The position numbers and the translations under genes are program-made. The notes below the pieces were generated by a model. That model saw only the letters and a program-made list of their open reading frames with translations, made no database searches and had not been told where the DNA came from. Positions 1 through 64,000 of a stretch of DNA of 64,000 nt are shown here, one piece after another; positions within the stretch are counted from its first letter, which is position 1, and each line of letters begins with the position of its first letter. Source of the DNA: Tsukamurella ocularis (GTDB lineage Bacteria > Actinomycetota > Actinomycetes > Mycobacteriales > Mycobacteriaceae); contig NZ_JANUCJ010000001.1 of assembly GCF_024807615.1 (NCBI RefSeq), forward strand, positions 62,001 to 126,000, given 5' to 3'.

Positions 1-223
1 CACTGAACCGCTTGAGCCGGCTCGTCTGTCCGCCGATCAGCCGCACGCGGGACTTCGGCACACCGAGGTGGGAGGCGAGCAACTCGACGGCAGCCTTGTT
101 GGCCTTCCCCTCAGTGGCCGGCTCGCGGACGAACAGGGTGAGCGCGCCGGCATCGTCGACCTCCACGGCGGGGCCCCTGCGGCTCCCCGGCTTGATCGTG
201 CAGGTCACTGTGCGCGGACTCAT
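1..223 (-). CDS. YggU/UPF0235 (DUF167) family protein, C-terminus cut by window edge
   Basis: The frame opens with ATG at 223 and runs off the left edge, so 74 residues are visible and the C-terminus is missing. The visible part carries the DUF167 signature: an N-terminal KPGS turn, then REPATEGKANKAAVELLA and the GVPKSRVRLIGGQTSRLKRF strand-helix-strand end. The family is about 75-100 residues, cytosolic, and of unknown biochemical role. The gene is divergent from the CHAP-like gene at 265 across a 41-base gap. The family assignment is strong; function is not inferred. Confidence 0.8.
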   Translation of the reverse strand, partial: MSPRTVTCTIKPGSRRGPAVEVDDAGALTLFVREPATEGKANKAAVELLASHLGVPKSRVRLIGGQTSRLKRFS

Positions 224-264
224 CGCTCCATGATCGCAGGTTCACCAATGAGTACAGTGAATTC

Positions 265-867
265 ATGGGGTTGAGGAAGGCAGGGCTCGTCGCCGCCGCG
301 GTGGTCGCCGCGCTCGTGGTACTCGCGGGCGGCGTGGTGTGGCTCTCGAGCGCCCACGAGACGCCGCTCACGAAGCACCTGCCCGCCGAGTTGAAGCCGC
401 GCGTCTACCCGGCCGTCTCGACCGCGGGCCTCGATCCTGCGCGCGTGCGGATCCTGGACAACGTCCGCCGCGAGTTCGACGCCAACCGCCCGGGCACCTA
501 CTACTCGGAGGGCGTCGAGGAGCCCTGGTGCGCCGACTTCGTCTCGACGGTGCTCCGCGATTCCGGCCTGCCGCTGCACAATCCCAACTCCGGGACCTGG
601 CGGATCCCTGGCGTGTACACGCTCACCGAGTACTTCCAGAAGGCAGGGAAGCTGGAGTCGGCGGCCGCGTACCGGCCGCAGCCTGGCGACGTGGTGCTGT
701 ACACGCCGGAGCACCCGACGATGCGCCAGCACACCAACTTCGTCGTCGCGGTGTCGGGCGACAGCGTCACCACCGTCGGCGGCAACCAGGAGGGCGGCAT
801 CAGCGCCTGGACGTACCGGCTGACGGACACCCTCGGCCTCGCCGGGTACGGGGTGCCGGCCCGATGA
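265..867 (+). CDS. Membrane-anchored CHAP-like (NlpC/P60-fold) amidase
   Basis: This 200-residue protein starts with one uncleaved signal/anchor helix (about residues 7-28), so the rest should face the cell wall. The soluble part has the CHAP arrangement: the nucleophile region PWCADFVSTVLRDSG with Cys89, a PGDVVLY strand and a downstream His156 in QHTNFVVAV. Such domains cut peptidoglycan amide bonds. No wall-binding domain is present, so the target is uncertain. The stop overlaps the next start (ATGA at 864), giving a two-gene unit with the patatin. The ATG at 265 has no strong Shine-Dalgarno and may be leaderless. Confidence 0.7.
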   Translation: MGLRKAGLVAAAVVAALVVLAGGVVWLSSAHETPLTKHLPAELKPRVYPAVSTAGLDPARVRILDNVRREFDANRPGTYYSEGVEEPWCADFVSTVLRDSGLPLHNPNSGTWRIPGVYTLTEYFQKAGKLESAAAYRPQPGDVVLYTPEHPTMRQHTNFVVAVSGDSVTTVGGNQEGGISAWTYRLTDTLGLAGYGVPAR

Positions 868-1739
868 CGGTGCTCGAGGCGCTGCGGGCGCGGCTCGCCT
901 CCGGAAGCCCTCCGGGACAACGCTCCGACGGTCTGCGGATCGCCGTGTGCATCGAGGGCGGCGGCTCGCGCTCCGCGTACTCCGCGGGAATGGCGATCGC
1001 GGTCGACGAGCTCGGCCTGCTGCCCGCCGTCGACGCGGTCTACGGCACCTCGGGCGGCGGCCTCAACGCGGCGTGGCTGGTCTCCGGCGAGGGCCGGCGA
1101 TGGTTGCCGTCGTGGGGCTGGGAGGAGGTGCTGGCCGAGCGGGTGGTGCACCCGCGGCGGGCGCTGCGCGGCGGCGTCGTGGTGGACACGCAACACCTGG
1201 TGGACCGGGTCTACTCGGACGTCACGCCGATGAACTTCGCCGCCATCCTCGCCAGCCCGATCTCGCTGCACCCCTTGGCCGTCGACGCACACACCCGTCG
1301 GGTCGCCGATCTCGCGCCCTACGTCACCGACGCCGCGACGCTGCGCACCGCACTGCGCGCGACGACCGCCCTCCCCCTGCTCGCCGGGCCGCCCGTGCGG
1401 CTCGCCGGGCGCGAGTTCCTCGACGGCGGCCTCGCCGAGAAAGTGCCGCTGGCGACCCCGATCGACCAGGGCGCCACGCACCTGCTGGTGCTGCGCACCA
1501 CCTCGGAGGACGCGGCGCCCCGCTCCTCGCGCGCGGAGCAGTGGGTGCTGGACGCCTACTTCACCGCCAGGCGGGCCGCCCCCGCGCCGGCTCCGGCCGC
1601 GCCCGGCGCCGCCGAGGTGCTGCAGGTCTGGGTTCCGTCCGGGAGCCCGGCCGTCGGCAGGCTCTCCGGCGACGGTCCGCTGATCTCCCGCGCCGTCGAG
1701 ATCGGCCGGGACGCGGCTCTCACCGCCTTGTCGTCGTGA
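864..1739 (+). CDS. Patatin-like phospholipase
   Basis: This 291-residue serine-aspartate dyad lipase has all patatin landmarks: the oxyanion loop GGGSR (residues 32-36), the nucleophile elbow GTSGG with Ser63, and the catalytic Asp187 in a DGG motif. Enzymes of this family hydrolyse acyl esters of phospholipids or acylglycerols. There is no signal peptide, so it acts inside the cell or at the inner face of the membrane. The ATG overlaps the stop of the CHAP-like gene, so translation is probably coupled. The Ala/Pro stretch near residue 240 looks like a linker. The natural substrate cannot be read from the sequence. Confidence 0.85.
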   Translation: MTVLEALRARLASGSPPGQRSDGLRIAVCIEGGGSRSAYSAGMAIAVDELGLLPAVDAVYGTSGGGLNAAWLVSGEGRRWLPSWGWEEVLAERVVHPRRALRGGVVVDTQHLVDRVYSDVTPMNFAAILASPISLHPLAVDAHTRRVADLAPYVTDAATLRTALRATTALPLLAGPPVRLAGREFLDGGLAEKVPLATPIDQGATHLLVLRTTSEDAAPRSSRAEQWVLDAYFTARRAAPAPAPAAPGAAEVLQVWVPSGSPAVGRLSGDGPLISRAVEIGRDAALTALSS

Positions 1740-1784
1740 GAATCAGCCGATTCCGCGCCGAGGATGCGCTGAGCGGATCGCGAC

Positions 1785-2201
1785 TCAGGAATCCGCCGAT
1801 TCCTCGACCGGGGTGCCCTGATGGAACATCACCGTCCACCGGTTCTCCCGGCGTCGCCACACGGTGAGCCGGCGGGTGACGCGCTCCCCCTGCACCAGAG
1901 AGTACGTGAGCAGGTAGACGGAAGCCCCCATGGCCCGCACCTGGAACTCCGCAGCCTCCCAGCCTGATTCGTCCTGCGGCGCCGTCATCCGCGCGGCGAT
2001 CGCCGCGCGGACGTGCTCGCGGCTGTACCGCCTCCCCGAGGCGCCGACCTCCCAGAAATCCTGCGCGACCGCGTCGTCGAAGTCCTGCAGCGAGCGCCAG
2101 CAGGGGCCGTGGAAGAGGGGTTCGCGGCGGCGGAGCTCCTCGAGCACCTCGCGCAACTCCGGTGCCGTGGTGCGGTCCGGTTCGTACGCCTCCTCCATCA
2201 C
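1785..2201 (-). CDS. NTF2-like (SnoaL/DUF4440-type) small protein
   Basis: This protein of 138 residues has an alpha-helical first half followed by a curved sheet (VRAMGASVYLLTYSL, then RRLTVWRRRENRWTVMFHQGTP), as in the DUF4440/SnoaL branch of the NTF2 fold. Members bind small ligands or act as isomerases; nothing here points to a specific one. It lies 16 bases downstream of dnaE2 on the same strand and may be read through from it. GTG at 2201 is immediately followed by ATG at 2198, and either could be the start. Confidence 0.7.
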   Translation of the reverse strand: MMEEAYEPDRTTAPELREVLEELRRREPLFHGPCWRSLQDFDDAVAQDFWEVGASGRRYSREHVRAAIAARMTAPQDESGWEAAEFQVRAMGASVYLLTYSLVQGERVTRRLTVWRRRENRWTVMFHQGTPVEESADS

Positions 2202-2217
2202 TTGCCCAAGGCTACCC

Positions 2218-5200
2218 TCACTGCCAGTCGCGGGACCGGGAGGGCACCGACAGGTCCATGCGCTGCAGCCGGTCGGCGACGACGGTCACGGCGCCCTCCG
2301 CGTTCTGCAGCTTCCCCCGCACCAGCAGCGCGGGTGCCGACTGCGCGAGCCGCCGGTACCGCGCCCACAGCCCCTGGCTGCACACCACGTTCACCATTCC
2401 GGTCTCGTCCTCGAGGTTGATGAAGGTGACGCCGCCCGCGGTGGCGGGGCGCTGCCGATGCGTGACGGCCCCGCCCACCAGCACGCGGTCACCGTCGGGC
2501 AGCGAGAGCAGGCGGTCGGCCCGGACGACGCCGAGCCGGTCGAGGGCGGGCCGCAGGAACTCCGTGGGGTACTTGCCGACGGTGACCGACGTAGCCCACA
2601 CGTCCGCCGCCGCGAGCTCCGTCTCGCTCATGCCCGGCAGGGTGGGCGGGGCGCCCGCGGTGGCCGTGCCCGGCAGCCGGTCCGGGCGCTCGCGGGCGGC
2701 GGCGCCGGCCTCCCACAGCGCCTGCCGCCGGTCCCGGCCGAAGCAGTCCAGCGCGCCGGAGGTGGCGAGTGCCTCCGACTGGGCGACCGTGAGTTCGACG
2801 CGGGCGGTGAGGTCGATGAGGCCGGCGTAGAGGCCGTGCGCATCCCGCTCGCCGACGATGCGCTCGGCGAGGTCGTCGCCGATGGTGCGGATCGCGGCCA
2901 GCCCGAGCCGGACCTCCATCCCCACGTTCTCCAGATTCGCCCACGGCAGGCTGCGGTTCACACACGGCCCGTGCACCGTGACGCCGTGACGCCGCGCGTC
3001 GGCGACGAGGGACTGCGGCGAGTAGAAGCCCATCGGCTGGGCCCGCAGCAGCGCGGCGCAGAAGGCCGCCGGATGGTAGAGCTTGAACCACGAGGAGTAG
3101 AAGACCAGCGACGCGAACGACTGCGAATGACTCTCGGGGAAACCGAAGTTGGCGAACGCGGCGAGCTTCTCGAAGATCCGGTCGGCCACCTCGCCCTCGA
3201 TGCCGTGCCGGTGCCGGGCACCGTCGTAGAAGCGCTGCCGCAGCTGCTCCATCTTCTCGGTGGAGCGCTTCGACCCCATGGCGCGGCGCAGCTGATCGGC
3301 CTCCGCCGGGGAGAAGCCGGCCACGTCGGTCGCGAGCTGCATGAGCTGCTCCTGGAAGAGCGGCACGCCCAGGGTGCGCTCGAGGGTCTTCCACATCGAC
3401 GGGTGCTCGACCGCCGGCTTCTCGAGCCCGTTGCGACGCCGGATGTACGGATGCACCGAGCCGCCCTGGATGGGGCCGGGCCGGATGAGGGCGACCTCCA
3501 CCACCAGGTCGTAGAAGGTCCGCGGCCTCAGGCGCGGCAGCGTGGCCATCTGCGCGCGCGACTCCACTTGAAAGACGCCTACGGAGTCGGCGCGGCAGAG
3601 CATCTCATAGACGTTCTCATCCGCGAGGTCGAGCTGCGCGAAGTCCACGTCGATGCCCTTGTGCTCGACGAGGAGGTCCTTCGCGTAATGCAGCGCGCTG
3701 AGCATGCCGAGGCCCAGCAGGTCGAACTTCACCAGACCCGCGGCGGCGCAGTCATCCTTGTCCCACTGCAACACGCTGCGGTTCTCCATGCGGGCCCACT
3801 CGGTGGGACAGACGTCGGCGATCGGACGGTCGCAGATCACCATGCCGCCGGAGTGGATGCCCAGGTGCCGCGGCAGGTCGGCGATCTGCGCGGCCAACTC
3901 GACCACCCGCTCCGGGATCCCCTCGGGTACCGGATCGTTCCGCCACCCCCAGCTGGATATCTGCTTGCTCCAGGCGTCCTGCTGCCCCTGCGAGTAACCG
4001 AGCGCCCGGGCGGTGTCGCGCACCGCGGACCGTCCGCGATAGGTGATGACGTTCGCGACCTGCGCGGCGTACTCGCGGCCGTATTTCGCGTAGACGAACT
4101 GGATCGCCTCCTCGCGGCGGTCGGACTCGATGTCCACGTCGATGTCGGGCGGGCCGTCGCGCTCGGGGGCGAGGAAGCGCTCGAAGAGCAGCTTGTTGCG
4201 CACCGGGTCCACCGCCGTGATGCCCAGCGCGAAGCAGACCGCCGAGTTGGCGGCGCTGCCGCGGCCCTGGCACAGGATGTCGCTGCGCCGGCAGAACTCG
4301 ACGATGCTGTGCACGATCAGGAAGTAGCCGGGGAAGGCGAGCGTCTCGATCACGTTCAGCTCGTGCTCGATCTGCCGGTACGCCTGCGGATTCGACTCCG
4401 GCGGGCCGTACCGGTCCAGCGCGCCCCGGCGCACCAGCTCACGCAGCCAGGTGGCCTCGGTGTGGCCCGACGGGACATCGAAAGGCGGCAGGTTCGGCGC
4501 GATCAGCTTGAGACTGAAGGCGCACTCGGCACCGAGCTCGGCGGCGGCGGCGATGGCGCCGGGATGCTCGGGCAGCAGCAGCGTCATCTCGTCGCCCGAG
4601 CGCAGGTGGGCGCCGCCCGCGGCGGGGAGCCAGCCGTCCAGCTCGTCCAGGCTGCGGCGGGCGCGGATCGCAGCAAGCGTCGACGCCAGGTGGCGCTGGC
4701 CGGGACGGGCGAAGTGCGCCCCCGTGGTGGCGACGGTGCCCACCCCCATCTGCGCCGCGACGCCTGCCAGGAGGTGGTTGCGCTCGTCGTCCTCGGGGAC
4801 GCCGTGCACGGTGAGCTCCATGCTCACTCGGCCCGCGCCGAACCGGTCGACGAGCTGCGCGAGGGCGGCGGCGGCACCGTCGGGCCCCCGGGCGGCGAGG
4901 CCGCGCCGGACCGCGCCCTTGCGACAGCCGGTGAGGATGTGCCAATGCCCGCCGGACCACTCGGCGAGACGGTCCGGGTGGAAGCGCAGCAGCCCCTTCT
5001 CCCCCGCTTCCATGTGCGCCTCCGCCATGGCGCGGGAGAGGCGGCGATACCCCTCCTGGCCGCGAGCGAGTACGAGCAGGTGCTCGCCGGACGGGTCCTC
5101 CGCGCCGGTACGTTCGGCGTCGTGCTCCAGGGACAACTCCGCCCCGAAGACGGTGGGGACGCCGAGCTCCAAGGCCGCCTCGGCGAACCGGACCACCCCG

Positions 5201-5502
5201 TAGAAGCCGTTGTGGTCGGTGACCGCAAGGGCCTTCAGGCCGAGCGCGTGCGCCTGCTCGACCATCTCCTCCGGTTGCGCGGCGCCGTCGAGGAAGCTGA
5301 AGGCGGTGTGCGCGTGCAACTCGGCGTAGGGCACCCGGGAGAGCCCCGGACCACCATCGGGCGGAACGTAGGGCTCGCGCTTGCGGGACCAGGCCGGAGA
5401 ATCGCCACCGTCGCCCGGCGGCTCCTCCGCCCGGCGCACCGGGGCCCGCCCGGAGAGCACCCGCTCCATCTCCGACCAGCTCGGCCCGTTGCTCCATCCC
5501 AC
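2218..5502 (-). CDS. dnaE2: Error-prone DNA polymerase III alpha subunit DnaE2
   Basis: This 1094-residue C-family polymerase is the catalytic part of the SOS mutasome, copying past lesions together with ImuA' and ImuB. It has an N-terminal PHP domain (AELHAHTAFSFLDG near residue 60), the palm with PDIDVD supplying catalytic aspartates, the fingers, an HhH region and an OB fold at the C-terminus. It is shorter than replicative DnaE1 and lacks its tau-binding tail, as expected for DnaE2. The GTG at 5502 gives the N-terminus MGWSNGPSWSEMERVL, which as I recall matches mycobacterial DnaE2. The upstream DNA carries a repeated octamer and a degenerate LexA-like site rather than a clean SOS box. 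imuA'-imuB lies 4 kb away on the same strand. Confidence 0.95.
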   Translation of the reverse strand: MGWSNGPSWSEMERVLSGRAPVRRAEEPPGDGGDSPAWSRKREPYVPPDGGPGLSRVPYAELHAHTAFSFLDGAAQPEEMVEQAHALGLKALAVTDHNGFYGVVRFAEAALELGVPTVFGAELSLEHDAERTGAEDPSGEHLLVLARGQEGYRRLSRAMAEAHMEAGEKGLLRFHPDRLAEWSGGHWHILTGCRKGAVRRGLAARGPDGAAAALAQLVDRFGAGRVSMELTVHGVPEDDERNHLLAGVAAQMGVGTVATTGAHFARPGQRHLASTLAAIRARRSLDELDGWLPAAGGAHLRSGDEMTLLLPEHPGAIAAAAELGAECAFSLKLIAPNLPPFDVPSGHTEATWLRELVRRGALDRYGPPESNPQAYRQIEHELNVIETLAFPGYFLIVHSIVEFCRRSDILCQGRGSAANSAVCFALGITAVDPVRNKLLFERFLAPERDGPPDIDVDIESDRREEAIQFVYAKYGREYAAQVANVITYRGRSAVRDTARALGYSQGQQDAWSKQISSWGWRNDPVPEGIPERVVELAAQIADLPRHLGIHSGGMVICDRPIADVCPTEWARMENRSVLQWDKDDCAAAGLVKFDLLGLGMLSALHYAKDLLVEHKGIDVDFAQLDLADENVYEMLCRADSVGVFQVESRAQMATLPRLRPRTFYDLVVEVALIRPGPIQGGSVHPYIRRRNGLEKPAVEHPSMWKTLERTLGVPLFQEQLMQLATDVAGFSPAEADQLRRAMGSKRSTEKMEQLRQRFYDGARHRHGIEGEVADRIFEKLAAFANFGFPESHSQSFASLVFYSSWFKLYHPAAFCAALLRAQPMGFYSPQSLVADARRHGVTVHGPCVNRSLPWANLENVGMEVRLGLAAIRTIGDDLAERIVGERDAHGLYAGLIDLTARVELTVAQSEALATSGALDCFGRDRRQALWEAGAAARERPDRLPGTATAGAPPTLPGMSETELAAADVWATSVTVGKYPTEFLRPALDRLGVVRADRLLSLPDGDRVLVGGAVTHRQRPATAGGVTFINLEDETGMVNVVCSQGLWARYRRLAQSAPALLVRGKLQNAEGAVTVVADRLQRMDLSVPSRSRDWQ

Positions 5503-5505
5503 ACC

Positions 5506-5534
5506 ACGATCATACGTTCATACGTTCATACGTT
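5506..5534. promoter_or_regulatory. Triple CATACGTT repeat and degenerate LexA-like site at dnaE2
   Basis: Three back-to-back copies of CATACGTT occupy 5511-5534 and are followed by CG. The first copy creates ACGATCATACGTTCAT (5506-5521), which matches the actinobacterial LexA consensus TCGAACnnnnGTTCGA at 9 of 12 specified positions. On the coding strand the repeats read as GAACGTAT half-sites spaced 8 bp. The site abuts the GTG start at 5502, so it would have to act over the transcription start. That it controls dnaE2 is inference from position. Confidence 0.45.
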
Positions 5535-5618
5535 CGATTCAGGGATGGACGCCGAACACCCTTGGAGCACTACTGGCGCGACTGCACTCGACACGCCCAC
5601 AGCGGGCCAGCGAGCCGA

Positions 5619-6080
5619 TCAGGCCTCGTCGACGAGGCCCGGGGTGACCTTGGAGAGCACGGCCCGCAGCGCCGTGACATCGCGCGCCGTGAGATGGTCG
5701 AAGACCAGCCGGCGCACCTCCTCGACGTGGCCACGCGCGGCACCGTCGAGCGCGGAAAAGCCCTCGTCGGTGAGCTCGGCGTAAGCGGAGCGCCCCTCCG
5801 CGTGCCGAACCAGCCAGCCCCGCTCGCCGAGCTTGCGCAGCACGTGCGACAGCCGCGAGGGCGAGGAGTTGGCGGCCTCGGCGAGCGCCGACAGCCCGAG
5901 AGTGCGGTCCGGAGCCTGGGAGAGCTGCGCGAGCACCATGAACTCGTAATGGGTGATGCCGGAGTCGGTCCGCAGTTGCGTATCCAGCTTGGCCGGCAGC
6001 CGCATCGCCACGTGGATAAGGGGCAGCCACGCCGCCATCTCCTCATCGGACAACCACCGGGTACTCCCCGCGTCCGCCAT
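5619..6080 (-). CDS. MarR-family transcriptional regulator
   Basis: This 153-residue winged-helix regulator has the MarR layout: an N-terminal dimer helix, HTH (LGLSALAEAANSSPSRLSHVLRKL), the wing with HAEGRSAYAELTDEG, and long C-terminal helices. I start it at ATG 6080 (MADAGSTRW) because GGGGG lies about 7 bases upstream; an extension to 6188 would run into the divergent promoter region. It faces the amidohydrolase gene across 91 bases and probably regulates it, itself, or both. The ligand is unknown. Confidence 0.85.
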   Translation of the reverse strand: MADAGSTRWLSDEEMAAWLPLIHVAMRLPAKLDTQLRTDSGITHYEFMVLAQLSQAPDRTLGLSALAEAANSSPSRLSHVLRKLGERGWLVRHAEGRSAYAELTDEGFSALDGAARGHVEEVRRLVFDHLTARDVTALRAVLSKVTPGLVDEA

Positions 6081-6171
6081 CACACACCCCCGAACATCAC
6101 GTCGGAGGACGAGCTTACCGGCTCCGCATTTCGGTGAACGGCGCCTCACCGACGTGGGTACATTGACCGGT

Positions 6172-7080
6172 ATGAGCAGTCCGAGCACGACGCCGGGGCC
6201 GGCCTCCGACGCGGAGATCCCCGCCTATCTGGAGGCCCTCGGCATCCCCGGTCTCGCCGACATCCACGTGCACTTCCTGCCCGAGCCGATGCTGCTCAAG
6301 GTGTGGGACTTCTTCGACCGCGCGAGCTCCGAGTACGGCCGTGAGTGGCCCATCCGGTACCGGTTCGACGAGGACACGCGACTGGAGCTGATCCGCGGCA
6401 TGGGCGTGACGGCGATCCCCGCGCTCACCTATCCGCACAAGCCCGGGATGGCGGTGTGGCTCAACGACTGGTGCGCCGAGTTCGCGCGCCGCGTGCCCGA
6501 CGGCATCCACTGCGCCACGCTCTACCCCGAGCCCGGGGTCGGCGAGTACGTCGCGCAGGCCGTCGCCGACGGGGCGCGCCTGTTCAAGATACACGTGCAG
6601 GTGGGCGTCTTCGCGCCCGACGATCCGCTGCTGGACCCCGCCTGGGAAGTGCTGTCGGCGGCGAGGATCCCGGTGGTGATCCACGCCGGATCCGGCCCCG
6701 TCGAAGGTCCGTACACGGGTCCCGACCGCGTCGGTGAGGTGCTGCGCAGGCACCCCGAGCTGACACTGGTCATCGCGCACCTCGGCATGCCCGAGTACGA
6801 CCGGTTCGCCGACCTCGCCGAGCGCTTCCCCAACGTGTACCTCGACACCACCATGGCCGCGACCGACTTCACCGAGCGCACCGCGCCGATGCCGCCCGGC
6901 TACGTCGAGCGGCTCGGCGCACTCTCCGACAAGGTGGTGCTGGGCAGCGACTTCCCCAACATCCCGTACGACTACGCACACCAGCTCTTCGGGCTCGCCC
7001 GGCTCGGCCTCGGCGACGAGTGGATGCGCAAGGTGCTGTGGCACAACGGACGCGCCCTGCTGGAGCGCGCAGGCGCCTGA
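6172..7080 (+). CDS. Amidohydrolase_2-type metal-dependent hydrolase
   Basis: This 302-residue TIM-barrel enzyme belongs to the Amidohydrolase_2 (ACMSD-like) group. Metal ligands are visible: DIHVH at residues 30-34, VIHAGSG on a middle strand, HLGMPEY, and GSDFPN with Asp260 at the end of the barrel. Family members are decarboxylases or hydrolases of aromatic or lactone substrates and act in the cytosol. It is transcribed away from the MarR gene, which suggests control by a small aromatic or similar inducer. The precise reaction cannot be told from sequence. Confidence 0.8.
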   Translation: MSSPSTTPGPASDAEIPAYLEALGIPGLADIHVHFLPEPMLLKVWDFFDRASSEYGREWPIRYRFDEDTRLELIRGMGVTAIPALTYPHKPGMAVWLNDWCAEFARRVPDGIHCATLYPEPGVGEYVAQAVADGARLFKIHVQVGVFAPDDPLLDPAWEVLSAARIPVVIHAGSGPVEGPYTGPDRVGEVLRRHPELTLVIAHLGMPEYDRFADLAERFPNVYLDTTMAATDFTERTAPMPPGYVERLGALSDKVVLGSDFPNIPYDYAHQLFGLARLGLGDEWMRKVLWHNGRALLERAGA

Positions 7081-7094
7081 GCAGGGGCCGTACG

Positions 7095-8375
7095 ATGGCC
7101 CTCATGCAGATCCGGCGCGCCGCGGTGGCGCTGTTCGTCGCGGGGACCCTCGCGGCGTGCGGCGGCGCGCCGTCGGCGCCGCGGGCCCTCTCTCTCGAGC
7201 GGTCCAAGACCGCCTTCGAGCAGGTGGGGATCGACGAGACGCGCGACGACGTGACCGCGCTGGTCTCCACCGCCACCCGCCTCGGCGCGCGGCTCGCGGC
7301 CGGCGACCCCCGGGCCGGGAGCACCGCCGTCTCGCCCTGGTCCGTCCTGAGCCTGTTGGGCATGCTTCGGGCCGGGTCGCAGGGCGAGACCGCCGCGCAG
7401 CTCGACGGTGCCGGGCTCGGCGCCGCGAAGGATCTGCCGCGGGCGATGGCGGCCCTCACCGGCCAGGTTGCGCAATGGGCGGGCGACCCGGGCACCGTGC
7501 CCGCCGGCACGCCGCCCGCGACGCCGTTGTTCCAGTCGCAGGTGGCGCTGCTGACCGCGAAGCAGCCCGAGGACCGCCGGGTGCGCGCCGAGTACCTGGA
7601 CACGCTGTCGGCCTCCTACGACACCGGCGTCTACCCCATGGACTTCGGCCTCGGCGTGGGCGAACCGCTGGGTGAGTGGGCGGCGGTGAACACCGGCAGC
7701 AGCCTCACCTCCGCGCCGCTGCGCACCGACGCCGGCACCCGCCTCGCCGCCGCAACCACCGCCTACCTCGCGGCCGCGTGGCGCTTCCCGTTCGACGCCG
7801 CCCGCACCCGGCCCGCGCCGTTCACCGCCGCCGACGGTGCCGTGCTCGACCCGCTGACCATGCGCGGCACAGTGCCCGCGCGGGTCGCCGCGGGCGAGGG
7901 CTTCTCGGCTCTTCAGCTCGACTACGGCACCACGCTCGCGCTGCAGATCGTGCTGCCCGCCCCCGGGACGCCGCTCGCCGACGCGGCGAGCGAGAGCAGG
8001 TTCACCGCGGCCAGGCTCGCGCTGGCGGGGGCACCGTCGGCCCCGCACGAGGTGAGCCTGCCGAAGTGGCGCAGCGCCACCTGGGCCGCGCTCGCGGACC
8101 CGCTCCGGGACGCCGGCCTGACGGGGCTGTTCGCGGGCCCGGGCCTGGACGGCGTGGCCCCGGGATCGCCGTGGCTGGCCGACGCCCGCGCCGCCGCCGT
8201 GCTCACCGTGGGAGAGAAGGGCACCGCCTCCGACACCGCGACCGCGGCGCCGACCCCCGAGCCGGCGCCGGGACCCGCGCCCTTCGTGGTGGACCGCGCC
8301 TTCGCGTACTCGGTGGTCGACACGGCGACGGGACTGCCCCTGATGATGGGCACGGTCAACCGCCCGGGCGGATAG
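7095..8375 (+). CDS. Lipoprotein serpin (serine protease inhibitor fold)
   Basis: This 426-residue protein begins with a lipoprotein signal ending in the lipobox LAAC (Cys22), so it should be lipid-anchored outside the membrane. The rest is a serpin: SPWSVLSLLGMLRAGSQGET (s6B/hB shutter), a VALPKW-like strand (EVSLPKW), the reactive-loop hinge VLTVGEKGTASDTATAA, and the closing FAYSVVDTATGLPLMMGTV. The hinge has the E-x-G-T plus small-residue pattern of inhibitory serpins, but the loop itself is unusually Pro-rich (APTPEPAPGPAP). The ATG at 7095 has AGGGG 8 bases upstream. It sits 14 bases after the amidohydrolase and could be co-transcribed. Serpin identity is strong; protease inhibition is inferred. 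Confidence 0.85.
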   Translation: MALMQIRRAAVALFVAGTLAACGGAPSAPRALSLERSKTAFEQVGIDETRDDVTALVSTATRLGARLAAGDPRAGSTAVSPWSVLSLLGMLRAGSQGETAAQLDGAGLGAAKDLPRAMAALTGQVAQWAGDPGTVPAGTPPATPLFQSQVALLTAKQPEDRRVRAEYLDTLSASYDTGVYPMDFGLGVGEPLGEWAAVNTGSSLTSAPLRTDAGTRLAAATTAYLAAAWRFPFDAARTRPAPFTAADGAVLDPLTMRGTVPARVAAGEGFSALQLDYGTTLALQIVLPAPGTPLADAASESRFTAARLALAGAPSAPHEVSLPKWRSATWAALADPLRDAGLTGLFAGPGLDGVAPGSPWLADARAAAVLTVGEKGTASDTATAAPTPEPAPGPAPFVVDRAFAYSVVDTATGLPLMMGTVNRPGG

Positions 8376-8467
8376 CTCACCCCAAGCCTCACATAGGTTG
8401 CGATATCAAAGAAACTCTCCCCGTTATCTTTTCACCAAAGTCTCAACTTCACGTTAAGGTTGAGGCC

Positions 8468-9706
8468 ATGACCTCGACGCTGACCCGCCCGCTTCGCGCG
8501 GCGGCCCGCTCGGCGTGGGCCCTCACGGGCACCGCGCTGCTCGCCGTGCTGATCACGCTCGTCGCCGGCGGCGCCACCTTCCTCATCGCGGCCGGGACCA
8601 CTCCGCCCGCGCCGGCCCAGGAGCGGGAGAACGCCGAGAACACGCGCGTCGCCCTCAAGGCGGCCGACGAGTCGCGCGCGCTCTTCGGCCTGCTGTCGAA
8701 CGCCGTGGCCTCCGCCGGGAACGGGCTGAACACCTCGGCGAGCTCGGTGCCGCAGATCTTCGACAGCATCGACACAGCCAAAACCGGTGCGGAACAGCTG
8801 GTCTCGGGACTCGACGAGGCCTCCTCCCTCTCCGCCGCACTGAACCAGGTGAACCGGGCGACCGCCACGCTCGGCGGTGCGCTCGAACGCACGCAAGGTC
8901 TGCAGCAGGTGGCGGCCGGCACCCGGGCCGCGCTCGTCGCGCTGCGCGGGCGGCTGATCGAGCACCCGTCGCCCGGGTCGGCCGAGGCCGTCGCGCAGCT
9001 CGACCGCGCGCTCGCCGGTTCGAAAGGCGTGGGCGCGCTCGACGACGTGGCCGGCATGCGCAGCACGCTCGCGACCATGACGAGCAGCCTGAGCAGCGCC
9101 TCCGCCAACGCCGACGCGTCGCTCACCTCCGCGCGCAGCGCCGCCCGGCAGCTGCGGGACGGGCTGACCAAGCTGGCCTCGGCGCGCAAGGACGTCAACG
9201 CCTCCGTCACCAACCTGACCACCGGCGTGGGACAGCTGAAGACGGCGCTCGGCGCCATCGACGGTCAGCTCGCTCTGACGCAGACCCGGCTGCGGTCCGT
9301 GACCAGCGCGCCCGCCCCGGCGCCGGATCCCGGCATCGCGCGGCCGCTCGCCTGGGCGCTCGTCGTGGGCGGCGCGGCCGGCACCGTCACCTACCTGGTC
9401 GCCCTCGCCGTCGCCCATCGCGTGCGCCGCCGGGAGGCGATCGCGGCTGAGGCGCCGGTGGCCTCCGAAGTCGCGGCCGAGGAGCCCGTCGAGGACATCG
9501 TCACCGAGGACGCTCCCGCCGAGGGCCACCACCGCGTCATGCCGCCTGCCGCCGTGGACGAGGAGGAGGACGCCTCCGAGGATCCCGAGGGCACGGCGCT
9601 CACGTCCGGGAAGCGGGCGAGGCACCGTCGCAACCGGTTCCGGGTGGCACCGTCGGACGACACGAACCCGTACCTCTCGGTGGCCTTCTCGGGCAGCGCG
9701 GGCTGA
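8468..9706 (+). CDS. Two-pass membrane protein with extracytoplasmic coiled coil
   Basis: This 412-residue protein of unknown function starts at ATG 8468, preceded by GAGG. One membrane helix lies at about residues 14-42, then about 250 residues rich in Ala, Ser, Leu and Gln with heptad-like spacing, then a second helix at about 295-318, followed by an acidic, disordered cytosolic tail ending in a basic RHRRNRFR patch. The middle part resembles YhgE/Pip-type or chemoreceptor-like helical hairpins, but I cannot place it in a named family. The upstream gap (8376-8467) is AT-rich for this genome and likely holds its own promoter. Confidence 0.75.
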   Translation: MTSTLTRPLRAAARSAWALTGTALLAVLITLVAGGATFLIAAGTTPPAPAQERENAENTRVALKAADESRALFGLLSNAVASAGNGLNTSASSVPQIFDSIDTAKTGAEQLVSGLDEASSLSAALNQVNRATATLGGALERTQGLQQVAAGTRAALVALRGRLIEHPSPGSAEAVAQLDRALAGSKGVGALDDVAGMRSTLATMTSSLSSASANADASLTSARSAARQLRDGLTKLASARKDVNASVTNLTTGVGQLKTALGAIDGQLALTQTRLRSVTSAPAPAPDPGIARPLAWALVVGGAAGTVTYLVALAVAHRVRRREAIAAEAPVASEVAAEEPVEDIVTEDAPAEGHHRVMPPAAVDEEEDASEDPEGTALTSGKRARHRRNRFRVAPSDDTNPYLSVAFSGSAG

Positions 9707-9712
9707 TCCCGC

Positions 9713-11305
9713 CTACTCGTACACCCCCTCCACCTCCCAGCTCCCGGCGTACTGCAGCAGCAGCGCCCGCCCGTCGTCACGCCCCGGTGCGGGCTCGAGC
9801 AGCACCTGGGCACGGGCCCTCGGCTCGGCGGCGCCGTCGGACGCCCACCAGCGCTCGTCGATCAGCCACGGCCCCGCCCACCAGCTGAGCGACCAGTCGC
9901 GCGAGCCCCACACCAGGTGTGTGGGCTCACCCGTGAAGACGCCGCGCTCGGTGACCCGCACAGCCGCTCCCGCAGCGTCGGTGATCGTGACCGCGGCGCC
10001 CGTGACCAGCACCGACGGCGCGGGCTCCGGCATCCGCCCCGGCCACGGCGCGGCCGGATCGCGCTCCGGGACCACCTCGTCGCCCAACGGGACCCAGGTG
10101 ACCCGCTCGGCCGGGCCGCGGCCGCCGCTGCGCACGCCCATCCGCACCGCTTCGCCGCCGAGCAGGCCCTGCACCCGGACCAGGGCGCGACGGAACCGGG
10201 CGGCACCGTCGGCATCGTCGCCCCACATGCCCGCCTGCAGCGCGCCGGCGTCGACCACCTCGACGGGTTCGAGCCGGAGCAGGGAGATCGGGGCGCCCGG
10301 GCCGCCCTCCCCACCCCTCTTCACGGACCGGCCTCCGGTGAGCCAGCCGTCGGTCTGCCAGCGCACCCGGTCGGCGGTGCCGTCCGGGGTGAGTGGCTCA
10401 GCGCAGCGCCAGATGCGGCTGTGCCGCTCGCCGTTCTCCGCGATCGCGGAGACCTCCAAGCGCAGGCATGCCACGCCCGCCGCGGAGAGCTTGCCATGCA
10501 GCTCCGCCGCCAGGGCGCGGCCGGCGAAGGCCGCCGCGTCGACCCGGTCGATGGGTGGGTCGGGCCGCAGCTCCACCTCCAGCCCGGGCGGCAGGGCCGC
10601 GGTGGACGGCGGCCGGTCCGGCACCGCGCGGGCCTGCCGGTGCGCGGCGATCGCGTCGGTGCCGAAGCGGGTGGCCACGTCGGTCGCGGTGAGCTCGGCG
10701 AAGGCGCCGACGGTGCGCAGCCCCAGCCGGCGCAGCAGATCGAGGAGCTCGGTGCGGTCGCCGCCCGCGAGCGCCGGCTCAGCCCCCAGCTGGGCTACGG
10801 GCAGCGGGGCGAGGAAGGTCGCCGACTCCCCCGGCGGCACGACGACCCCACGCCGGGCGGCCAGGGCCGCGGTGAAGACCTCGTCGGCGATGCCGACGAG
10901 CGACTCCGCGCCCACCGAGGACGCCGCGTCCACCAGGCGCTCGGCCGCCTGCTCCTCGCCGCCGAAGAAGCGCGCCGCGCCCCGCGCCGGGATCACCACG
11001 AGCCCCGGGCGCAGCACCTCGATGAGCGGGATCAGCGCCGCCACGGCGCCGGCCACGGGCTCGAAGAGCCGCGCGTCCCGCCCCTCGTCGGCCTGGGCGA
11101 TGTGCAGCCCCGGGCAGCGGGCCTGGGATTCGCGGCGCTTCATGCCGCGGCGCACCCCGTCGGCCCGGGCGGGAGCGTTGCAGGCGACGACCCGGTTACC
11201 GTGCAGGACGGCGACGGGGCCGTCGGGTGGCAGGTCCGCGTCCGCAGCCGCAGCGGCCGCCGGCCAGTCCGGGCACCACAGGGCGAGGATGCGCTGCGCG
11301 GTCAC
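9713..11305 (-). CDS. imuB: ImuB, catalytically inactive Y-family polymerase of the SOS mutasome
   Basis: This 530-residue adaptor links DnaE2 and ImuA' to the sliding clamp. The N-terminus ILALWCPDWP lacks the metal-binding acidic residues of active Y-family polymerases, as known for ImuB. The Y-family palm/little-finger region and the C-terminal ERxxWVPLGDE segment are present. Where mycobacterial ImuB has the clamp-binding motif QLPLWG, this protein has QAGMWG (residues 357-362), a weaker fit. Its GTG start overlaps the imuA' stop (GTGA at 11302-11305), so the two are co-translated. Confidence 0.92.
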   Translation of the reverse strand: MTAQRILALWCPDWPAAAAAADADLPPDGPVAVLHGNRVVACNAPARADGVRRGMKRRESQARCPGLHIAQADEGRDARLFEPVAGAVAALIPLIEVLRPGLVVIPARGAARFFGGEEQAAERLVDAASSVGAESLVGIADEVFTAALAARRGVVVPPGESATFLAPLPVAQLGAEPALAGGDRTELLDLLRRLGLRTVGAFAELTATDVATRFGTDAIAAHRQARAVPDRPPSTAALPPGLEVELRPDPPIDRVDAAAFAGRALAAELHGKLSAAGVACLRLEVSAIAENGERHSRIWRCAEPLTPDGTADRVRWQTDGWLTGGRSVKRGGEGGPGAPISLLRLEPVEVVDAGALQAGMWGDDADGAARFRRALVRVQGLLGGEAVRMGVRSGGRGPAERVTWVPLGDEVVPERDPAAPWPGRMPEPAPSVLVTGAAVTITDAAGAAVRVTERGVFTGEPTHLVWGSRDWSLSWWAGPWLIDERWWASDGAAEPRARAQVLLEPAPGRDDGRALLLQYAGSWEVEGVYE

Positions 11306-12033
11306 TGCGCCGCCGCCCTTCGACGCTGCTCGGCGCCCCAGTACTGCTCGGCGCCCCGCTGCGGGTTGACGCAGCCGCGGCCGCGGGCGGAGAAGACCAG
11401 GTCGATCCCACGGATCCGGCCGCGTCCGGGCCGGGCGCCGAGGCCGGTGTAGCCCTGCACGCGCGCGCCGAGGTGCAGCGCGGCACCCTCCCAGCGGCCG
11501 CCGGTGACCAGCAGGATCGAGCCCCGGGAGCGGGCCCGGGCGGCGATGGCGCGGCCGCGGCTGGGCGGCACCGCGATGCCCCCGAGCTCGCACAGCACCA
11601 CGTCGGCACCGTCGAGCAGGATCGAGGCGACGGCCACCGGATCCGCGAGCGGGCCCGCGATGAGCGCGATGCGCTCCGGATCGGCCCCCTGTTCGAGTGC
11701 GGCGGCCATGCCGAAGCCGGAGACGCCGCACAGCGCGACGCTCGATCCCGCCCGCGAGACGCCGGCCACCAGCGAGACCGCGAGCGAGCCCGCGCCCGAG
11801 AGCTCCGCGACCGTGCCGCGCGGCAGGCCGCCGCCCGGCAGCAGCCGGGCCAGCTCCTCGTGCACCGGCAGCACACCCATGCCGAGCTGCGCCGATTCCT
11901 CCTGCAGCGGCGCCTCCACGGGCGCCTGCGCCTTCGCCGGACGATGCTTCTCCGGCAGCGTCGCGAGCCGCTTGCGCAGCTCCGCCAGCTTCTCCTCGCG
12001 ATTGCCGGCCATCGCCTGAACACGTGCGGACAT
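11302..12033 (-). CDS. imuA': ImuA' SOS mutasome accessory protein
   Basis: This 243-residue RecA-fold-related protein works with ImuB and DnaE2 in damage-induced mutagenesis. The N-terminal helix has the EEKLAELRKRLATLPEKHRP pattern, followed by a degenerate P-loop region (LLPGGGLPRGTVAELSGAGS) and DVVLCELGGIAVPPSRGRA. Translation starts at ATG 12031-12033 with GGGGAGGGG upstream. The LexA box at 12110-12125 lies 77 bases upstream of the start, as expected for an SOS operon promoter. The gene ends in a GTGA overlap with imuB. Confidence 0.92.
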   Translation of the reverse strand: MSARVQAMAGNREEKLAELRKRLATLPEKHRPAKAQAPVEAPLQEESAQLGMGVLPVHEELARLLPGGGLPRGTVAELSGAGSLAVSLVAGVSRAGSSVALCGVSGFGMAAALEQGADPERIALIAGPLADPVAVASILLDGADVVLCELGGIAVPPSRGRAIAARARSRGSILLVTGGRWEGAALHLGARVQGYTGLGARPGRGRIRGIDLVFSARGRGCVNPQRGAEQYWGAEQRRRAAAQ

Positions 12034-12109
12034 ATGTCACACCCCTCCCCTACCTTCGGATCCCGCGTCACCGATCAGTGCGGAAGCCGAGCCACGGGGA
12101 AGACATGAC

Positions 12110-12125
12110 TAGAACTTCTGTTCGA
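12110..12125. promoter_or_regulatory. LexA binding site (SOS box) of imuA'-imuB
   Basis: On the imuA' strand the 16 bases read TCGAACAGAAGTTCTA against the actinobacterial LexA consensus TCGAACnnnnGTTCGA. The left half-site is perfect and the right has a single change (GTTCTA). Its position 77 bases upstream of imuA' fits repression of the mutasome until DNA damage. Confidence 0.85.
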
Positions 12126-12363
12126 TCTGATCTCAGCGTAGATCCGCGATCCGAACGGCGTCAAGCGCCGAGGTAGGAGAGGTTGCAGCAGGGTGGTACA
12201 CCCGGCGCATCGCGCGATCGTCGCAGTTCACAGCGTTTTCTGCGGTGAGGGGATGCGTCGCGCGCATCACGCGCCACCGGCCGGAAGCCGGCCTTGCGAT
12301 GAGGCCAGTCGACTATGCGAGGGGTATCACTCCCAGACGCCGCACCGCACCCGAACGAACGAA
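12126..12363. other. Gene-free spacer between imuA' promoter and permease terminator
   Basis: I find no gene here. It holds two further perfect hairpins, GATGCG/CGCATC (12252-12268) and GGCCGG-AAG-CCGGCC (12279-12293), lying downstream of the permease terminator. They may help insulate the SOS promoter from permease read-through. Confidence 0.5.
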
Positions 12364-12393
12364 GGCGGACCGCCCCCGTCGGAGCGATCCGCC
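12364..12393 (-). terminator. Hairpin terminator after the amino-acid permease
   Basis: GGCGGA-C-CGC pairs with GCG-A-TCCGCC around a 10-base loop, 21 bases past the permease stop. On the minus strand it is followed by TTCGTTCGTTCG, a weak T-rich tail. Confidence 0.6.
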
Positions 12394-12413
12394 GTCATCG
12401 AGCGATCGGACTA

Positions 12414-13919
12414 TCAGCCCACGCGATCCGGATCGTGGTGTGCGGAGGCCGCGGCGACGGGCGACACGTTCGCGGTCTTCGGGTCGACGGTGGGCGCCTT
12501 GGTGATGAGCTTGTGCCCCCACCACAGCCCGAGGAACAGGATGAGCGCGGCGTAGGTGGTGAGCAGCAGGCCGAGGCCGCCGCTCTCGCCGCCGCGCACC
12601 GCGACGTAGTACTGACCCGCGATCACCGCGACGGACATGAGGAGCGCGACGATCGGCCCCGCGGGGTACAGCCACGCCTTGTACGGCAGCTCATCGAGCG
12701 AACGCCCCTGCGCGTTCCACGCCTTGCGGAAACGGTAGTGCGCCCAGGCGATCCCGATCCAGGTCACGAAACCGGCCACGGAGGAGGCGGCGACCAGCGC
12801 CGTGTACGCGGCACCGTCGCCGACGAAGTTGGTGACGAAGCACAGCGCGCCGATGGCAACCGTCGCCGCCGTCGCCACGTAGGGCACGCCCGAGGACCTC
12901 GATACCTTGGCGAAGATCCGCGGGGCGTTGCCCTCGACGCCCAACCCGTAGAGCGCGCGGGTAGCGGCGAACAGGCTGGCGTTGCCGGCCGAGAGGATGG
13001 CGATGAGGATGACGGCGTTCATGATAGACGCCGCGGCATCGATGCCCGCGAGCTTGAAGACCAGGGTGAACGGCGCCACCGCGACGTTCTCCTCGGAGGC
13101 GTCCAGCAGCTCCGGACTGGTGTACGGGATGAGGAAGGCGATGATCGTCAACGTGCCGATGTAGAAGACCAGGATGCGGAAGAAGACCGTGCGCACCGCG
13201 CGCGGGATGGCGCTCTTGGGCTCGATCGCCTCACCCGCCGCTACCGCGATCATCTCCGTGCCCTGGAAGGCGAAGCCGGCGATGAGGAAGACCGAGAGCA
13301 TGCCCAGCGGCCAGTCCACGAAGGGGGCGTCGCCGATGGTCCAGTTGGAGAAGCCGGGGGCCGGGCCGTCGCCGACCACACCCAGCACCATGAGCACGCC
13401 GACGATGAGGAAGATCACCACCGCGATCACCTTGATCGAGGCGAACCAGAACTCGGCCTCGCCGAAGGCCTTCACCGCGAACAGGTTCAGAGCCAACAGG
13501 CCGGCGAGGAAGATCAGCGACCATACCCACGAGGGCACGTCGGGCAGCCAGAACTTCATGATCAGGCCGGCCGCCACCACCTCCGCGGCCAGCGTGATCG
13601 ACCAGTTGAACCAGTAGTTCCAGCCGGCGGCGAAGCCGAAGGACTTACTGACGAACCGGCTGCCGTACTCCTCGAACGGATTACTGCACGGCATGTACGC
13701 CGACATCTCGCCGAGGCTCTGCATGAGGAAGAAGACCATGACGCCCATGAGCGCGTAGGCCAGGAGCGCGCCACCGGGGCCGGCCTTGCTGATCGTGGCG
13801 CCGGACGCCACGAACAAGCCGGTGCCGATCGCGCCGCCGAGCGCGAGCATGCTGATGTGGCGACTCTGCAGTCCCTGGCGGAGGGAGTCGTCGGGGGTGA
13901 TTCCAAGAGGGCTGGACAC
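12414..13919 (-). CDS. Amino-acid permease (APC superfamily, AAT/LysP-RocE type)
   Basis: This 501-residue, 12-helix transporter imports amino acids with protons. The first helix has the APC substrate motif GGAIGTGLFVASGATISKAG, followed by the family-typical EMSAYMP and GFAAGWNYWFNW loop. The C-terminal tail is short and hydrophilic. It starts at GTG 13919 and is divergent from the CGNR gene across 50 bases. A hairpin terminator follows it. The exact amino acid cannot be assigned; the closest types carry basic or aromatic residues, proline or GABA. Confidence 0.9.
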   Translation of the reverse strand: MSSPLGITPDDSLRQGLQSRHISMLALGGAIGTGLFVASGATISKAGPGGALLAYALMGVMVFFLMQSLGEMSAYMPCSNPFEEYGSRFVSKSFGFAAGWNYWFNWSITLAAEVVAAGLIMKFWLPDVPSWVWSLIFLAGLLALNLFAVKAFGEAEFWFASIKVIAVVIFLIVGVLMVLGVVGDGPAPGFSNWTIGDAPFVDWPLGMLSVFLIAGFAFQGTEMIAVAAGEAIEPKSAIPRAVRTVFFRILVFYIGTLTIIAFLIPYTSPELLDASEENVAVAPFTLVFKLAGIDAAASIMNAVILIAILSAGNASLFAATRALYGLGVEGNAPRIFAKVSRSSGVPYVATAATVAIGALCFVTNFVGDGAAYTALVAASSVAGFVTWIGIAWAHYRFRKAWNAQGRSLDELPYKAWLYPAGPIVALLMSVAVIAGQYYVAVRGGESGGLGLLLTTYAALILFLGLWWGHKLITKAPTVDPKTANVSPVAAASAHHDPDRVG

Positions 13920-13969
13920 CCGATGAGAGTAGCGACCGCAACGCCCATCCGGTTAGCATTCGCAGCGTC

Positions 13970-14518
13970 ATGTTCTCCTACGACACCCGATCCGCCCTCG
14001 CGAGCGCCGCCGATCTGGTGAACACCGCCCCCGACGCGCGCACGGAGCGCCCCGAGCGCCTCCCCGACGTCGCCGCGCTGCGCGCCTTCGTGGAGCGCTG
14101 GGGCTGGACCGGGCCCATCCCCCTGCGTGAGGACGAGCTGGACCGCGTGCACGCCGTGCGCCGCGTCCTGCGCGGTCTGTGGGACCTCGCGGGCGACGAG
14201 GCCGGCACCGTCGACCTCGTGAACCGGATGCTGCGCGACGCGGCGGTCCTCCCCCAGCTCGTCCGGCACGACGACTGGCCGTACCATCTGCACGGCTGGA
14301 ACGACGCGACGCCGATCGCGGAGCGCTTCCTCGCCGAGCCCGCGATGGGCATGGTCGACGTGGTCCGCGCCGACGCCCTCGACCGGCTGCGGCGCTGCGC
14401 CGCGCCGGACTGTGCCGGGGTGCTCGTGGACTTCAGCCGCAACAGCTCCCGCCGATTCTGCGACGACGGCTGCAACAACCGCTTGAACGTGGCCGCGTAC
14501 CGCGCGCGCCGGGCCTGA
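13970..14518 (+). CDS. CGNR zinc-finger protein (ABATE domain)
   Basis: This 182-residue protein has a helical N-terminal stress-associated ABATE domain and a C-terminal CGNR zinc finger. The zinc ligands are Cys143, Cys148, Cys164 and Cys168 in CAAPDC and FCDDGCNNR, followed by the basic helix AAYRARR. Such proteins are thought to be DNA-binding regulators, but targets are unknown. It is divergent from the permease and 17 bases upstream of the kinase gene, so it may be co-transcribed with the kinase. Confidence 0.88.
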   Translation: MFSYDTRSALASAADLVNTAPDARTERPERLPDVAALRAFVERWGWTGPIPLREDELDRVHAVRRVLRGLWDLAGDEAGTVDLVNRMLRDAAVLPQLVRHDDWPYHLHGWNDATPIAERFLAEPAMGMVDVVRADALDRLRRCAAPDCAGVLVDFSRNSSRRFCDDGCNNRLNVAAYRARRA

Positions 14519-14535
14519 CCCTTAGGATCAACGGC

Positions 14536-15711
14536 GTGGCGGAAACGACGGGTGCGAGCGGCGCGATCAGGGGCGTTCCCGGGCCCGATCACCTGGTCGC
14601 CGGTCGCTACCGACTGACCTCCAAGATCGGCGGCGGCGGCATGGGCGCCGTGTGGCTCGCCCGCGACGAGCGCCTCGAGCGCGACGTCGCCGCCAAGCAG
14701 GTCATCTCCACCGAGGGGCTCACCCAGGAGGAGGCCGACGAGCTGCGTCGGCGCGCCCTGCACGAGGGCCGGCTCGCGGCCCGGCTGCAGCACCGTAACG
14801 CCGTCGCCATGTACGACGTGGCCCTCGACCGCGGCGAGCCCTGGCTGGTGATGGAGTACCTGCCCTCGCGCTCGCTCGCCCAGGTGCTGCACATGACCGG
14901 CTCGATGCCCGAACGACAGGTCGCACAGATCGGCGCGCAGATGGCCGATGCCCTCGTCGAGGCACACGAAGCCGGGATCATCCACCGGGACATCAAGCCG
15001 GGCAACATCCTCATCGCCAACCGTGGCCGCGCGTCGGGCACCGTCAAGCTCTCCGACTTCGGCATTGCGCGGGCCAAGGACGACGGGCAGTCCAGCCCGG
15101 CCGGGATCATCACCGGCACGCCCGCCTACTTCGCGCCCGAGGTGGCCCGCGGCACCGAGCCCTCCGAGGCCTCCGACCTGTACTCGCTGGGCGCGACGCT
15201 GTACACCGCGCTCGAGGGCGCGCCGCCCTTCGGTGTCGACGAGGACTCGATCGCCCTACTGCACAAAGTCGCTCTGGGACAGATCAATCCGCCCAAGAAC
15301 GACGGTCCGCTGGTCCGCGTCATCCTGGACATGCTGCAGCCGAGCCCGAAGCGGCGGCCCTCGCTGATCGAGGCGCGGGACCGGCTCGCTGCGGTCGCGG
15401 CCGGCGGCGGCAACCCCGCCGCGATCCTCGCCGCCCCGCTGCAGGCGACCGAGGGCGCGCCCGCGGTGTGGCTGCGGCGCACCGCCGGTGAGCGTTCGCC
15501 CGGCGACCGGGCACCGTCTGCGCGCACGGCGACGTCGGGCCCGATCGAGCGGAAGCGGCCGATCCCGCCCGCGCCGCGGCCCAGCGCCTACGTGCCGCCG
15601 CCGGTGGCGCCCCCGTCCAAGACGTCGAACGCCGTTCTTGCGGCATGGATCATCGGCGGCTTCATCGTGCTCGCCGCGATCATCGCGGGCATCATCATCG
15701 CGCTGGGCTGA
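14536..15711 (+). CDS. Membrane-anchored Ser/Thr protein kinase (PknB type)
   Basis: This 391-residue Hanks-type kinase has the glycine-rich loop GGGGMGAVW, the catalytic lysine in DVAAKQ, HRDIKPGN (His150-Asp152), DFG and APE motifs. After the kinase domain comes a Pro/Arg-rich juxtamembrane linker and a single C-terminal membrane helix with only three residues beyond it. It therefore has no PASTA or other sensor domain and should respond to internal signals or to partners. It starts at GTG 14536 with AGGA 8 bases upstream. Confidence 0.93.
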   Translation: MAETTGASGAIRGVPGPDHLVAGRYRLTSKIGGGGMGAVWLARDERLERDVAAKQVISTEGLTQEEADELRRRALHEGRLAARLQHRNAVAMYDVALDRGEPWLVMEYLPSRSLAQVLHMTGSMPERQVAQIGAQMADALVEAHEAGIIHRDIKPGNILIANRGRASGTVKLSDFGIARAKDDGQSSPAGIITGTPAYFAPEVARGTEPSEASDLYSLGATLYTALEGAPPFGVDEDSIALLHKVALGQINPPKNDGPLVRVILDMLQPSPKRRPSLIEARDRLAAVAAGGGNPAAILAAPLQATEGAPAVWLRRTAGERSPGDRAPSARTATSGPIERKRPIPPAPRPSAYVPPPVAPPSKTSNAVLAAWIIGGFIVLAAIIAGIIIALG

Positions 15712-15723
15712 GTCCCGGCGCGG

Positions 15724-16395
15724 TCAGTCCGCGAGATGGCGGGTGTGCGCCCAGCGGGTGAGAGCGTTGCGGTTGCTCTGCTGCGTCTTGCGGAGCACGT
15801 TCGAGGCGTGGGTCTCGACGGTCTTGACCGAGATGAACAGGTCCTCGGCGATCTCCCGGTAGGTGTAGCCGCGCGCCAGCAGGCGCAGCACCTCCAGCTC
15901 GCGCGGGGTGAGCGAGTCCAGCTCCGGGTCCAACGCGGGCTCCGGCACGGGCGAGCGGCCGGTGAAGGAGTCGAGCACGAAGCCTGCGAGCCGGGGCGAG
16001 AAGACCGCATCGCCCTCGGCGACGCGGCGCACCGCGTCGGCGAGCTCCTCCCCCGAGATGGTCTTGGTGACGTAGCCGCGGGCGCCGGCGCGGATCGTGG
16101 CGATCACGTCCTCCGCCGCGTCGGACACGCTGAGCGCGAGGAAGACCGGCGCCTTCTCGAGCTTCGCGCGGGGCGCGCCGTCGGTCACGCCGCGCAGCAC
16201 GGCGACGCCGCCGCCGTCGGGCATGTGCACGTCCAGCAGCACCACGTCGGGGCCGGCGGAGAGGATGCCCGCCACGGCCTCGCCGACGGTGCCGGCCTCG
16301 CCCACCACCTCGATGGAATCCTCACGGGCCAGTTCGGCGCGCACGCCGGACCGGAACACGCCGTGATCGTCGACCAGGAACACCCGGTAGCTCAC
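15724..16395 (-). CDS. LuxR/NarL-type response regulator
   Basis: This 223-residue regulator has a receiver domain (VFLVDDHG start, phospho-acceptor Asp in VVLLDVHMP, conserved Lys in YVTKTISG) and a C-terminal LuxR HTH (LTPRELEVLRLLARGYTYRE, then SVKTVETHASNVLRK). It is the partner of the PspC-domain kinase, whose stop it overlaps (GTGA at 16392-16395). By analogy with other PspC-kinase systems it likely reports on membrane or envelope state, but its regulon is not visible here. Confidence 0.93.
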   Translation of the reverse strand: MSYRVFLVDDHGVFRSGVRAELAREDSIEVVGEAGTVGEAVAGILSAGPDVVLLDVHMPDGGGVAVLRGVTDGAPRAKLEKAPVFLALSVSDAAEDVIATIRAGARGYVTKTISGEELADAVRRVAEGDAVFSPRLAGFVLDSFTGRSPVPEPALDPELDSLTPRELEVLRLLARGYTYREIAEDLFISVKTVETHASNVLRKTQQSNRNALTRWAHTRHLAD

Positions 16396-17822
16396 GCACT
16401 CTCCTCCGCTGTCTCCGCCGCGACCGTCTCGTCGCCCTCGGCGAGCCTCGCCATCGACAGCCGCACCTCGGTGCCCCGGCCCGGGGCGGTGCGGACCGCG
16501 ACGCTGCCGCCGCGGCGCTCCATCCGGGACCGGATCGACTTGGCCAGGCCCTGCCGGTCCGACGGTACCCCGTCGAGGTCGAACCCGACGCCGCGGTCGC
16601 GCACGAAGACGGACACCGACGCCTCGTCGACCTCCGCGTAGGTGTCGATGCTCTCGCAGCCGGAGTGCTTGGCGGCGTTCACCATCGCCTCCTTCGCGGC
16701 GCCGAGCAGGGCGGTGAACCGGTCGTCGACGCCGAGCTCGGCGCCCTCCACGTCGCCCACGGTGATGACGTCGACCGCGACCGAATGCGCGTCCTCGACG
16801 TCCGCCGCGGCGGCCTTGAGCGCCGCGGCCAGGGACTGCGCCGGGGCCTCGGAGCCGCCGAACAGCCATTCCCGGAGCTCGCGCTCCTGGCTGCGCGCGA
16901 GGCGCTTGACGGCAGCACCGTCGGCGGACTGCTTCTGGATGAGGGCGAGCGTCTGCAGCACGGAATCGTGCAGGTGCGAGGCGATCTCCTCGCGCTCGAT
17001 GGTGCGCACCCGGGCGGCGCGCTCGGCGCCGAGGTCGCGCCACATACGCACCCAGATCGGTACAGTGAGCAGTGCGACGCCGACCAGCGTGAGCACGACG
17101 GCGGCGAGAGCCGTCGGGATCGCGGCCACGTCGACCCGCCCCAGGAAGACCACGGCGAGGCCGACGATCACCAGCGTGACCCCGCCCAGCATCCGCAGCC
17201 CGGTGATGAGCCGGGAGCCACCCGCATGCGTGGACACCGGTGTCCGCGAAGCGGAATCGGCCTCCCGCCAGACGAGGGCCGCGCCGATCCCGATGACCAG
17301 CACGGGAACCACGAAGCCGGCACTGGTGTTGCTCGCCACGGAGGCGAGGGTCGCGGCACCGACGACGCCGAGGACCGCCAGTGCGAGGCCCTGACGGCGC
17401 TCGGCCGGGTCGGGATGCTCGGTGTCGGTGCCCGGTCGGCACATGAACCACAGCAGCGCGTACATCACCACGCCCGCGCCCAGCAGCGCGAGCAGGGTGA
17501 AGGCGATGCGGACCTTGGTGGCGTCGACCCCGAGGTGATCGGCGATGCCGCCGCACACGCCGCCGATCACCGCGCCGCCGTTGCGGCGGTACAGACGGGG
17601 GTACGACGGTGCCGGGGCCGGCTGCACCGGCGGCGGGACGACGGCGGGCCGCGCGGCGGCCGACGGGACGATGCCCGACGGTGCGCGGCCCGACGGCGCG
17701 GGCGCGCGGAACCCGGCCGCCGGGGCCTGGTTCGCGCCCTGCTGCCAGTTCTGCCAGCCCTGCTGCCACGCCTGCTGGCGAGCCTGGTGCCGCGCCCAGC
17801 GGCGCTGTGCTCGTCTGCTCAT
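16392..17822 (-). CDS. PspC-domain sensor histidine kinase
   Basis: This 476-residue kinase starts at ATG 17822 with GAGGG upstream. A basic, Gln/Pro-rich N-terminus leads into a PspC domain (RRNGGAVIGGVCGGIADHLG), then about five membrane helices, a DesK/LiaS-type dimerisation helix with the phospho-acceptor His285 in HLHDSVLQTLALIQ, and an ATPase domain (NAAKHSG, DRGVGFD, GRGTEVRLSM). It is co-translated with the response regulator. The divergent gene at 17966 also carries a PspC domain, which suggests one envelope-stress module. Confidence 0.92.
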   Translation of the reverse strand: MSRRAQRRWARHQARQQAWQQGWQNWQQGANQAPAAGFRAPAPSGRAPSGIVPSAAARPAVVPPPVQPAPAPSYPRLYRRNGGAVIGGVCGGIADHLGVDATKVRIAFTLLALLGAGVVMYALLWFMCRPGTDTEHPDPAERRQGLALAVLGVVGAATLASVASNTSAGFVVPVLVIGIGAALVWREADSASRTPVSTHAGGSRLITGLRMLGGVTLVIVGLAVVFLGRVDVAAIPTALAAVVLTLVGVALLTVPIWVRMWRDLGAERAARVRTIEREEIASHLHDSVLQTLALIQKQSADGAAVKRLARSQERELREWLFGGSEAPAQSLAAALKAAAADVEDAHSVAVDVITVGDVEGAELGVDDRFTALLGAAKEAMVNAAKHSGCESIDTYAEVDEASVSVFVRDRGVGFDLDGVPSDRQGLAKSIRSRMERRGGSVAVRTAPGRGTEVRLSMARLAEGDETVAAETAEESA

Positions 17823-17965
17823 GATCCCTCGATGGTGGCACGGATCGTCGCCCTCGGGTATCGGGGAAGCCCCTGAAAGATCACCCTTCACCCCGAGGCA
17901 CGGCACCGCGATTTCAGGGTAGATCCCGATGGACCGGGGCCGCCGCGGCCCGCAGGATCGAAGGC

Positions 17966-19333
17966 ATGGATACGACAACCCTCTCCAGCGAGCTCCGGCA
18001 GATGTGGGAGACCAGGCCGCTCCGGGCCCGCAATGCGCCGATCGCCGGCGTGTGCACGGGCTTCGCGCGCCGCTACCAGGTGGACGTCGCGCTGGTCCGC
18101 GCGGCGTTCATCGGGGCGACGGTGCTCGGCGGACTCGGTTTCGTCGCCTACATCGTCGGCGTCTTCGTGCTCCCCAAGGAATCCGAGTACGCGTACGGCA
18201 CGCCCGTGCAGCGCTCGGGCCCGCCGACCTTCGTCCTCATCATCGCGGCGGTGATCGCGGTGACCTTCGGCAGCGGCATGAGCTCCTCGTGGCCGGGTGC
18301 CGGGCTCATCAGCATCGCCCTGCTGGCGGCCGGGTGGTACGCGCTGCACCAGCGTCTGCCCGTGCCCCCGCCCGGCACCGCCGTCTCCACGAGGCTCGCG
18401 CCGGCGGCCCCCGTCGGGGCCTGGCAGCCGCCCGCGGCCCAGTTCCCGTGGCAGCCGGTGTGGACGCCGCCGGCCGATCCTCGCGCCACGTCGGCCCACG
18501 GACCGGAGGCGCCGAAGACCGACGCTCCCGCTCCGGAGCAGGCGCCGGAGGCGAGTCCCGCCGCCGAGCAGGCTCCGGCACCGTCGGAGCCCTTGAACCT
18601 GCGGAAGGCGCCGACCCCCGAGGCCCCGCGCGTGCAGACGCAGGTGACCGAAGAGATCCATCCGCCGCGCTGGGATCCGCTGGGCGCGGCGCCCTTCGCC
18701 TGGGACCTGCCCGAGCCGGCGGCGGCGCACGCCCCGGTCCCGGCTGAGCCCAAGCGCCGCACCCGAATCACGCCCGTCACGCTCGGCATCGCCCTGCTCA
18801 CGGCCGCGGCCATCGCCACCCTCAACCTCGTGTTCGCCGTGCCGATCTCGCCCGTGGTGGCCGCCGCCATCGTGCTCGGCGTGGTGGGCGCCGGACTCGT
18901 CGCGGGCGCCTTCCGGCGCAGCGGCTACGGCCTGCTCGCCGTCGCGATCCCCCTGGCGGGCTTCGTGATCGTGGGCACGATGGCGCAGAACGTGATGAGC
19001 GGCTTCGCCGACGCCCCGCGCGGCGACAAGCAGTTCGTGGTGCCAACGCCCACCGACCTCCAGGAGCAGTACGTCCTCCAGGTGGGCTCGCTACAGCTCG
19101 ACCTGCGGCAGCTCACCCTCGACCACGACCGCACGGTGACCACCCGGGTGGGCGTGGGTGACACGCAGATCCAGATCCCCGCCGCGATGAACGTCACGGT
19201 GCAGTGCCAGGTGTCGGTCGGGGACTCCGACTGCCCCACGGCCCTGAACAGCGTCGTGACCCCCGGCGCCCCCACCCTGACCATCGACGCCCAGGGCAAC
19301 GTGGGCAATGTGGAGGTGAATCGTGTCCGCTGA
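17966..19333 (+). CDS. PspC-domain membrane protein with LiaF-like C-terminus
   Basis: This 455-residue protein begins with a PspC domain (RNAPIAGVCTGFARRYQ) and two helices. A long Pro/Ala-rich cytosolic linker (about 140-270) leads to three further membrane helices and a C-terminal beta-rich part (VGSLQLDLRQL, then TRVGVGDTQIQIP) resembling LiaF/DUF2154 domains. LiaF-type proteins restrain their cognate kinase. It is divergent from the PspC histidine kinase by 143 bases, and together they look like a LiaFSR-type envelope stress system. That role is inferred from domains and context. Confidence 0.8.
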   Translation: MDTTTLSSELRQMWETRPLRARNAPIAGVCTGFARRYQVDVALVRAAFIGATVLGGLGFVAYIVGVFVLPKESEYAYGTPVQRSGPPTFVLIIAAVIAVTFGSGMSSSWPGAGLISIALLAAGWYALHQRLPVPPPGTAVSTRLAPAAPVGAWQPPAAQFPWQPVWTPPADPRATSAHGPEAPKTDAPAPEQAPEASPAAEQAPAPSEPLNLRKAPTPEAPRVQTQVTEEIHPPRWDPLGAAPFAWDLPEPAAAHAPVPAEPKRRTRITPVTLGIALLTAAAIATLNLVFAVPISPVVAAAIVLGVVGAGLVAGAFRRSGYGLLAVAIPLAGFVIVGTMAQNVMSGFADAPRGDKQFVVPTPTDLQEQYVLQVGSLQLDLRQLTLDHDRTVTTRVGVGDTQIQIPAAMNVTVQCQVSVGDSDCPTALNSVVTPGAPTLTIDAQGNVGNVEVNRVR

Positions 19334-19571
19334 CAACAGCTCCGGCCGCGAGCGCGGCACGTCGCCCGCGCTTCTGGTCGCCGGGATCGCGGCCCTCGCG
19401 ATCGCCGCCTGGGGGATCGTTGGCGGCCCCCGCCTGATCGACGCCGGCACCCTGCTCGGGATCCTCGCGATCGGTGCCGTCGTGGTGGCGGGGGTGACCC
19501 TGATCAGGCCGCGAAGAGGCTCCGATTCCGCGCCGCCCACTGCGCCAGGCTCATCGCCGGACGGCCACTGA
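19323..19571 (+). CDS. Small two-helix membrane protein
   Basis: An 82-residue protein with two membrane helices (about 17-36 and 41-60) and a short Pro/Ser tail. The GTG at 19323 overlaps the end of the PspC gene, so it is probably translated with it. Its last 68 bases overlap the convergent NmrA-like gene, which is unusual and leaves some doubt about the true end. No family recognised. Confidence 0.55.
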   Translation: MSADNSSGRERGTSPALLVAGIAALAIAAWGIVGGPRLIDAGTLLGILAIGAVVVAGVTLIRPRRGSDSAPPTAPGSSPDGH

Positions 19572-20310
19572 GTTCCTCGACCAGCGAGTTCGCCTCCTGC
19601 CGATACTGGCGGGAGGCGTCTTGCAGGTCCAAGTACCAGCCGGCCATGTCGCCCATCTCGGGGCGCAGCGCCGCCTCGGCCTCCTCGCGGCTGATCTGCT
19701 CGAAGCCCACCTCGCGGCCGATGCCCTCGCCGATCTGCGCGGCCATCTCGACGCGAGTGAGGAAGCTCGGCCCGGTGAGCTCGTAGACCTCGCCGACGTG
19801 CGCCGACCGGTCCTCGTTCGCCAACAGCGCGGCGGCGACCGCGGCGACGTCGTCCATGGAGATCGGCGCGCTGCCCGCGTCCGGGTAGGGCTCGCGGACC
19901 ACGCCGGCGGCGACCTGCCCGGCCCAGCCCGCGAAGTTCTCCATGAACTCGCCCGGGCCCAGCACCGTCACGTCGATGCCGCTCGCGAGGATCGTGTCGG
20001 TGAGCGCCTGCCAGTGCGCGCTGCCCGACGTGGCGACCACGTACTGGACGCCCGCGTCTTTCGCCCGGCGCAGCACCTCGGCGGCGGTGGGCTCGTACGG
20101 CGCCAGGTACATCGCGCTCACGCCCTCGAAGGCGCCGTCGAGCGTCTCCGGCTTGCCGATGAAGCCGCTGAAGGCCTCCACCCCGCTCGGTAGCGCCGCC
20201 TTCGCGGGGTTGGTGGTGAGCGCCCGGATGTCCGAGACAGCCCTCGCCGCCAGCTCGTCGACCACTTTCCGCCCGATATTGCCCGTTGCACCCGTCACCA
20301 GAATCGTCAT
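19504..20310 (-). CDS. NmrA-like NAD(P)-binding protein (atypical SDR)
   Basis: This 268-residue Rossmann protein has the N-terminal dinucleotide motif TGATGNIG. It lacks the SDR YxxxK pair, placing it among NmrA/QorB-like atypical SDRs that act as quinone reductases or redox sensors. The C-terminus (PAMSLAQWAARNRSLF) is typical of this group. It is single, minus strand, convergent with the PspC gene pair and 40 bases beyond the guaA stop. The substrate is not predictable. Confidence 0.85.
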   Translation of the reverse strand: MTILVTGATGNIGRKVVDELAARAVSDIRALTTNPAKAALPSGVEAFSGFIGKPETLDGAFEGVSAMYLAPYEPTAAEVLRRAKDAGVQYVVATSGSAHWQALTDTILASGIDVTVLGPGEFMENFAGWAGQVAAGVVREPYPDAGSAPISMDDVAAVAAALLANEDRSAHVGEVYELTGPSFLTRVEMAAQIGEGIGREVGFEQISREEAEAALRPEMGDMAGWYLDLQDASRQYRQEANSLVEELSGRPAMSLAQWAARNRSLFAA

Positions 20311-20350
20311 GGCGCCGACGGTACCGGCGGCACAGGTCAGAACACGTCCG

Positions 20351-21916
20351 CTATTCCCATTCGATGGTCCCCGGCGGCTTGCTCGTCACGTCGAGCACCA
20401 CGCGGTTGACCTCTTCGACCTCGTTCGTAATGCGGGTCGAGATGATCTCGAGCGTCTCGTAGGGCACCCGCGTCCAGTCCGCGGTCATCGCGTCCTCGGA
20501 GCTGACCGGGCGCAGCACGATCGGGTGGCCGTAGGTGCGGCCGTCGCCCTGTACGCCCACGCTGCGGACGTCGGCGAGCAGCACGACCGGGCACTGCCAG
20601 ATGGTGCCGTCGAGGCCCGCGGCGGTGAGCTCCTCGCGGGCGATCGCGTCGGCCTTGCGCAGCAGGTCGAGGCGGCCGCGGGTGACCTCGCCGACGATGC
20701 GGATCGCCAGGCCCGGCCCGGGGAAGGGCTGGCGGCCGACGATCTCCTCCGGCAGGCCCAGCTCGCGGCCGACCGCGCGGACTTCGTCCTTGAACAGCAG
20801 GCGCAGCGGCTCGACGAGCGTGAACTCCAGGTCCTCCGGCAGGCCGCCCACGTTGTGGTGGCTCTTGATGTTCGCCGTGCCCGCGCCGCCGCCCGACTCC
20901 ACCACGTCGGGGTACAGCGTGCCCTGGACGAGGAACGCCACCTTGGCGTCCGCCGTGCCGACGACCTCGGAGACCGCGCCCTCGAAGGAGCGGATGAACA
21001 GCTCGCCGATCGTCTTGCGCTTCGTCTCCGGGTCGGAGACACCGGCCAGGCGGGACAGGAAGGTCTCCTCGGCATCGACGGTGACCAGGCGCGCGCCCGT
21101 CGCAGCGACAAAGTCCTTCTGCACCTGCTCGCGCTCGCCCTGCCGCAGCAGGCCGTGATCGACGAAGACACAAGTCAACCGTTCGCCGATGGCGCGCTGG
21201 ACCAGCGCGGCCGCGACCGCGGAATCCACACCGCCGGACAAGCCGCAGATCGCGAGGCCGTTCTCACCGACCTGGGCCCGCACGTCCTCGATGAGTTGCT
21301 CGGCGATGTTCGCCGCGGTCCAGGTGGGCTTGAGCCCGGCGATCTCGTACAGGAAGCGCGTGAGCACCTCCTGCCCGTGCGGGCTGTGCAGCACCTCGGG
21401 GTGGTACTGGACGCCGGCCATCCGCTTGTCCGCGTTCTCGAACGCGGCGACCGGGGCACCGGGCGTCGACGCCACCGTCGAGAAGCCCTCGGGTGCGACC
21501 TGCACGGCGTCGTTGTGGCTCATCCACACCGGCTGCTCGGCCGGGAGCCCCACGTGCAGGACACCGTCGCCCTGCGGTGTGAGGGTGGTCCGCCCGAACT
21601 CGCGCCCGCCCGTGTTGGCGACGGTGCCGCCGAGGGCCCTCGCCATCATCTGGAAGCCGTAGCAGATGCCGAAGACCGGGACGCCGAGGTCGAAGACCGC
21701 GGAATCGAGGTTGGGGGCGTCCTCCGCGTACACCGACGCGGGGCCGCCCGACAGCACGATGGCGGCGGGGTTCTTGGCGCGCACCTCCTCGGCGGTGATG
21801 GTGTGCGGCACCACCTCCGAGTAGATCCGCGCCTCGCGGACGCGGCGCGCGATCAGCTGCGCGTACTGCGCGCCGAAGTCGACGACCAGAACGGGGTTGG
21901 GTGAGGAGTCCGTCAC
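20351..21916 (-). CDS. guaA: GMP synthase (glutamine-hydrolysing)
   Basis: This 521-residue enzyme makes GMP from XMP, ATP and glutamine, the last step of guanine nucleotide synthesis. The N-terminal class I glutaminase has the nucleophile in FGICYGFQ and the His-Glu pair in YHPEV. The ATP-pyrophosphatase domain has the P-loop GLSGGVDSA, and the dimerisation domain ends in KPPGTIEWE. It starts at GTG 21916. guaB and guaB3 lie 3-6 kb away on the same strand. Confidence 0.97.
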
Positions 21917-21967
21917 CCGGCTCAGTCTAGTCGCGGGCGGGGCCGCGATCCGACAGAGGGCGGGACA

Positions 21968-22123
21968 TCACGGCACGTCCGCGGGCTCCCACAGCGGCAC
22001 GGGGGCGTACCAGAGGAACTCGTCGCGGGTGACGCGGACCCGACGCCCGGCGAGGACCGCTCGTTCTCGCGCCGCGTGCGGCGAGCGGACGTCGGTCGCG
22101 GCCTCTCGGTTCCGGTCTGACAA
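21968..22123 (-). CDS. Possible 51-residue protein after the AlkD-like gene
   Basis: A TTG-started frame lies 9 bases past the stop of the AlkD-like gene, in the same frame. It encodes 51 residues ending VRVTRDEFLWYAPVPLWEPADVP, with acidic, aromatic and proline content that does not look like random high-GC translation. I see no strong ribosome binding site and recognise no family. It may be a small co-transcribed protein, or chance. Confidence 0.3.
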   Translation of the reverse strand: MSDRNREAATDVRSPHAARERAVLAGRRVRVTRDEFLWYAPVPLWEPADVP

Positions 22124-22132
22124 GCGCCCGGT

Positions 22133-22789
22133 CTAGGCCTCGCGGCGGCGGACGATCTCGGTGATCCAGGCCGGCGCGAAGGGCGAGGTGCAGCCCTTCG
22201 ACACCGGGTAGTCCGCGAGTACCTGGAGGTCCTCGCCGATCGCGATCGCGCGGGCGCGGCGGGCCTCGTCTTCGATGCCGATCGTCGCGAGGGTCTCGTT
22301 CATGGCCCACTGCAGCTTCGGCTCGGCGTCGCGCATCTCGCGGGCGATGGTGCCGAGCAGCGCGTCGCGGTCGAGGTCGGCGGTGGTCACCACATGCGTC
22401 GTGAGCGCCCAGCCGGCCGCTCGGACCCTCGGGTCGTCGTCCTCGAACCATCGGGCGCGCAGTACCGCCACGTACGGCGACTTCTTCACCAGGTAGTTCA
22501 GCAGCCAGTCGTGCGCCTTATCGCTGCGCGTGGTGCGCAGCATCGCCTCCAGCTCGTCCGCCGTGAACTGCTTCGGCTTCGCGATGAGCAGGGCCACCAG
22601 CTGCGCCGCCACGTCGCCCGAATCCCACAGCTCGCCCGCCAGCCCACGGTCGGTGCCGATCGCCTTCGCCACCGCCCGAAGTTTCGTCAGGTTCACCCCG
22701 TGCGGGTCACCGTGCCGCTCATTGACCGCCCGCGCCTTCGGGTCCTCGAGCGCCGCGAGCTCGGCCACGATTTCTTCGACTCGCGTCAT
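22133..22789 (-). CDS. AlkD-like DNA alkylation repair (HEAT-repeat) protein
   Basis: This 218-residue all-helical protein matches the DNA_alkylation_repair (AlkD/AlkC) family, whose HEAT-like helical pairs wrap damaged DNA and excise bulky or alkylated bases. The typical segments HDWLLNYLVKKS and KLQWAMNETLATIG are present. ATG 22789 (MTRVEEIV) is chosen because upstream extensions overlap choD and read as non-protein. It is shorter and more divergent than AlkD, so glycosylase activity is uncertain. Confidence 0.8.
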   Translation of the reverse strand: MTRVEEIVAELAALEDPKARAVNERHGDPHGVNLTKLRAVAKAIGTDRGLAGELWDSGDVAAQLVALLIAKPKQFTADELEAMLRTTRSDKAHDWLLNYLVKKSPYVAVLRARWFEDDDPRVRAAGWALTTHVVTTADLDRDALLGTIAREMRDAEPKLQWAMNETLATIGIEDEARRARAIAIGEDLQVLADYPVSKGCTSPFAPAWITEIVRRREA

Positions 22790-22892
22790 GACATCGAGGT
22801 TAGCGCTGACGAAAGTCGGGTCCTGCGGGCAGCCGAGGCGAAATCCTGCCTCCATGGGCCGTAGGACTCGAATTTCGGAAATCGTGACCGGC

Positions 22893-24638
22893 TCAGGCCT
22901 GCGACTCCTGTGCCGGACGGACCTTCGGCAGGGGCAGCAGCAGCTGGCCGGGCGCGCCCGCGGGCACGGCCGGCGCCTTCGGCGCGGTCGCGGCGATGCG
23001 CTGGTAGCCGGTGCCCTGCGCGGGGCGCGGGTCGGCCTCACCCTTGTTCGGCCAGAGCGACGCGGCGCGCTCGGCCTGCGCCGCGATCGACAGCGACGGG
23101 TTGACGCCGAGGTTCGCGGAGATGGCGGCGCCGTCGACCACGAACAGCGACGGGTAGTTGTGGATGCGGTGGTAGGGGTCGATGACGCCGGTCTCGGGCG
23201 TCTCCGAAATCGCTGCGCCGCCGAGGAAGTGGGCGGTCATCGGGACGTTGAAGATGTCACCCCAGGTGCCACCGGCCACGCCGTTCAGCTTCTCCGCGCC
23301 GATCCGCGCCGCCTCGTTGCCCGCCGGGATCCAGGTCGGGTTCGGCGCGCCGTGGCCCTGCTTGGAGACCATCCGCCGCTTCTTCGAGCCGGGGATCTTC
23401 TTGGTATACGTCGTGATCGAGTTGTCCAGGCTCTGCATGACCAGCAGGATCAACACACGCTGGCCCCAGTCCTTCTGCGTGAGTAGAAGCTTGAGGTCCG
23501 TCGGCTTCTTGGCGAGGCCCTTGAGGAAGCCGCCGAGGCGGGTGCGCTTCTCGCCGCCGTCGACGAGGAGTGTCTGCAGCAGGCCCATGGCGTTGCGGCC
23601 GGGGCCGTAGCGGACGGGCTCGATGTGGGTATCGGGCGTCGGGTAGAAGGAGCTGGTGATCGCGACGCCCTGCGACAGGTCCTGCGACGGGTCGGCCACC
23701 GTGCGCGCCGAACCCAGGATCGACTCGGAGTTGGTGCGGGTGAGCACGCCGAGCCGCTCCGAGAGCTTCGGCAGCGCGCCAGTGTCCTTGAGCGAGTGCA
23801 GCAGGGTCTGCGTGCCCCAGGTGCCGGCGGCGAAGACCACGTTGTCCGCCGTGTAGACCGTGCGGTTCTTGCGCGCGACGGCACCGGTACGCACCGTCGA
23901 CACCTCCCAGACGCCCTTGCGGCCCTCGCGCAGCGCAGTCACCGTGGTCATCGGGATGAAGCGCGCGCCGCCCGCCTCCGCGAGGTGGATGTAGTTCTTC
24001 ATCAGCGTGTTCTTGGCGCCCACGCGGCAGCCCGACATGCACTGGCCACACTCGGTGCAGCCCGTGCGGGCGGGGCCGGCGCCGCCGAAGAACGGGTCCG
24101 CGTCGGTGCGGCCCGGCTGATTGAAGTACACGCCCACCGGGGTCTCGGTGAACGTGTCCGCGACGCCCATCTCCTCCGCGATCTGCTTGATCACGCGATC
24201 CGACGGGGTCTCGTGCGGGTTCTTCACCACGCCCAGCATGCGGCGGGCCTGGTCGTAGAACGGGCTGAGCTCGTCGTCCCAGTCGGTGATGTGCTTCCAC
24301 TGCGGGTCGTTGAAGAACGGCGCGGGCGGCTTGTACAGCGTGTTCGCGTAGTTCAGCGAGCCACCACCCACGCCGGCGCCGGCGAGGACCACGGCATCGT
24401 TGAGCAGGTGGATCCGCTGGATGCCGTACAGGCCCATCTTCGGCGCCCAGACGAACTTCTTGAGGTTCCAGGTGCTCTCGGCGAAGTCCTCGTCCTCGAA
24501 GCGCTGGCCGGCCTCGAGCACACCGACGCGGTAGCCCTTCTCCGTCAGGCGCAGCGCCGTGACGCTGCCGCCGAACCCGGAACCGATCACGAGCACGTCG
24601 AAGTGATCGCCCGACTTCTGCTTGACTGCCTTGGCCAT
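22893..24638 (-). CDS. choD: Cholesterol oxidase-type GMC oxidoreductase
   Basis: This 581-residue flavoprotein has the FAD-binding GSGFGGS (residues 19-25), VLAGAGVGGGSLNYAN, the CxxCxxxCRVGAKNT region (CTECGQCMSGC) and the C-terminal GMC signature around HFLGGAAISE and IHNYPSLFVVDGAAISANLG. It corresponds to mycobacterial ChoD, which is annotated as cholesterol oxidase, though its in vivo sterol role is disputed. There is no signal peptide. Position upstream of guaA and downstream of guaB3 matches mycobacteria. RBS GGTGAGGGG precedes the ATG. Confidence 0.92.
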   Translation of the reverse strand: MAKAVKQKSGDHFDVLVIGSGFGGSVTALRLTEKGYRVGVLEAGQRFEDEDFAESTWNLKKFVWAPKMGLYGIQRIHLLNDAVVLAGAGVGGGSLNYANTLYKPPAPFFNDPQWKHITDWDDELSPFYDQARRMLGVVKNPHETPSDRVIKQIAEEMGVADTFTETPVGVYFNQPGRTDADPFFGGAGPARTGCTECGQCMSGCRVGAKNTLMKNYIHLAEAGGARFIPMTTVTALREGRKGVWEVSTVRTGAVARKNRTVYTADNVVFAAGTWGTQTLLHSLKDTGALPKLSERLGVLTRTNSESILGSARTVADPSQDLSQGVAITSSFYPTPDTHIEPVRYGPGRNAMGLLQTLLVDGGEKRTRLGGFLKGLAKKPTDLKLLLTQKDWGQRVLILLVMQSLDNSITTYTKKIPGSKKRRMVSKQGHGAPNPTWIPAGNEAARIGAEKLNGVAGGTWGDIFNVPMTAHFLGGAAISETPETGVIDPYHRIHNYPSLFVVDGAAISANLGVNPSLSIAAQAERAASLWPNKGEADPRPAQGTGYQRIAATAPKAPAVPAGAPGQLLLPLPKVRPAQESQA

Positions 24639-24750
24639 CTGGCACCCCTCACCCGTCCGCGGTGGACATGTGTCACCGGGCCGCGGCTGAAACGGCCCTA
24701 CTGACGGGTAACGGTACTACTAAACTTCACTCAATAACAGGGCTTCGCGC

Positions 24751-25911
24751 TCAGTACGCGACATTGAGTCCCACCTTCTGGAACTCCTTGAGCTCGCTGT
24801 AGCCCGCCTTGGCCATCGACCGGCGCAGGCCGCCGACCAGGTTCAACTGGCCGTTCGGCTCCGTCGACGGACCGGTGAGGATGGTCGCGAGCGACGGCGC
24901 GGCGACGCCCTCCCCTGCGTCCAGCCCGCCGAGCTGCGCGGGCGCGACGGCGCCGCGAGGCATCGACGGGTGCGCGGCCACCGACGGCCAGTACCAGCCC
25001 TTGCCCGGCGCCTCGGCGGCGTTCGCCAGCGGCGCGCCCAGCATCGTCGCGTCGGCACCGCACGCGATCGCACGCGCCACATCGCCGGCGCTGTAGATGT
25101 CACCGTCGGCGATGACGTGCACGTACCGACCGCCGGTCTCGTCGAGGTAGTCGCGCCGCGCGGCCGCGGCGTCTGCGATCGCGGTCGCCATCGGCACGCC
25201 GATGCCGAGAACTTCGCGGGTGGTCGTCGCGCCCTCGGCCGAGCCGTAGCCGACGATGACCCCCGCGGCGCCGGTGCGCATGAGGTGCAGCGCGGTGCGG
25301 TGATCGCTCACGCCGCCCGCGACGACGGGGATGTCGAGGTCACCGATGAAGGTCTTGAGGTTGAGCGGCTCCCCCGCCGAGTCCTCGTTCGAGACGTGCT
25401 CGGCCGAGATGATGGTGCCGTGGATCACCAGCAGGTCGATGCCCGCCTTGACCAGTACCGGCGTCAGCTCGCGGGCGCGCTGCGGGGAGACTCGGACCGC
25501 CACCGTCACCCCGGCGTCCCGGACCCGGCCGACGGCCGCGGCCAGCAACTCGGGATCGAGTGGCGCCGCATGCAGCTCCTGCAGGCGGCGGATCGCCGCG
25601 ATGCCGGTGATGTCGGATGCGGCGAGCTCGACGACCTGTTCCAGCTGTGCCTCCGCGTCACGGTGCCGGGAGAACAGGCCCTCCGCATTGAGCACGCCCA
25701 GGCCGCCCAGCTTGCCGAGCTCGATCGCGAACTCCGGCGAGCCGATCGCGTCCGTCGGGTGCGAGAGGATCGGGGTGTCGAAGCGGTACGCGTCGAGCTG
25801 CCAGGCGGTGGACACCTCCTTCGACGAACGGGTGCGCCGCGAGGGGACGATGTTCACGTCCTGCAGCTCGTAGGTGCGCCGGGCCGTGCGACCCATGCCG
25901 ATCTCAACCAT
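24751..25911 (-). CDS. guaB3: GuaB3 family IMPDH-related protein
   Basis: This 386-residue TIM-barrel protein is related to IMP dehydrogenase but lacks the CBS pair and the GSxCxT catalytic loop in its usual form. The N-terminus VEIGMGRTARRTYEL and C-terminus GGLRRSMAKAGYSELKEFQKVG are characteristic of GuaB3. I start at ATG 25911 (MVEIGMGR) rather than the TTG at 25920. It sits 68 bases downstream of guaB, as in mycobacteria. A role in purine nucleotide interconversion is likely; the reaction in this organism is not shown. Confidence 0.93.
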   Translation of the reverse strand: MVEIGMGRTARRTYELQDVNIVPSRRTRSSKEVSTAWQLDAYRFDTPILSHPTDAIGSPEFAIELGKLGGLGVLNAEGLFSRHRDAEAQLEQVVELAASDITGIAAIRRLQELHAAPLDPELLAAAVGRVRDAGVTVAVRVSPQRARELTPVLVKAGIDLLVIHGTIISAEHVSNEDSAGEPLNLKTFIGDLDIPVVAGGVSDHRTALHLMRTGAAGVIVGYGSAEGATTTREVLGIGVPMATAIADAAAARRDYLDETGGRYVHVIADGDIYSAGDVARAIACGADATMLGAPLANAAEAPGKGWYWPSVAAHPSMPRGAVAPAQLGGLDAGEGVAAPSLATILTGPSTEPNGQLNLVGGLRRSMAKAGYSELKEFQKVGLNVAY

Positions 25912-25979
25912 GTCGCGCAACGCGCTCAGTCCTTCCGGTTCCGGAGCGACCGCTCCGAATGTGCCTGTTCAGCAGGGTT

Positions 25980-27539
<1,560 letters not shown>

Positions 27540-27602
27540 TTACTGCGCTCATCACGCGCGTGTGACTGGCCTTCCCCGGTCATTCCTGCGTACCGTGGGG
27601 GC

Positions 27603-27992
27603 GTGCGCAACAATCTTCCCCCCGGCCTCCCGCCGGACCCGTTCGCCGACGACCCGAGCGACCCGACGGCCGCGCTGGACTCGCTCGACCCTGGTCAGCC
27701 CCTCGATCCCGCCGAGCGGCTCGCCGTCGAGGAGGACCTCGCGGACCTCTCCGTCTACGAGGCGCTGCTCGCGCACCGCGGCGTCCGCGGCTTGGTGATC
27801 TGCTGTGACGACTGTCAGGAAGATCACTACCACGACTGGGACATGCTGCGCGCGAACCTGCTGCAGCTGCTGGTCGACGGTACCGTCCGGCCGCACGAGC
27901 CCGCCTACGATCCGGCGCCCGACGCCTACGTCACCTGGGACTATTGCCGCGGCTACGCCGATGCGGCGATGAACCTCGCGAACGAGGAGTGA
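27603..27992 (+). CDS. DUF5319 family protein
   Basis: This 129-residue acidic protein starts at GTG 27603. It has a Pro/Asp-rich N-terminus (GLPPDPFADDPSDP) and the conserved core GLVICCDDCQEDHYHDWDMLR with three Cys and two His that could bind a metal. It is the counterpart of the conserved gene between guaB and the sigD operon in mycobacteria. Function unknown. It ends at the strong shared terminator at 28017. Confidence 0.88.
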   Translation: MRNNLPPGLPPDPFADDPSDPTAALDSLDPGQPLDPAERLAVEEDLADLSVYEALLAHRGVRGLVICCDDCQEDHYHDWDMLRANLLQLLVDGTVRPHEPAYDPAPDAYVTWDYCRGYADAAMNLANEE

Positions 27993-28016
27993 TCCGGCAC
28001 TCGTCGCGACCCGGAG

Positions 28017-28057
28017 ACGACGAAGGCCCCCACCGCGACGGTGGGGGCCTTCGTCGT
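28017..28057. terminator. Bidirectional terminator between DUF5319 gene and rsdA
   Basis: A perfect 18-bp stem (left 28017-28034, right 28040-28057) with a GCGAC loop lies between two convergent genes. The arm ends ACGACGAAGG/CCTTCGTCGT give A/T-bearing flanks in both directions, so it can stop transcription of both. Confidence 0.9.
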
Positions 28058-28088
28058 TCGTCCTACCGCCGCTGTCGCGGCGACATCG

Positions 28089-29276
28089 CTACCGCGGGAA
28101 CCAGTCCTCCGGCACTTCCGTAAGAACCGACGAGGCCGCGGCCGGCGTGGTCGTGACGGTCGGCCGAGACCGGGTCGTCGTGGTCGTCTGTGTGGGCTCC
28201 GTCGTGGTCGTCGCGGAGTTGGTCGTCGTCGGAGCAGTCGTGGTGGGCGTCGTGGTCGTCGGCTCCGGCTCCGGCGTCGTCGTCGGCACCGTCGTCGACG
28301 GCGTCGTCGGACGGGTCGGGTACGTCGGTACGGTCGGACGGGTCGGCTCCGTCGTCGGGATAGTCACCGTCGGCTCCGTCGTCGACGTCGGGGGGACCGA
28401 CGGCGAGGGCGACGGCGCCGGCGGACGCGTCGAGGTGGGTAGGTCGGTCGATCCGACCGGCAGCCCTGCGCGCGCCTCCGCGGCGCGGATCCGCTCCTCG
28501 AGCGCGGCGCGGTCTTTCTGGTTCTTCACCTTGGCGGCCTGCTGCCGGGCGCTGACCAGTGCGGCCTGCGCCTCAGCCTGATTGCTGGAGTCGATGGCGT
28601 TGTCCGCGCTCTCGAGCTGCGCCTTCGCCTCCGAGGTGGCGATCGTCTGCGAGGCGGCGTCCGAGAAGACGACCTCCTTGACGCTCCACAGCGCGCCGTC
28701 GCCCGGGCTCGCGGAGTTCACGAGCACGGTGCCGCCGCCGAGGATCGCCACGGCCGCGGCGGCCGCACCGGCCACCAGGCCGAACCGCTTGCGCCGAGAG
28801 GGCGCGTCGCCGATCGGCGTGACATCGCCGGACGGTACGCCGCCGACCGCGGGAGGGGGCACCGGGCGAGTCGGCCGCGCCGGGCGGAAGCCCCGCGTGC
28901 GGCGCCCCGCCCCGGTGGCGGCGACCAACTCGTCGACCGACGGACCGGCCGGGACCGGCGTCGTGACGATCTCGTCGCGCCAGTCCGCGAGCAGTGACGC
29001 GAGCGCGAACTCGGTCTGGTCCGCGGTGGTGACGGCGCCACCGGCCGCGAGCGCCTCGATCAGATCGTCGTCGCGGCGGACCGCGGCCACGTCGACGGGC
29101 GCGCCGTCGTCGGTGACGCGGTCGATGAAGCCGGTGTCGTCAGCCCCCAGGTCGCGAGGTGCACCGGGCCGCATCGGGCGCATCGGCGGGCCCAGACGGT
29201 GAGCCGCCGTGCGCTCCGGGTCATGCGGGTCGAAGCGCCCGTGGTTGTCGCCCCGCTTGTCGTTATCGTCGGCCAT
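28089..29276 (-). CDS. rsdA: Anti-sigma-D factor RsdA
   Basis: This 395-residue single-pass membrane protein holds SigD inactive at the membrane. The cytosolic N-terminal half has the RsdA sigma-binding segment (DDDLIEALAAGG, then FALASLLADWRDEIV). A membrane helix lies at about 164-187, then a helical stalk, then a long Thr/Pro-rich external region (about 275-385) encoded by low-complexity GTCGTC-like DNA. ATG 29276 is preferred over GTG 29288 because AAGGTGAG precedes it. Its start lies one base from the sigD stop, giving a sigD-rsdA operon. Confidence 0.92.
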   Translation of the reverse strand: MADDNDKRGDNHGRFDPHDPERTAAHRLGPPMRPMRPGAPRDLGADDTGFIDRVTDDGAPVDVAAVRRDDDLIEALAAGGAVTTADQTEFALASLLADWRDEIVTTPVPAGPSVDELVAATGAGRRTRGFRPARPTRPVPPPAVGGVPSGDVTPIGDAPSRRKRFGLVAGAAAAAVAILGGGTVLVNSASPGDGALWSVKEVVFSDAASQTIATSEAKAQLESADNAIDSSNQAEAQAALVSARQQAAKVKNQKDRAALEERIRAAEARAGLPVGSTDLPTSTRPPAPSPSPSVPPTSTTEPTVTIPTTEPTRPTVPTYPTRPTTPSTTVPTTTPEPEPTTTTPTTTAPTTTNSATTTTEPTQTTTTTRSRPTVTTTPAAASSVLTEVPEDWFPR

Positions 29277-29277
29277 G

Positions 29278-29850
29278 TCAGTTCTCACCTTCTTTCGCGA
29301 TCTGGTTCTTCAGCTTGGTCAGCGCGCGGTGCTGGGCCACGCGAACGGCACCGGCGGTGCCACCCACGGCCTCCGCGGTCTCCTCGGCCGACAGGCCGAC
29401 GACCACGCGGAGGATCAGGATCTCGCGCTGCTTCTCGGGGAGCGTGCTGAGCAGTCGGGCCATGTCACGGCTCGCCTCAGTGGCGAGCGCGTGGCTCTCG
29501 GGCCCGCCTTCCAGCGACGCTCTCTCTGGGATCTCGCCGACGGGGTCGGATTTGTTACGCGAGGCGTTCCGGAAGCCGTCTGCGACCTTGTGCGCGGCGA
29601 TGCCGTACACGAACGCCATGAAGGGACGCCCCTGGTCCTGATAACGGGGCAGCGCCGTCATTACAGCCATGCACACCTCCTGCGCCAAATCCTCAGCCGA
29701 CAGCGAGTGACGCTCGCCGCCCCCGACCCGTGCACGGCAGTACCGCACGACGAGAGGTCGGATGGTGTCGAGAACATCTGCGAGCGCAGACCTGTCGCCC
29801 TGCGCTGCTCCGCGCACGGCCCGGTCGAGCTCCTCACCTGTCAGATTCAT
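29278..29850 (-). CDS. sigD: ECF RNA polymerase sigma factor SigD
   Basis: This 190-residue ECF sigma factor has region 2 (RYCRARV to EDLAQEVCMAVMTALPRY and AFVYGIAAHKVADGFR) and region 4 (LPEKQREILILRVVVGLSAEETAEAVGGTAGAVRVAQHRAL). In mycobacteria SigD controls ribosomal and lipid genes under starvation and is released by regulated loss of RsdA. rsdA follows directly, and a conserved TPR-like gene precedes it by 20 bases. Confidence 0.94.
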   Translation of the reverse strand: MNLTGEELDRAVRGAAQGDRSALADVLDTIRPLVVRYCRARVGGGERHSLSAEDLAQEVCMAVMTALPRYQDQGRPFMAFVYGIAAHKVADGFRNASRNKSDPVGEIPERASLEGGPESHALATEASRDMARLLSTLPEKQREILILRVVVGLSAEETAEAVGGTAGAVRVAQHRALTKLKNQIAKEGEN

Positions 29851-29870
29851 CGCCAGCCTGCATTCCGCCG

Positions 29871-30749
29871 TTACACCCCTGCCAGATCCGCGCCATCACG
29901 AACCCATTCCTCCTCCACAGCAGCCGCGATCCGCGCCGCCCCCGCACCCCGCCCCTCCCCTGACGTACTGCTCATCATTTTCGCACCGGCCCACCTTAGA
30001 GGATTCAACACCGACTCGGTGGCGACCCGGTAGGCGTCCTCGACGAGTACCGAGGCCCGATCGGCCTGCTCCGAGGCCGCCGCCGCGGCCCCCGCGATAA
30101 GAAGCGTCTTCGCGTGGTGACGCGGGCGACTCGTTCCCGGGTCAGCCGTGAGCAGGGCGTCGACGGCGTCCGCCGCCCCCGCGGTATCTCCGGAGTACAC
30201 GGCGAGCTCGGCGGCGACCCAGTCCCGGCGAAGCCGGGCACGGGGCACCGTCCACCACGGGGTCGGCCCCGATATCGCACTGCCCGGCCCAGCCGGCGCT
30301 GCCGCGCCGGCTCCGAACGCCGCGAGGTGCTCGTCGGCGCGTGCGAGGAGCCGCGCACTCAGCGCATACCGTCCGGTCCCGAGGGCGTCCGCTGCGAGCC
30401 CCACCGTCGCGTCGACCATCAAAGCCACCATCAGACCGTACCCAGGTTGGTCTCGCGTTCCGACAGCAAGGGCCAGGGCGGCACCGTCGGGACCGCTGGC
30501 GGCGCGGTGCCGCCCGGACTGCCGCAGCATCGACGCCTCGAGACACCGGGAGGCGGAGGCGAACGGGCCGTCGGAGATCCGGGCCGTCAGGGTCCGGGCG
30601 GCGGCGAACCGCCCGGCGCCCGCCAGCGCCACCGCCCGCAACCACGCCCGCCCCTGCGGACCGGCGAGCGGCCCGACGGGGCCGCAGTCCGATCCGAACG
30701 CCGCCACGAGGAGGTCCTCCGCGGAGGCTCCCGACTGTCCAGTTTCCAA
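29871..30749 (-). CDS. Conserved helical-repeat protein upstream of sigD
   Basis: This 292-residue Ala-rich protein is probably all-helical, with several helix pairs resembling TPR repeats (AWLRAVALAGAGRFAAARTL; WVAAELAVYSGDTAGAADAV). It occupies the position of a conserved hypothetical between whiB3 and sigD in mycobacteria. The likely start is TTG 30749, as GGAAGG lies 8 bases upstream and no ATG fits. It is 20 bases from sigD and therefore likely in its operon, possibly as a regulator or scaffold. Function unknown. Confidence 0.75.
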   Translation of the reverse strand: METGQSGASAEDLLVAAFGSDCGPVGPLAGPQGRAWLRAVALAGAGRFAAARTLTARISDGPFASASRCLEASMLRQSGRHRAASGPDGAALALAVGTRDQPGYGLMVALMVDATVGLAADALGTGRYALSARLLARADEHLAAFGAGAAAPAGPGSAISGPTPWWTVPRARLRRDWVAAELAVYSGDTAGAADAVDALLTADPGTSRPRHHAKTLLIAGAAAAASEQADRASVLVEDAYRVATESVLNPLRWAGAKMMSSTSGEGRGAGAARIAAAVEEEWVRDGADLAGV

Positions 30750-31125
30750 AGATTTAACCTTCCAGAATTTGCACGCGTGACAATGGCGTACTGAGGCCGT
30801 TCACAGGCGTTGACGTTACCGACATGTAAGACGATTCCGACCCGTCGACCGCCACCGAACTCTCCATAATCACGGCGTACGATAATTCAAAACATAGCAC
30901 TACCTGCAGAAATATCTCCCGCGACACTCGGTTCACGATCGCAATTCCAACGACGCACCCCGGCGGCATGAATGAACACGACGTTAATTCTCACTGTGAT
31001 CGAATCACCCCCCGGATACCCCCGAGCGGGTTGACCTTCGTCTGGCGAACTGCCTACGGTGAGTGCGCGAGAGGAACAACGACGTTTCCACGCCCGCGAG
31101 AACGCCGAGTGTCTGGAGAATGCGC
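30750..31125. other. Long AT-richer whiB3 upstream region
   Basis: These 376 bases hold no gene I can support. They are clearly lower in GC than their neighbours and serve the divergent sigD-side operon (to the left) and whiB3 (to the right). A plausible whiB3 promoter is at 31031-31060. Runs such as TACGATAATTC near 30880 and GTTAATTCTCACTGTGATCG near 30985 could be further promoter elements or regulator sites. Confidence 0.5.
31031..31060 (+). promoter_or_regulatory. Candidate whiB3 promoter
   Basis: TTGACC (31031-31036) and TACGGT (31055-31060) are separated by 18 bases, a good match to a vegetative -35/-10 pair, and lie about 65 bases upstream of the whiB3 ATG. Confidence 0.45.
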
Positions 31126-31428
31126 ATGCCTCAACCCAACGAGCTCCCCGGTCCCAACTCGGATTTCTGGGACTGGCAGATGCATGGCGTGTGTCGCGGG
31201 GTCGACAGCTCGGTGTTCTTCCATCCCGACGGCGAGCGCGGCCGGGCCCGTGCACAGCGCGAACGGCGCGCCAAGGAGCTGTGCCGCACGTGCCCCGTCC
31301 TCACCCAGTGCCGCGCCCACGCGATCACCGTCGCCGAGCCCTACGGGATCTGGGGCGGTCTGTCCGAGTCGGAGCGCGCCGCCCTCGCCTCGAAGTCACG
31401 GGTCAAGACCAGCCGCATCGCGGGCTGA
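31126..31428 (+). CDS. whiB3: WhiB3-type iron-sulphur redox regulator
   Basis: This 100-residue Wbl protein has four cluster-binding cysteines (Cys23, Cys53, Cys56, Cys62) for a 4Fe-4S cluster and the GIWGG turn (residues 74-78) that contacts the principal sigma factor. The N-terminus MPQPNELPGPNSDFWDWQ and HPDGERGRARAQRE are WhiB3-specific. In mycobacteria WhiB3 senses NO, O2 and redox state and controls lipid synthesis. The ATG at 31126 has GGAGA 7 bases upstream. A hairpin terminator follows. Confidence 0.93.
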   Translation: MPQPNELPGPNSDFWDWQMHGVCRGVDSSVFFHPDGERGRARAQRERRAKELCRTCPVLTQCRAHAITVAEPYGIWGGLSESERAALASKSRVKTSRIAG

Positions 31429-31446
31429 CCTTCTCCCCGGAACGCA

Positions 31447-31480
31447 GAAGCGCCCCCGACCGTCTGGTCGGGGGCGCTTC
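31447..31480. terminator. Bidirectional terminator between whiB3 and groEL1
   Basis: A perfect 15-bp stem (31447-31461 with 31466-31480) closes a GTCT loop between the convergent whiB3 and groEL genes. Arms begin GAAGCGCCCCC. Confidence 0.88.
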
Positions 31481-31512
31481 GTTCTGCTCGGGACGGGCCC
31501 GGGAGGCATCTC

Positions 31513-33123
<1,611 letters not shown>

Positions 33124-33152
33124 TCAAAGCTCCTCAAGCTCTGCGGAAACGG

Positions 33153-33199
33153 CCGGACCGCCCCGTCCCGGGCTGATTCCCAGGGGCGGGGCGGTCCGG
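33153..33199 (-). other. Large hairpin in the groES-groEL1 gap
   Basis: A 17-bp stem (33153-33169 with 33183-33199, one G-T wobble) closes a 13-base loop between groES and groEL1. It is not followed by a T-run on the transcribed strand, so it looks more like an RNA processing or stability element, or an attenuator, than a simple terminator. Confidence 0.7.
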
Positions 33200-33218
33200 A
33201 ATTCGCACGTATGCGCCG

Positions 33219-33518
33219 TTACTTGCCGATGACGGCCAGGACGTCGCGCGCGGAGAGCACGAGGTACTCCTCGCCGTCGTAGTTGAACTCGGTCCCGCCG
33301 TACTTGCTGAACAGCACGGTGTCGCCCTCGCTGATGCCGGTGGGAACCCGGTTGCCCTGCTCGGTCACGCGGCCCTCGCCGACGGCGACGACGGTGCCGG
33401 TCTGCGGCTTCTCCTTGGCGGTGTCCGGGATGACCAGGCCCGACGCGGTGGTGGTCTCGGCCTCGGTGGCCTTCACCAGGATCTTGTCGTCAAGCGGCTT
33501 GATGTTCACGCTCGCCAC
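33219..33518 (-). CDS. groES: 10-kDa co-chaperonin GroES
   Basis: This 99-residue lid protein of the chaperonin has the N-terminal [16 protein letters not shown], the mobile loop around [18 protein letters not shown] and the [25 protein letters not shown] end. It is first in the groES-groEL1 operon, about 120 bases downstream of a CIRCE element, so HrcA repression and heat induction are expected. Confidence 0.97.
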
Positions 33519-33636
33519 AGTTCGCCTCCATGTGTGGAAAATCTTCTGTATGTCAGGGTGGCCCGAAAGTCACAGCCGTCGTCGCGGGTGCCGGCGTCAC
33601 CTTGTGCGCGCGGATTTCCCCGCGCACACGAACCAC

Positions 33637-33668
33637 TTAGCACTCTACCCATGGGAGTGCTAGCACTC
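33637..33668. promoter_or_regulatory. CIRCE (HrcA) operator with an extra palindromic arm
   Basis: TTAGCACTC, nine bases, then GAGTGCTAG (33637-33663) matches the CIRCE consensus TTAGCACTC-N9-GAGTGCTAA with one change. The right arm continues into a second CACTC, making GAGTGCTAGCACTC (33655-33668) a perfect palindrome and giving three CACTC-type half-sites. It lies upstream of groES. Confidence 0.92.
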
Positions 33669-33688
33669 AAGGGCGGTCTTCGGACAAT

Positions 33689-35062
33689 TCAGTGGGTGAG
33701 GTGCTCCACCATCAGAACCTGCAGTTCACCGACGAGAAAGCCGAGGATCGCACCCACCATGATGAGCGTCTTCTCGTCCGCCTGGAAGGCCGGGCGGAGC
33801 ACGCCCTCGAACTCGTCGGGGGTCATCGCCGCCATCTTCTGCACCATCGTCGAGCGGATGTCGAGCTTCGCGTCGAGGTAGTCGTTGGCGTCACCGAGCA
33901 TTACCGGCATCGACGCGACGAAGTCGTCCGCGCCCGCGCGCGACATCGGGCCTATCTGGGCCATATCGAGGCCGCCCGCGACCCTGCCCACCTGCCCGCC
34001 GACGGCGCCGCCCACCATCCCCACCGCGTCCGCGACGACGCCGACCAGGTTGCCGGCCGTCAGTGGACCGACGCCGACTTTGTCGAGGCCGAAGTTCTGC
34101 GCGTTGCTCCGCAGCGCCTTCTCGACGCTGGGGATCTCGTCCTCCATCGCCTCGCGCAGCACGCCGGCCACGACGGTGACCAGCTGGTCGCGTTGCGAGC
34201 CCGTGAACAGCGAGCGGACCAGCCGCTCCGCAGTGAGCACGCGCGTGGCGATGAGCGCGCCGTACTCCTCGGAGACGGGGATGCGGTGCTTCTGGAACAA
34301 GCCCTGCCACGGGATGAACCCGAGGTACCTCTTCGGCTCCTTCGGGTTGAAGATCAGCCGCAGCGCCGCCCAGTCGGTGAACCAGCCGGTGAAGAGGCCG
34401 AACAGCGGCATGATCCACGGATTGCGGAAGAGCGCCCAGCACGCCGCCTGGAGCAGGCCGATGAAGAAGCCGAAGACGAGGCCGCTGTTGCGGATGAAGG
34501 CGAACTCCCGCCGGCCGACGTCGAGGAACATCTTCTCCAGCACGTCGGGATCGGCGAGCACCTCGCGCGTGACCATCTCCTTGAGGTCGAAGACCTCGTC
34601 GATGTTCTTCCGGATCGCCGCGACCAGTTTCGGCACCAGGTCCCGTGCAATGACCTGGGCGCGCTGAATCACCAGCTCCTGGGCTGTCGACGGCAGCAGG
34701 TTCCATAGCGCGGGCTGGTACTCGGCGGCCACCTCCGGCACGATCCGCGCGACCTCGCGCCGCAGTTGGCGCTCCATGCGGTCGCCCAGCTCGTCCGCGT
34801 CCACCTTCTCGAGGATGTCCGACGCCGAGACCAGCCGATCGGTCAGGGTGTCGCACAGCACCTCGACCATCTGCGGTGCGCGCTTCGGGATGATGCCCTG
34901 CCAGCCGAGCTTGCCGATGCCCTTGAACTGATGCGGCCGGAACATCATCCGGATCGCGACCACCTTGGTCCCGTAGCCGATGAGCGCCGCGATGATCGGC
35001 ATGGACAGGTAGATGAGCCAGTTCCGCGATACGTCCGCAGTGATCTCGGCCCAGGTCTGCAT
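33689..35062 (-). CDS. DUF445 family membrane protein
   Basis: This 457-residue protein has the DUF445 pattern: an N-terminal helix with GYGTKVVAIRMMFRP, a long amphipathic helical body, two central membrane helices around NPWIMPLFGLFTGWFTDWAALRLIF, and a C-terminal membrane helix (TLIMVGAILGFLVGELQVLMV). Bacillus relatives (YheB, YtaF-like) are spore-associated; in actinobacteria the role is unknown. It lies left of the groES promoter on the same strand. Confidence 0.88.
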   Translation of the reverse strand: MQTWAEITADVSRNWLIYLSMPIIAALIGYGTKVVAIRMMFRPHQFKGIGKLGWQGIIPKRAPQMVEVLCDTLTDRLVSASDILEKVDADELGDRMERQLRREVARIVPEVAAEYQPALWNLLPSTAQELVIQRAQVIARDLVPKLVAAIRKNIDEVFDLKEMVTREVLADPDVLEKMFLDVGRREFAFIRNSGLVFGFFIGLLQAACWALFRNPWIMPLFGLFTGWFTDWAALRLIFNPKEPKRYLGFIPWQGLFQKHRIPVSEEYGALIATRVLTAERLVRSLFTGSQRDQLVTVVAGVLREAMEDEIPSVEKALRSNAQNFGLDKVGVGPLTAGNLVGVVADAVGMVGGAVGGQVGRVAGGLDMAQIGPMSRAGADDFVASMPVMLGDANDYLDAKLDIRSTMVQKMAAMTPDEFEGVLRPAFQADEKTLIMVGAILGFLVGELQVLMVEHLTH

Positions 35063-35113
35063 GGCGTCACCCTACGCAGCGGGTCCGGCCCGGCGGGGCC
35101 GTTTCCGCGCAGG

Positions 35114-36871
35114 TCATCCGACGGTGCGGCGGGCCCGGTCCGACCGGGCCGCGTACGCCGCGCCCACCGCCAGGAGGGTGATCCCGACCAGCAGGAAGGC
35201 GATCACGCGGACCGCACCGTCGAGGGCGGCGAGGTCGAAGAGGAAGAGTTTGGCGACGGCCCCGCCGATGAGCGCGAGCCCGGCGAAGTTCCCCGCCGTG
35301 CCCCAGTTGTGTCGCCGCTGCAGCAGCAGGTAGGCGCCGGTCGTGATCCAGGCGACGGTGGCGACGCCATGGCCCCAGCGGGCGCCCTCCGCGCCCCCGA
35401 TCGCCCAGCCGAGGTTCGCGAGCAGCGCAGTCGCCGCGCCGAGGGCCGCGACGCCGCAGACCACGCCGACGAGGTTCCGGGTCTCCTCCGGCACCTGCGG
35501 CAGCAGTCGCCACGCGGCAGTGACGGCGAAGACCAGCGCCAGGGCCGCGGCCGCGATCGCGGGGGCGGTGCCGGCGCCGCGGCGGACGGCCTCGTCCAGC
35601 AGGGTCGTCGTCGCGCCGTACCGCTCGAGCGCGACGGCGAGGCCCATCCCGCCGAGGGCCGCGCCGGCCCAGCAGGCCGACGGTTCGCGGCCGGCGGCGA
35701 TCAGCGCGCCGGTCCCGAGGGCGAGCAGCACCGCGGGCAGCGAGGCGGCGGGCGTGCAGAGCACGGACCCGATGAGCGCGGCGAAGGCGGCGACGCCGAA
35801 CCACACGCCGCGGACCGCGGGCGCGGTGCCGGGCAGGAGGCCGAGGGCGATCGTCGCCGCGACCAGGGCGAGGGCGGCGAACGCGGCAGCCCAGTCAGGA
35901 ACGGCGATCATCGCGAGCAGCACGGGCGACGCGGCGACGATCCCGGCGGAGACCAGCGCCCAGCACCGGCCGGCGCGGGCCTCGGGGTCGGCGGCGGCGA
36001 GGAGGCCGACGACGGCACCGAGCACCGTCGCGCCGAGGATCGGTAGGGCGTCGGCCGATCCGGCGCCGAGGGCGAGCGCCGCGAGGGTGAGCGAGGTACC
36101 GGCTGAGCGGACCACGTGCAGCCACGCCCACGCGGCCGGGCGGCAGACGCCGATCGAGGCGATGGCGAGGATCAGAGTGAAGCCGCCGAGCAGGTACGCG
36201 TTGTCGGCGAGCGGCGGCGCCAGCAGGTAGACGGGGGCGTACAGCGCGATCCCGAGCCACTGGCTGCGCCACCGCTGGGCGAGCGCGAGCCCGCCCAGGG
36301 CGATGAGGCCGGAGAGGGTCAGCCCCACGACCGGGGGCACCCACTCGTAGACCCCGGTGACGGCGACGGTGTCGAGGTACGCCGCGGCGACGCCGGTGGC
36401 AGCCAGGGCGACGGACCCGATGCGGCCGCCGGGACGGCGGTGCAGCCACACCGCGGCACCGAGGAGGCCCGCGGCGAGCGCCGACCCGAGGCCGACGCGG
36501 ACAGTGGGGCCGAGGAGTCCGGCCTGGGCGGCGAGGACGAGGAGCAGCGCGATGCCGATCAGCGTCACGAGCACGCCCGCGCCGGCGAGCACACGCGCGA
36601 CGGTGAAGACGGGAGTCCGTGCGGACGTCGGCCTCGCGGGAGCTAGCGCGGGGAAGGGCATCGGCGGGGGCGGCGGAACGTGGCGCGACTGGGGAGCCGG
36701 CACCGGAGCCGTCGCCGGCCGCGGCGCCTGGGTGATGAGCACGGGGGCGACCACGTGCCGCCGCATCGCGCCGAGCTCGGCCTGCATCCACTGCAGGCGC
36801 CGCACGGTGATGTCGAGTTCGGTGGTGAGCCGGTCGAGCCGGGGGTCTGTCTGCGGGGCGTTCTGGGGCAT
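35114..36871 (-). CDS. DUF2339-type multi-pass membrane protein
   Basis: This 585-residue protein has a short N-terminal coiled segment (RLTTELDITVRRLQWMQAEL), a Pro-rich linker and then about 16-18 short hydrophobic helices rich in Ala, Leu and Gly. The last part carries the DUF2339 end (ITTGAYLLLQRRHNWGTAGN and AKLFLFDLAALDGAVRVIAF). Function is unknown. It stands alone between the DUF445 gene and the MFS exporter. Confidence 0.8.
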   Translation of the reverse strand: MPQNAPQTDPRLDRLTTELDITVRRLQWMQAELGAMRRHVVAPVLITQAPRPATAPVPAPQSRHVPPPPPMPFPALAPARPTSARTPVFTVARVLAGAGVLVTLIGIALLLVLAAQAGLLGPTVRVGLGSALAAGLLGAAVWLHRRPGGRIGSVALAATGVAAAYLDTVAVTGVYEWVPPVVGLTLSGLIALGGLALAQRWRSQWLGIALYAPVYLLAPPLADNAYLLGGFTLILAIASIGVCRPAAWAWLHVVRSAGTSLTLAALALGAGSADALPILGATVLGAVVGLLAAADPEARAGRCWALVSAGIVAASPVLLAMIAVPDWAAAFAALALVAATIALGLLPGTAPAVRGVWFGVAAFAALIGSVLCTPAASLPAVLLALGTGALIAAGREPSACWAGAALGGMGLAVALERYGATTTLLDEAVRRGAGTAPAIAAAALALVFAVTAAWRLLPQVPEETRNLVGVVCGVAALGAATALLANLGWAIGGAEGARWGHGVATVAWITTGAYLLLQRRHNWGTAGNFAGLALIGGAVAKLFLFDLAALDGAVRVIAFLLVGITLLAVGAAYAARSDRARRTVG

Positions 36872-36918
36872 GCACCTAGGCTGCCGCGCCGGGGTGCGGC
36901 GCGGCAGCGTAGGACTAC

Positions 36919-38460
36919 TCAGTCGACGACGGTACTTCCCACCTCGGCCCTCACCCCGGCGGCGGAGTCCGGACCGGGGTCGGCGGCACCGTCGGACCGG
37001 CCCGGGCGGGCGAGGGCGAGAACCGTCACCGTGCCTGCGAGACCGACCAGGGTCAGCCCGACGACCACGGCGATGGCGGTGGTCATGCCGGGCAGCAGCT
37101 GCCCCGGCAGCGCCTGTGCGCCCGCGCTGGTGGTGATCGCGGTGACGACGGCCATCATCACGGCGCCGCCCACCTGGATGAAGGTGTTGAGCAGGCCGGA
37201 GGCGAGACCCTGCTCGTCGTCGTCCACGCCCTCGGTGGCCTGCGAGTTCACGGCCGGGAAGGTGAGGGCGAAGCCGACGCCGAGCAGCAGGATCGTCGGG
37301 AACAGGAACAGCCAGTAGCTGGCGCCGGCCTCCGCGCGGAGGAACCAGACGTACGCGCCGAGGAAGGCGGTGAGGCCGACGGCGACGAGGACGGTGCTGT
37401 TCACCCGGTCGAGCACGGCGTCGATCTTGGTGGCCGAGGCCACCACGAGGAGGCCAGCGGGCAGGAAGGCCAGCGACATGGCGACGGGGCTCCAGCCCAG
37501 CGAGTCCTGCACGTACAGCGTGACGAGGAACTGGAAGGCCGCGTAGCCGCCGAACATGACGAACCCGGCGAGGTTGGCGTGCACCAGCCGGACGGAGCGC
37601 AGGATGCCCAGCCGGACCAGCGGGTGCCGGTGCTTGGCCTCGATCACCACGAACGCCACCGCGAGCAGCGCGGACACGGCGAACAGGGTGAGCACCGTGG
37701 GCGAGGTCCAGCCGAGGTGCGGCGCCTGGACCACCGTGTAGACGAGGATCAGCAGCGCGCCGGTCGAGGTGAGGGCCCCCGCCACGTCGAAGCGCTTGAA
37801 CGCGAAGGTCTCCGACGGCGCGGTGCGCGGGATGACCTTCCAGCCCAGGAGGACCAGCGCCAGGGCGACAGGGCCGGGGAAGAGCAGGGTGAGCCGGTAG
37901 GAGATCTCGGTGAGCAGGCCGCCGAAGACCAGACCCATCGAGAAGCCGGAGGCTCCGGCGACCGTGTAGATGGAGAAGGCCTTGTTGCGGGCCGGTCCCT
38001 CGGCGAAGGTCGTGGTGATGATCGACAGGCCGGCAGGAACGGTGAAGGCCGCGGCGACGCCCTTGATGAAGCGCAGCGCGATCAGCGCGGTCGGCAGGTC
38101 GACGAAGGCGGTGGCGACGGAGGCCACGCCGAAGACGAGGACGGCGCCGAGGAAGACGGGACGCCGGCCGATCAGGTCAGCGGCGCGCCCGCCGAGGAGC
38201 AGCAGGCCGCCGTAGCCGAGGACGTAGCCCGAGACGATCCACTGCAGGGACGACGGGTCCATGCCGAGGGCGGCCTTGATGGAGGGCAGTGCCACGCCCA
38301 CCATCGAGATGTCGAGGGCGTCGAGGAACAGGGCGCCGCAGAGGACGAGCAGGAGCAGCCAGGTGCGAGAGGTCCAGCCGGAGGCGGTGGTGACGTGGAG
38401 TTCTTCCCTCCCGGGGTTCGGGTTCGACGGTGCTGTCGGGGGTTCGTGTGTCGTGGTCAC
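36919..38460 (-). CDS. MFS drug exporter, DHA2 (14-helix EmrB/QacA) type
   Basis: This 513-residue proton-driven exporter has 14 predicted helices. Landmarks are LDALDISMVGVALPSI in helix 1, the motif A loop GGRAADLIGRRPVFLGA, and motif C near GVAAAFTVPAGLSIITT. The likely start is GTG 38460, close to a leaderless promoter; ATG 38484 would add eight residues. It is divergent from a MarR regulator, with a perfect palindrome between them, so it is probably repressed by that MarR and induced by its substrate. Confidence 0.9.
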   Translation of the reverse strand: MTTTHEPPTAPSNPNPGREELHVTTASGWTSRTWLLLLVLCGALFLDALDISMVGVALPSIKAALGMDPSSLQWIVSGYVLGYGGLLLLGGRAADLIGRRPVFLGAVLVFGVASVATAFVDLPTALIALRFIKGVAAAFTVPAGLSIITTTFAEGPARNKAFSIYTVAGASGFSMGLVFGGLLTEISYRLTLLFPGPVALALVLLGWKVIPRTAPSETFAFKRFDVAGALTSTGALLILVYTVVQAPHLGWTSPTVLTLFAVSALLAVAFVVIEAKHRHPLVRLGILRSVRLVHANLAGFVMFGGYAAFQFLVTLYVQDSLGWSPVAMSLAFLPAGLLVVASATKIDAVLDRVNSTVLVAVGLTAFLGAYVWFLRAEAGASYWLFLFPTILLLGVGFALTFPAVNSQATEGVDDDEQGLASGLLNTFIQVGGAVMMAVVTAITTSAGAQALPGQLLPGMTTAIAVVVGLTLVGLAGTVTVLALARPGRSDGAADPGPDSAAGVRAEVGSTVVD

Positions 38461-38484
38461 TCCGAAGACTCTATGCGCACGCAT

Positions 38485-38502
38485 TAAATGTGTCTACATT
38501 TA
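38485..38502. promoter_or_regulatory. MarR operator between MFS exporter and marR
   Basis: TAAATGT-GTCT-ACATTTA is a perfect inverted repeat with 7-bp arms, flanked by GCGCA/TGCGC. It lies between two divergent genes and is far more AT-rich than its surroundings, as expected for a MarR binding site. Confidence 0.75.
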
Positions 38503-38545
38503 TTGCGCAGGAATATTTTGCGTCGGTCCGGTGTAGACTGCGGAC

Positions 38546-39004
38546 ATGAGCGTCAAAGGCGACGTCGTTCCGGCCGACGTGAGCACCTGCACCCCCGCGG
38601 ACGACGCGCTGGCCGAACAGTGGCACCGGCTGATGCGCGACTACTCCCGCATGACCTGCGCCCTCGACCGCGCACTCTCCGCGCACGAGCTGACCTCGTC
38701 AGAGTTCGAGGTCCTGGAGCAACTGGAGATCGCCCGGGCGAACGACCGCGCCAAGGTCCGCATGGCCGACCTGGCCGAGCACGTCCATCTCTCCCAGTCG
38801 GCACTCTCCCGCCTGGTCGCGCGCCTCGAGAAGGACGGCCTCACGACCCGCAGCATGTGCGAGAGCGACCGGCGGTCGGTCTTCACCGCCATCACCGACG
38901 GCGGCCGCGAGCGCTACGCCGCGGCTCGGCCGACCCAGCGCGCAGTGCTGCGCGCCGAGTCGGCCGAGTGCGGAATGCGGGAGTACCTCTGCGGCGAGGA
39001 ATGA
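38546..39004 (+). CDS. MarR-family repressor of the adjacent exporter
   Basis: This 152-residue winged-helix protein has the MarR core: TSSEFEVLEQLEIA, recognition helix VHLSQSALSRLVARLEKDG and the wing MCESDRRSVFTAITDGG. TAGACT at 38534-38539 lies just upstream of the ATG, which suggests a leaderless transcript. The palindrome at 38485-38502 is the likely operator for both genes. The inducing ligand is unknown. Confidence 0.9.
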   Translation: MSVKGDVVPADVSTCTPADDALAEQWHRLMRDYSRMTCALDRALSAHELTSSEFEVLEQLEIARANDRAKVRMADLAEHVHLSQSALSRLVARLEKDGLTTRSMCESDRRSVFTAITDGGRERYAAARPTQRAVLRAESAECGMREYLCGEE

Positions 39005-39033
39005 TCCTCAGCTCGGAGTGACCGGCCCGACGG

Positions 39034-39729
39034 TCAACCTTCGAGACCGGCCACCGCGCGGTCGATGAGATCGGCGATCTCGCGGGGGTGCGAGGCCAGC
39101 GACGCGTGGCTCGCGTCGAGCTCGATCACCTCGCGGGCGCCGATGCGCTCGGCCATCCGGCGCTCGTTGTCCGGGTGGATCATCCGGTCCTGCGTGGACA
39201 CCTGGTACCAGCTGGGCTTGTGCCGCCATGCCGGATCCGTCACGGTGTCGCCGAAGGTCGAGCCCAGCGGCGCCTTCTGAGTGACGGCCATGACGAGCGC
39301 GGCGTCCTCGTCGAGGTCCTGCGCGAAGCTGTCGCGGAAGCGGTCCTGCGCGATCCACAGGTAGCCGTCGGAATCGGGGGCGATCGCGTCGACGGCGGCC
39401 GGCGGGTGCTGCTCGGTGATAGCGCCGGGGCTCTCGCCCGCGTCGGGCGCGAAGGCCGCGACGTAGACCAGGCCCACGACGTTGGGCTGGTTCCCGGCCT
39501 CGGTGATCACGGCGCCGCCGTAGGAGTGCCCCACCAGCAGTACCGGTCCAGAAACCTGCGCGACCATCTTCCGTGTGCGCTCGGCGTCGTCGGCGAGGGA
39601 GGTCAGTGGGTTCTCAACGGCCCGTAGCTCGGGGTAGCCGCGGCGCCGCAGTTCGACGATGAGATCTCCCCAGTGGGCGGCCCCGCCCCAGAATCCGTGA
39701 ACCAGGACGATCGTGGGCTTATCCGTCAT
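39034..39729 (-). CDS. Alpha/beta hydrolase
   Basis: This 231-residue enzyme has HGFWGGAAHW at the oxyanion loop, the nucleophile elbow GHSYGGA, and the catalytic His in DASHASLASHP. The fold and length fit the small esterase/hydroxynitrile lyase-like group (salicylate-esterase type). There is no signal peptide. It is divergent from the AraC regulator at 39802, which probably controls it. Substrate unknown. Confidence 0.85.
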   Translation of the reverse strand: MTDKPTIVLVHGFWGGAAHWGDLIVELRRRGYPELRAVENPLTSLADDAERTRKMVAQVSGPVLLVGHSYGGAVITEAGNQPNVVGLVYVAAFAPDAGESPGAITEQHPPAAVDAIAPDSDGYLWIAQDRFRDSFAQDLDEDAALVMAVTQKAPLGSTFGDTVTDPAWRHKPSWYQVSTQDRMIHPDNERRMAERIGAREVIELDASHASLASHPREIADLIDRAVAGLEG

Positions 39730-39758
39730 CGGTCGTGACCTTTCGTGTGTAGTGACTT

Positions 39759-39786
39759 ATCCTTGCCCTGTCGACGCTAGAAGGAT
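39759..39786. promoter_or_regulatory. Inverted repeat between hydrolase and araC-type gene
   Basis: ATCCTT (39759-39764) and AAGGAT (39781-39786) form an inverted repeat with a 16-base spacer in the 72-base divergent gap. This could be a binding site for the AraC protein. The support is positional only. Confidence 0.35.
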
Positions 39787-39801
39787 TTAAGGTCAAGTAC
39801 C

Positions 39802-40674
39802 ATGCCTGATTCACCCTCTTTCTTTGCCGATCATCCGGAAGACGCGCCCGACGCCCTCAGCGCCCTCCTTCGCGCCGTGCACCTGCGCGGCGACCGGGTG
39901 CGCCGCGGCTCGTCGGGCCGGCCGGTCCGTCTGCGCGTCGTCGGGCGGCGCGTCGTCCACCTCGCGGTCTCCGGCGGGATGACGGTGCGCGTCGGCGGCA
40001 CGACGGTGGCCCTGGGCCCGTCCGACATGGCGCTGCTCCCCCGGGGCGACGATCACGTGCTCTCGGGCCCTGTGGGCGCGGACTGGGTCACCGGGGAGTT
40101 CACCGCCGATCGCCTCGCCGCCGACCCTGTTCTCGCGGTGCTGCCGCCCGTCATCCACTGCTCCGGCGCGGCACCGGACGCGCAGTGGTTGCGCGCCAGC
40201 TTGGAGCTGCTCCTTGCCGAGACCGACGCGCCCAGCCCGGGCAGCCACGTGATGGCGGCGCGCATCCTCGATCTGCTCTTCATCCACGCGCTGCGCCAGT
40301 GGGCGGCGAAGGCCGATTCGGGACCCGGTTGGCTCACCGCCGCGATGGACCCGCGGCTCGGACCGGTGTTGACCGCCGTGCACGCGCATCCCGAACACCC
40401 TTGGAGCATCGACGAACTCGCCCGCGTCGCCACCCTGTCACGGTCGGCGCTGGCGGCGCGATTCACGCGTTCACTGGGCGTCCCGCCCGCGGCGTACGTC
40501 ACAGCACAGCGCCTCGACCGAGCAGCAGAGCTGTTGCGCCACACCGATTCCCCGGTCGCGGAGGTGGGCCGCGCGGTAGGCTACGCCTCGGAGGCCGGGT
40601 TCAGCCGGGCCTTCCACCGCCGATTCGGCGCCCCACCGTTGCGCTGGCGCGGACCCGAGCCCCGTCACCCATAG
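39802..40674 (+). CDS. AraC-family regulator with N-terminal cupin
   Basis: This 290-residue regulator has an AraC-type cupin (VRVGGTTVALGPSDMALLPRG) and a double HTH at the C-terminus (HPWSIDELARVATLSRSALA; then SPVAEVGRAVGYASEAGFSRAF). Cupin_6-type AraC proteins commonly control a divergent oxidoreductase or hydrolase in response to a small molecule. Here the partner is the hydrolase at 39034-39729. Its last 10 bases overlap the convergent hydrolase gene. Confidence 0.9.
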   Translation: MPDSPSFFADHPEDAPDALSALLRAVHLRGDRVRRGSSGRPVRLRVVGRRVVHLAVSGGMTVRVGGTTVALGPSDMALLPRGDDHVLSGPVGADWVTGEFTADRLAADPVLAVLPPVIHCSGAAPDAQWLRASLELLLAETDAPSPGSHVMAARILDLLFIHALRQWAAKADSGPGWLTAAMDPRLGPVLTAVHAHPEHPWSIDELARVATLSRSALAARFTRSLGVPPAAYVTAQRLDRAAELLRHTDSPVAEVGRAVGYASEAGFSRAFHRRFGAPPLRWRGPEPRHP

Positions 40675-41552
40675 AGGTCTGCCATTCGCGCGATCTCCGC
40701 AGCGACTCCCTCGGGGGTCTCCACCGTACTCGCGTGACCCGTGTCGAACTCGACGAGACGATCGAGATGTCCGCGACGATCGACCTCCGCTGCGATGCCG
40801 CGCCCCATCCAGGAGGGCGTGATCCGGTCGACCCGACCGACGATGACGGATGTCGGTACGTCGATCGCTCGCGCGGCATCGGGGCCGAGCGCGATATCCG
40901 CCAGGGACAAGGCCGTTCGTGCCCGGATCTTCGGATCGCACGTCGCGACGATGCGCGTGACGAAGGCCGCTTGCTCGCGCGTGGCACTCCGGGGATTCAT
41001 CACGCGCAGCCGGACGGCCTCGCGGGTCAGCACCGTGTCGGGGAGTCTGATCGGGAGTCCGAAGACGAATCTCCCCAGCCTTTCCGGCGCAGGGACAAGA
41101 CCATTGAGCAGCGGGAGGACGCGCGTCCCGCGGACCAGCCCACCCCAGGTGGTGTTGGCCAGCACCGCCGCCGAGGACGTCGCGCGGGCGCGATCGGGGT
41201 GCCGCTGCCACCAGGCCTGGATCGCGATGCCGCCCATGCTGTGACCGACCACGACGGCGCGCCTCGAGCGGACGCACTGGTCTATCACGTGCGCGAGGTC
41301 ATCGGCGAGCACGTCGGCGTCGATCGACCGTCGCCCCGGCGAGCTCTCACCGTGACCACGTTGGTCGTACGCGATCACATGGAAGCGATCGGCGAGGAGG
41401 TCGATCTGCGGCTGCCAGTACTCGAGCCGACAGGCCCAGCCGTGCGCGAGGACGATCGTCGGCCGGTCGGGCGCACCCACGCGCCGGACCCGCAACCGCG
41501 CACCATCGTCCGTCCGCACCCACTCGTCCTCACCCGCAGCTGTCCTCCGCAT
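40665..41552 (-). CDS. Alpha/beta hydrolase
   Basis: This 295-residue enzyme has HGWACRLEYW, the nucleophile elbow GHSMGGIA, the acid region RVDRITP and the His in FDTGHASTVETPE. It is a general lipase/esterase-type fold without a signal peptide. GTG 41555 lies just before ATG 41552. A perfect palindrome at 41562-41577 sits directly upstream, so expression is probably tightly controlled. The gene is convergent with the AraC gene. Confidence 0.85.
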   Translation of the reverse strand: MRRTAAGEDEWVRTDDGARLRVRRVGAPDRPTIVLAHGWACRLEYWQPQIDLLADRFHVIAYDQRGHGESSPGRRSIDADVLADDLAHVIDQCVRSRRAVVVGHSMGGIAIQAWWQRHPDRARATSSAAVLANTTWGGLVRGTRVLPLLNGLVPAPERLGRFVFGLPIRLPDTVLTREAVRLRVMNPRSATREQAAFVTRIVATCDPKIRARTALSLADIALGPDAARAIDVPTSVIVGRVDRITPSWMGRGIAAEVDRRGHLDRLVEFDTGHASTVETPEGVAAEIARMADLYG

Positions 41553-41561
41553 CACCGCACA

Positions 41562-41577
41562 CTATCTGACTAGATAG
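41562..41577. promoter_or_regulatory. Palindromic operator upstream of hydrolase
   Basis: CTATCT-GACT-AGATAG is a perfect inverted repeat 9 bases upstream of the hydrolase start. A second palindrome, CACTATAGTG, lies at 41597-41606. Both are AT-rich in a GC-rich setting. The binding regulator is not identifiable; a TetR or GntR type would fit. Confidence 0.6.
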
Positions 41578-41631
41578 GTTGTCACGCGATTTCTATCACT
41601 ATAGTGCGGGCGATTCGCGGACCGTGCGCCG

Positions 41632-43065
41632 CTACGCCACCTCGGCCTGAGGCTTCGGGATCAGCAGCGCGATCACGCCGGCGAGCAGCGCGGCCACCGC
41701 GGCGACCACGAAAATGGTCGCGAAAGCGCCCTGCGTGGGGATCATGTGCCCGGCCATGGTCGCCGACTTGGCGGAGATGATCGCAGCGGCGACGGCGGAG
41801 CAGATCGTCGTGCCGAGCGAGCGCATCAGGGCGTTGAGGCCGATCGCGGCGCCGGTCTCGCTCTGCGGCACCGAGGACATGATGATCGTGGGCATGGCGG
41901 CGTAGGCGATCGCGACGCCGACGGTGCCGACGATCGACGCGAGCGAGAGCTTCCAGGCGGCGTCCATGAGGAAGTAGGCGAGCACGTAGCCGCCGGCCAC
42001 GACGAAAGCGCCGATGGCGAGGGTCACGGCGGGACCGACCTTCTTGATGAGGATGCTCGAGACCGGCGCGAAGATCATCATCATGATGCCGCCGGGCATC
42101 ATCCACAGGCCCGCCTCGAGCATGCTCTTGCCCAGGCCGAAGCCGGTGGCGGTGGGGTACTCCATGATCTGCGGGACGCAGAGCATCATCGCCATCATGC
42201 CGAAGCCGATGGTCACGGTCGCGATATTGGTAATGAGCACGCGAGGTCGCGCGGAGGTGCGCAGGTCGACGAGCGGATCATCGTGCCGCAGTTCGAAGGC
42301 GCCCCACGCGACGAGCACGACGAGACCGCCGACGAGGAGACCGAGGGTGGTGCCGGAGGTCCAGCCCCAGTCGTTGCCCTTGGAGACGGCGACGAGGGTC
42401 GCGACCAGACCGACGGCGAGGCCGATCGAGCCGATCACGTCGATGCGCCCGCCGACGCCGGGGGCACCGTCGGGCAGGACGAAGAGGACGGCGGCGAGGA
42501 TGAGCCCGGCGAGCACGGTCGAGACCCAGAACAGCATGTGCCAGTCGTAGGTCTGCGCGATCCACGCCGAGAGCGGCAGGCCGATGGCGCCGCCGACGCC
42601 AAGGGTCGCGCTCATGGCGGCGACGGCCGTCGCGGTCATCGCGGGAGGCGTGACCTCGCGCATCATCGAGATGCCGACGGGGATGAAGGCCATGGCCAAA
42701 CCCTGCAGCACGCGGCCGACGAGCATGAGCAGCAGCCCGGCGGACAGGGCCGCGGCGAGCGAGCCCGCGACGAGCAGAGCCGCACTGAGGATGAGGACGC
42801 GGCGCTTGCCGATCATGTCGGCGAGGCGGCCGCCGATGGGCATCGCGACCGCGGCCGCGAGCAGCGTGGCGGTGATGACCCAGGAGGCGTTCGCCGTCGA
42901 GGTGCTCAGGAGCTGCGGCAGCTCGGGCTGGATCGGGATCACGAGCGACTGCATGAGCGCGGCGACCATACCGCCGAAGCACAGGATGATCACGGTCACG
43001 AGTGGATGGTTCCGGCGGGAGCCGCTCGACGCGAGCGCGCCCTGCTCGGTAACGGTGCTGGTCAC
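41632..43065 (-). CDS. MFS drug exporter (DHA2 type)
   Basis: This 477-residue 14-helix exporter has VIPIQPELPQLL in helix 1, GGRLADMIGKRRVLI as motif A and GVGGAIGLPLSAW as a later conserved loop. GTG 43065 is the likely start, with AGAGG upstream; the longer frame would overlap the operator region. It is divergent from the MarR gene at 43215 and is probably repressed by it. Substrates are unknown. Confidence 0.9.
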   Translation of the reverse strand: MTSTVTEQGALASSGSRRNHPLVTVIILCFGGMVAALMQSLVIPIQPELPQLLSTSTANASWVITATLLAAAVAMPIGGRLADMIGKRRVLILSAALLVAGSLAAALSAGLLLMLVGRVLQGLAMAFIPVGISMMREVTPPAMTATAVAAMSATLGVGGAIGLPLSAWIAQTYDWHMLFWVSTVLAGLILAAVLFVLPDGAPGVGGRIDVIGSIGLAVGLVATLVAVSKGNDWGWTSGTTLGLLVGGLVVLVAWGAFELRHDDPLVDLRTSARPRVLITNIATVTIGFGMMAMMLCVPQIMEYPTATGFGLGKSMLEAGLWMMPGGIMMMIFAPVSSILIKKVGPAVTLAIGAFVVAGGYVLAYFLMDAAWKLSLASIVGTVGVAIAYAAMPTIIMSSVPQSETGAAIGLNALMRSLGTTICSAVAAAIISAKSATMAGHMIPTQGAFATIFVVAAVAALLAGVIALLIPKPQAEVA

Positions 43066-43097
43066 GAGGACCGCCTCTCTACGGGGAAAACGACTGA

Positions 43098-43114
43098 ATG
43101 TGTGTAACATACAT
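43098..43114. promoter_or_regulatory. Likely MarR operator between MFS exporter and marR
   Basis: ATGTGTG-TAA-CATACAT is an inverted repeat with one mismatch in 7-bp arms in the divergent gap. A second, looser repeat GTTG-N7-CAAC lies at 43118-43132. Confidence 0.55.
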
Positions 43115-43214
43115 ATCGTTGAACTGTGCAACCATATGCCCCGAGCGCGCACCGTGCAACACGGACATTCCGCCGGCCTGACAGAATCGGCGGATCCATC
43201 CCGAGGGAGGAAGC

Positions 43215-43643
43215 ATGGACGACGCGGCGCGCCGCCTCGAGCGGGAGATCAACGCCCTCGGGCGGCACATGCGGGCGCGCCCGCGGTCGATGGAGTTGCA
43301 CCTCGACCGCTCGGCCTACCTCGTGCTCCTGCTGCTCGACTACGCCGGGCCGAGCACACTCAAGGAGATCGCCACCGAGCTCGAGCTGGAGCAGTCCACC
43401 GTGAACCGGCAGGTCAACAAGGCCATCGAGCACGGACTCCTCGAGGCCGACGGCGCCCTCTCCGGCCCGAAACGCATCCGCGCGACCGCCGCCGGACGGG
43501 CCGCGTTCCAGCGCGACCGCGACGTCAAGCTGCGCGGCATCGGGTCGATCATGGCCGACCTCGACGAGACCGACCGCGAGGCGCTGATCTCCGGCCTCAC
43601 CGCCCTCAACGCGGCGCTCGCCGCGCGCGCCGGGGAGGCCTGA
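43215..43643 (+). CDS. MarR-family regulator
   Basis: This 142-residue regulator has the MarR winged helix: DRSAYLVLLLLDYAGPSTLK, recognition helix LELEQSTVNRQVNKAIEHG and a short wing LSGPKRIRATAAG. GAGGGAGGAAGC precedes the ATG, a strong ribosome site. It is divergent from the exporter and ends 10 bases before the convergent tsaD stop. It is likely the repressor of the exporter and of itself. Confidence 0.9.
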   Translation: MDDAARRLEREINALGRHMRARPRSMELHLDRSAYLVLLLLDYAGPSTLKEIATELELEQSTVNRQVNKAIEHGLLEADGALSGPKRIRATAAGRAAFQRDRDVKLRGIGSIMADLDETDREALISGLTALNAALAARAGEA

Positions 43644-43653
43644 GGGCTCCCGA

Positions 43654-44688
43654 CTACAGCTTCGTGAGCGTGACCGAGAGCCCGGGGTCGGTCGCGGCGC
43701 CGAGATCCGTGGGCGTCGGGTCCGCGTCGATGACGTGCGCGCCGAGCGCCGCGATCATCACGCCGTTATCGGTGCACAGCCGCGGCTTGGGCACGCGCAG
43801 TTCGATGCCCGCGGCGTCGCAGCGTTCCTGCGCGAGCGAGCGGATGCGCGAGTTCGCGGTGGCGCCGCCGCCGAGAACCATCGTCTCCACGCCGACGTCC
43901 TGCGCGGCGCGGATCGCCTTGAAGGTCAACACGTCCGCGACGGCCTCCTGGAAGGACGCAGCGATGTCGGGCACGTTCAGCGGACGGCCCGCGGCGTTCT
44001 CGGCCTCGACGTGCCGCGCGACGGCCGTCTTGAGGCCGCTGAAGGAGAAGTCGTACCGCGCATCCTGCTGCCGGGTCATGGCGCGGGGGAAGCGGATCGC
44101 CTGCGGATCACCCTGGCGCGCCAGCTCGTCGATGACGGGTCCGCCGGGGTAGCCGAGACCGAGCAGCCGGGCGACCTTGTCGAAGGCCTCCCCCGCGGCA
44201 TCGTCGACGGTGGTCCCGAGCTCCGTGATCGGGGCGCCGAGGTCGGTCACGTGCAGCAGGTGCGTGTGTCCGCCGGAGACGAGCAGCGCGATGCAGGGCG
44301 GCATCGGGCCGTGCTCGAGGGTGTCGACTGCGACGTGTCCACCCAGGTGATTGAGGCCGTAGAAGGGCACGTCCCACGCCGCTGCATAGGCTTTCGCGGC
44401 TGCGACGCCCACGAGCAGCGCGCCTGCGAGGCCGGGCCCGATGGTGACGGCGAGCGCGTCGGGCCGGTCGACGCCGGCCGTGGCGAGGGCGCGCTGCATC
44501 GTCGGCACGATGGCCTCGAGGTGGGCGCGCGAGGCGACCTCGGGCACCACCCCGCCGTAGCGAGCGTGCTCGTCCTGGGAGGAGGCGACTTCGTCGGCGA
44601 GGAGCCGCGCCGTCTTCGACTCCGGATCCCAGTCGACGATGCCGACGCCGGTCTCGTCGCACGAGCTCTCCACACCCATGACGATCAT
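43654..44688 (-). CDS. tsaD: tRNA t6A threonylcarbamoyltransferase TsaD
   Basis: This 344-residue ASKHA-fold enzyme transfers the threonylcarbamoyl group to A37 of ANN-decoding tRNAs, working with TsaB and TsaE. Motifs are [12 protein letters not shown] at the start, the metal-binding [16 protein letters not shown], and [12 protein letters not shown] with LCTDNGVMI at the end. Its ATG overlaps the rimI stop (ATGA at 44685-44688), so it is the last gene of the tsaB-rimI-tsaD run. Confidence 0.97.
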
Positions 44689-45155
44689 CGCTGTCCCTGC
44701 GCTTCCCGCTTCATCGTGTACGCGTCGGCCCCGGACGGCCGGTAGTAGTTCTTCCGCACCCCAACGGTGGCGAATCCGTTGCGCTCGTACAGCGTCCGGG
44801 CGGCCTCGTTGTCGGTGCGCACCTCGAGGAAGACGGCGCCGCCGTGCCGCTCGGCCTCGTCGAGGAGGGTGCGCAGGAGCGCGTATCCCACTCCCCTGCC
44901 CTGGTACTCGGGGTCGACGCCGATGGTGAGCACCTCGGACTCGGGGAAGAAAGTGTTGCCCAGCAGACCGATTCCGGCGTAGCCGACGAGCCGATCGCCT
45001 GCGCTCGCGTCACGGGCGGCGAAGAAACGGGTGTGCCGCTCGGGCGTGAACGCAGAGGCGGGCCAGGGGCTGTCGCCGACGAACAGGACGGTCTCCAGTT
45101 CGGCGCAGCGCTCGGCCTCGTCGGGACGCAGCGGTCCGATCGGGATCTCAGGCAC
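44685..45155 (-). CDS. rimI: Ribosomal protein S18-alanine N-acetyltransferase-like RimI
   Basis: This 156-residue GNAT enzyme has the acetyl-CoA loop [15 protein letters not shown] and the C-terminal [23 protein letters not shown] typical of RimI. It acetylates protein N-termini. GTG 45155 overlaps the tsaB stop by 8 bases and the gene ends overlapping tsaD, so all three are co-translated. Confidence 0.92.
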
Positions 45156-45738
45156 GCGCAGCCGTTTCGACGGCGTCGGGGCGGCGCAGGTACAGCGGGA
45201 CGAGCGGCTGCGGATCCGTGCCCAGGAGGTGCTTGCCGACCGTGACGAGGCTCGCCGGCGTCGGCGATCCCTCGACGGTCCGGGCACCGTCGACGTCCAG
45301 TTCTGCGGGCTTGATGACGCCCGGACCTGCCGTGCGGACACCGTCGGCGTACCGGGCCCAGTAGACCTCCTTGCGCCGCGCGTCGGTGACGACGACCACG
45401 TCGCCGGTCTCGCCCCGCATGAGCGCTCCGGCGGCGATGGCGTCGAGGCTGCAGACGCCGTGCACCTCGATGCCGAGCGCGTCGCCGAAGGCCGCGGCGG
45501 TGGCCATGCCGACCCGCAGACCCGTGAAGGGGCCGGGGCCGCAGCCGACGATGACGGCGCCCAGGTCGGCGCGCTCGAGCCCGGCCTCGGCGAGACATTC
45601 GAGCAGGTAGGGCACGAGCACCTCGGCGTGGCCACGCGCATGCGTGCGATCGCGGCGGGCGAGCACGGTGCCGCTCTCGGAGTCGACGATGCCCACCGTG
45701 AGCGCCGGCGTGGCGGTGTCCAGGGCGAGCACGTACAT
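45148..45738 (-). CDS. tsaB: tRNA t6A complex protein TsaB
   Basis: This 196-residue scaffold of the t6A complex has the N-terminal ALDTATPALTVGIVD and the GCGPGPFTGLRVG motif, and is an inactive paralogue of TsaD. It heads the tsaB-rimI-tsaD unit. In related genomes tsaE lies next to it; here a 2.7-kb module separates them. Confidence 0.94.
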   Translation of the reverse strand: MYVLALDTATPALTVGIVDSESGTVLARRDRTHARGHAEVLVPYLLECLAEAGLERADLGAVIVGCGPGPFTGLRVGMATAAAFGDALGIEVHGVCSLDAIAAGALMRGETGDVVVVTDARRKEVYWARYADGVRTAGPGVIKPAELDVDGARTVEGSPTPASLVTVGKHLLGTDPQPLVPLYLRRPDAVETAARA

Positions 45739-45788
45739 ACCTGCAGGTTACCGCCTCGGCTTCGTGCGCCCGAAATCCGCGAGGGCAC

Positions 45789-46415
45789 TCACTCCGGGCG
45801 CATCAGGCCGCGGACGAACTGGGCGATCACCGCCCGGACCTCGGTCAACGCCGTGTCCCGGTCGTCGGCGCGGGTGACGTACAGGGCGGATTCGTCGAGC
45901 ATGCCGAGGATCACGTGCGCGAGCGGTCGCACGGGCTGCGGTGCCATCCACCCCTTCTCGACGGCCTGCCCGATGAGCCCCTCGATCACGGCGAGCCCGT
46001 ACTTCTCGCCGCGAGCGCGCCAGCCCTCCCAGCCGAGCACCGCGGGGGCGTCGATCATCGTGATCCGCGTGATGCCGGGGGCGGCGATGGCCTCCATGAA
46101 GGTGTCGACCGCGAGCAGCATGGTGTCGACGGGGTCGAGGTCGCCGGCAGCGAGCACGGCCTGCGCGGCGCCGCTGATCGTCTCCTCCTCCACCGCGTCG
46201 AAGACGGCCTCGAACAGGCCGCGCTTGTCCCCGAACTGGTGGTAGAGCGCGCCGCGGGTGACGCCCGCCGCCTCCACGATCGCCTGGGTGCCGACGCCGG
46301 CGTAGCCGTGCTCGGCGAACAGCGTCCGCGCCGCCGCGATCAGCGCGGCGCGGGTCGCGGCGGTGCGTTCCGCCTGGGTCCGGCGGCTGCCCCGATCCTC
46401 ACCATTGACTTCCAT
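45789..46415 (-). CDS. TetR-family regulator
   Basis: This 208-residue repressor has a TetR HTH (LIAAARTLFAEHGYAGVGTQ, then VTRGALYHQFGDKRGLFEAVF) and a ligand domain. It is divergent from the DUF2834/hydrolase pair across 79 bases, in which the direct repeat CGTAACTT occurs twice. It probably represses those genes and itself. It lies inside the module that separates tsaB from tsaE. Confidence 0.9.
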   Translation of the reverse strand: MEVNGEDRGSRRTQAERTAATRAALIAAARTLFAEHGYAGVGTQAIVEAAGVTRGALYHQFGDKRGLFEAVFDAVEEETISGAAQAVLAAGDLDPVDTMLLAVDTFMEAIAAPGITRITMIDAPAVLGWEGWRARGEKYGLAVIEGLIGQAVEKGWMAPQPVRPLAHVILGMLDESALYVTRADDRDTALTEVRAVIAQFVRGLMRPE

Positions 46416-46425
46416 ACAGGTTGCA

Positions 46426-46455
46426 CGTAACTTTCATACCGAGTGTTCGTAACTT
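46426..46455. promoter_or_regulatory. Direct repeat, possible TetR operator
   Basis: CGTAACTT occurs at 46426-46433 and 46448-46455, start-to-start spacing 22 bp (about two helical turns), in the divergent gap between tetR and the DUF2834 gene. Confidence 0.45.
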
Positions 46456-46494
46456 CGCTTCGACCTTAGCCCCCGACTCCCCGAAGGGTGTGCC

Positions 46495-46848
46495 ATGCGG
46501 TGGTTCTACCTGCCCATGATGGCGATCGGCACCGTGGTGCCGTGGGCCCAGTTCGGCGGCTTCTTCGCCGCCGAGGGCCTCGACCTCCCCCTGTTCGTCA
46601 CGAGCCTGTTCCCCAACGGAGCGGCGTCGGGCTTCACCGCCGACGTGCTGCTGTCGATCGTCGTCTTCCTCGTCTGGTCCTCGACCGACGCCCAGCGGGT
46701 CGGCGTGCGCCGCTGGTGGCTCGTGCTCCCGGCGACCTGCCTCGTCGGGCTGTCGCTGTCTCTCCCCCTGTACCTCTACCTGCGCGAGACCCGCGACGCC
46801 CCGGCGACCGATGGTGCCGCACCCGCGCCGTCAGGAGTCCCCGCATGA
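46495..46848 (+). CDS. DUF2834 small membrane protein
   Basis: This 117-residue protein has three membrane helices and the DUF2834 pattern: an early VPWAQFGGFFAAEGLDL, then NGAASGFTADVLLSIVVFLVW, and GLSLSLPLYLYLRE near the end. Function is unknown. Its stop overlaps the next start (ATGA at 46845-46848), so it is coupled to the hydrolase and shares TetR control. Confidence 0.85.
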   Translation: MRWFYLPMMAIGTVVPWAQFGGFFAAEGLDLPLFVTSLFPNGAASGFTADVLLSIVVFLVWSSTDAQRVGVRRWWLVLPATCLVGLSLSLPLYLYLRETRDAPATDGAAPAPSGVPA

Positions 46849-47708
46849 GCCTCGCGTCGCTCCCCACCGGCACCGTCGACTTCCATGTCTACGGGCCGGA
46901 GACCTCCGACCATCCGCCCGTGCTGTTCGTGCACGGCATTCTCGTCGACCTCCAGCTCTGGGACCGCGTCGCGAGCGCGCTCGGTGCGGCCGGGCACCGC
47001 TGCTGGTCGGCCACCTGGCCGCTGGGCTCGCATCGCATCGCGTGCCCGAAGGCCGTCGCTGACGGTCCACGCGGCGTCGCCCGCATGGTCGCCGACTTCA
47101 TCGAGGACCAGGGCCTGCAGGGCTGCACCCTCGTCGGCAACGACACCGGCGGCGCGGTCTGCCAGTACCTGCTGAGCGAGCGACCCGAGTTGGTGGGCCG
47201 CGTCGTACTGACGAATTGCGATGCCTTCGAGACCTTTCCGCCGCAGCCCTTCGCCGCACTCTTCGCCGTGCTGCGGCACCGCGCGATGATCCGGCCGTTG
47301 ATGGCGACGTTGCGCTCGATCGCGCTGCGGCACTCGCCGATCGGCTTCGGGCTGCTCGTCACCGATCCCGACCCGGACCTGACCGCGTCCTGGGTGCGGC
47401 CGACACAGGTCGCCGCGAAGATCCGCGCCGACCTCGCGACACTGCTGGCCGGGATCGACCCATCGGACCTGACGCGGGTCTCAGCGGCGATGCGCGATTT
47501 CCCCGGACCGGTGACGCTGGCTTGGGGCATGGCCGACCGCTGCTTCACGCCGGAGTTGGGCCACCGGCTCACTGCGGCCTTCGGGGACGATCGGCCGGGC
47601 GGCACCCGATTCGTCGAGGTCGACGGTGCCCGCACCTTCGTCTCCCTCGACGATCCGCAGGCCGTCGTGCGGGCGATCACCGAGATCGCCGCGCTCCCCG
47701 CCCGGTAG
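46845..47708 (+). CDS. Alpha/beta hydrolase with Asp nucleophile (dehalogenase/epoxide-hydrolase-like)
   Basis: This 287-residue protein has HGILVDLQLW at the oxyanion loop and VGNDTGGAVCQYL at the elbow, so the nucleophile is Asp as in haloalkane dehalogenases and epoxide hydrolases rather than Ser. The acid region is WGMADRCFTP. Where the catalytic His is expected the sequence reads VDGARTFVSLDDP, with no His, so water activation may be lost or come from elsewhere. AGGAG precedes the ATG. It may be catalytically weak or have a changed reaction. Confidence 0.8.
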   Translation: MSLASLPTGTVDFHVYGPETSDHPPVLFVHGILVDLQLWDRVASALGAAGHRCWSATWPLGSHRIACPKAVADGPRGVARMVADFIEDQGLQGCTLVGNDTGGAVCQYLLSERPELVGRVVLTNCDAFETFPPQPFAALFAVLRHRAMIRPLMATLRSIALRHSPIGFGLLVTDPDPDLTASWVRPTQVAAKIRADLATLLAGIDPSDLTRVSAAMRDFPGPVTLAWGMADRCFTPELGHRLTAAFGDDRPGGTRFVEVDGARTFVSLDDPQAVVRAITEIAALPAR

Positions 47709-47780
47709 CTTCCTCCCAGGCAAGAGCCGAACATGACTGATCGCTCGAACTTTGTCGGTGCCGGGGAGCACCATGGAGTC

Positions 47781-48413
47781 ATGAGCGAGAACACCGATCC
47801 CCTCCCCGACTGGGCGCCGCTCGTCCGCGGCCTGCACACCCGGTTCCGCACCCGGGACTTCGCCGCCGGTCTCGAGCTGGTCACCGCGTTCGCCGCCGCG
47901 GCGGAGGCCGCGAACCACCACCCGGACCTCACGCTGCGGTACGGCACCGTGGACGTGCTGCTCTACAGCCACGACGCGGGCGGCGTCACCGACCGGGACC
48001 GCACCCTCGCCGCACGGTTCTCCGAGATCGCCCGCGAGCGCGAGATCACCGCGAATCCCGGGGAGTCGTCCGTGGTCGAGCTCGGCCTCGACACGGCGGA
48101 CGCCGCCGAGATCGCGCCGTTCTGGTCTGCGGTACTGGGCGCCGAGATCCAGGACGACGACGGCGATCTCGAGATTCGGGCGCACGGGGCCGACGCGATC
48201 CTCTGGTTCCAGCACACCGAGCCGCACGAGACGCCGCGGCAGCGCTTCCACCTGGACGTCTGGGTCGATCCGAGAGAGGCGCGGGGCCGCATCGACGCTG
48301 CGGTCGCGGCGGGCGGCCGGCTGGTGTCCGGCACGCACGCCCCCAGCTTCTGGGTGCTCGCCGATGCTCAGGGCAATCACGCCTGCATCTGCACTGTGGC
48401 CGGCAGGGATTGA
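47781..48413 (+). CDS. Pterin-4a-carbinolamine dehydratase domain fused to a VOC domain
   Basis: This 210-residue protein joins an N-terminal PCD/DCoH-like domain (LHTRFRTRDFAAGLELV, ANHHPDLTLRYGTVDVLLYSHD) to a C-terminal VOC/glyoxalase-like domain (VVELGLDTADAAEIAPFWSAVLG, FHLDVWVDP, FWVLADAQGN). PCD recycles oxidised pterin cofactors; VOC domains bind metals or small ligands. I start at ATG 47781 because the extra residues from ATG 47733 use AT-rich codons unlike this genome. It is convergent with tsaE and may join the TetR-controlled unit 72 bases upstream. Confidence 0.82.
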   Translation: MSENTDPLPDWAPLVRGLHTRFRTRDFAAGLELVTAFAAAAEAANHHPDLTLRYGTVDVLLYSHDAGGVTDRDRTLAARFSEIAREREITANPGESSVVELGLDTADAAEIAPFWSAVLGAEIQDDDGDLEIRAHGADAILWFQHTEPHETPRQRFHLDVWVDPREARGRIDAAVAAGGRLVSGTHAPSFWVLADAQGNHACICTVAGRD

Positions 48414-48423
48414 ACGAGCCGGG

Positions 48424-48876
48424 TCAAGCCCCGTCGACCCACTCCCAGGTGACGGTGCGGATGTCGGTGCCCTCGGCGCGCCGCAGGCGGACCATGAGGT
48501 GCCGGTCGGCCAGGCGCTCGGCCACGCCCTCGCCCCACTCCACGACGACGACGCAGTCCTCGAGGTCGGTGTCGAGGTCGAGCGCATCCAACTCGTCGAG
48601 ACCGCCGAGGCGGTAGGCGTCCACGTGGACGAGACCCGGGTCGCCCGGCGCCCCCGGACGATGCTCGCGGGCGATGATGAACGTCGGCGACGAGACGCGC
48701 CCAGTCACTCCGAGTCCGGCGGCGATCCCACGGGTCAGCGCGGTCTTCCCAGCGCCGAGCGGACCGTCAAGTATGACGAGGTCACCCGCGGCGAGCTCAC
48801 CCGCGAGCTCCCGGCCGAGGGCCTCGGTGTCCTCGACCTCGGGCAGGACGCGCTCGCCCGGCACGGCTCCGCTCAC
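48424..48876 (-). CDS. tsaE: tRNA t6A ATPase TsaE
   Basis: This 150-residue P-loop protein drives turnover of the t6A complex. The Walker A motif is GPLGAGKT (residues 38-45), followed by SSPTFIIAREH, HVDAYRL and VVEWGEGV. Its GTG start overlaps the stop of the hydrolase at 48873, continuing the alr-hydrolase-tsaE chain. The family is about 150 residues, so it is complete. Confidence 0.95.
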   Translation of the reverse strand: MSGAVPGERVLPEVEDTEALGRELAGELAAGDLVILDGPLGAGKTALTRGIAAGLGVTGRVSSPTFIIAREHRPGAPGDPGLVHVDAYRLGGLDELDALDLDTDLEDCVVVVEWGEGVAERLADRHLMVRLRRAEGTDIRTVTWEWVDGA

Positions 48877-49943
48877 TGCGGCACCGCCCGCGCGACGAGG
48901 TCGGCGATCGCCCGCGCCACCCGTGGCGCGGACTCGAGGATCAGCATGTGCCCTGTCTCCGAGAGCACGATCAGCTCGGAATCGAGCTCATCGGCGAGCG
49001 CCTTCGACTTACGCAGCGGCGTCATCCAGTCGTGGTCGCCGCACACCACCGACGTCGCGATGCGGCGCAGCACCGGGAGCGCGCCTCGCTCGTCGTACTC
49101 CTCCAGCGCGGGCATGAAGCCCGCGTAGGTGCCGAGCGGCGCCGACAGGCTCATGGTCGATGAGAAGTCCGTCATGGTCGCGCTCCGATCGCCGGGCGCG
49201 TAGGCCCCCGCGGTGACGAAGGGCGTCGCCAACGGCTTGATCACCTCGCGGCCCCGGCCGACGACGGAGGGCAGGAATCGGATCGCGGCACGCACCATGT
49301 CGAGCACCGGGTTGCGCAGCGCCGCAGCCAGTCCCACTTCCGTCAGGGCGTGCGAGGCGGTGCCGAGCAGCGAGGCGCCGACCACCCGGGTGCCGATCAG
49401 CTCGGGATGTCCGGTCGCGAACGCGCAGATCGCCATGCCGCCCATCGAGTGCCCGGCGAGCACGACCGGCCCCTCGGGCACGAGGGCCCGCAGGACGCTG
49501 GCGACGTCGTCGCCGAGCAGGGCGACGGTGCTCTGCTCGGGGGTGCAGGAGCCGGAGTCGCCATGGCCGCGGCAGTCGGGGAAGACCATGCGCACGTCGT
49601 CGCCCCAGCGGGCCTGCAACTCGTTCCGCACCAGTACCCACGACGCGGTCCGCAGCGTGAAACCGTGCACGAAGAGCACGGTGACCGGCGCCGTCCGGGG
49701 GCCGACCTCGCGGACGTGCAGGGGCACACCGTCGGGGCTCATGACGATCGACTCCCGGTCGGACCGGAACACCAGGTCGTCGGGCGAGATGGGGTCGTCG
49801 CCCGCCCCGCGCACACCGAGAACCCTTGCTGCGGCTGCGATCGTCGTCAGCGCGGCGACGGCGACGCCCGTTCCGAGGCCGGCGAGCAGGGCGGGGCCGG
49901 GCAGGCGCTCGGGGATGTGGATGCGGCCGCGATCGTCGTTCAC
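48873..49943 (-). CDS. Membrane-anchored alpha/beta hydrolase between alr and tsaE
   Basis: This 356-residue hydrolase starts at GTG 49943, overlapping the alr stop (GTGA), and ends overlapping tsaE. An N-terminal hydrophobic segment (ALLAGLGTGVAVAALTTIAA) suggests a membrane anchor. The catalytic set is HGFTLRTASW, Ser in AGHSMGGMA, GDHDWMTP and His in SETGHMLILE. A hydrolase in this place is common in the order, suggesting a conserved envelope role, but the substrate is unknown. Confidence 0.88.
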   Translation of the reverse strand: MNDDRGRIHIPERLPGPALLAGLGTGVAVAALTTIAAAARVLGVRGAGDDPISPDDLVFRSDRESIVMSPDGVPLHVREVGPRTAPVTVLFVHGFTLRTASWVLVRNELQARWGDDVRMVFPDCRGHGDSGSCTPEQSTVALLGDDVASVLRALVPEGPVVLAGHSMGGMAICAFATGHPELIGTRVVGASLLGTASHALTEVGLAAALRNPVLDMVRAAIRFLPSVVGRGREVIKPLATPFVTAGAYAPGDRSATMTDFSSTMSLSAPLGTYAGFMPALEEYDERGALPVLRRIATSVVCGDHDWMTPLRKSKALADELDSELIVLSETGHMLILESAPRVARAIADLVARAVPQ

Positions 49944-51079
49944 AGTTCCCCCGTGTAGGTCCGGACGGCGCGCCCGCGCACGCCGGTGAGGATCTCGTAG
50001 TCGATGGTGCCGACCTTCTCCGCCCAGTCGGCGGCGACGTCGGCGCCGGGCGCGTCCCCGAACAGGACGGCGGTGTCCCCCTCGGACACGCCTCCCCCGT
50101 CGGGCCCGAGGTCGATCACGCTCTGGTCCATGCAGACCCGGCCGACCTGCGGGAAGCGCCGGCCTCCGATCGCCACCTCGATGCGGCCGCTCAGCGGGCG
50201 CCACACGCCGTCCGCGTAGCCGGCCGGGATCAACCCGACGACGGTGTCGCGTGGCGCGATCCAGCTGTGGCCGTAGCTCACCCCGTCGCCCTTGCGGATC
50301 CGCTTGATCAGGATGACGGGCGCGGCGAAGGTCATCGCGGGCCGGAGCCCGAACTCCCTGCCGGGCACCGGGACTCCGCCGTAGAGGGCGATGCCGGGGC
50401 GGACCAGGTCGAAGTGCAGGTCGGGGCGCGTCAGCGCGGCCGCGGAGTTCGCGGCGTGCACCTGCGTGGGCGTCAGTCCGTGCGCCCGGGCGTCGGCGAC
50501 GGTGGCGGCGAGCGCATCGCGCTGGACGTCGAGGAACGGGTGCTCCGGCTCGTCGCCGTGCGCGAGGTGGGTGAAGACGCCCTGGAGTTCGACCGTGCCC
50601 GCCCGCTCGGCCTCGACGAGCGCGTCGCGGGTGGCGGCCCACTCCGCGGCGGAGACCCCGTTGCGGCTGAGCCCGGTGTCGACCTTGACGTGCACCGTCG
50701 CGGGCCGGCCGACGTTCCTCGCGGCGGCCACGACGGCGGCCAGCTGGCGCGGCGAGCTGACGCCGATCCGCACGTCGGCGTCGATGGCCCGCTCGAAGCC
50801 GCTCGTGCTGAGCCAGCTGAGCAGCGGCGCGGTGACGCCGCCCTCGCGCAGCGCGACGGCCTCGTCGACGGTGGTCACGCCGATCTCGGTGGCGCCGCCC
50901 GCGAGCACGGCCCGCGCCACGGGCGGGGCGCCGTGCCCGTAGGCGTCGGCCTTGAGCACGGCCATCACCTCGGCCCCCGGCGCGTGGTCGGCGACGATCC
51001 GCGTGTTGTGCGCGACCGCGCCCAGGTCGATCTGCGCGGTCAACCGCTCCAGCCCGGTCACGGGAATCGATGTCTTCAT
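49940..51079 (-). CDS. alr: Alanine racemase
   Basis: This 379-residue PLP enzyme supplies D-alanine for peptidoglycan. The PLP lysine is Lys43 in AVLKADAYGHG, the catalytic Tyr is in GVSYGHSW, and RVCMDQ marks the C-terminal beta domain. I start at ATG 51079 (MKTSIPVTGLERL), as upstream extension is Arg/Cys-rich non-protein. It is co-translated with the hydrolase and tsaE. Confidence 0.96.
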   Translation of the reverse strand: MKTSIPVTGLERLTAQIDLGAVAHNTRIVADHAPGAEVMAVLKADAYGHGAPPVARAVLAGGATEIGVTTVDEAVALREGGVTAPLLSWLSTSGFERAIDADVRIGVSSPRQLAAVVAAARNVGRPATVHVKVDTGLSRNGVSAAEWAATRDALVEAERAGTVELQGVFTHLAHGDEPEHPFLDVQRDALAATVADARAHGLTPTQVHAANSAAALTRPDLHFDLVRPGIALYGGVPVPGREFGLRPAMTFAAPVILIKRIRKGDGVSYGHSWIAPRDTVVGLIPAGYADGVWRPLSGRIEVAIGGRRFPQVGRVCMDQSVIDLGPDGGGVSEGDTAVLFGDAPGADVAADWAEKVGTIDYEILTGVRGRAVRTYTGEL

Positions 51080-51092
51080 GGCGCTGCTCAGC

Positions 51093-52499
51093 CTAGTCGC
51101 GCAGCAGGGCGACCAGGACGCCCGGCACCGCCGCACTGATCGCTGCGGCGTGCGTCGGGGCACCGTCGGCGGCGCGGTCCGCGGCGAGGCCGTGCACCCG
51201 CGCGGCGCAGGCGGCCGCGTCGAGCGGAGCGAGTCCGGAGGCGAGGAGTTTGCCGACGAGTCCGGTCAGCACGTCGCCGGAGCCGGGCGTCGCGGCCCAG
51301 GACGAGCCCGCGGTGTCGGCCACGCCGGTGCCGTCGGGCGCCGCGATGACGGTGACGTGCCCCTTGAGCAGCACTGTCGCGTCGAGTTCGCGGGCCGCCT
51401 CGCGGACGGCCGCGACCCGGTCGTTGCCGACGGGACCCACGAGCCGCGCGAATTCCCCCGCGTGCGGCGTCAGCACCGTCGGGGCGGTGCGGCCGGACAG
51501 CAGCCCCGGGTGCTCGGCGAGCAGGGTCAGCGCGTCGGCGTCGAGCACCGTCGGGAGGTCCTGGTCGAGGACCCGGGCCAGACGGTCCGCGGCGGCTCCG
51601 TCGGTCCCCATGCCGGGGCCTACGGCCCACGCCTGCACGCGCCCCGCGTCCGCCACGTCATCGCTCGCGACCACCTCTGGCCAGGCGGCGAGAACCACCT
51701 CGCGGGCGGTGCCGGCGTAGCGGACCATGCCCGATGTCGCGCGGATCGCGGCGCCCGTCGCCAGAACGGCCGCGCCGGGATACTGATCGCTCCCGGCGAC
51801 GACGCCGAGCACGCCGAGGCTGTACTTGTCGTCGGCCGGGCCGGGGACGGGCCAGAGCGCGGCCAGGTCGGCGTCGTCGTAGGCGCGCAGCTCGCCCGCA
51901 CCGAGCGTGAGACCGATGTCGACGAGCTCGACACGGCCGCACCGGGCCGGAGCGAGGGCGTGGACGGGCTTGAGAGCACCGAAGGCGACAGTCACCGCCG
52001 CGGTCACGGCCGGGCCGTGGACGACGCCCGTGCGCACGTCGACGCCCGACGGGGTGTCCGCCGCGACGATCGGCGCGGTGATCCCGGCGACGAGGTCCGC
52101 CGCCTCCGGCCGGAGCGCGCCGTGCGCGCTGATCCCGACGATGCCGTCGACCACCAGGTCCGGACGGCGCGGCACCGCGACGACCCGCCCGCCCGCGCGC
52201 TTGAGGGCGCGGAGCCCCGCGGCGTGCGCACGGTCGGGGGCGAGCAGCACAGCCTCCACGGCGACGCCGCGGCGGCGGAGGAAGGCGCCGGCGAAGAGCG
52301 CGTCGCCGCCGTTGTCGCCGGAGCCGACGAGCAGCGTGACGCGGCGGCCCGCGGTGCCGCCCGTGCGATCGATCAGGTCGCGCGCGCACACGCCCGCGAG
52401 GCCGTAGGCGGCGCGGCGCATGAGTGCGCCCTCGGGCAGGGCGGCGAGGAGGGGCGCCTCGGCCGCGCGCACGGTGTCGGGGTGGTGGAAGTGCCGCAC
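51093..52499 (-). CDS. nnr: Bifunctional NAD(P)H-hydrate epimerase/dehydratase
   Basis: This 468-residue enzyme repairs hydrated NADH and NADPH. The N-terminal YjeF epimerase domain (about 1-205) has GSGDNGGDALFAGAFLRRRG and DGIVGISAHG. The C-terminal ADP-dependent dehydratase (about 215-468) has TPHAGEFARL, LLKGHVTVIA and PGSGDVLTG. The start is GTG 52499. It is 13 bases upstream of alr on the same strand, a usual pairing, and divergent from the gene at 52537. Confidence 0.94.
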   Translation of the reverse strand: MRHFHHPDTVRAAEAPLLAALPEGALMRRAAYGLAGVCARDLIDRTGGTAGRRVTLLVGSGDNGGDALFAGAFLRRRGVAVEAVLLAPDRAHAAGLRALKRAGGRVVAVPRRPDLVVDGIVGISAHGALRPEAADLVAGITAPIVAADTPSGVDVRTGVVHGPAVTAAVTVAFGALKPVHALAPARCGRVELVDIGLTLGAGELRAYDDADLAALWPVPGPADDKYSLGVLGVVAGSDQYPGAAVLATGAAIRATSGMVRYAGTAREVVLAAWPEVVASDDVADAGRVQAWAVGPGMGTDGAAADRLARVLDQDLPTVLDADALTLLAEHPGLLSGRTAPTVLTPHAGEFARLVGPVGNDRVAAVREAARELDATVLLKGHVTVIAAPDGTGVADTAGSSWAATPGSGDVLTGLVGKLLASGLAPLDAAACAARVHGLAADRAADGAPTHAAAISAAVPGVLVALLRD

Positions 52500-52536
52500 G
52501 CCGCCACGGTACGGCAGATCGGCTAACGTGAGCGGC

Positions 52537-53382
52537 GTGACGGATGCGAACAAGCTGGTGAAGCAGTTGCAGCGCCGGGGCCCGCACCGCGTGCTCAAGG
52601 GCGACCTGGGCGTCGCGGGCCTGCCCGGCGTGATCTACACGCCCGAGATCGGCTCGAACCTGCCCGCGGTGGCCTTCGCCCACGACTGGCTCACGCCGTC
52701 GAAGCGCTACTCGAAGACGCTCGAGCACCTCGCCTCCTGGGGCCTGGTGGTTGCCGCGCCGGACACGGAGGGTGGCGTGCTGGCCTCCGACGGTCGCCTC
52801 GCGATCGACCTGGGCACCGCTCTCGACGTGATCACCGAGGTCCGCCTTGGCGATGGCGCCATCACCGTGAACAAGACGAAGCGCGCCGTGGTCGGCCACG
52901 GCTGGGGCACCGGGGCGGCGCTCATCGCCGCTGCGGCCGACTCCCGCGTCGAATGGCTCGCCGCATTGTTCCCGGCGCCCACCTCGCCGCAGGCCGAGAA
53001 AGCCACGACCGGCACCCATGCGAACGCGCTGATCCTGGGCGCGCCCGGCAACGAGCATTCGATGACCTCGAACGCCGGCGTCCTGTCTCTGCGCTACGCG
53101 GGCCCGACGGAGCTGCGGATCGTGCCCGGCGCCGAGCCCGGCGGCCTGGCGGAGGGCATCTCACTGCGCGGCGCCCTCGGCGCGGGCGGCTCCGACAAGT
53201 CGACGCAGAAGATGGTCCGTGCGCTCCTGACGGGCTACCTGCTCGGCGGGCTCGCCGAGAACAAGGCGTACAAGGTCTTCACCGAGGTCGGCGCCGACCT
53301 GGGCGACAGCTCGTACGTCTGGGACCCGAACGCGGAGCCCGAGCAGCCCAGCGCCCTGCAGCGCCTCCGCAGCCTGGCCTGA
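52537..53382 (+). CDS. Dienelactone hydrolase-like fold lacking the nucleophile Ser
   Basis: This 281-residue protein has an alpha/beta hydrolase core (AVAFAHDWLTPSKRY, then ASWGLVVAAPDTEGG) of the chlorophyllase/dienelactone type. At the nucleophile elbow it reads VVGHGWGTGAA, with Gly in place of Ser or Cys, so classical esterase activity is unlikely. It starts at GTG 52537, eight bases after TAACGT, suggesting a leaderless transcript. It is divergent from nnr. A binding or structural role is possible. Confidence 0.75.
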   Translation: MTDANKLVKQLQRRGPHRVLKGDLGVAGLPGVIYTPEIGSNLPAVAFAHDWLTPSKRYSKTLEHLASWGLVVAAPDTEGGVLASDGRLAIDLGTALDVITEVRLGDGAITVNKTKRAVVGHGWGTGAALIAAAADSRVEWLAALFPAPTSPQAEKATTGTHANALILGAPGNEHSMTSNAGVLSLRYAGPTELRIVPGAEPGGLAEGISLRGALGAGGSDKSTQKMVRALLTGYLLGGLAENKAYKVFTEVGADLGDSSYVWDPNAEPEQPSALQRLRSLA

Positions 53383-53409
53383 GGGCCAGCGCTCAACCCG
53401 AGTCCTGAC

Positions 53410-53592
53410 TCAGCCCGCGCTGAGCCAGGACTCCGACTGCTCCGCACGCGCGATCACCGGGATCGGCCGGGTGATCTCGGCCGGTTCCGGCGCGACGCCC
53501 GCGACGCGCAGGAGCTCGTCGAGCAGGTCCTGTCGCCCGGCGATGCGGATCGCGCGGGCGTGGTCCTCGGGGTGCGGGTCGGTGCTGCTCAT
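53410..53592 (-). CDS. Small protein downstream of the WXG100-like cluster
   Basis: This protein of 60 residues has an acidic/helical first half (HPEDHARAIRIAGRQDLLDELLRVAG) and ends AEQSESWLSAG. AGGAG lies 5 bases before ATG 53592. It follows the 549-residue secreted-type protein by 8 bases and is surely in the same operon. I recognise no family; a chaperone or immunity-like partner is conceivable but unsupported. Confidence 0.6.
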   Translation of the reverse strand: MSSTDPHPEDHARAIRIAGRQDLLDELLRVAGVAPEPAEITRPIPVIARAEQSESWLSAG

Positions 53593-53600
53593 CGGTTCTC

Positions 53601-55250
53601 CTAACTCCCGCTGACCGCGAATTCGGCGCCGGTGCCCTGGTCGGCGGATTCGGCGGGCGGGCACGGCTCCACCGCGGGTGCAGTGTCCTGCGCGCCGTTG
53701 TTCTTGGGCTTGACCGGGGCGGCCGGCACCACCGGTACGACGGGGCCCGGCGTGGCCGCCGGGGCCGCGCCGCCACCGGTCGACGGGGCCGGCGTGGTTC
53801 CGCCGCCCGTGCCGGACGGGGACGCTGCCGCCGGCGTTGCGCCGCTACCGGTCGCTGCGCCGGTCCCGGTCCCGGTGCCGTTGCCGTTCTGCGTCGCAGG
53901 CTTCGCATCGGCCGGCTTCGCGTCGCCGGCCTTGCCCGTACCGTCCTCGCCCTTGTCCGCGCCGTCCTCGGCGTTGACGGCAGTGAGTTTGCCGTCCTCG
54001 CCGACCTTGAGCGTGGCCTTCTCGACGACCGTGCCGTCCGGCTTCTTGGCGGTGACCTCCACAGTCTTACCGTCGGGACTGAGCGTGGCGGTGACGGTGC
54101 GGCCGAGGGCGTCGACGCCCAGGACCTTCTCGCCCTTCATGCCCCTGTCGCCGGCCTTGTCAGTGCCCTTGTCACCCGTCGAGTCCGTGCCCTTGCCATC
54201 GCCGGTCTTGTCCTTCTCGCTCAGAGCCTCGGTGAGTTTCGGGAGCAGCTGCGAGAGCCACGACGGCGTGCCGCTGCCCGTACCGGTACCGGCGCCCGTG
54301 CCGGTGCTGGGCGTCGCGTTCGACGGGGCGGTACTCGCGCCCGTCGTGGTGGGCGAGGTCGTCGTGCCGGTGGTCGTGGGGCCGGTGGTGCTCGGGCTGG
54401 TCGGGCTGGTCGACGTCGGAGTCGTGCTGGACGGGCTCGTGGACGTCGGCGACGTGCTCGACGGCGAGGGCGTCGTGGGCGACCCGCTGCCGCCGCCTCC
54501 GCCGCTGGTCACCGGCGACGCGGTGGTCGGGCTCGTCGTGGTCTGCGTGGTGGTCGCCGTGATCGTGCCGAAGGACGGGGCCGGGAACGCCGACGCATCG
54601 ATGCCCTTGGCCGCCGCCGGCACGGTCGCGTAGGCGGCCTGGACGGCGGAGACCGCAGCTGCGTTGATCTGGTCGAAGCGGGCGAGGTCCTGCGCGAGTT
54701 GCGCTTCGAATCGCTCACGGGAGCCCGCGTTGAGTTCGGCAAACGATACGACTCCCGGAACCACCAGACCCGCGACCCGCATCACGCCTACCCACACGCC
54801 GGCGTCCGCTTCCTTCGAAGCGAACTCGCTGAGCGCGTCCGTCTTCGTCTTCACCGCGGACAGGACCGCGCCCGGTACCGATTCCGCCGCGGCCGCGGTC
54901 CTCTCGAGGACCGTGGCTACCGGCTCGCTCCGCCTCTGCTGCGCGTCCAGGGTCGTCACGGCGGCGCGTCCGGCATTGTCGGGCCAGGCCGTCTGCACGC
55001 TCGTACGCGCCGCGGACTGGTCCGTGACGGCCTGACGCGCGGCCGTGGCCTGCTGCCGCAGCATGACCGCATCGCCCCGAAGAGATGCGAGATCGATGCC
55101 TCGCTCGTTGTCGTAGTCGCGGCACACGTGATCACGCCAATCGGGCCATATCTTCTGCGACAACCACTTCGCGATGTCGAGCATCGCCTTGAAGTACTGC
55201 AGGCAATCCGCACCCGCGTCGAGCATCTGGTCAACGGTCTGCTCCGCCAC
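53601..55250 (-). CDS. Ser/Thr/Pro-rich protein with helical WXG100/PPE-like head
   Basis: This 549-residue protein has no signal peptide. Residues 1-210 are helical with Trp-containing turns (KIWPDWRDHV, TAWPDNAGRAA), resembling long WXG100/LXG-type proteins. A low-complexity Thr/Ser/Pro/Gly stretch (about 225-325) follows, then a small beta domain (VLGVDALGRTVTATLSPDGK, VGEDGKLTAV) and another Gly/Pro-rich tail with a lone Cys. Order after glmM suggests it corresponds to the Ala/Pro-rich protein at this place in mycobacteria. It is likely exported by a type VII route with its small partner at 55254. Confidence 0.75.
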   Translation of the reverse strand: MAEQTVDQMLDAGADCLQYFKAMLDIAKWLSQKIWPDWRDHVCRDYDNERGIDLASLRGDAVMLRQQATAARQAVTDQSAARTSVQTAWPDNAGRAAVTTLDAQQRRSEPVATVLERTAAAAESVPGAVLSAVKTKTDALSEFASKEADAGVWVGVMRVAGLVVPGVVSFAELNAGSRERFEAQLAQDLARFDQINAAAVSAVQAAYATVPAAAKGIDASAFPAPSFGTITATTTQTTTSPTTASPVTSGGGGGSGSPTTPSPSSTSPTSTSPSSTTPTSTSPTSPSTTGPTTTGTTTSPTTTGASTAPSNATPSTGTGAGTGTGSGTPSWLSQLLPKLTEALSEKDKTGDGKGTDSTGDKGTDKAGDRGMKGEKVLGVDALGRTVTATLSPDGKTVEVTAKKPDGTVVEKATLKVGEDGKLTAVNAEDGADKGEDGTGKAGDAKPADAKPATQNGNGTGTGTGAATGSGATPAAASPSGTGGGTTPAPSTGGGAAPAATPGPVVPVVPAAPVKPKNNGAQDTAPAVEPCPPAESADQGTGAEFAVSGS

Positions 55251-55253
55251 GGA

Positions 55254-55550
55254 TCAGGCCCCCGTGACGGCGGCAGCGCCACTGTCGTCGGTGGTCCTGT
55301 GCGCCGATGCGGACGTGGTCAACCCGGTGCCGCACGCGCGCGAGGCCACCTGCCAGGTGTCGACGCCCTTCGCGAGGCTCTCCATTGTGGCGGCGTAGGC
55401 GGCACCGTCGTCCTGGTACTTCCGCCCGAAGTCACCGGCCTCCGCGGTGAAGCCGCGGAGGCGGCCGGCGACGGTGCCGAGGTTGTCGGCCACCGTCGAA
55501 TAGCTGCCGCCGGCCGTTGACACCGCGACGACGTCGATCTTCGTGCCCAT
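55254..55550 (-). CDS. Small WXG100/ESX-like protein
   Basis: This 98-residue protein starts at ATG 55550 with AGGGGG upstream. It is helical with GSYSTVADNLGTVAGRLRGF and a second helix DDGAAYAATMESLAKGVDTW. Size, helical hairpin form and pairing with a larger secreted-type gene fit an ESX (type VII) substrate, though the Trp-x-Gly turn is not clear. Its stop is 3 bases before the GTG of the 549-residue gene, so they are translated together. Confidence 0.7.
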   Translation of the reverse strand: MGTKIDVVAVSTAGGSYSTVADNLGTVAGRLRGFTAEAGDFGRKYQDDGAAYAATMESLAKGVDTWQVASRACGTGLTTSASAHRTTDDSGAAAVTGA

Positions 55551-55621
55551 GCGATCCCCCTCGCTCACACGTCCCCTTACTCATTGGACGCACCAGCAGG
55601 CGAATCGGTTCCTCTTCTTCC

Positions 55622-56311
55622 TCAGATCGCCCCGGCCGCGCGCACCGCGTCGAGCAGACCGGACGGGCGGGCGTTGACGGGGAGGGGCTCGACCTGCGCG
55701 AAGCCGCAGCCGATGGCGCGGGAGGCACCGTCGGCCTCCTCGCTGTCGCCGACCATGAGCACCCTCTCCGGCGGCAGGCCGAGGGCGGCGGTGGCGGCGT
55801 GGAAGACGGCGAGGTCCGGCTTGGCGTGGCCCACCTCGAAGGAGAGGACGAACTCGTCGACGAGGCCCTCGATGCCCTCGCGCTCGAACGCGGGGCGGAT
55901 GTCGTAGCCGATGTTGGAGAGCACGCCCACCTTCAGGCCGGCCTCGCGCGCGGCGCGGAGCACGGCGGCGGTGTCGGGGTAGATCGACCAGTTCAGCGGG
56001 TTCGAGAACTCGCCGTAGAGCCGCTCCCGCTCGCCCTCTTCGGCGACGCCGGAGTGCTCGAGGACGTGCAGGTACGCGCCGCGGTGGTCCGCGGAGGAGA
56101 GATCGCGGGCGTGCCAGGTACGCAGCGCCTCGCCCGCCATCGGCACTGGGACACCGACGGGCACCGTCATCCGGTACAGGAGCTCGTGCTGGGCGGCGTC
56201 GTCGAGCTCGCGTCCGTCCGCGTCGTTGAGCCCTGCGAACCACGCCGGGTCCGGCTCCAGCCGGAACAGCGTCCCCGAGAAGTCGAACAGCACACCCTCG
56301 TAACCGGTCAT
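55622..56311 (-). CDS. HAD-superfamily hydrolase
   Basis: This 229-residue HAD enzyme starts at ATG 56311. Motif I is DFSGTL (nucleophile Asp10; the usual second Asp is Ser, as in many dehalogenase-like members), motif II VGVLSNIG, motif III Lys in HAKPD and motif IV VMVGDSEEAD. It could be a phosphatase or a dehalogenase-like enzyme. It sits between the ESX-like genes and glmM on the same strand. Confidence 0.88.
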   Translation of the reverse strand: MTGYEGVLFDFSGTLFRLEPDPAWFAGLNDADGRELDDAAQHELLYRMTVPVGVPVPMAGEALRTWHARDLSSADHRGAYLHVLEHSGVAEEGERERLYGEFSNPLNWSIYPDTAAVLRAAREAGLKVGVLSNIGYDIRPAFEREGIEGLVDEFVLSFEVGHAKPDLAVFHAATAALGLPPERVLMVGDSEEADGASRAIGCGFAQVEPLPVNARPSGLLDAVRAAGAI

Positions 56312-56368
56312 AGCCACACGCTACCGGTTATGAAAACGTTTCGACAGTAGGTTCCCGGAACAGCACCG

Positions 56369-57703
56369 TCAGGAGATGAGACCCGCGAGGCGCTCCGCGG
56401 TGCCGCGGGCGACCTCCTCGGTGGGCGCCTCGACCATCACGCGGACCAGCGGCTCCGTGCCCGACGGGCGCAGCAGGATCCGGCCGGCCTCGCCGAGAGC
56501 GGCCTCCTCCACGGCCAGCGCCGCGACCAGATCCGACGAGGCCATCGCCGCGGCCTTGTCGATCACGCGCACGTTCACCAGCACCTGCGGCAGCACCGTG
56601 AGCACAGACGCCAGCTCGGCCAGCGAGGAGCCGGTCTGCGCCATCCGCTCCATGATCTTGAGTCCCGTGAGCACGCCGTCGCCCGTGGTGCCGAGCGCCG
56701 GAAGCACGATGTGCCCCGACTGCTCGCCGCCCAGGGCGTAGCCGCCGGTACGCAGTTCCTCGAGCACGTACCGGTCGCCCACCGCGGCGGTCCGCAGCGT
56801 GATGCCCGCGGCCTTCATCGCGAGGTGCAGGCCGAGGTTGCTCATCACCGTCGCGACCAGCGTGTGGTCGGTGAGCTCGCCCGCCTCGTCCATCGCGATC
56901 GCGAGGATCGCCATGATCGCGTCGCCGTCGATGGTGCGGCCGGCCGCGTCGATCGCGAGGCAGCGGTCGGCGTCGCCGTCGTGACCGAGACCGAGGTCGG
57001 CCTCGTGTGCGAGCACCGCCGCGCGCAGGCTCTCGAGGTGCGTCGAGCCGCAGTCGCGGTTGATGTTCAGCCCGTCGGGGGCGTCGTGGATCGCGATCAC
57101 CTCGGCGCCCGCGTCGCGATAGGCCTTGGCGGCCACCGTCGAGGCGGCACCGTTGGCGGCGTCGACGACGACCTTGAGGCCCGCGAGCGGGACGTGTACC
57201 GCGGACTCCAGGTGCGCGACGTAGCGGTCGACGGCGTCGAAGGCGCGCTTGACGCGGCCGATCGCGGCACCCGTGGGGCGGGGCGGGGCGGGGTCATCGA
57301 GGGCCGCCTCGATGGCGTCCTCCTGCGCGTCCTCCAGCTTGTGGCCGCCGCGGGCGAAGAACTTGATGCCGTTGTCCGGCATGGGATTGTGCGAGGCGGA
57401 GATCATCACGCCGAGCGCGGCGTCGTACTCGGCCACGAGGTGGGCGACGGCGGGCGTGGGCAGGACGCCCACGAGCAGCACGTCGACGCCGGCGCTGGTC
57501 AGGCCCGCGGAGACCGCGGCCGACAGCATCTCCGACGACGCCCTCGGATCCCAGCCGACGACCGCGAAGGGCCTCGTCCGGCCCTCGAGGTCGTGTGCAC
57601 CGAGCACCGCCGCGGCTGCGGCGGACAGGCGCAGCGCCAGGTCGGCGGTCAGATCCTTGTTGGCCAGGCCGCGCACACCGTCGGTCCCGAACAGACGCCC
57701 CAT
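56369..57703 (-). CDS. glmM: Phosphoglucosamine mutase
   Basis: This 444-residue enzyme converts glucosamine-6-phosphate to the 1-phosphate for UDP-GlcNAc and the cell wall. The phosphoserine loop is [12 protein letters not shown] (Ser104), the metal loop DGDADRC, the sugar loop GGEQSGH and the phosphate loop [15 protein letters not shown] 57703 gives the standard [12 protein letters not shown] start. It follows the rplM-rpsI operon, separated by a terminator, as in mycobacteria. Confidence 0.97.
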
Positions 57704-57803
57704 GGGTCATACCTCGCTAGAGAAAGAAGAGGGAGGAGGCGAACCGGCCCCGCGGCCGGTCGCGCTCACCGCCATGACGGCGGCGAAGGAGGTGGAAACG
57801 AGA

Positions 57804-57843
57804 CCAGGGCAGGCGCCCGCACGAATGCGGGTGCCTGCCCTGG
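57804..57843 (-). terminator. Terminator after rplM-rpsI
   Basis: An 18-bp stem with one G-T wobble (57804-57821 with 57826-57843) and a CGAA loop lies 13 bases past the rpsI stop. The minus-strand sequence that follows (GTCTCGTTTCC) is moderately T-rich. Confidence 0.85.
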
Positions 57844-57856
57844 GACGAGCCTGCAA

Positions 57857-58360
57857 TCAGCGCTTGCTGTACTGCGAAGCCTTGCGGGCCTTCTTCAGGC
57901 CGTACTTCTTGCGCTCGACGGCACGCGGGTCACGCGTGAGGAAGCCGGCGCGCTTGAGCGCGGGGCGATCCTCGGGCGAGACCTCGATCAGCGCGCGGGC
58001 GATGGCGAGGCGCAGCGCGCCCGCCTGGCCCGACGGGCCGCCGCCGGTGAGGTTGGCGGCGATGTCGAAGGACTCGAGGCGCTCGACGGTGACCAGCGGG
58101 GACTTCACCAGCTGCTGGTGCAGCTTGTTGGGGAAGTAGTCCTCGATGGTGCGGCCGTTCAGCACGAAGTTGCCGGTGCCGGCGGTCAGACGCACGCGGA
58201 CCACGGCCTCCTTGCGGCGGCCGACGGTCTGGATGGGACGCTCGACGACGACGGGGCCACGGGGGGCGCGGGTCTCGGCCGAGGCCTCGGGGGTCTCCGA
58301 GGTGTACTCGTTGGGAACGACCTCGGCGTCGGTCTCGTTGTTCTCGATCGTGTCGCTCAC
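57857..58360 (-). CDS. rpsI: 30S ribosomal protein S9
   Basis: This 167-residue ribosomal protein has an acidic N-terminal extension of about 40 residues, typical of actinobacteria, then [14 protein letters not shown] and the basic tail [19 protein letters not shown] that reaches the P-site tRNA. GTG 58360 overlaps the rplM stop (GTGA). Confidence 0.97.
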
Positions 58361-58806
58361 TGCTGCGCCACCTGCTTGATCTCGTAGGGAACCGGCTGCT
58401 GCGCGGTGTGGGGGTGGTTCGGGCCGGCGTAGACCTTCAGCTTGCCGCCGATGGCGCTGCCCAGCTTGTTCTTCGGGATCATGCCCAGAACAGCCTTCTG
58501 CACCACGCGCTCCGGGTTCTTGGAACCGAGGACCTCGCTGATGGTGCGCGAGCTCAGGCCGCCCGGGAAGCCCGAGTGGCGGTAGTGCCGCTTGTCGGTG
58601 AGCTTGGCGCCCGACAGGGCGACCTTCTCGGCGTTGATGATGATGACGTAGTCGCCGCCGTCAACGTTGGGGGCGTAGGTCGGCTTGTGCTTGCCGCGCA
58701 GCAGGGTGGCAGCTGCGACAGCGAGGCGGCCGAGCACCACGTCGGATGCGTCGATGACGTGCCACTGCCGGGTCACGTCACCCGCCTTCGGGGTGTAAGT
58801 AGGCAC
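58357..58806 (-). CDS. rplM: 50S ribosomal protein L13
   Basis: This 149-residue protein has [20 protein letters not shown] near the start and the L13 signature [13 protein letters not shown] with [17 protein letters not shown] 58806 is chosen with AGAGGATC upstream, giving the usual length. It is first in the rplM-rpsI operon. In other bacteria L13 can regulate its own mRNA; the 272-base upstream gap could host such a leader, but I see no clear structure. Confidence 0.96.
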
Positions 58807-59078
58807 AGGAGATCCTCTGCTCGATGGTTCGATGCCGGTCCCATGTGCGGCAAGAGCGCTCCCGGCGACCAACGGAGACCCGGGGCTCGACTCCGCATCG
58901 CACCCCAGTCCTACGACCGGAGGGCAGCGCGGCGCCACACACCAGCGGACCAGAGTACGCGGGTGCCCCGTCGCAGGTCAAAACGGCCTGATCCCTGCCC
59001 GACGGTGCCGCGGCTCAGGGTCCGGTAGGGGGCTTTCCCGGATGTGGCGGGGCACCGTCCGGAAATAGCGTCGAGGAC

Positions 59079-60416
59079 ATGACCACCCCGACCGTGGAGG
59101 CGCCCGCCGCGCCCGCGACCGACGCCCAGCCCCCGCGCTGGACCACCGCCCAGCTCATCGGCTTCCGCCTGCTCTTCAGCCTGGGCGGCGGCCTGACCAT
59201 TCTCTCCGTCTTCGGCAGCCTGCAGCTCGCGCCCGTGATGTCGGTGGTGCAGGGCCCGTTCGCCCGGCTCGGCGCGCTCGTCACCGGCACCGAGCTGCAG
59301 CTCCCCGAGCTCACCAGCTCGGGTGATTCGATGGGCATCTGGCAGTACCACATCGGCTGGGCCGTGGTCGCGGTCGTGATCACCGCCGTCTGGACGTTGC
59401 TCGACCGGGGCCGCGGCGACTACCGCAGCCTCGGCGGGCTGCTCTGGCAGGTGGGCCGGATCGCGCTGGCGAGCGGCATGATCTTCTACGGCCTGGGCAA
59501 GGCGATCCCCACGCAGATGGGCTTCATGCAGCTGCCGACCTACGCGCTGCAGCCCGCCGGCGACATCAGCCGGATGAACATGCTGTGGGGCTTCATGGGC
59601 GCCTCGGACGGCTACTCGATCGTCACCGGTCTCGTCGAGCTGATCTCCGGCATCCTGCTGCTCTCGCGCCGCACCTGGATCCTGGGCGCGCTGGGCTCGA
59701 TCGTCTCCATGGTGCAGGTGCTGCTCATGGACAGCTTCTACAACGTGCCGGTGAAGTTCCTCTGCTTCGAATTCCTGGTGATCGCGATCGCCCTGCTCGC
59801 GCCGCAGTGGCTGAACCTGGTCCGCGCGGGCTTCGGCCGTGCGACCGGACCGATGCCCGCGATCTGGCCCGCCGCGGGTTCCGACCGGTCGTGGCTGCGC
59901 CGTGCGGGGAAGACGGCGGCCGCGCTCGCCCTCATCGCGATCACCGGGGTCGGCCTCGCCGCCGGGGTCATGATGAAGTCAGCGCTCTCGGAGACGCGCG
60001 GCGACGTCGACGGTACGTGGCACGCCACGTCGTTCCGGGTGGACGGCCGCGAGGCGGCCCTCGCCACCGACCCGGCGTGGATCAACGTGGCCATCACCTA
60101 CCGCGGACGCGGAATGTGGGAGGCCGCGGGCGAGTCGTACAACGCCTTCGTCACCCAAGACTCCGCGGCACGGGTCACTCCCTGGCTCCTCGACGTCAGC
60201 GACTCCGCGCTCACGATCAAGCCGAGCAAATCCGGCCCCGAGACGGTGCTGCAGTACACGCAGCCGGACCGCGACCGGCTGACGATCAGCGGGCGGGTCG
60301 ACGGCCGCGAGATCGTGGCTGCCTACGAGCGGCGCCCGATGAAGCGGGATTCCGAGCCGCTGCGGTTCACGCACCCCGTCCCCGACGAGGACGCGCCGAC
60401 CCTCGACTTCCCCTGA
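59079..60416 (+). CDS. DoxX-like membrane protein with C-terminal lipocalin-like domain, copy 1
   Basis: This 445-residue protein has about six membrane helices with a DoxX-like core (GRIALASGMIFYGLGKAIPTQ, LLWGF, TGLVELISGILLL). A seventh helix leads to a roughly 130-residue external beta domain beginning GDVDGTWHATSFRVDG. DoxX proteins are linked to electron transfer or thiol stress, but this architecture is not assigned. The next gene is a clear paralogue. RBS GAGG precedes the ATG. Confidence 0.75.
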   Translation: MTTPTVEAPAAPATDAQPPRWTTAQLIGFRLLFSLGGGLTILSVFGSLQLAPVMSVVQGPFARLGALVTGTELQLPELTSSGDSMGIWQYHIGWAVVAVVITAVWTLLDRGRGDYRSLGGLLWQVGRIALASGMIFYGLGKAIPTQMGFMQLPTYALQPAGDISRMNMLWGFMGASDGYSIVTGLVELISGILLLSRRTWILGALGSIVSMVQVLLMDSFYNVPVKFLCFEFLVIAIALLAPQWLNLVRAGFGRATGPMPAIWPAAGSDRSWLRRAGKTAAALALIAITGVGLAAGVMMKSALSETRGDVDGTWHATSFRVDGREAALATDPAWINVAITYRGRGMWEAAGESYNAFVTQDSAARVTPWLLDVSDSALTIKPSKSGPETVLQYTQPDRDRLTISGRVDGREIVAAYERRPMKRDSEPLRFTHPVPDEDAPTLDFP

Positions 60417-60446
60417 GCCCCGTTACATCTGTCACTAGGAGTGGTC

Positions 60447-61904
60447 GTGAGCCAGATTTACGATGACGGCATGAGCGCCCCCCAGAGCCCGCTGGGCCCG
60501 TCCGCACCGTCGAACCATCCCGGGCAGGGGGTACCGCCCCTGCCCGGTCCCCCGCCGCTGCCGGGGCCACCGCCCCCGTCCGAGCCGCCCGCGCCGGAGC
60601 CCGTGTGGTCGAGCGCGCGGAAGCTGGCCTTCCGCCTGCTGTTCGTGGTCGGCGGCGGCATCCTCCTGCTGTCCGTGTACGGCAACGCTGGGCTGGCCGT
60701 CGTGTGGAATCTCTCCGGCATCTGGTGGCTGCTCGCGCAGATCGGCAGCTTCGTCACCACCGGCGGGGGCGTCGACATCGTCATCTCCGGCGGCGGCGAC
60801 AACCGGTGGCAGTGGTCCATGCACCTCGGCTGGATCCTGGTCGGTCTCGTGATCGTGGTGGTGTGGACGGCGCTCGACCGCAACCGGCCGAACTACCGCG
60901 CGCTGTTGGGACTGCTCGGCGTGTTCGCGCGGTTCGCGCTGGCGCTGTCGATGCTGTTCTACGGCATCGCCAAGGTGATCCCCACCCAGATGGGCTTCAT
61001 GGCGCTGCCCGCGCACCAGTTGCAGCTCACGGGCGACACCAGCCTGTTCTCCACGCTGTGGGGCTTCATGGGCGCGTCGGTCCCGTACATGGTGATCACC
61101 GGCCTGGTGGAGCTGACGGCGGGCGTGCTGCTGCTGTGGCGGCGCACCGCGGTGCTGGGGTCGCTGGTCGTGATCGTCGCGATGGGCCAGGTCTTCCTGC
61201 TCAACCTCTTCTACGACGTGCCCGTGAAGATCATCGCGGGCGAGCTGCTGATCATCGCGATCGCCCTCACCGTCCCGTACGCGCCGAACCTGCTGCGGGC
61301 GGCGCTGAACCGCCCGACTGCGACCCCGGTGCCGCCGCTCCCGGTCGCCGGCGCGAGCCGTTCGTGGGCCCGGATCACGGGGCAGGTCCTCAAGTTCGGC
61401 ATCGCGGGGATCCTGATGATGGTGCTCACGGCGAGCGGTGCGCTCATGACCTACGTGATCCACACCCCGCGCTCCGCACTCGACGGGGTCTGGCGGGCCA
61501 CGTCCTTCACTGTCGACGGTGCCCCTGCCGGGCTTGCGCAGCGCGATCCGGCTCCGTGGTCGAACGTGGCGATCACCCTGCGCGGCAATGATTCCAACGC
61601 GGCCCTGAAGTCGCTGAGCACTGCGTACGACAGCGTGGTGACGCAGGAGCCCTCCGGCTACACCACCGCGTGGGGGCTCGAAATGGAGGGCGACGTGCTC
61701 GCGCTCCGCAAGAAGGAGGGTGACGCTCCCCTGCGCGTGACCGCGCGCGTCGACGGCGACCGGCTGCAGCTCAGCGGCACGGTGGCCGGCAAGCGCATCG
61801 AGGGCGTCTACGAGCGCCGATTCATGGAGCGGCAGCGTTCGCACTTCCGCTTCGTTCAGCCCGACGATTCCGGCGCCGCCGGCCCGGAACGAGGAGGTTC
61901 CTGA
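60447..61904 (+). CDS. DoxX-like membrane protein with C-terminal lipocalin-like domain, copy 2
   Basis: This 485-residue paralogue of the preceding gene shares VIPTQMGFMALP, LWGFMGAS, TGLVELTAGVLLLWRRT and the external domain LDGVWRATSFTVDGA. It has an extra Pro-rich cytosolic N-terminus. GTG 60447 has AGGAG 5 bases upstream; ATG 60471 is also possible, with TACGAT at 60459-60464 as a leaderless -10. The pair probably arose by tandem duplication. A GGAGG site at its end serves the next gene. Confidence 0.75.
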   Translation: MSQIYDDGMSAPQSPLGPSAPSNHPGQGVPPLPGPPPLPGPPPPSEPPAPEPVWSSARKLAFRLLFVVGGGILLLSVYGNAGLAVVWNLSGIWWLLAQIGSFVTTGGGVDIVISGGGDNRWQWSMHLGWILVGLVIVVVWTALDRNRPNYRALLGLLGVFARFALALSMLFYGIAKVIPTQMGFMALPAHQLQLTGDTSLFSTLWGFMGASVPYMVITGLVELTAGVLLLWRRTAVLGSLVVIVAMGQVFLLNLFYDVPVKIIAGELLIIAIALTVPYAPNLLRAALNRPTATPVPPLPVAGASRSWARITGQVLKFGIAGILMMVLTASGALMTYVIHTPRSALDGVWRATSFTVDGAPAGLAQRDPAPWSNVAITLRGNDSNAALKSLSTAYDSVVTQEPSGYTTAWGLEMEGDVLALRKKEGDAPLRVTARVDGDRLQLSGTVAGKRIEGVYERRFMERQRSHFRFVQPDDSGAAGPERGGS

Positions 61905-61905
61905 C

Positions 61906-62706
61906 ATGACCAGACCATTCCGCTTCGCGGTGACCGCACTGCCGGTGCCGCAGCTCGGCGACTGGGCGACCTATGCACGGTCGGTGGAGTCCGACGGCTT
62001 CGACGTGCTCGCGCTGCCCGAGAACTACCCGCTGCCCGACGGTTTCACCTCCGCCGCGGTGGCGCTGGGCGCGACCTCGACGCTGGAGGTGGCGAACTAC
62101 GTGGTGGCGTCGCCGCTGCACGATCCGAAGCACGCGGCGTGGCAGGCGCATTCGCTGGCGACGATCAGCGGCGGCCGGTACCGGTTCGGCATCGGCACGG
62201 GCCGGCCCGACGTGGCCGGCGACGCCGCCGCCCTCGGCGTGCCCTTCGGCACGGGCGCCGAGCGCCTCGCTCGCGTCGTGGACACGCTCGACGCCCTGGC
62301 AGCGCTCGACGGTGCCGGGCACACCCCGGTGCTCATGGCGGCGGGCGGGCCGAAGGCCCTCGCGGTGGCGCGCGAGCGGGCCGACACCGTGGCAGTCGCG
62401 ACGGCGCCCACCACCACGGCGGAGGCCCTCGCGGCGCTGACGGCGCCGCTGCGGGACCGGGTGGAGCTCGCGTGCTCGATCTTCGCGGTGAACGGCTTCG
62501 CGCCCGACTACGTGAGCGCGTTCATCGGCACCGACCTCGACGCCCTGCGCGCCGTGGACTCCCCGGCGCTGGTGGACGGCTCCGTGGACGAGATCTGCGA
62601 GACGTTGATCCGCCGGCGCGAGGAGTACGGCTTCTCGCTCATCGCGCTCGGCGGGCACACCCTGGAGGCGATGCGCCCGGTGGTCTCGCGCCTGGCCGGG
62701 ACGTGA
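61906..62706 (+). CDS. LLM-class (F420-dependent type) oxidoreductase
   Basis: This 266-residue luciferase-like TIM-barrel protein has LPENYPLPDGFTSAAVALGA, the strand YRFGIGTGRPD and VLMAAGGPKALAVARERAD. Family members use F420 or FMN to reduce or oxidise organic substrates. It is shorter than typical LLM enzymes (about 300), lacking part of an insertion. It starts 1 base after the DoxX gene with AGGAGG, so it is co-transcribed and may use the same redox partners. Confidence 0.85.
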   Translation: MTRPFRFAVTALPVPQLGDWATYARSVESDGFDVLALPENYPLPDGFTSAAVALGATSTLEVANYVVASPLHDPKHAAWQAHSLATISGGRYRFGIGTGRPDVAGDAAALGVPFGTGAERLARVVDTLDALAALDGAGHTPVLMAAGGPKALAVARERADTVAVATAPTTTAEALAALTAPLRDRVELACSIFAVNGFAPDYVSAFIGTDLDALRAVDSPALVDGSVDEICETLIRRREEYGFSLIALGGHTLEAMRPVVSRLAGT

Positions 62707-62770
62707 CGCGCCGACGGTGCCCCTCCCCGACGGCACCCCTCAACGGCGTTTCAGGCGCATGATTGGGGGC

Positions 62771-63097
62771 ATGCGCCCAGAACTGAGGTCCGTGCCCGGT
62801 GCCGCCCCGCAGGGCGTGGTGTTCGGGGATCCGCACGTCACGCCCGACGGGACGACAGTCATCACCGTCTCCCGGGTGCGGCGCCGGCGCGGCGGCGAGG
62901 ACCGCGTCTCCGCGATCGGCGTCTATACCGTGCAAGACGGGCAGGCGGTGTGGTCGCCGGCCGTCGACGCGGACCGCATCGCCCTGATCGGCGTGGCGAC
63001 CGGCCTCATCGCCGCGACGCTGGGTTCCCTCGCCGTGCTGCGGCAGCCGCCGTGGCCGCTGATGACCGGCGCGATCACGGTGACCCGAGACAGGTAG
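62771..63097 (+). CDS. Short GerW/YtfJ-like protein
   Basis: This 108-residue protein has a beta segment GVVFGDPHVTPDGTTVITVSRV, a basic turn, IGVYTVQDGQAVWSPAVD and a C-terminal membrane helix (about 72-93). This matches the pattern of GerW/YtfJ family proteins found widely in non-sporulating actinobacteria. GGGGGC lies just before ATG 62771. A GCACCGTCG-family repeat (62712-62720) lies in the upstream gap. Confidence 0.6.
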   Translation: MRPELRSVPGAAPQGVVFGDPHVTPDGTTVITVSRVRRRRGGEDRVSAIGVYTVQDGQAVWSPAVDADRIALIGVATGLIAATLGSLAVLRQPPWPLMTGAITVTRDR

Positions 63098-63591
63098 GGC
63101 CCTCCGGCTGGCTCGTCCACCATCGCCACTTGCACCAGCTCGACACCGCGGGGCCGGGAAACCGAGCGCCGGCGCAACCTCGAGACACCAGAAGACGAGC
63201 GGTACCCACCGCCTCCGCGCAGCGGCAGCCATCACCAGCTCCTCCTTCACCCGCACATCCATTTCAACAACCCGCCACTTGGGGACTCCTCTGCGCCAAG
63301 CTACGGAACAGGCTGAGCTCGTTCGGTCTGAGACTTCAGTGGATCTAACAGGACAACTATCGAACCCTCAAGGTCAGCTTGGGCGGATGCTTAAGTCCTA
63401 ACCCCCACGAGGCAGGGAATCCACCCTGGCCAGCTACCTCCTCCCCGCCCCACCAGCCGCGTCTTAACTATCGCGCCCGAGGCATGGCGGTCGGTCGCCC
63501 CGTCGACCAGCCGTTCATGTGCTCGGCAGCCTGGGCGGCGGCAGTGACGTCGGGGGTGCCTATCGCGAAGTTGTCCGAGCATCCGATTGCG
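63098..63591. other. Low-GC spacer without a supported gene
   Basis: GC drops here relative to the rest of the window and no frame gives a convincing protein on either strand. I see no tRNA, direct repeat or transposase remnant. The region leads into the truncated accessory-looking gene at the right edge and may mark the boundary of an acquired segment. Confidence 0.5.
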
Positions 63592-64000
63592 TTACAGATC
63601 GAACGCGGCGATGAACCGCACCGCGGCGCACCGGCCAGCAGACCTGCCGCGGAAGTACTTGAAGAGTTCACCGGACGCCGCACTGAGTAATGCTATCCCC
63701 GTGACAGCCCCCCAGACGGGGGAGCCCGAGATAGCCGCTGACAGTCCTGTGGCGGTTGTAGTCAGGCCGACCGCGGGCGCGCCCACATTGACGGCGGTCT
63801 TCCAGCTGGCGGCCTTTGCTCGGCGGTTGAGCTCGTCAGACGCGGAACGAATCTGCGAGCCAAAGACGTGTGACGCTCTCTTGGGTCCGCTACGATCAAG
63901 CTCGGCCGAATATGTGTCGAGAGCGACGTTCAGAGTATTGCGCCACAATGTGAACTCGTCACTACTCCGGATGTCAATCAGGTCTCTGAACGTTATTTTT
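63592..64000 (-). CDS. Hypothetical protein, N-terminus beyond the window
   Basis: The frame is open to the right edge; 136 C-terminal residues are visible, starting KITFRDLIDIRSSDEFTLWR. The middle has charged helices (KRASHVFGSQIRSASDELNRR), then a Gly/Ala/Thr-rich hydrophobic stretch (VGLTTTATGLSAAISGSPVW) that could be one or two membrane helices, and ends RFIAAFDL. Codon use is less GC-biased than in neighbours. No family recognised; an accessory or mobile-element gene is plausible. Confidence 0.6.
   Translation of the reverse strand, partial: KITFRDLIDIRSSDEFTLWRNTLNVALDTYSAELDRSGPKRASHVFGSQIRSASDELNRRAKAASWKTAVNVGAPAVGLTTTATGLSAAISGSPVWGAVTGIALLSAASGELFKYFRGRSAGRCAAVRFIAAFDL

Follow-up and report, generated by a model that had tools for sequence, protein, structure and literature searches.

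The window analysed here, a stretch of 64,000 nucleotides from Tsukamurella ocularis, is interspersed with many copies of one nonamer, GCACCGTCG. This raises the question whether the word merely reflects the codon usage and composition of the genome or is maintained as a signal and, if so, by what process. In an earlier note on the window it was proposed to be a genome-wide recognition sequence, resembling a DNA uptake sequence. The first part of that proposal was borne out by several independent tests, whereas the specific reading as an uptake sequence is compatible with the data and unproven. We conclude that GCACCGTCG is almost certainly a maintained recognition word that acts at the level of the DNA, and maintenance by selection or molecular drive is the best reading of the data. 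Our literature searches returned no published description of the word.

Over-representation of a single exact word

The window holds 50 exact copies, 29 on the forward and 21 on the reverse strand (Table 1). The over-representation reported earlier thus stands, the count of about 48 (28 and 20) being slightly low and the reported span (4731..62720) leaving out the copies at 545 and 3218. Dinucleotide shuffles predict 3.9±1.9 copies and none of 100 shuffles reached 50, while Markov models of order 3, 4 and 5 predict 7.3, 12.3 and 22.3 copies, expectations that are inflated by the word itself as the models were trained on the window. The complete 4.31-Mb genome has 2,598 copies (1317 forward and 1281 reverse) versus 68 (34 and 34) for the reversed word. 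The k-mer check proposed earlier was run on a 424-kb sample of this genome, where 264 copies are present versus 48, 79, 127 and 211 under orders 3, 4, 5 and 6; the order-4 and order-5 models fall short. When 8- to 12-mers were ranked under models of these two orders, GCACCGTCG and its overlapping shifts came out on top both in the 424-kb sample and in 400 kb of PLM1.

Table 1. Copies of GCACCGTCG in the window; all are exact matches
Position	Strand	Remark
545..553	-	
3218..3226	+	
4731..4739	-	
4874..4882	+	
5740..5748	+	
7403..7411	-	
7832..7840	-	
8031..8039	+	
9622..9630	+	
9647..9655	+	
10203..10211	+	
10708..10716	-	
11606..11614	+	also in orthologous DNA of PLM1, TY48, 1534
12811..12819	+	
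14205..14213	+	
16284..16292	-	
16915..16923	+	
17604..17612	-	
17676..17684	-	between called genes
18117..18125	-	
18578..18586	+	
21619..21627	-	also in orthologous DNA of PLM1, TY48, 1534
23891..23899	+	
28286..28294	+	
30481..30489	+	between called genes
32120..32128	+	inside groEL
33389..33397	-	gene upstream of groEL; also in orthologous DNA of PLM1, TY48, 1534
35119..35127	-	
35214..35222	+	
36022..36030	+	
36986..36994	+	
38425..38433	-	
41919..41927	-	
42464..42472	+	
45284..45292	+	
46870..46878	+	
47621..47629	-	
49523..49531	-	
50692..50700	+	
51160..51168	+	
51473..51481	+	
51545..51553	+	also in orthologous DNA of PLM1, TY48, 1534
55402..55410	+	
55469..55477	-	
55725..55733	+	
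59000..59008	-	between called genes
60504..60512	+	between called genes
61514..61522	-	
62307..62315	-	
62712..62720	-	between called genes

The excess is specific to the exact word. Copy numbers of its one-base neighbours in the window range from 0 to 20, GCGCCGTCG being the commonest with 20. Relative to shuffled expectation the one-base variants reach 0-4.2 times (37 of 54 values within 1.0-2.5), versus 5.7 and 7.3 times for GCACCGTCG. Both measures agree with the impression, gained by eye before, that the neighbours are much less enriched. Around the core there is a slight wider preference, S-G-GCACCGTCG-R. Such a strong genome-wide excess of one exact word is a property expected of uptake sequences.

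The copies are spread over many different genes and are not confined to one repeated domain. Their spacing is near-random, and they lie on both strands, within and between genes. The PLM1 chromosome, with dnaA located at its start, was sampled in 20 stretches, where 145 of 295 copies are on the leading strand (145:150; 95% interval 0.43-0.55), and neither a gradient from ori nor a concentration at ori or ter was seen in these stretches. This comparison of orientation with replichore is in line with the earlier argument against a KOPS-like polar signal. The dispersal in both orientations, over coding and intergenic DNA and without replication polarity, is likewise as expected of an uptake sequence. 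Close pairing of inverted copies at gene ends was not seen: gaps below 50 bp are not in excess (6 versus 8.2 expected in this genome, 11 versus 11.0 in PLM1), and the density in the intergenic DNA, where copies are present, is not raised. There is a mild excess of somewhat longer gaps with mixed orientations, at 50-100 bp in this genome (18 versus 7.9) and at 50-200 bp in PLM1 (42 versus 30).

Distribution and conservation

Comparison with other genomes, another of the checks proposed earlier, showed that the word is strongest in one genus. The ten Tsukamurella genomes have about 425-772 copies per Mb, with the highest density in PLM1, the sister lineage 8F has 265, and 95 other genomes of the family have at most about 171. 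This clade-specific distribution again corresponds to that of an uptake sequence. Mobile DNA gives a mixed picture: copies are few in the mobile part of a plasmid and in two related phages, but a third phage is enriched. The first 70 kb of the plasmid pTpau01 contain 10 copies where about 30 are expected at the host rate (P 3e-5), and the last 30 kb, with an NRPS cluster, contain 34. Copy numbers in TIN2 and TIN3, two related phages of the genus, are close to the low values expected for each. Phage TPA2 is three-fold enriched, with 17 copies versus 5.6 expected (Poisson P 8e-5); three Gordonia relatives have 1, 3 and 6 copies in 50 kb.

In directed comparisons between species the exact word was kept in 208 of 505 cases (41%), versus 23% for words of the same composition, and one-mismatch states were found in 18% versus 31%, the comparisons not being independent of one another. 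Where the window copies were compared with three species at positions that encode the same peptides, the exact word was kept in 43 of 92 cases and synonymous spellings in 8 of 77. The positions of the word also turn over between species. None of the nine positions is free of one-base differences, of which 45 of 90 are transversions. The differences cluster at the A of the word (47 of 90, of which 34 are A/G) and may therefore have a mutational component.

Codon usage and protein sequence

The earlier note had argued that codon or peptide bias cannot explain the copies, and this held up. Synonymous-codon shuffling of the called genes of the 424-kb sample left 43.1±5.9 copies (maximum 55 in 100 shuffles) versus the 240 coding copies seen, and in the PLM1 sample 30±6 versus 225. 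As had been stated, the copies occur in several frames and on genes of both strands: five of the six frames are used, although unevenly (sense 43/76/6, antisense 0/33/82; 424-kb sample). The intergenic copies reported at 59000 and 62712 were confirmed and three more were found between called genes, an assignment that is approximate, the genes having been called with a home-made caller. The observation that rare codons are used to keep the word also holds. In addition, the protein sequence itself is affected. The tripeptides APS and DGA occur at 1.7-2.0 times the frequency expected from composition in the two motif-rich genomes sampled (this genome and PLM1), and at 0.5-1.1 times in 8F and four outgroup sets, whereas the reversed tripeptides SPA and AGD are at 0.93-1.00 and 0.78-0.82 in the same two genomes. 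In the PLM1 sample GCACCGTCG is present in 63 of 75 GC-Thr-Val-G contexts and in 39 of 66 APS tripeptides.

Candidate readers

Matches to ComEC were found in all 12 genomes tested (in pieces in G044), and a ComEA-type HHH_3 match adjoins ComEC in 11 of the 12 (absent in G044). Competence genes are thus encoded, as an uptake sequence would require, but they do not discriminate, since motif-poor genera and 8F encode them too. A literature search for natural transformation in Tsukamurella returned no paper. Of the four methyltransferase families searched, none is common to all eight motif-rich genomes (PF01555 in one, PF00145 in seven, PF02384 and PF07669 in five each). This genome has one match to PF00145 and none to the other three families, and T. 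spumae (G070) lacks PF00145. The RecC family is represented in all 12 genomes, with the match split between two frames in PLM1.

Possible causes of the maintenance

Bias in codon pairs, peptides or composition alone might be suspected, considering that other genomes of the family have 44-940 copies each, mostly above the reversed word, that part of this background is codon usage (16 of 25 GC-Thr-Val-G contexts carry the word in two other genera), and that reshuffling every second codon within fixed neighbours leaves 141 of 240 copies, a number partly explained by the retention of half of each copy in this control. Nevertheless, bias alone is refuted at the level of the nulls used and we consider it extremely improbable. 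The full synonymous shuffles remove most copies, both orientations and intergenic DNA are used, the word encodes 43 of 100 APS tripeptides in this genome versus 0 of 58 in Streptomyces, and pooled Streptomyces DNA of equal GC content has 29 copies versus 39-53 expected. Equally hard to credit is a target of restriction or defence. Such sites are normally avoided in a host and its phages, whereas this host is enriched for the word and none of the three phages counted falls below expectation; no point in support of this reading was found.

Two other explanations deserve more weight. A chromosomal site, of which each copy is selected for a recombination or repair enzyme (Chi-like, for RecBCD or AdnAB) or a nucleoid-organising protein, is possible, albeit on the unlikely side. 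It would be in line with the conservation of the exact word over its synonymous spellings, the dispersal of copies along the PLM1 chromosome with no gradient from ori and the presence of RecC in all 12 genomes, and the partial enrichment in TPA2 would fit a site that aids any replicating DNA. However, the leading-strand bias of Chi is lacking, RecC is also present in motif-poor genomes, and its match is split in precisely the densest genome. We regard as clearly less probable a by-product like HIP1 of cyanobacteria, in which near-matches become the word through the action of an orphan methyltransferase or of a repair enzyme that depends on sequence context. HIP1 is the closest parallel in density and dispersion, a methyl-directed repair model has been published for it (PMC4390886), and the between-species depletion of one-mismatch states is as expected if these are repaired back. 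Yet no enzyme among the four methyltransferase families is shared by all eight motif-rich genomes searched, GCACCGTCG is not palindromic, and the one-base differences affect every position, with transversions making up half.

A sequence-specific DNA-binding protein of the host probably reads GCACCGTCG. Among the mechanisms considered we favour a role like that of DNA uptake sequences, the most likely one, although we put its probability somewhat short of even. In this mechanism a putative competence or pilus receptor would prefer DNA that bears the word (ComEA and ComEC being encoded), and recombination of word-bearing DNA from kin would spread copies and repair broken ones, i.e. act as molecular drive. 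The enrichment in TPA2 speaks against it, since an uptake word has no obvious gain for a phage. Further points against it are the presence of ComEA and ComEC in motif-poor genomes, the lack of close pairs and of raised intergenic density, and the share of one-base differences at the A, which may have a mutational component. More tentatively still, we suggest a self-recognition uptake sequence of Tsukamurella of 9-11 nt, the drive of which may have risen mainly after the split from 8F and rewritten part of the proteome (APS, DGA).

The origin of maintained words is disputed between uptake drive, repair by-product and selected chromosome function, and to our knowledge few lineages with such genome-wide words are known. 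The present case is a clean one that sharply separates the sister lineage 8F from the other members of the genus, and it combines the lack of a common methyltransferase among the families searched with a measurable bending of protein sequence. The gain, the spread and the reader of the word can therefore be tested directly, in bacteria that grow in culture. Should uptake prove to be the cause, kin-selective DNA uptake would extend to the Actinobacteria, and the word would then, we believe, be the first uptake sequence among actinobacteria and indeed among all Gram-positive lineages.

Comparison with known systems

Chi of E. coli is a short, over-represented word with many copies, as is GCACCGTCG, but Chi is strongly oriented, whereas GCACCGTCG has no strand polarity relative to replication and no preference for the leading strand. 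KOPS and matS-type signals are short words recognised by proteins, which GCACCGTCG putatively is as well; it differs from them by the absence of polarity and of concentration at ori or ter. HIP1 (GCGATCGC) of cyanobacteria occurs at about one copy per kb genome-wide, is palindromic and generally accompanies GATC/CGATCG methyltransferases (PMC4390886). GCACCGTCG is similarly dense genome-wide, with function unproven in both cases, but it is non-palindromic and none of the four methyltransferase families is common to all carriers searched.

The uptake sequences of the Neisseriaceae (DUS) and Pasteurellaceae (USS) are dispersed in both orientations and commonly paired as inverted copies at gene ends. 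They are described as words of 9-12 nt with thousands of copies, lineage-specific and with dialects that track phylogeny (PMC3630211), with atypical densities in mobile elements (PMC7371117) and weak enrichment of mismatched forms (PMC1939737). GCACCGTCG differs in its host, a high-GC actinobacterium, in the absence of terminator-like pairing and in the partial enrichment of one phage, and its uptake role is a candidate one. It resembles DUS and USS in being short and lineage-specific, in its thousands of copies in both orientations and in the weak enrichment of its variants.

Copy number and phylogenetic range

The nonamer GCACCGTCG occurs 50 times in the window, 29 times on the forward and 21 times on the reverse strand, against 3.9±1.9 copies in dinucleotide shuffles, and its one-base variants have 0-20 copies apiece. 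The over-representation described in the earlier note therefore stands, although its count of about 48 copies (28 and 20) has to be replaced by the exact figure. The 4.31-Mb genome contains 1317+1281 copies of the word and just 34+34 of the reversed word. The comparison with fourth- and fifth-order Markov models that the earlier note proposed as a check came out in favour of the word as well: the window together with 18 further stretches (424 kb of the 4.31 Mb) holds 264 copies, more than either the order-4 (79) or the order-5 model (127) predicts. In PLM1, the Tsukamurella genome with the highest word density, 400 kb of the 4.39 Mb hold 295 copies versus 72 and 133, respectively. Among the 8- to 12-mers of both samples, the word and its shifted, overlapping forms rank first. 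The exact word reached 5.7 and 7.3 times the shuffled expectation, the one-base variants 0-4.2 times, with 37 of 54 values within 1.0-2.5. The flanks show preferences for C/G at -2, G at -1 and A/G directly 3' of the word.

The word is dense in ten Tsukamurella genomes. This genome has 603 copies per Mb and nine further ones have 1,911-3,395 copies each (~425-772 per Mb), in a count where G102 and G103 repeat G070 (T. spumae) and G100. The other 95 genomes of the family have 44-940 copies each, at most ~171 per Mb, and in the phylum set of 396 genomes none apart from this genome exceeds ~266 per Mb (G170); these densities are approximate, as genome sizes were rounded, and the maxima for both sets were read off tables. 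G170 and two genomes of the same genus (G319 and G133), which belongs to another family and has genomes of ~1.7 Mb, show an uneven enrichment (~266, 179 and 101 per Mb).

In Tsukamurella sp. 8F the count is lower, at 1,247 copies (265 per Mb). A 120-kb sample of it contained 29 copies versus 11.3 expected, and its top words were C runs. A groEL tree, from which three of the ten word-counted genomes (G030, G053 and G086) are absent, places 8F as sister to eight other Tsukamurella rows, which are grouped with support 100/99. In 8F the word is thus only weakly developed, being either at an early stage or in decay. No dispersed word of comparable strength was found in the small samples of four other genera of the family (58-80 kb each) and in the 120 kb of 8F. 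Literature searches returned no published description of the word; the string itself does turn up in papers, none of which, by title and among the matches listed, deals with genome words.

In strain TY48 another strong word, GCCTTATCCGC, was considered as a second dispersed motif and rejected, being a local array, perhaps within a repetitive gene. None of the samples from this genome, PLM1, 1534 and 8F contains it.

Location of the GCCTTATCCGC array
Feature	Genome	Location	Strand	Copies
GCCTTATCCGC local array	Tsukamurella TY48	L129:13787-19643 and L130:888-1323	one strand only	38

A signal at the level of the DNA

That codon or peptide bias cannot account for the copies, as the earlier note held, was borne out by shuffling synonymous codons inside called genes, after which 43.1±5.9 of 240 coding copies remained in this genome (100 shuffles, maximum 55) and 30.4±5.5 of 225 in PLM1. 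Even under a harsher control, in which every second codon was moved and its neighbours stayed fixed, the 141±12 and 123±9 remaining copies fell below those observed. The densities between and within genes, as called with a purpose-made simple caller, were 0.47 versus 0.64 per kb in this genome (coding fraction 0.88) and 0.76 versus 0.73 in PLM1, where the coding fraction of 0.77 implies that the 'intergenic' class takes in missed genes. Copies are denser where GC is higher (Spearman 0.46 across 82 10-kb stretches). When genes are divided into fifths by codon score, the top fifth has the fewest copies per kb (0.42 and 0.33).

The word is also reflected in the proteome. The contexts APS, C-DGA and GC-Thr-Val-G are spelled as the word in 43/100, 82/138 and 76/99 cases in this genome and in 39/66, 98/133 and 63/75 cases in the PLM1 sample. 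The tripeptides APS and DGA reach 1.7-2.0 times the level expected from composition in these two genomes, versus 0.5-1.1 times in 8F, two other family genera pooled, Streptomyces, Pseudonocardiales and Nocardioidaceae; their reversed forms show no rise in this genome or PLM1. Only APS and DGA discriminate, since GTV is elevated in 8F too (1.64).

Orientation, spacing and turnover

On the complete PLM1 chromosome, which starts near dnaA (match from base 158), 20 stretches carried 145 leading-strand and 150 lagging-strand copies (leading fraction with a 95% interval of 0.43-0.55). This agrees with the earlier argument from mixed orientation against a KOPS-like polar signal, and leaves both KOPS and Chi polarity rejected or at least weakened. 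Density and distance from the origin were uncorrelated (Spearman -0.05). The gaps between copies are near exponential (CV 0.99 and 0.98), with a mild surplus, in mixed orientations, of gaps of 50-100 bp in this genome (18 versus 7.9 expected; window and L083-L100) and of 50-200 bp in PLM1 (42 versus 30; L101-L120). Paired terminators and a restriction target were considered as well and rejected or weakened.

In orthologous strips of PLM1, TY48 and 1534 the word was kept exact in 208 of 505 directed comparisons, which are mutually non-independent (41%, versus 23% for 62,035 9-mers of the same composition). One-mismatch states were rarer than in the controls (18% versus 31%) and states with at least three mismatches commoner (30% versus 23%). 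Where a peptide has several possible spellings, the motif spelling of window copies was conserved in 43/92 cases and alternative spellings in 8/77. For 33 window copies an alignment was available in each of the three relatives; 4 of these copies were present in all and 11 in none, and positions therefore turn over too. The 90 one-base differences between species hit every one of the nine positions, 47 of them at the A, and are half transitions and half transversions. An origin by deamination only (GCG to GCA) is weakened, because GCGCCGTCG is not clearly depleted (100 versus 99.8 and 56 versus 68.4) and 43 of the 90 differences lie elsewhere.

Plasmids and phages

The T. paurometabola plasmid pTpau01 (L136/L139), typed as mobilizable, shows a sharp step in word density at ~70 kb. 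Its first 70 kb, IS-rich and with a relaxase, hold 10 copies and its last 30 kb, with an NRPS/salicylate-synthase cluster, 34; the step suggests that this block has long resided in Tsukamurella. In T. tyrosinosolvens NCTC13231, the records named 'plasmid 26' and 'plasmid 25' (NZ_LR134468 and NZ_LR134467) look like mislabelled chromosome pieces rather than plasmids, because they carry housekeeping genes (thiC; groEL, guaA and guaB, respectively). Phages TIN2 and TIN3, close relatives that amount to one observation, have 4 and 2 copies in their first 50 kb (2.0 and 1.3 expected). In Tsukamurella phage TPA2, 61 kb contain 17 copies versus 5.6 expected, and relatives of this phage, at 50 kb each, have 1, 3 and 6 (Gordonia) and 2 (Mycobacterium), with 3.4-4.0 expected.

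Candidate readers and mechanism

Among 12 genomes searched, ComEC is encoded in all (in pieces in G044), a ComEA-type HHH_3 match adjoins it in 11, motif-poor genomes among them, and the RecC family is found in all, so that none of the three separates motif-rich from motif-poor genomes. In PLM1 the RecC match is split over two frames (G104:C1:2301246-2302221), and recC looks broken there, or misassembled. A by-product of repair or methylation is improbable, as no methyltransferase of the four families searched is common to the eight motif-rich genomes: DNA_methylase (PF00145) occurs in seven, T. spumae lacking it, N6_Mtase (PF02384) and Eco57I (PF07669) in five each and N6_N4_Mtase (PF01555) in one.

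In view of these gene-family searches our tentative preference is for a word that serves recognition and owes its spread to uptake and recombination, over both such a by-product and a chromosomal site of the Chi or nucleoid type, which we consider rather unlikely. Phage TPA2 is the main result at odds with a pure uptake model. The nearest known kinds are the uptake sequences of Neisseriaceae and Pasteurellaceae (DUS/USS; PMC1939737, PMC3630211, PMC7371117) and HIP1, the genome-wide palindrome of cyanobacteria (PMC4390886).
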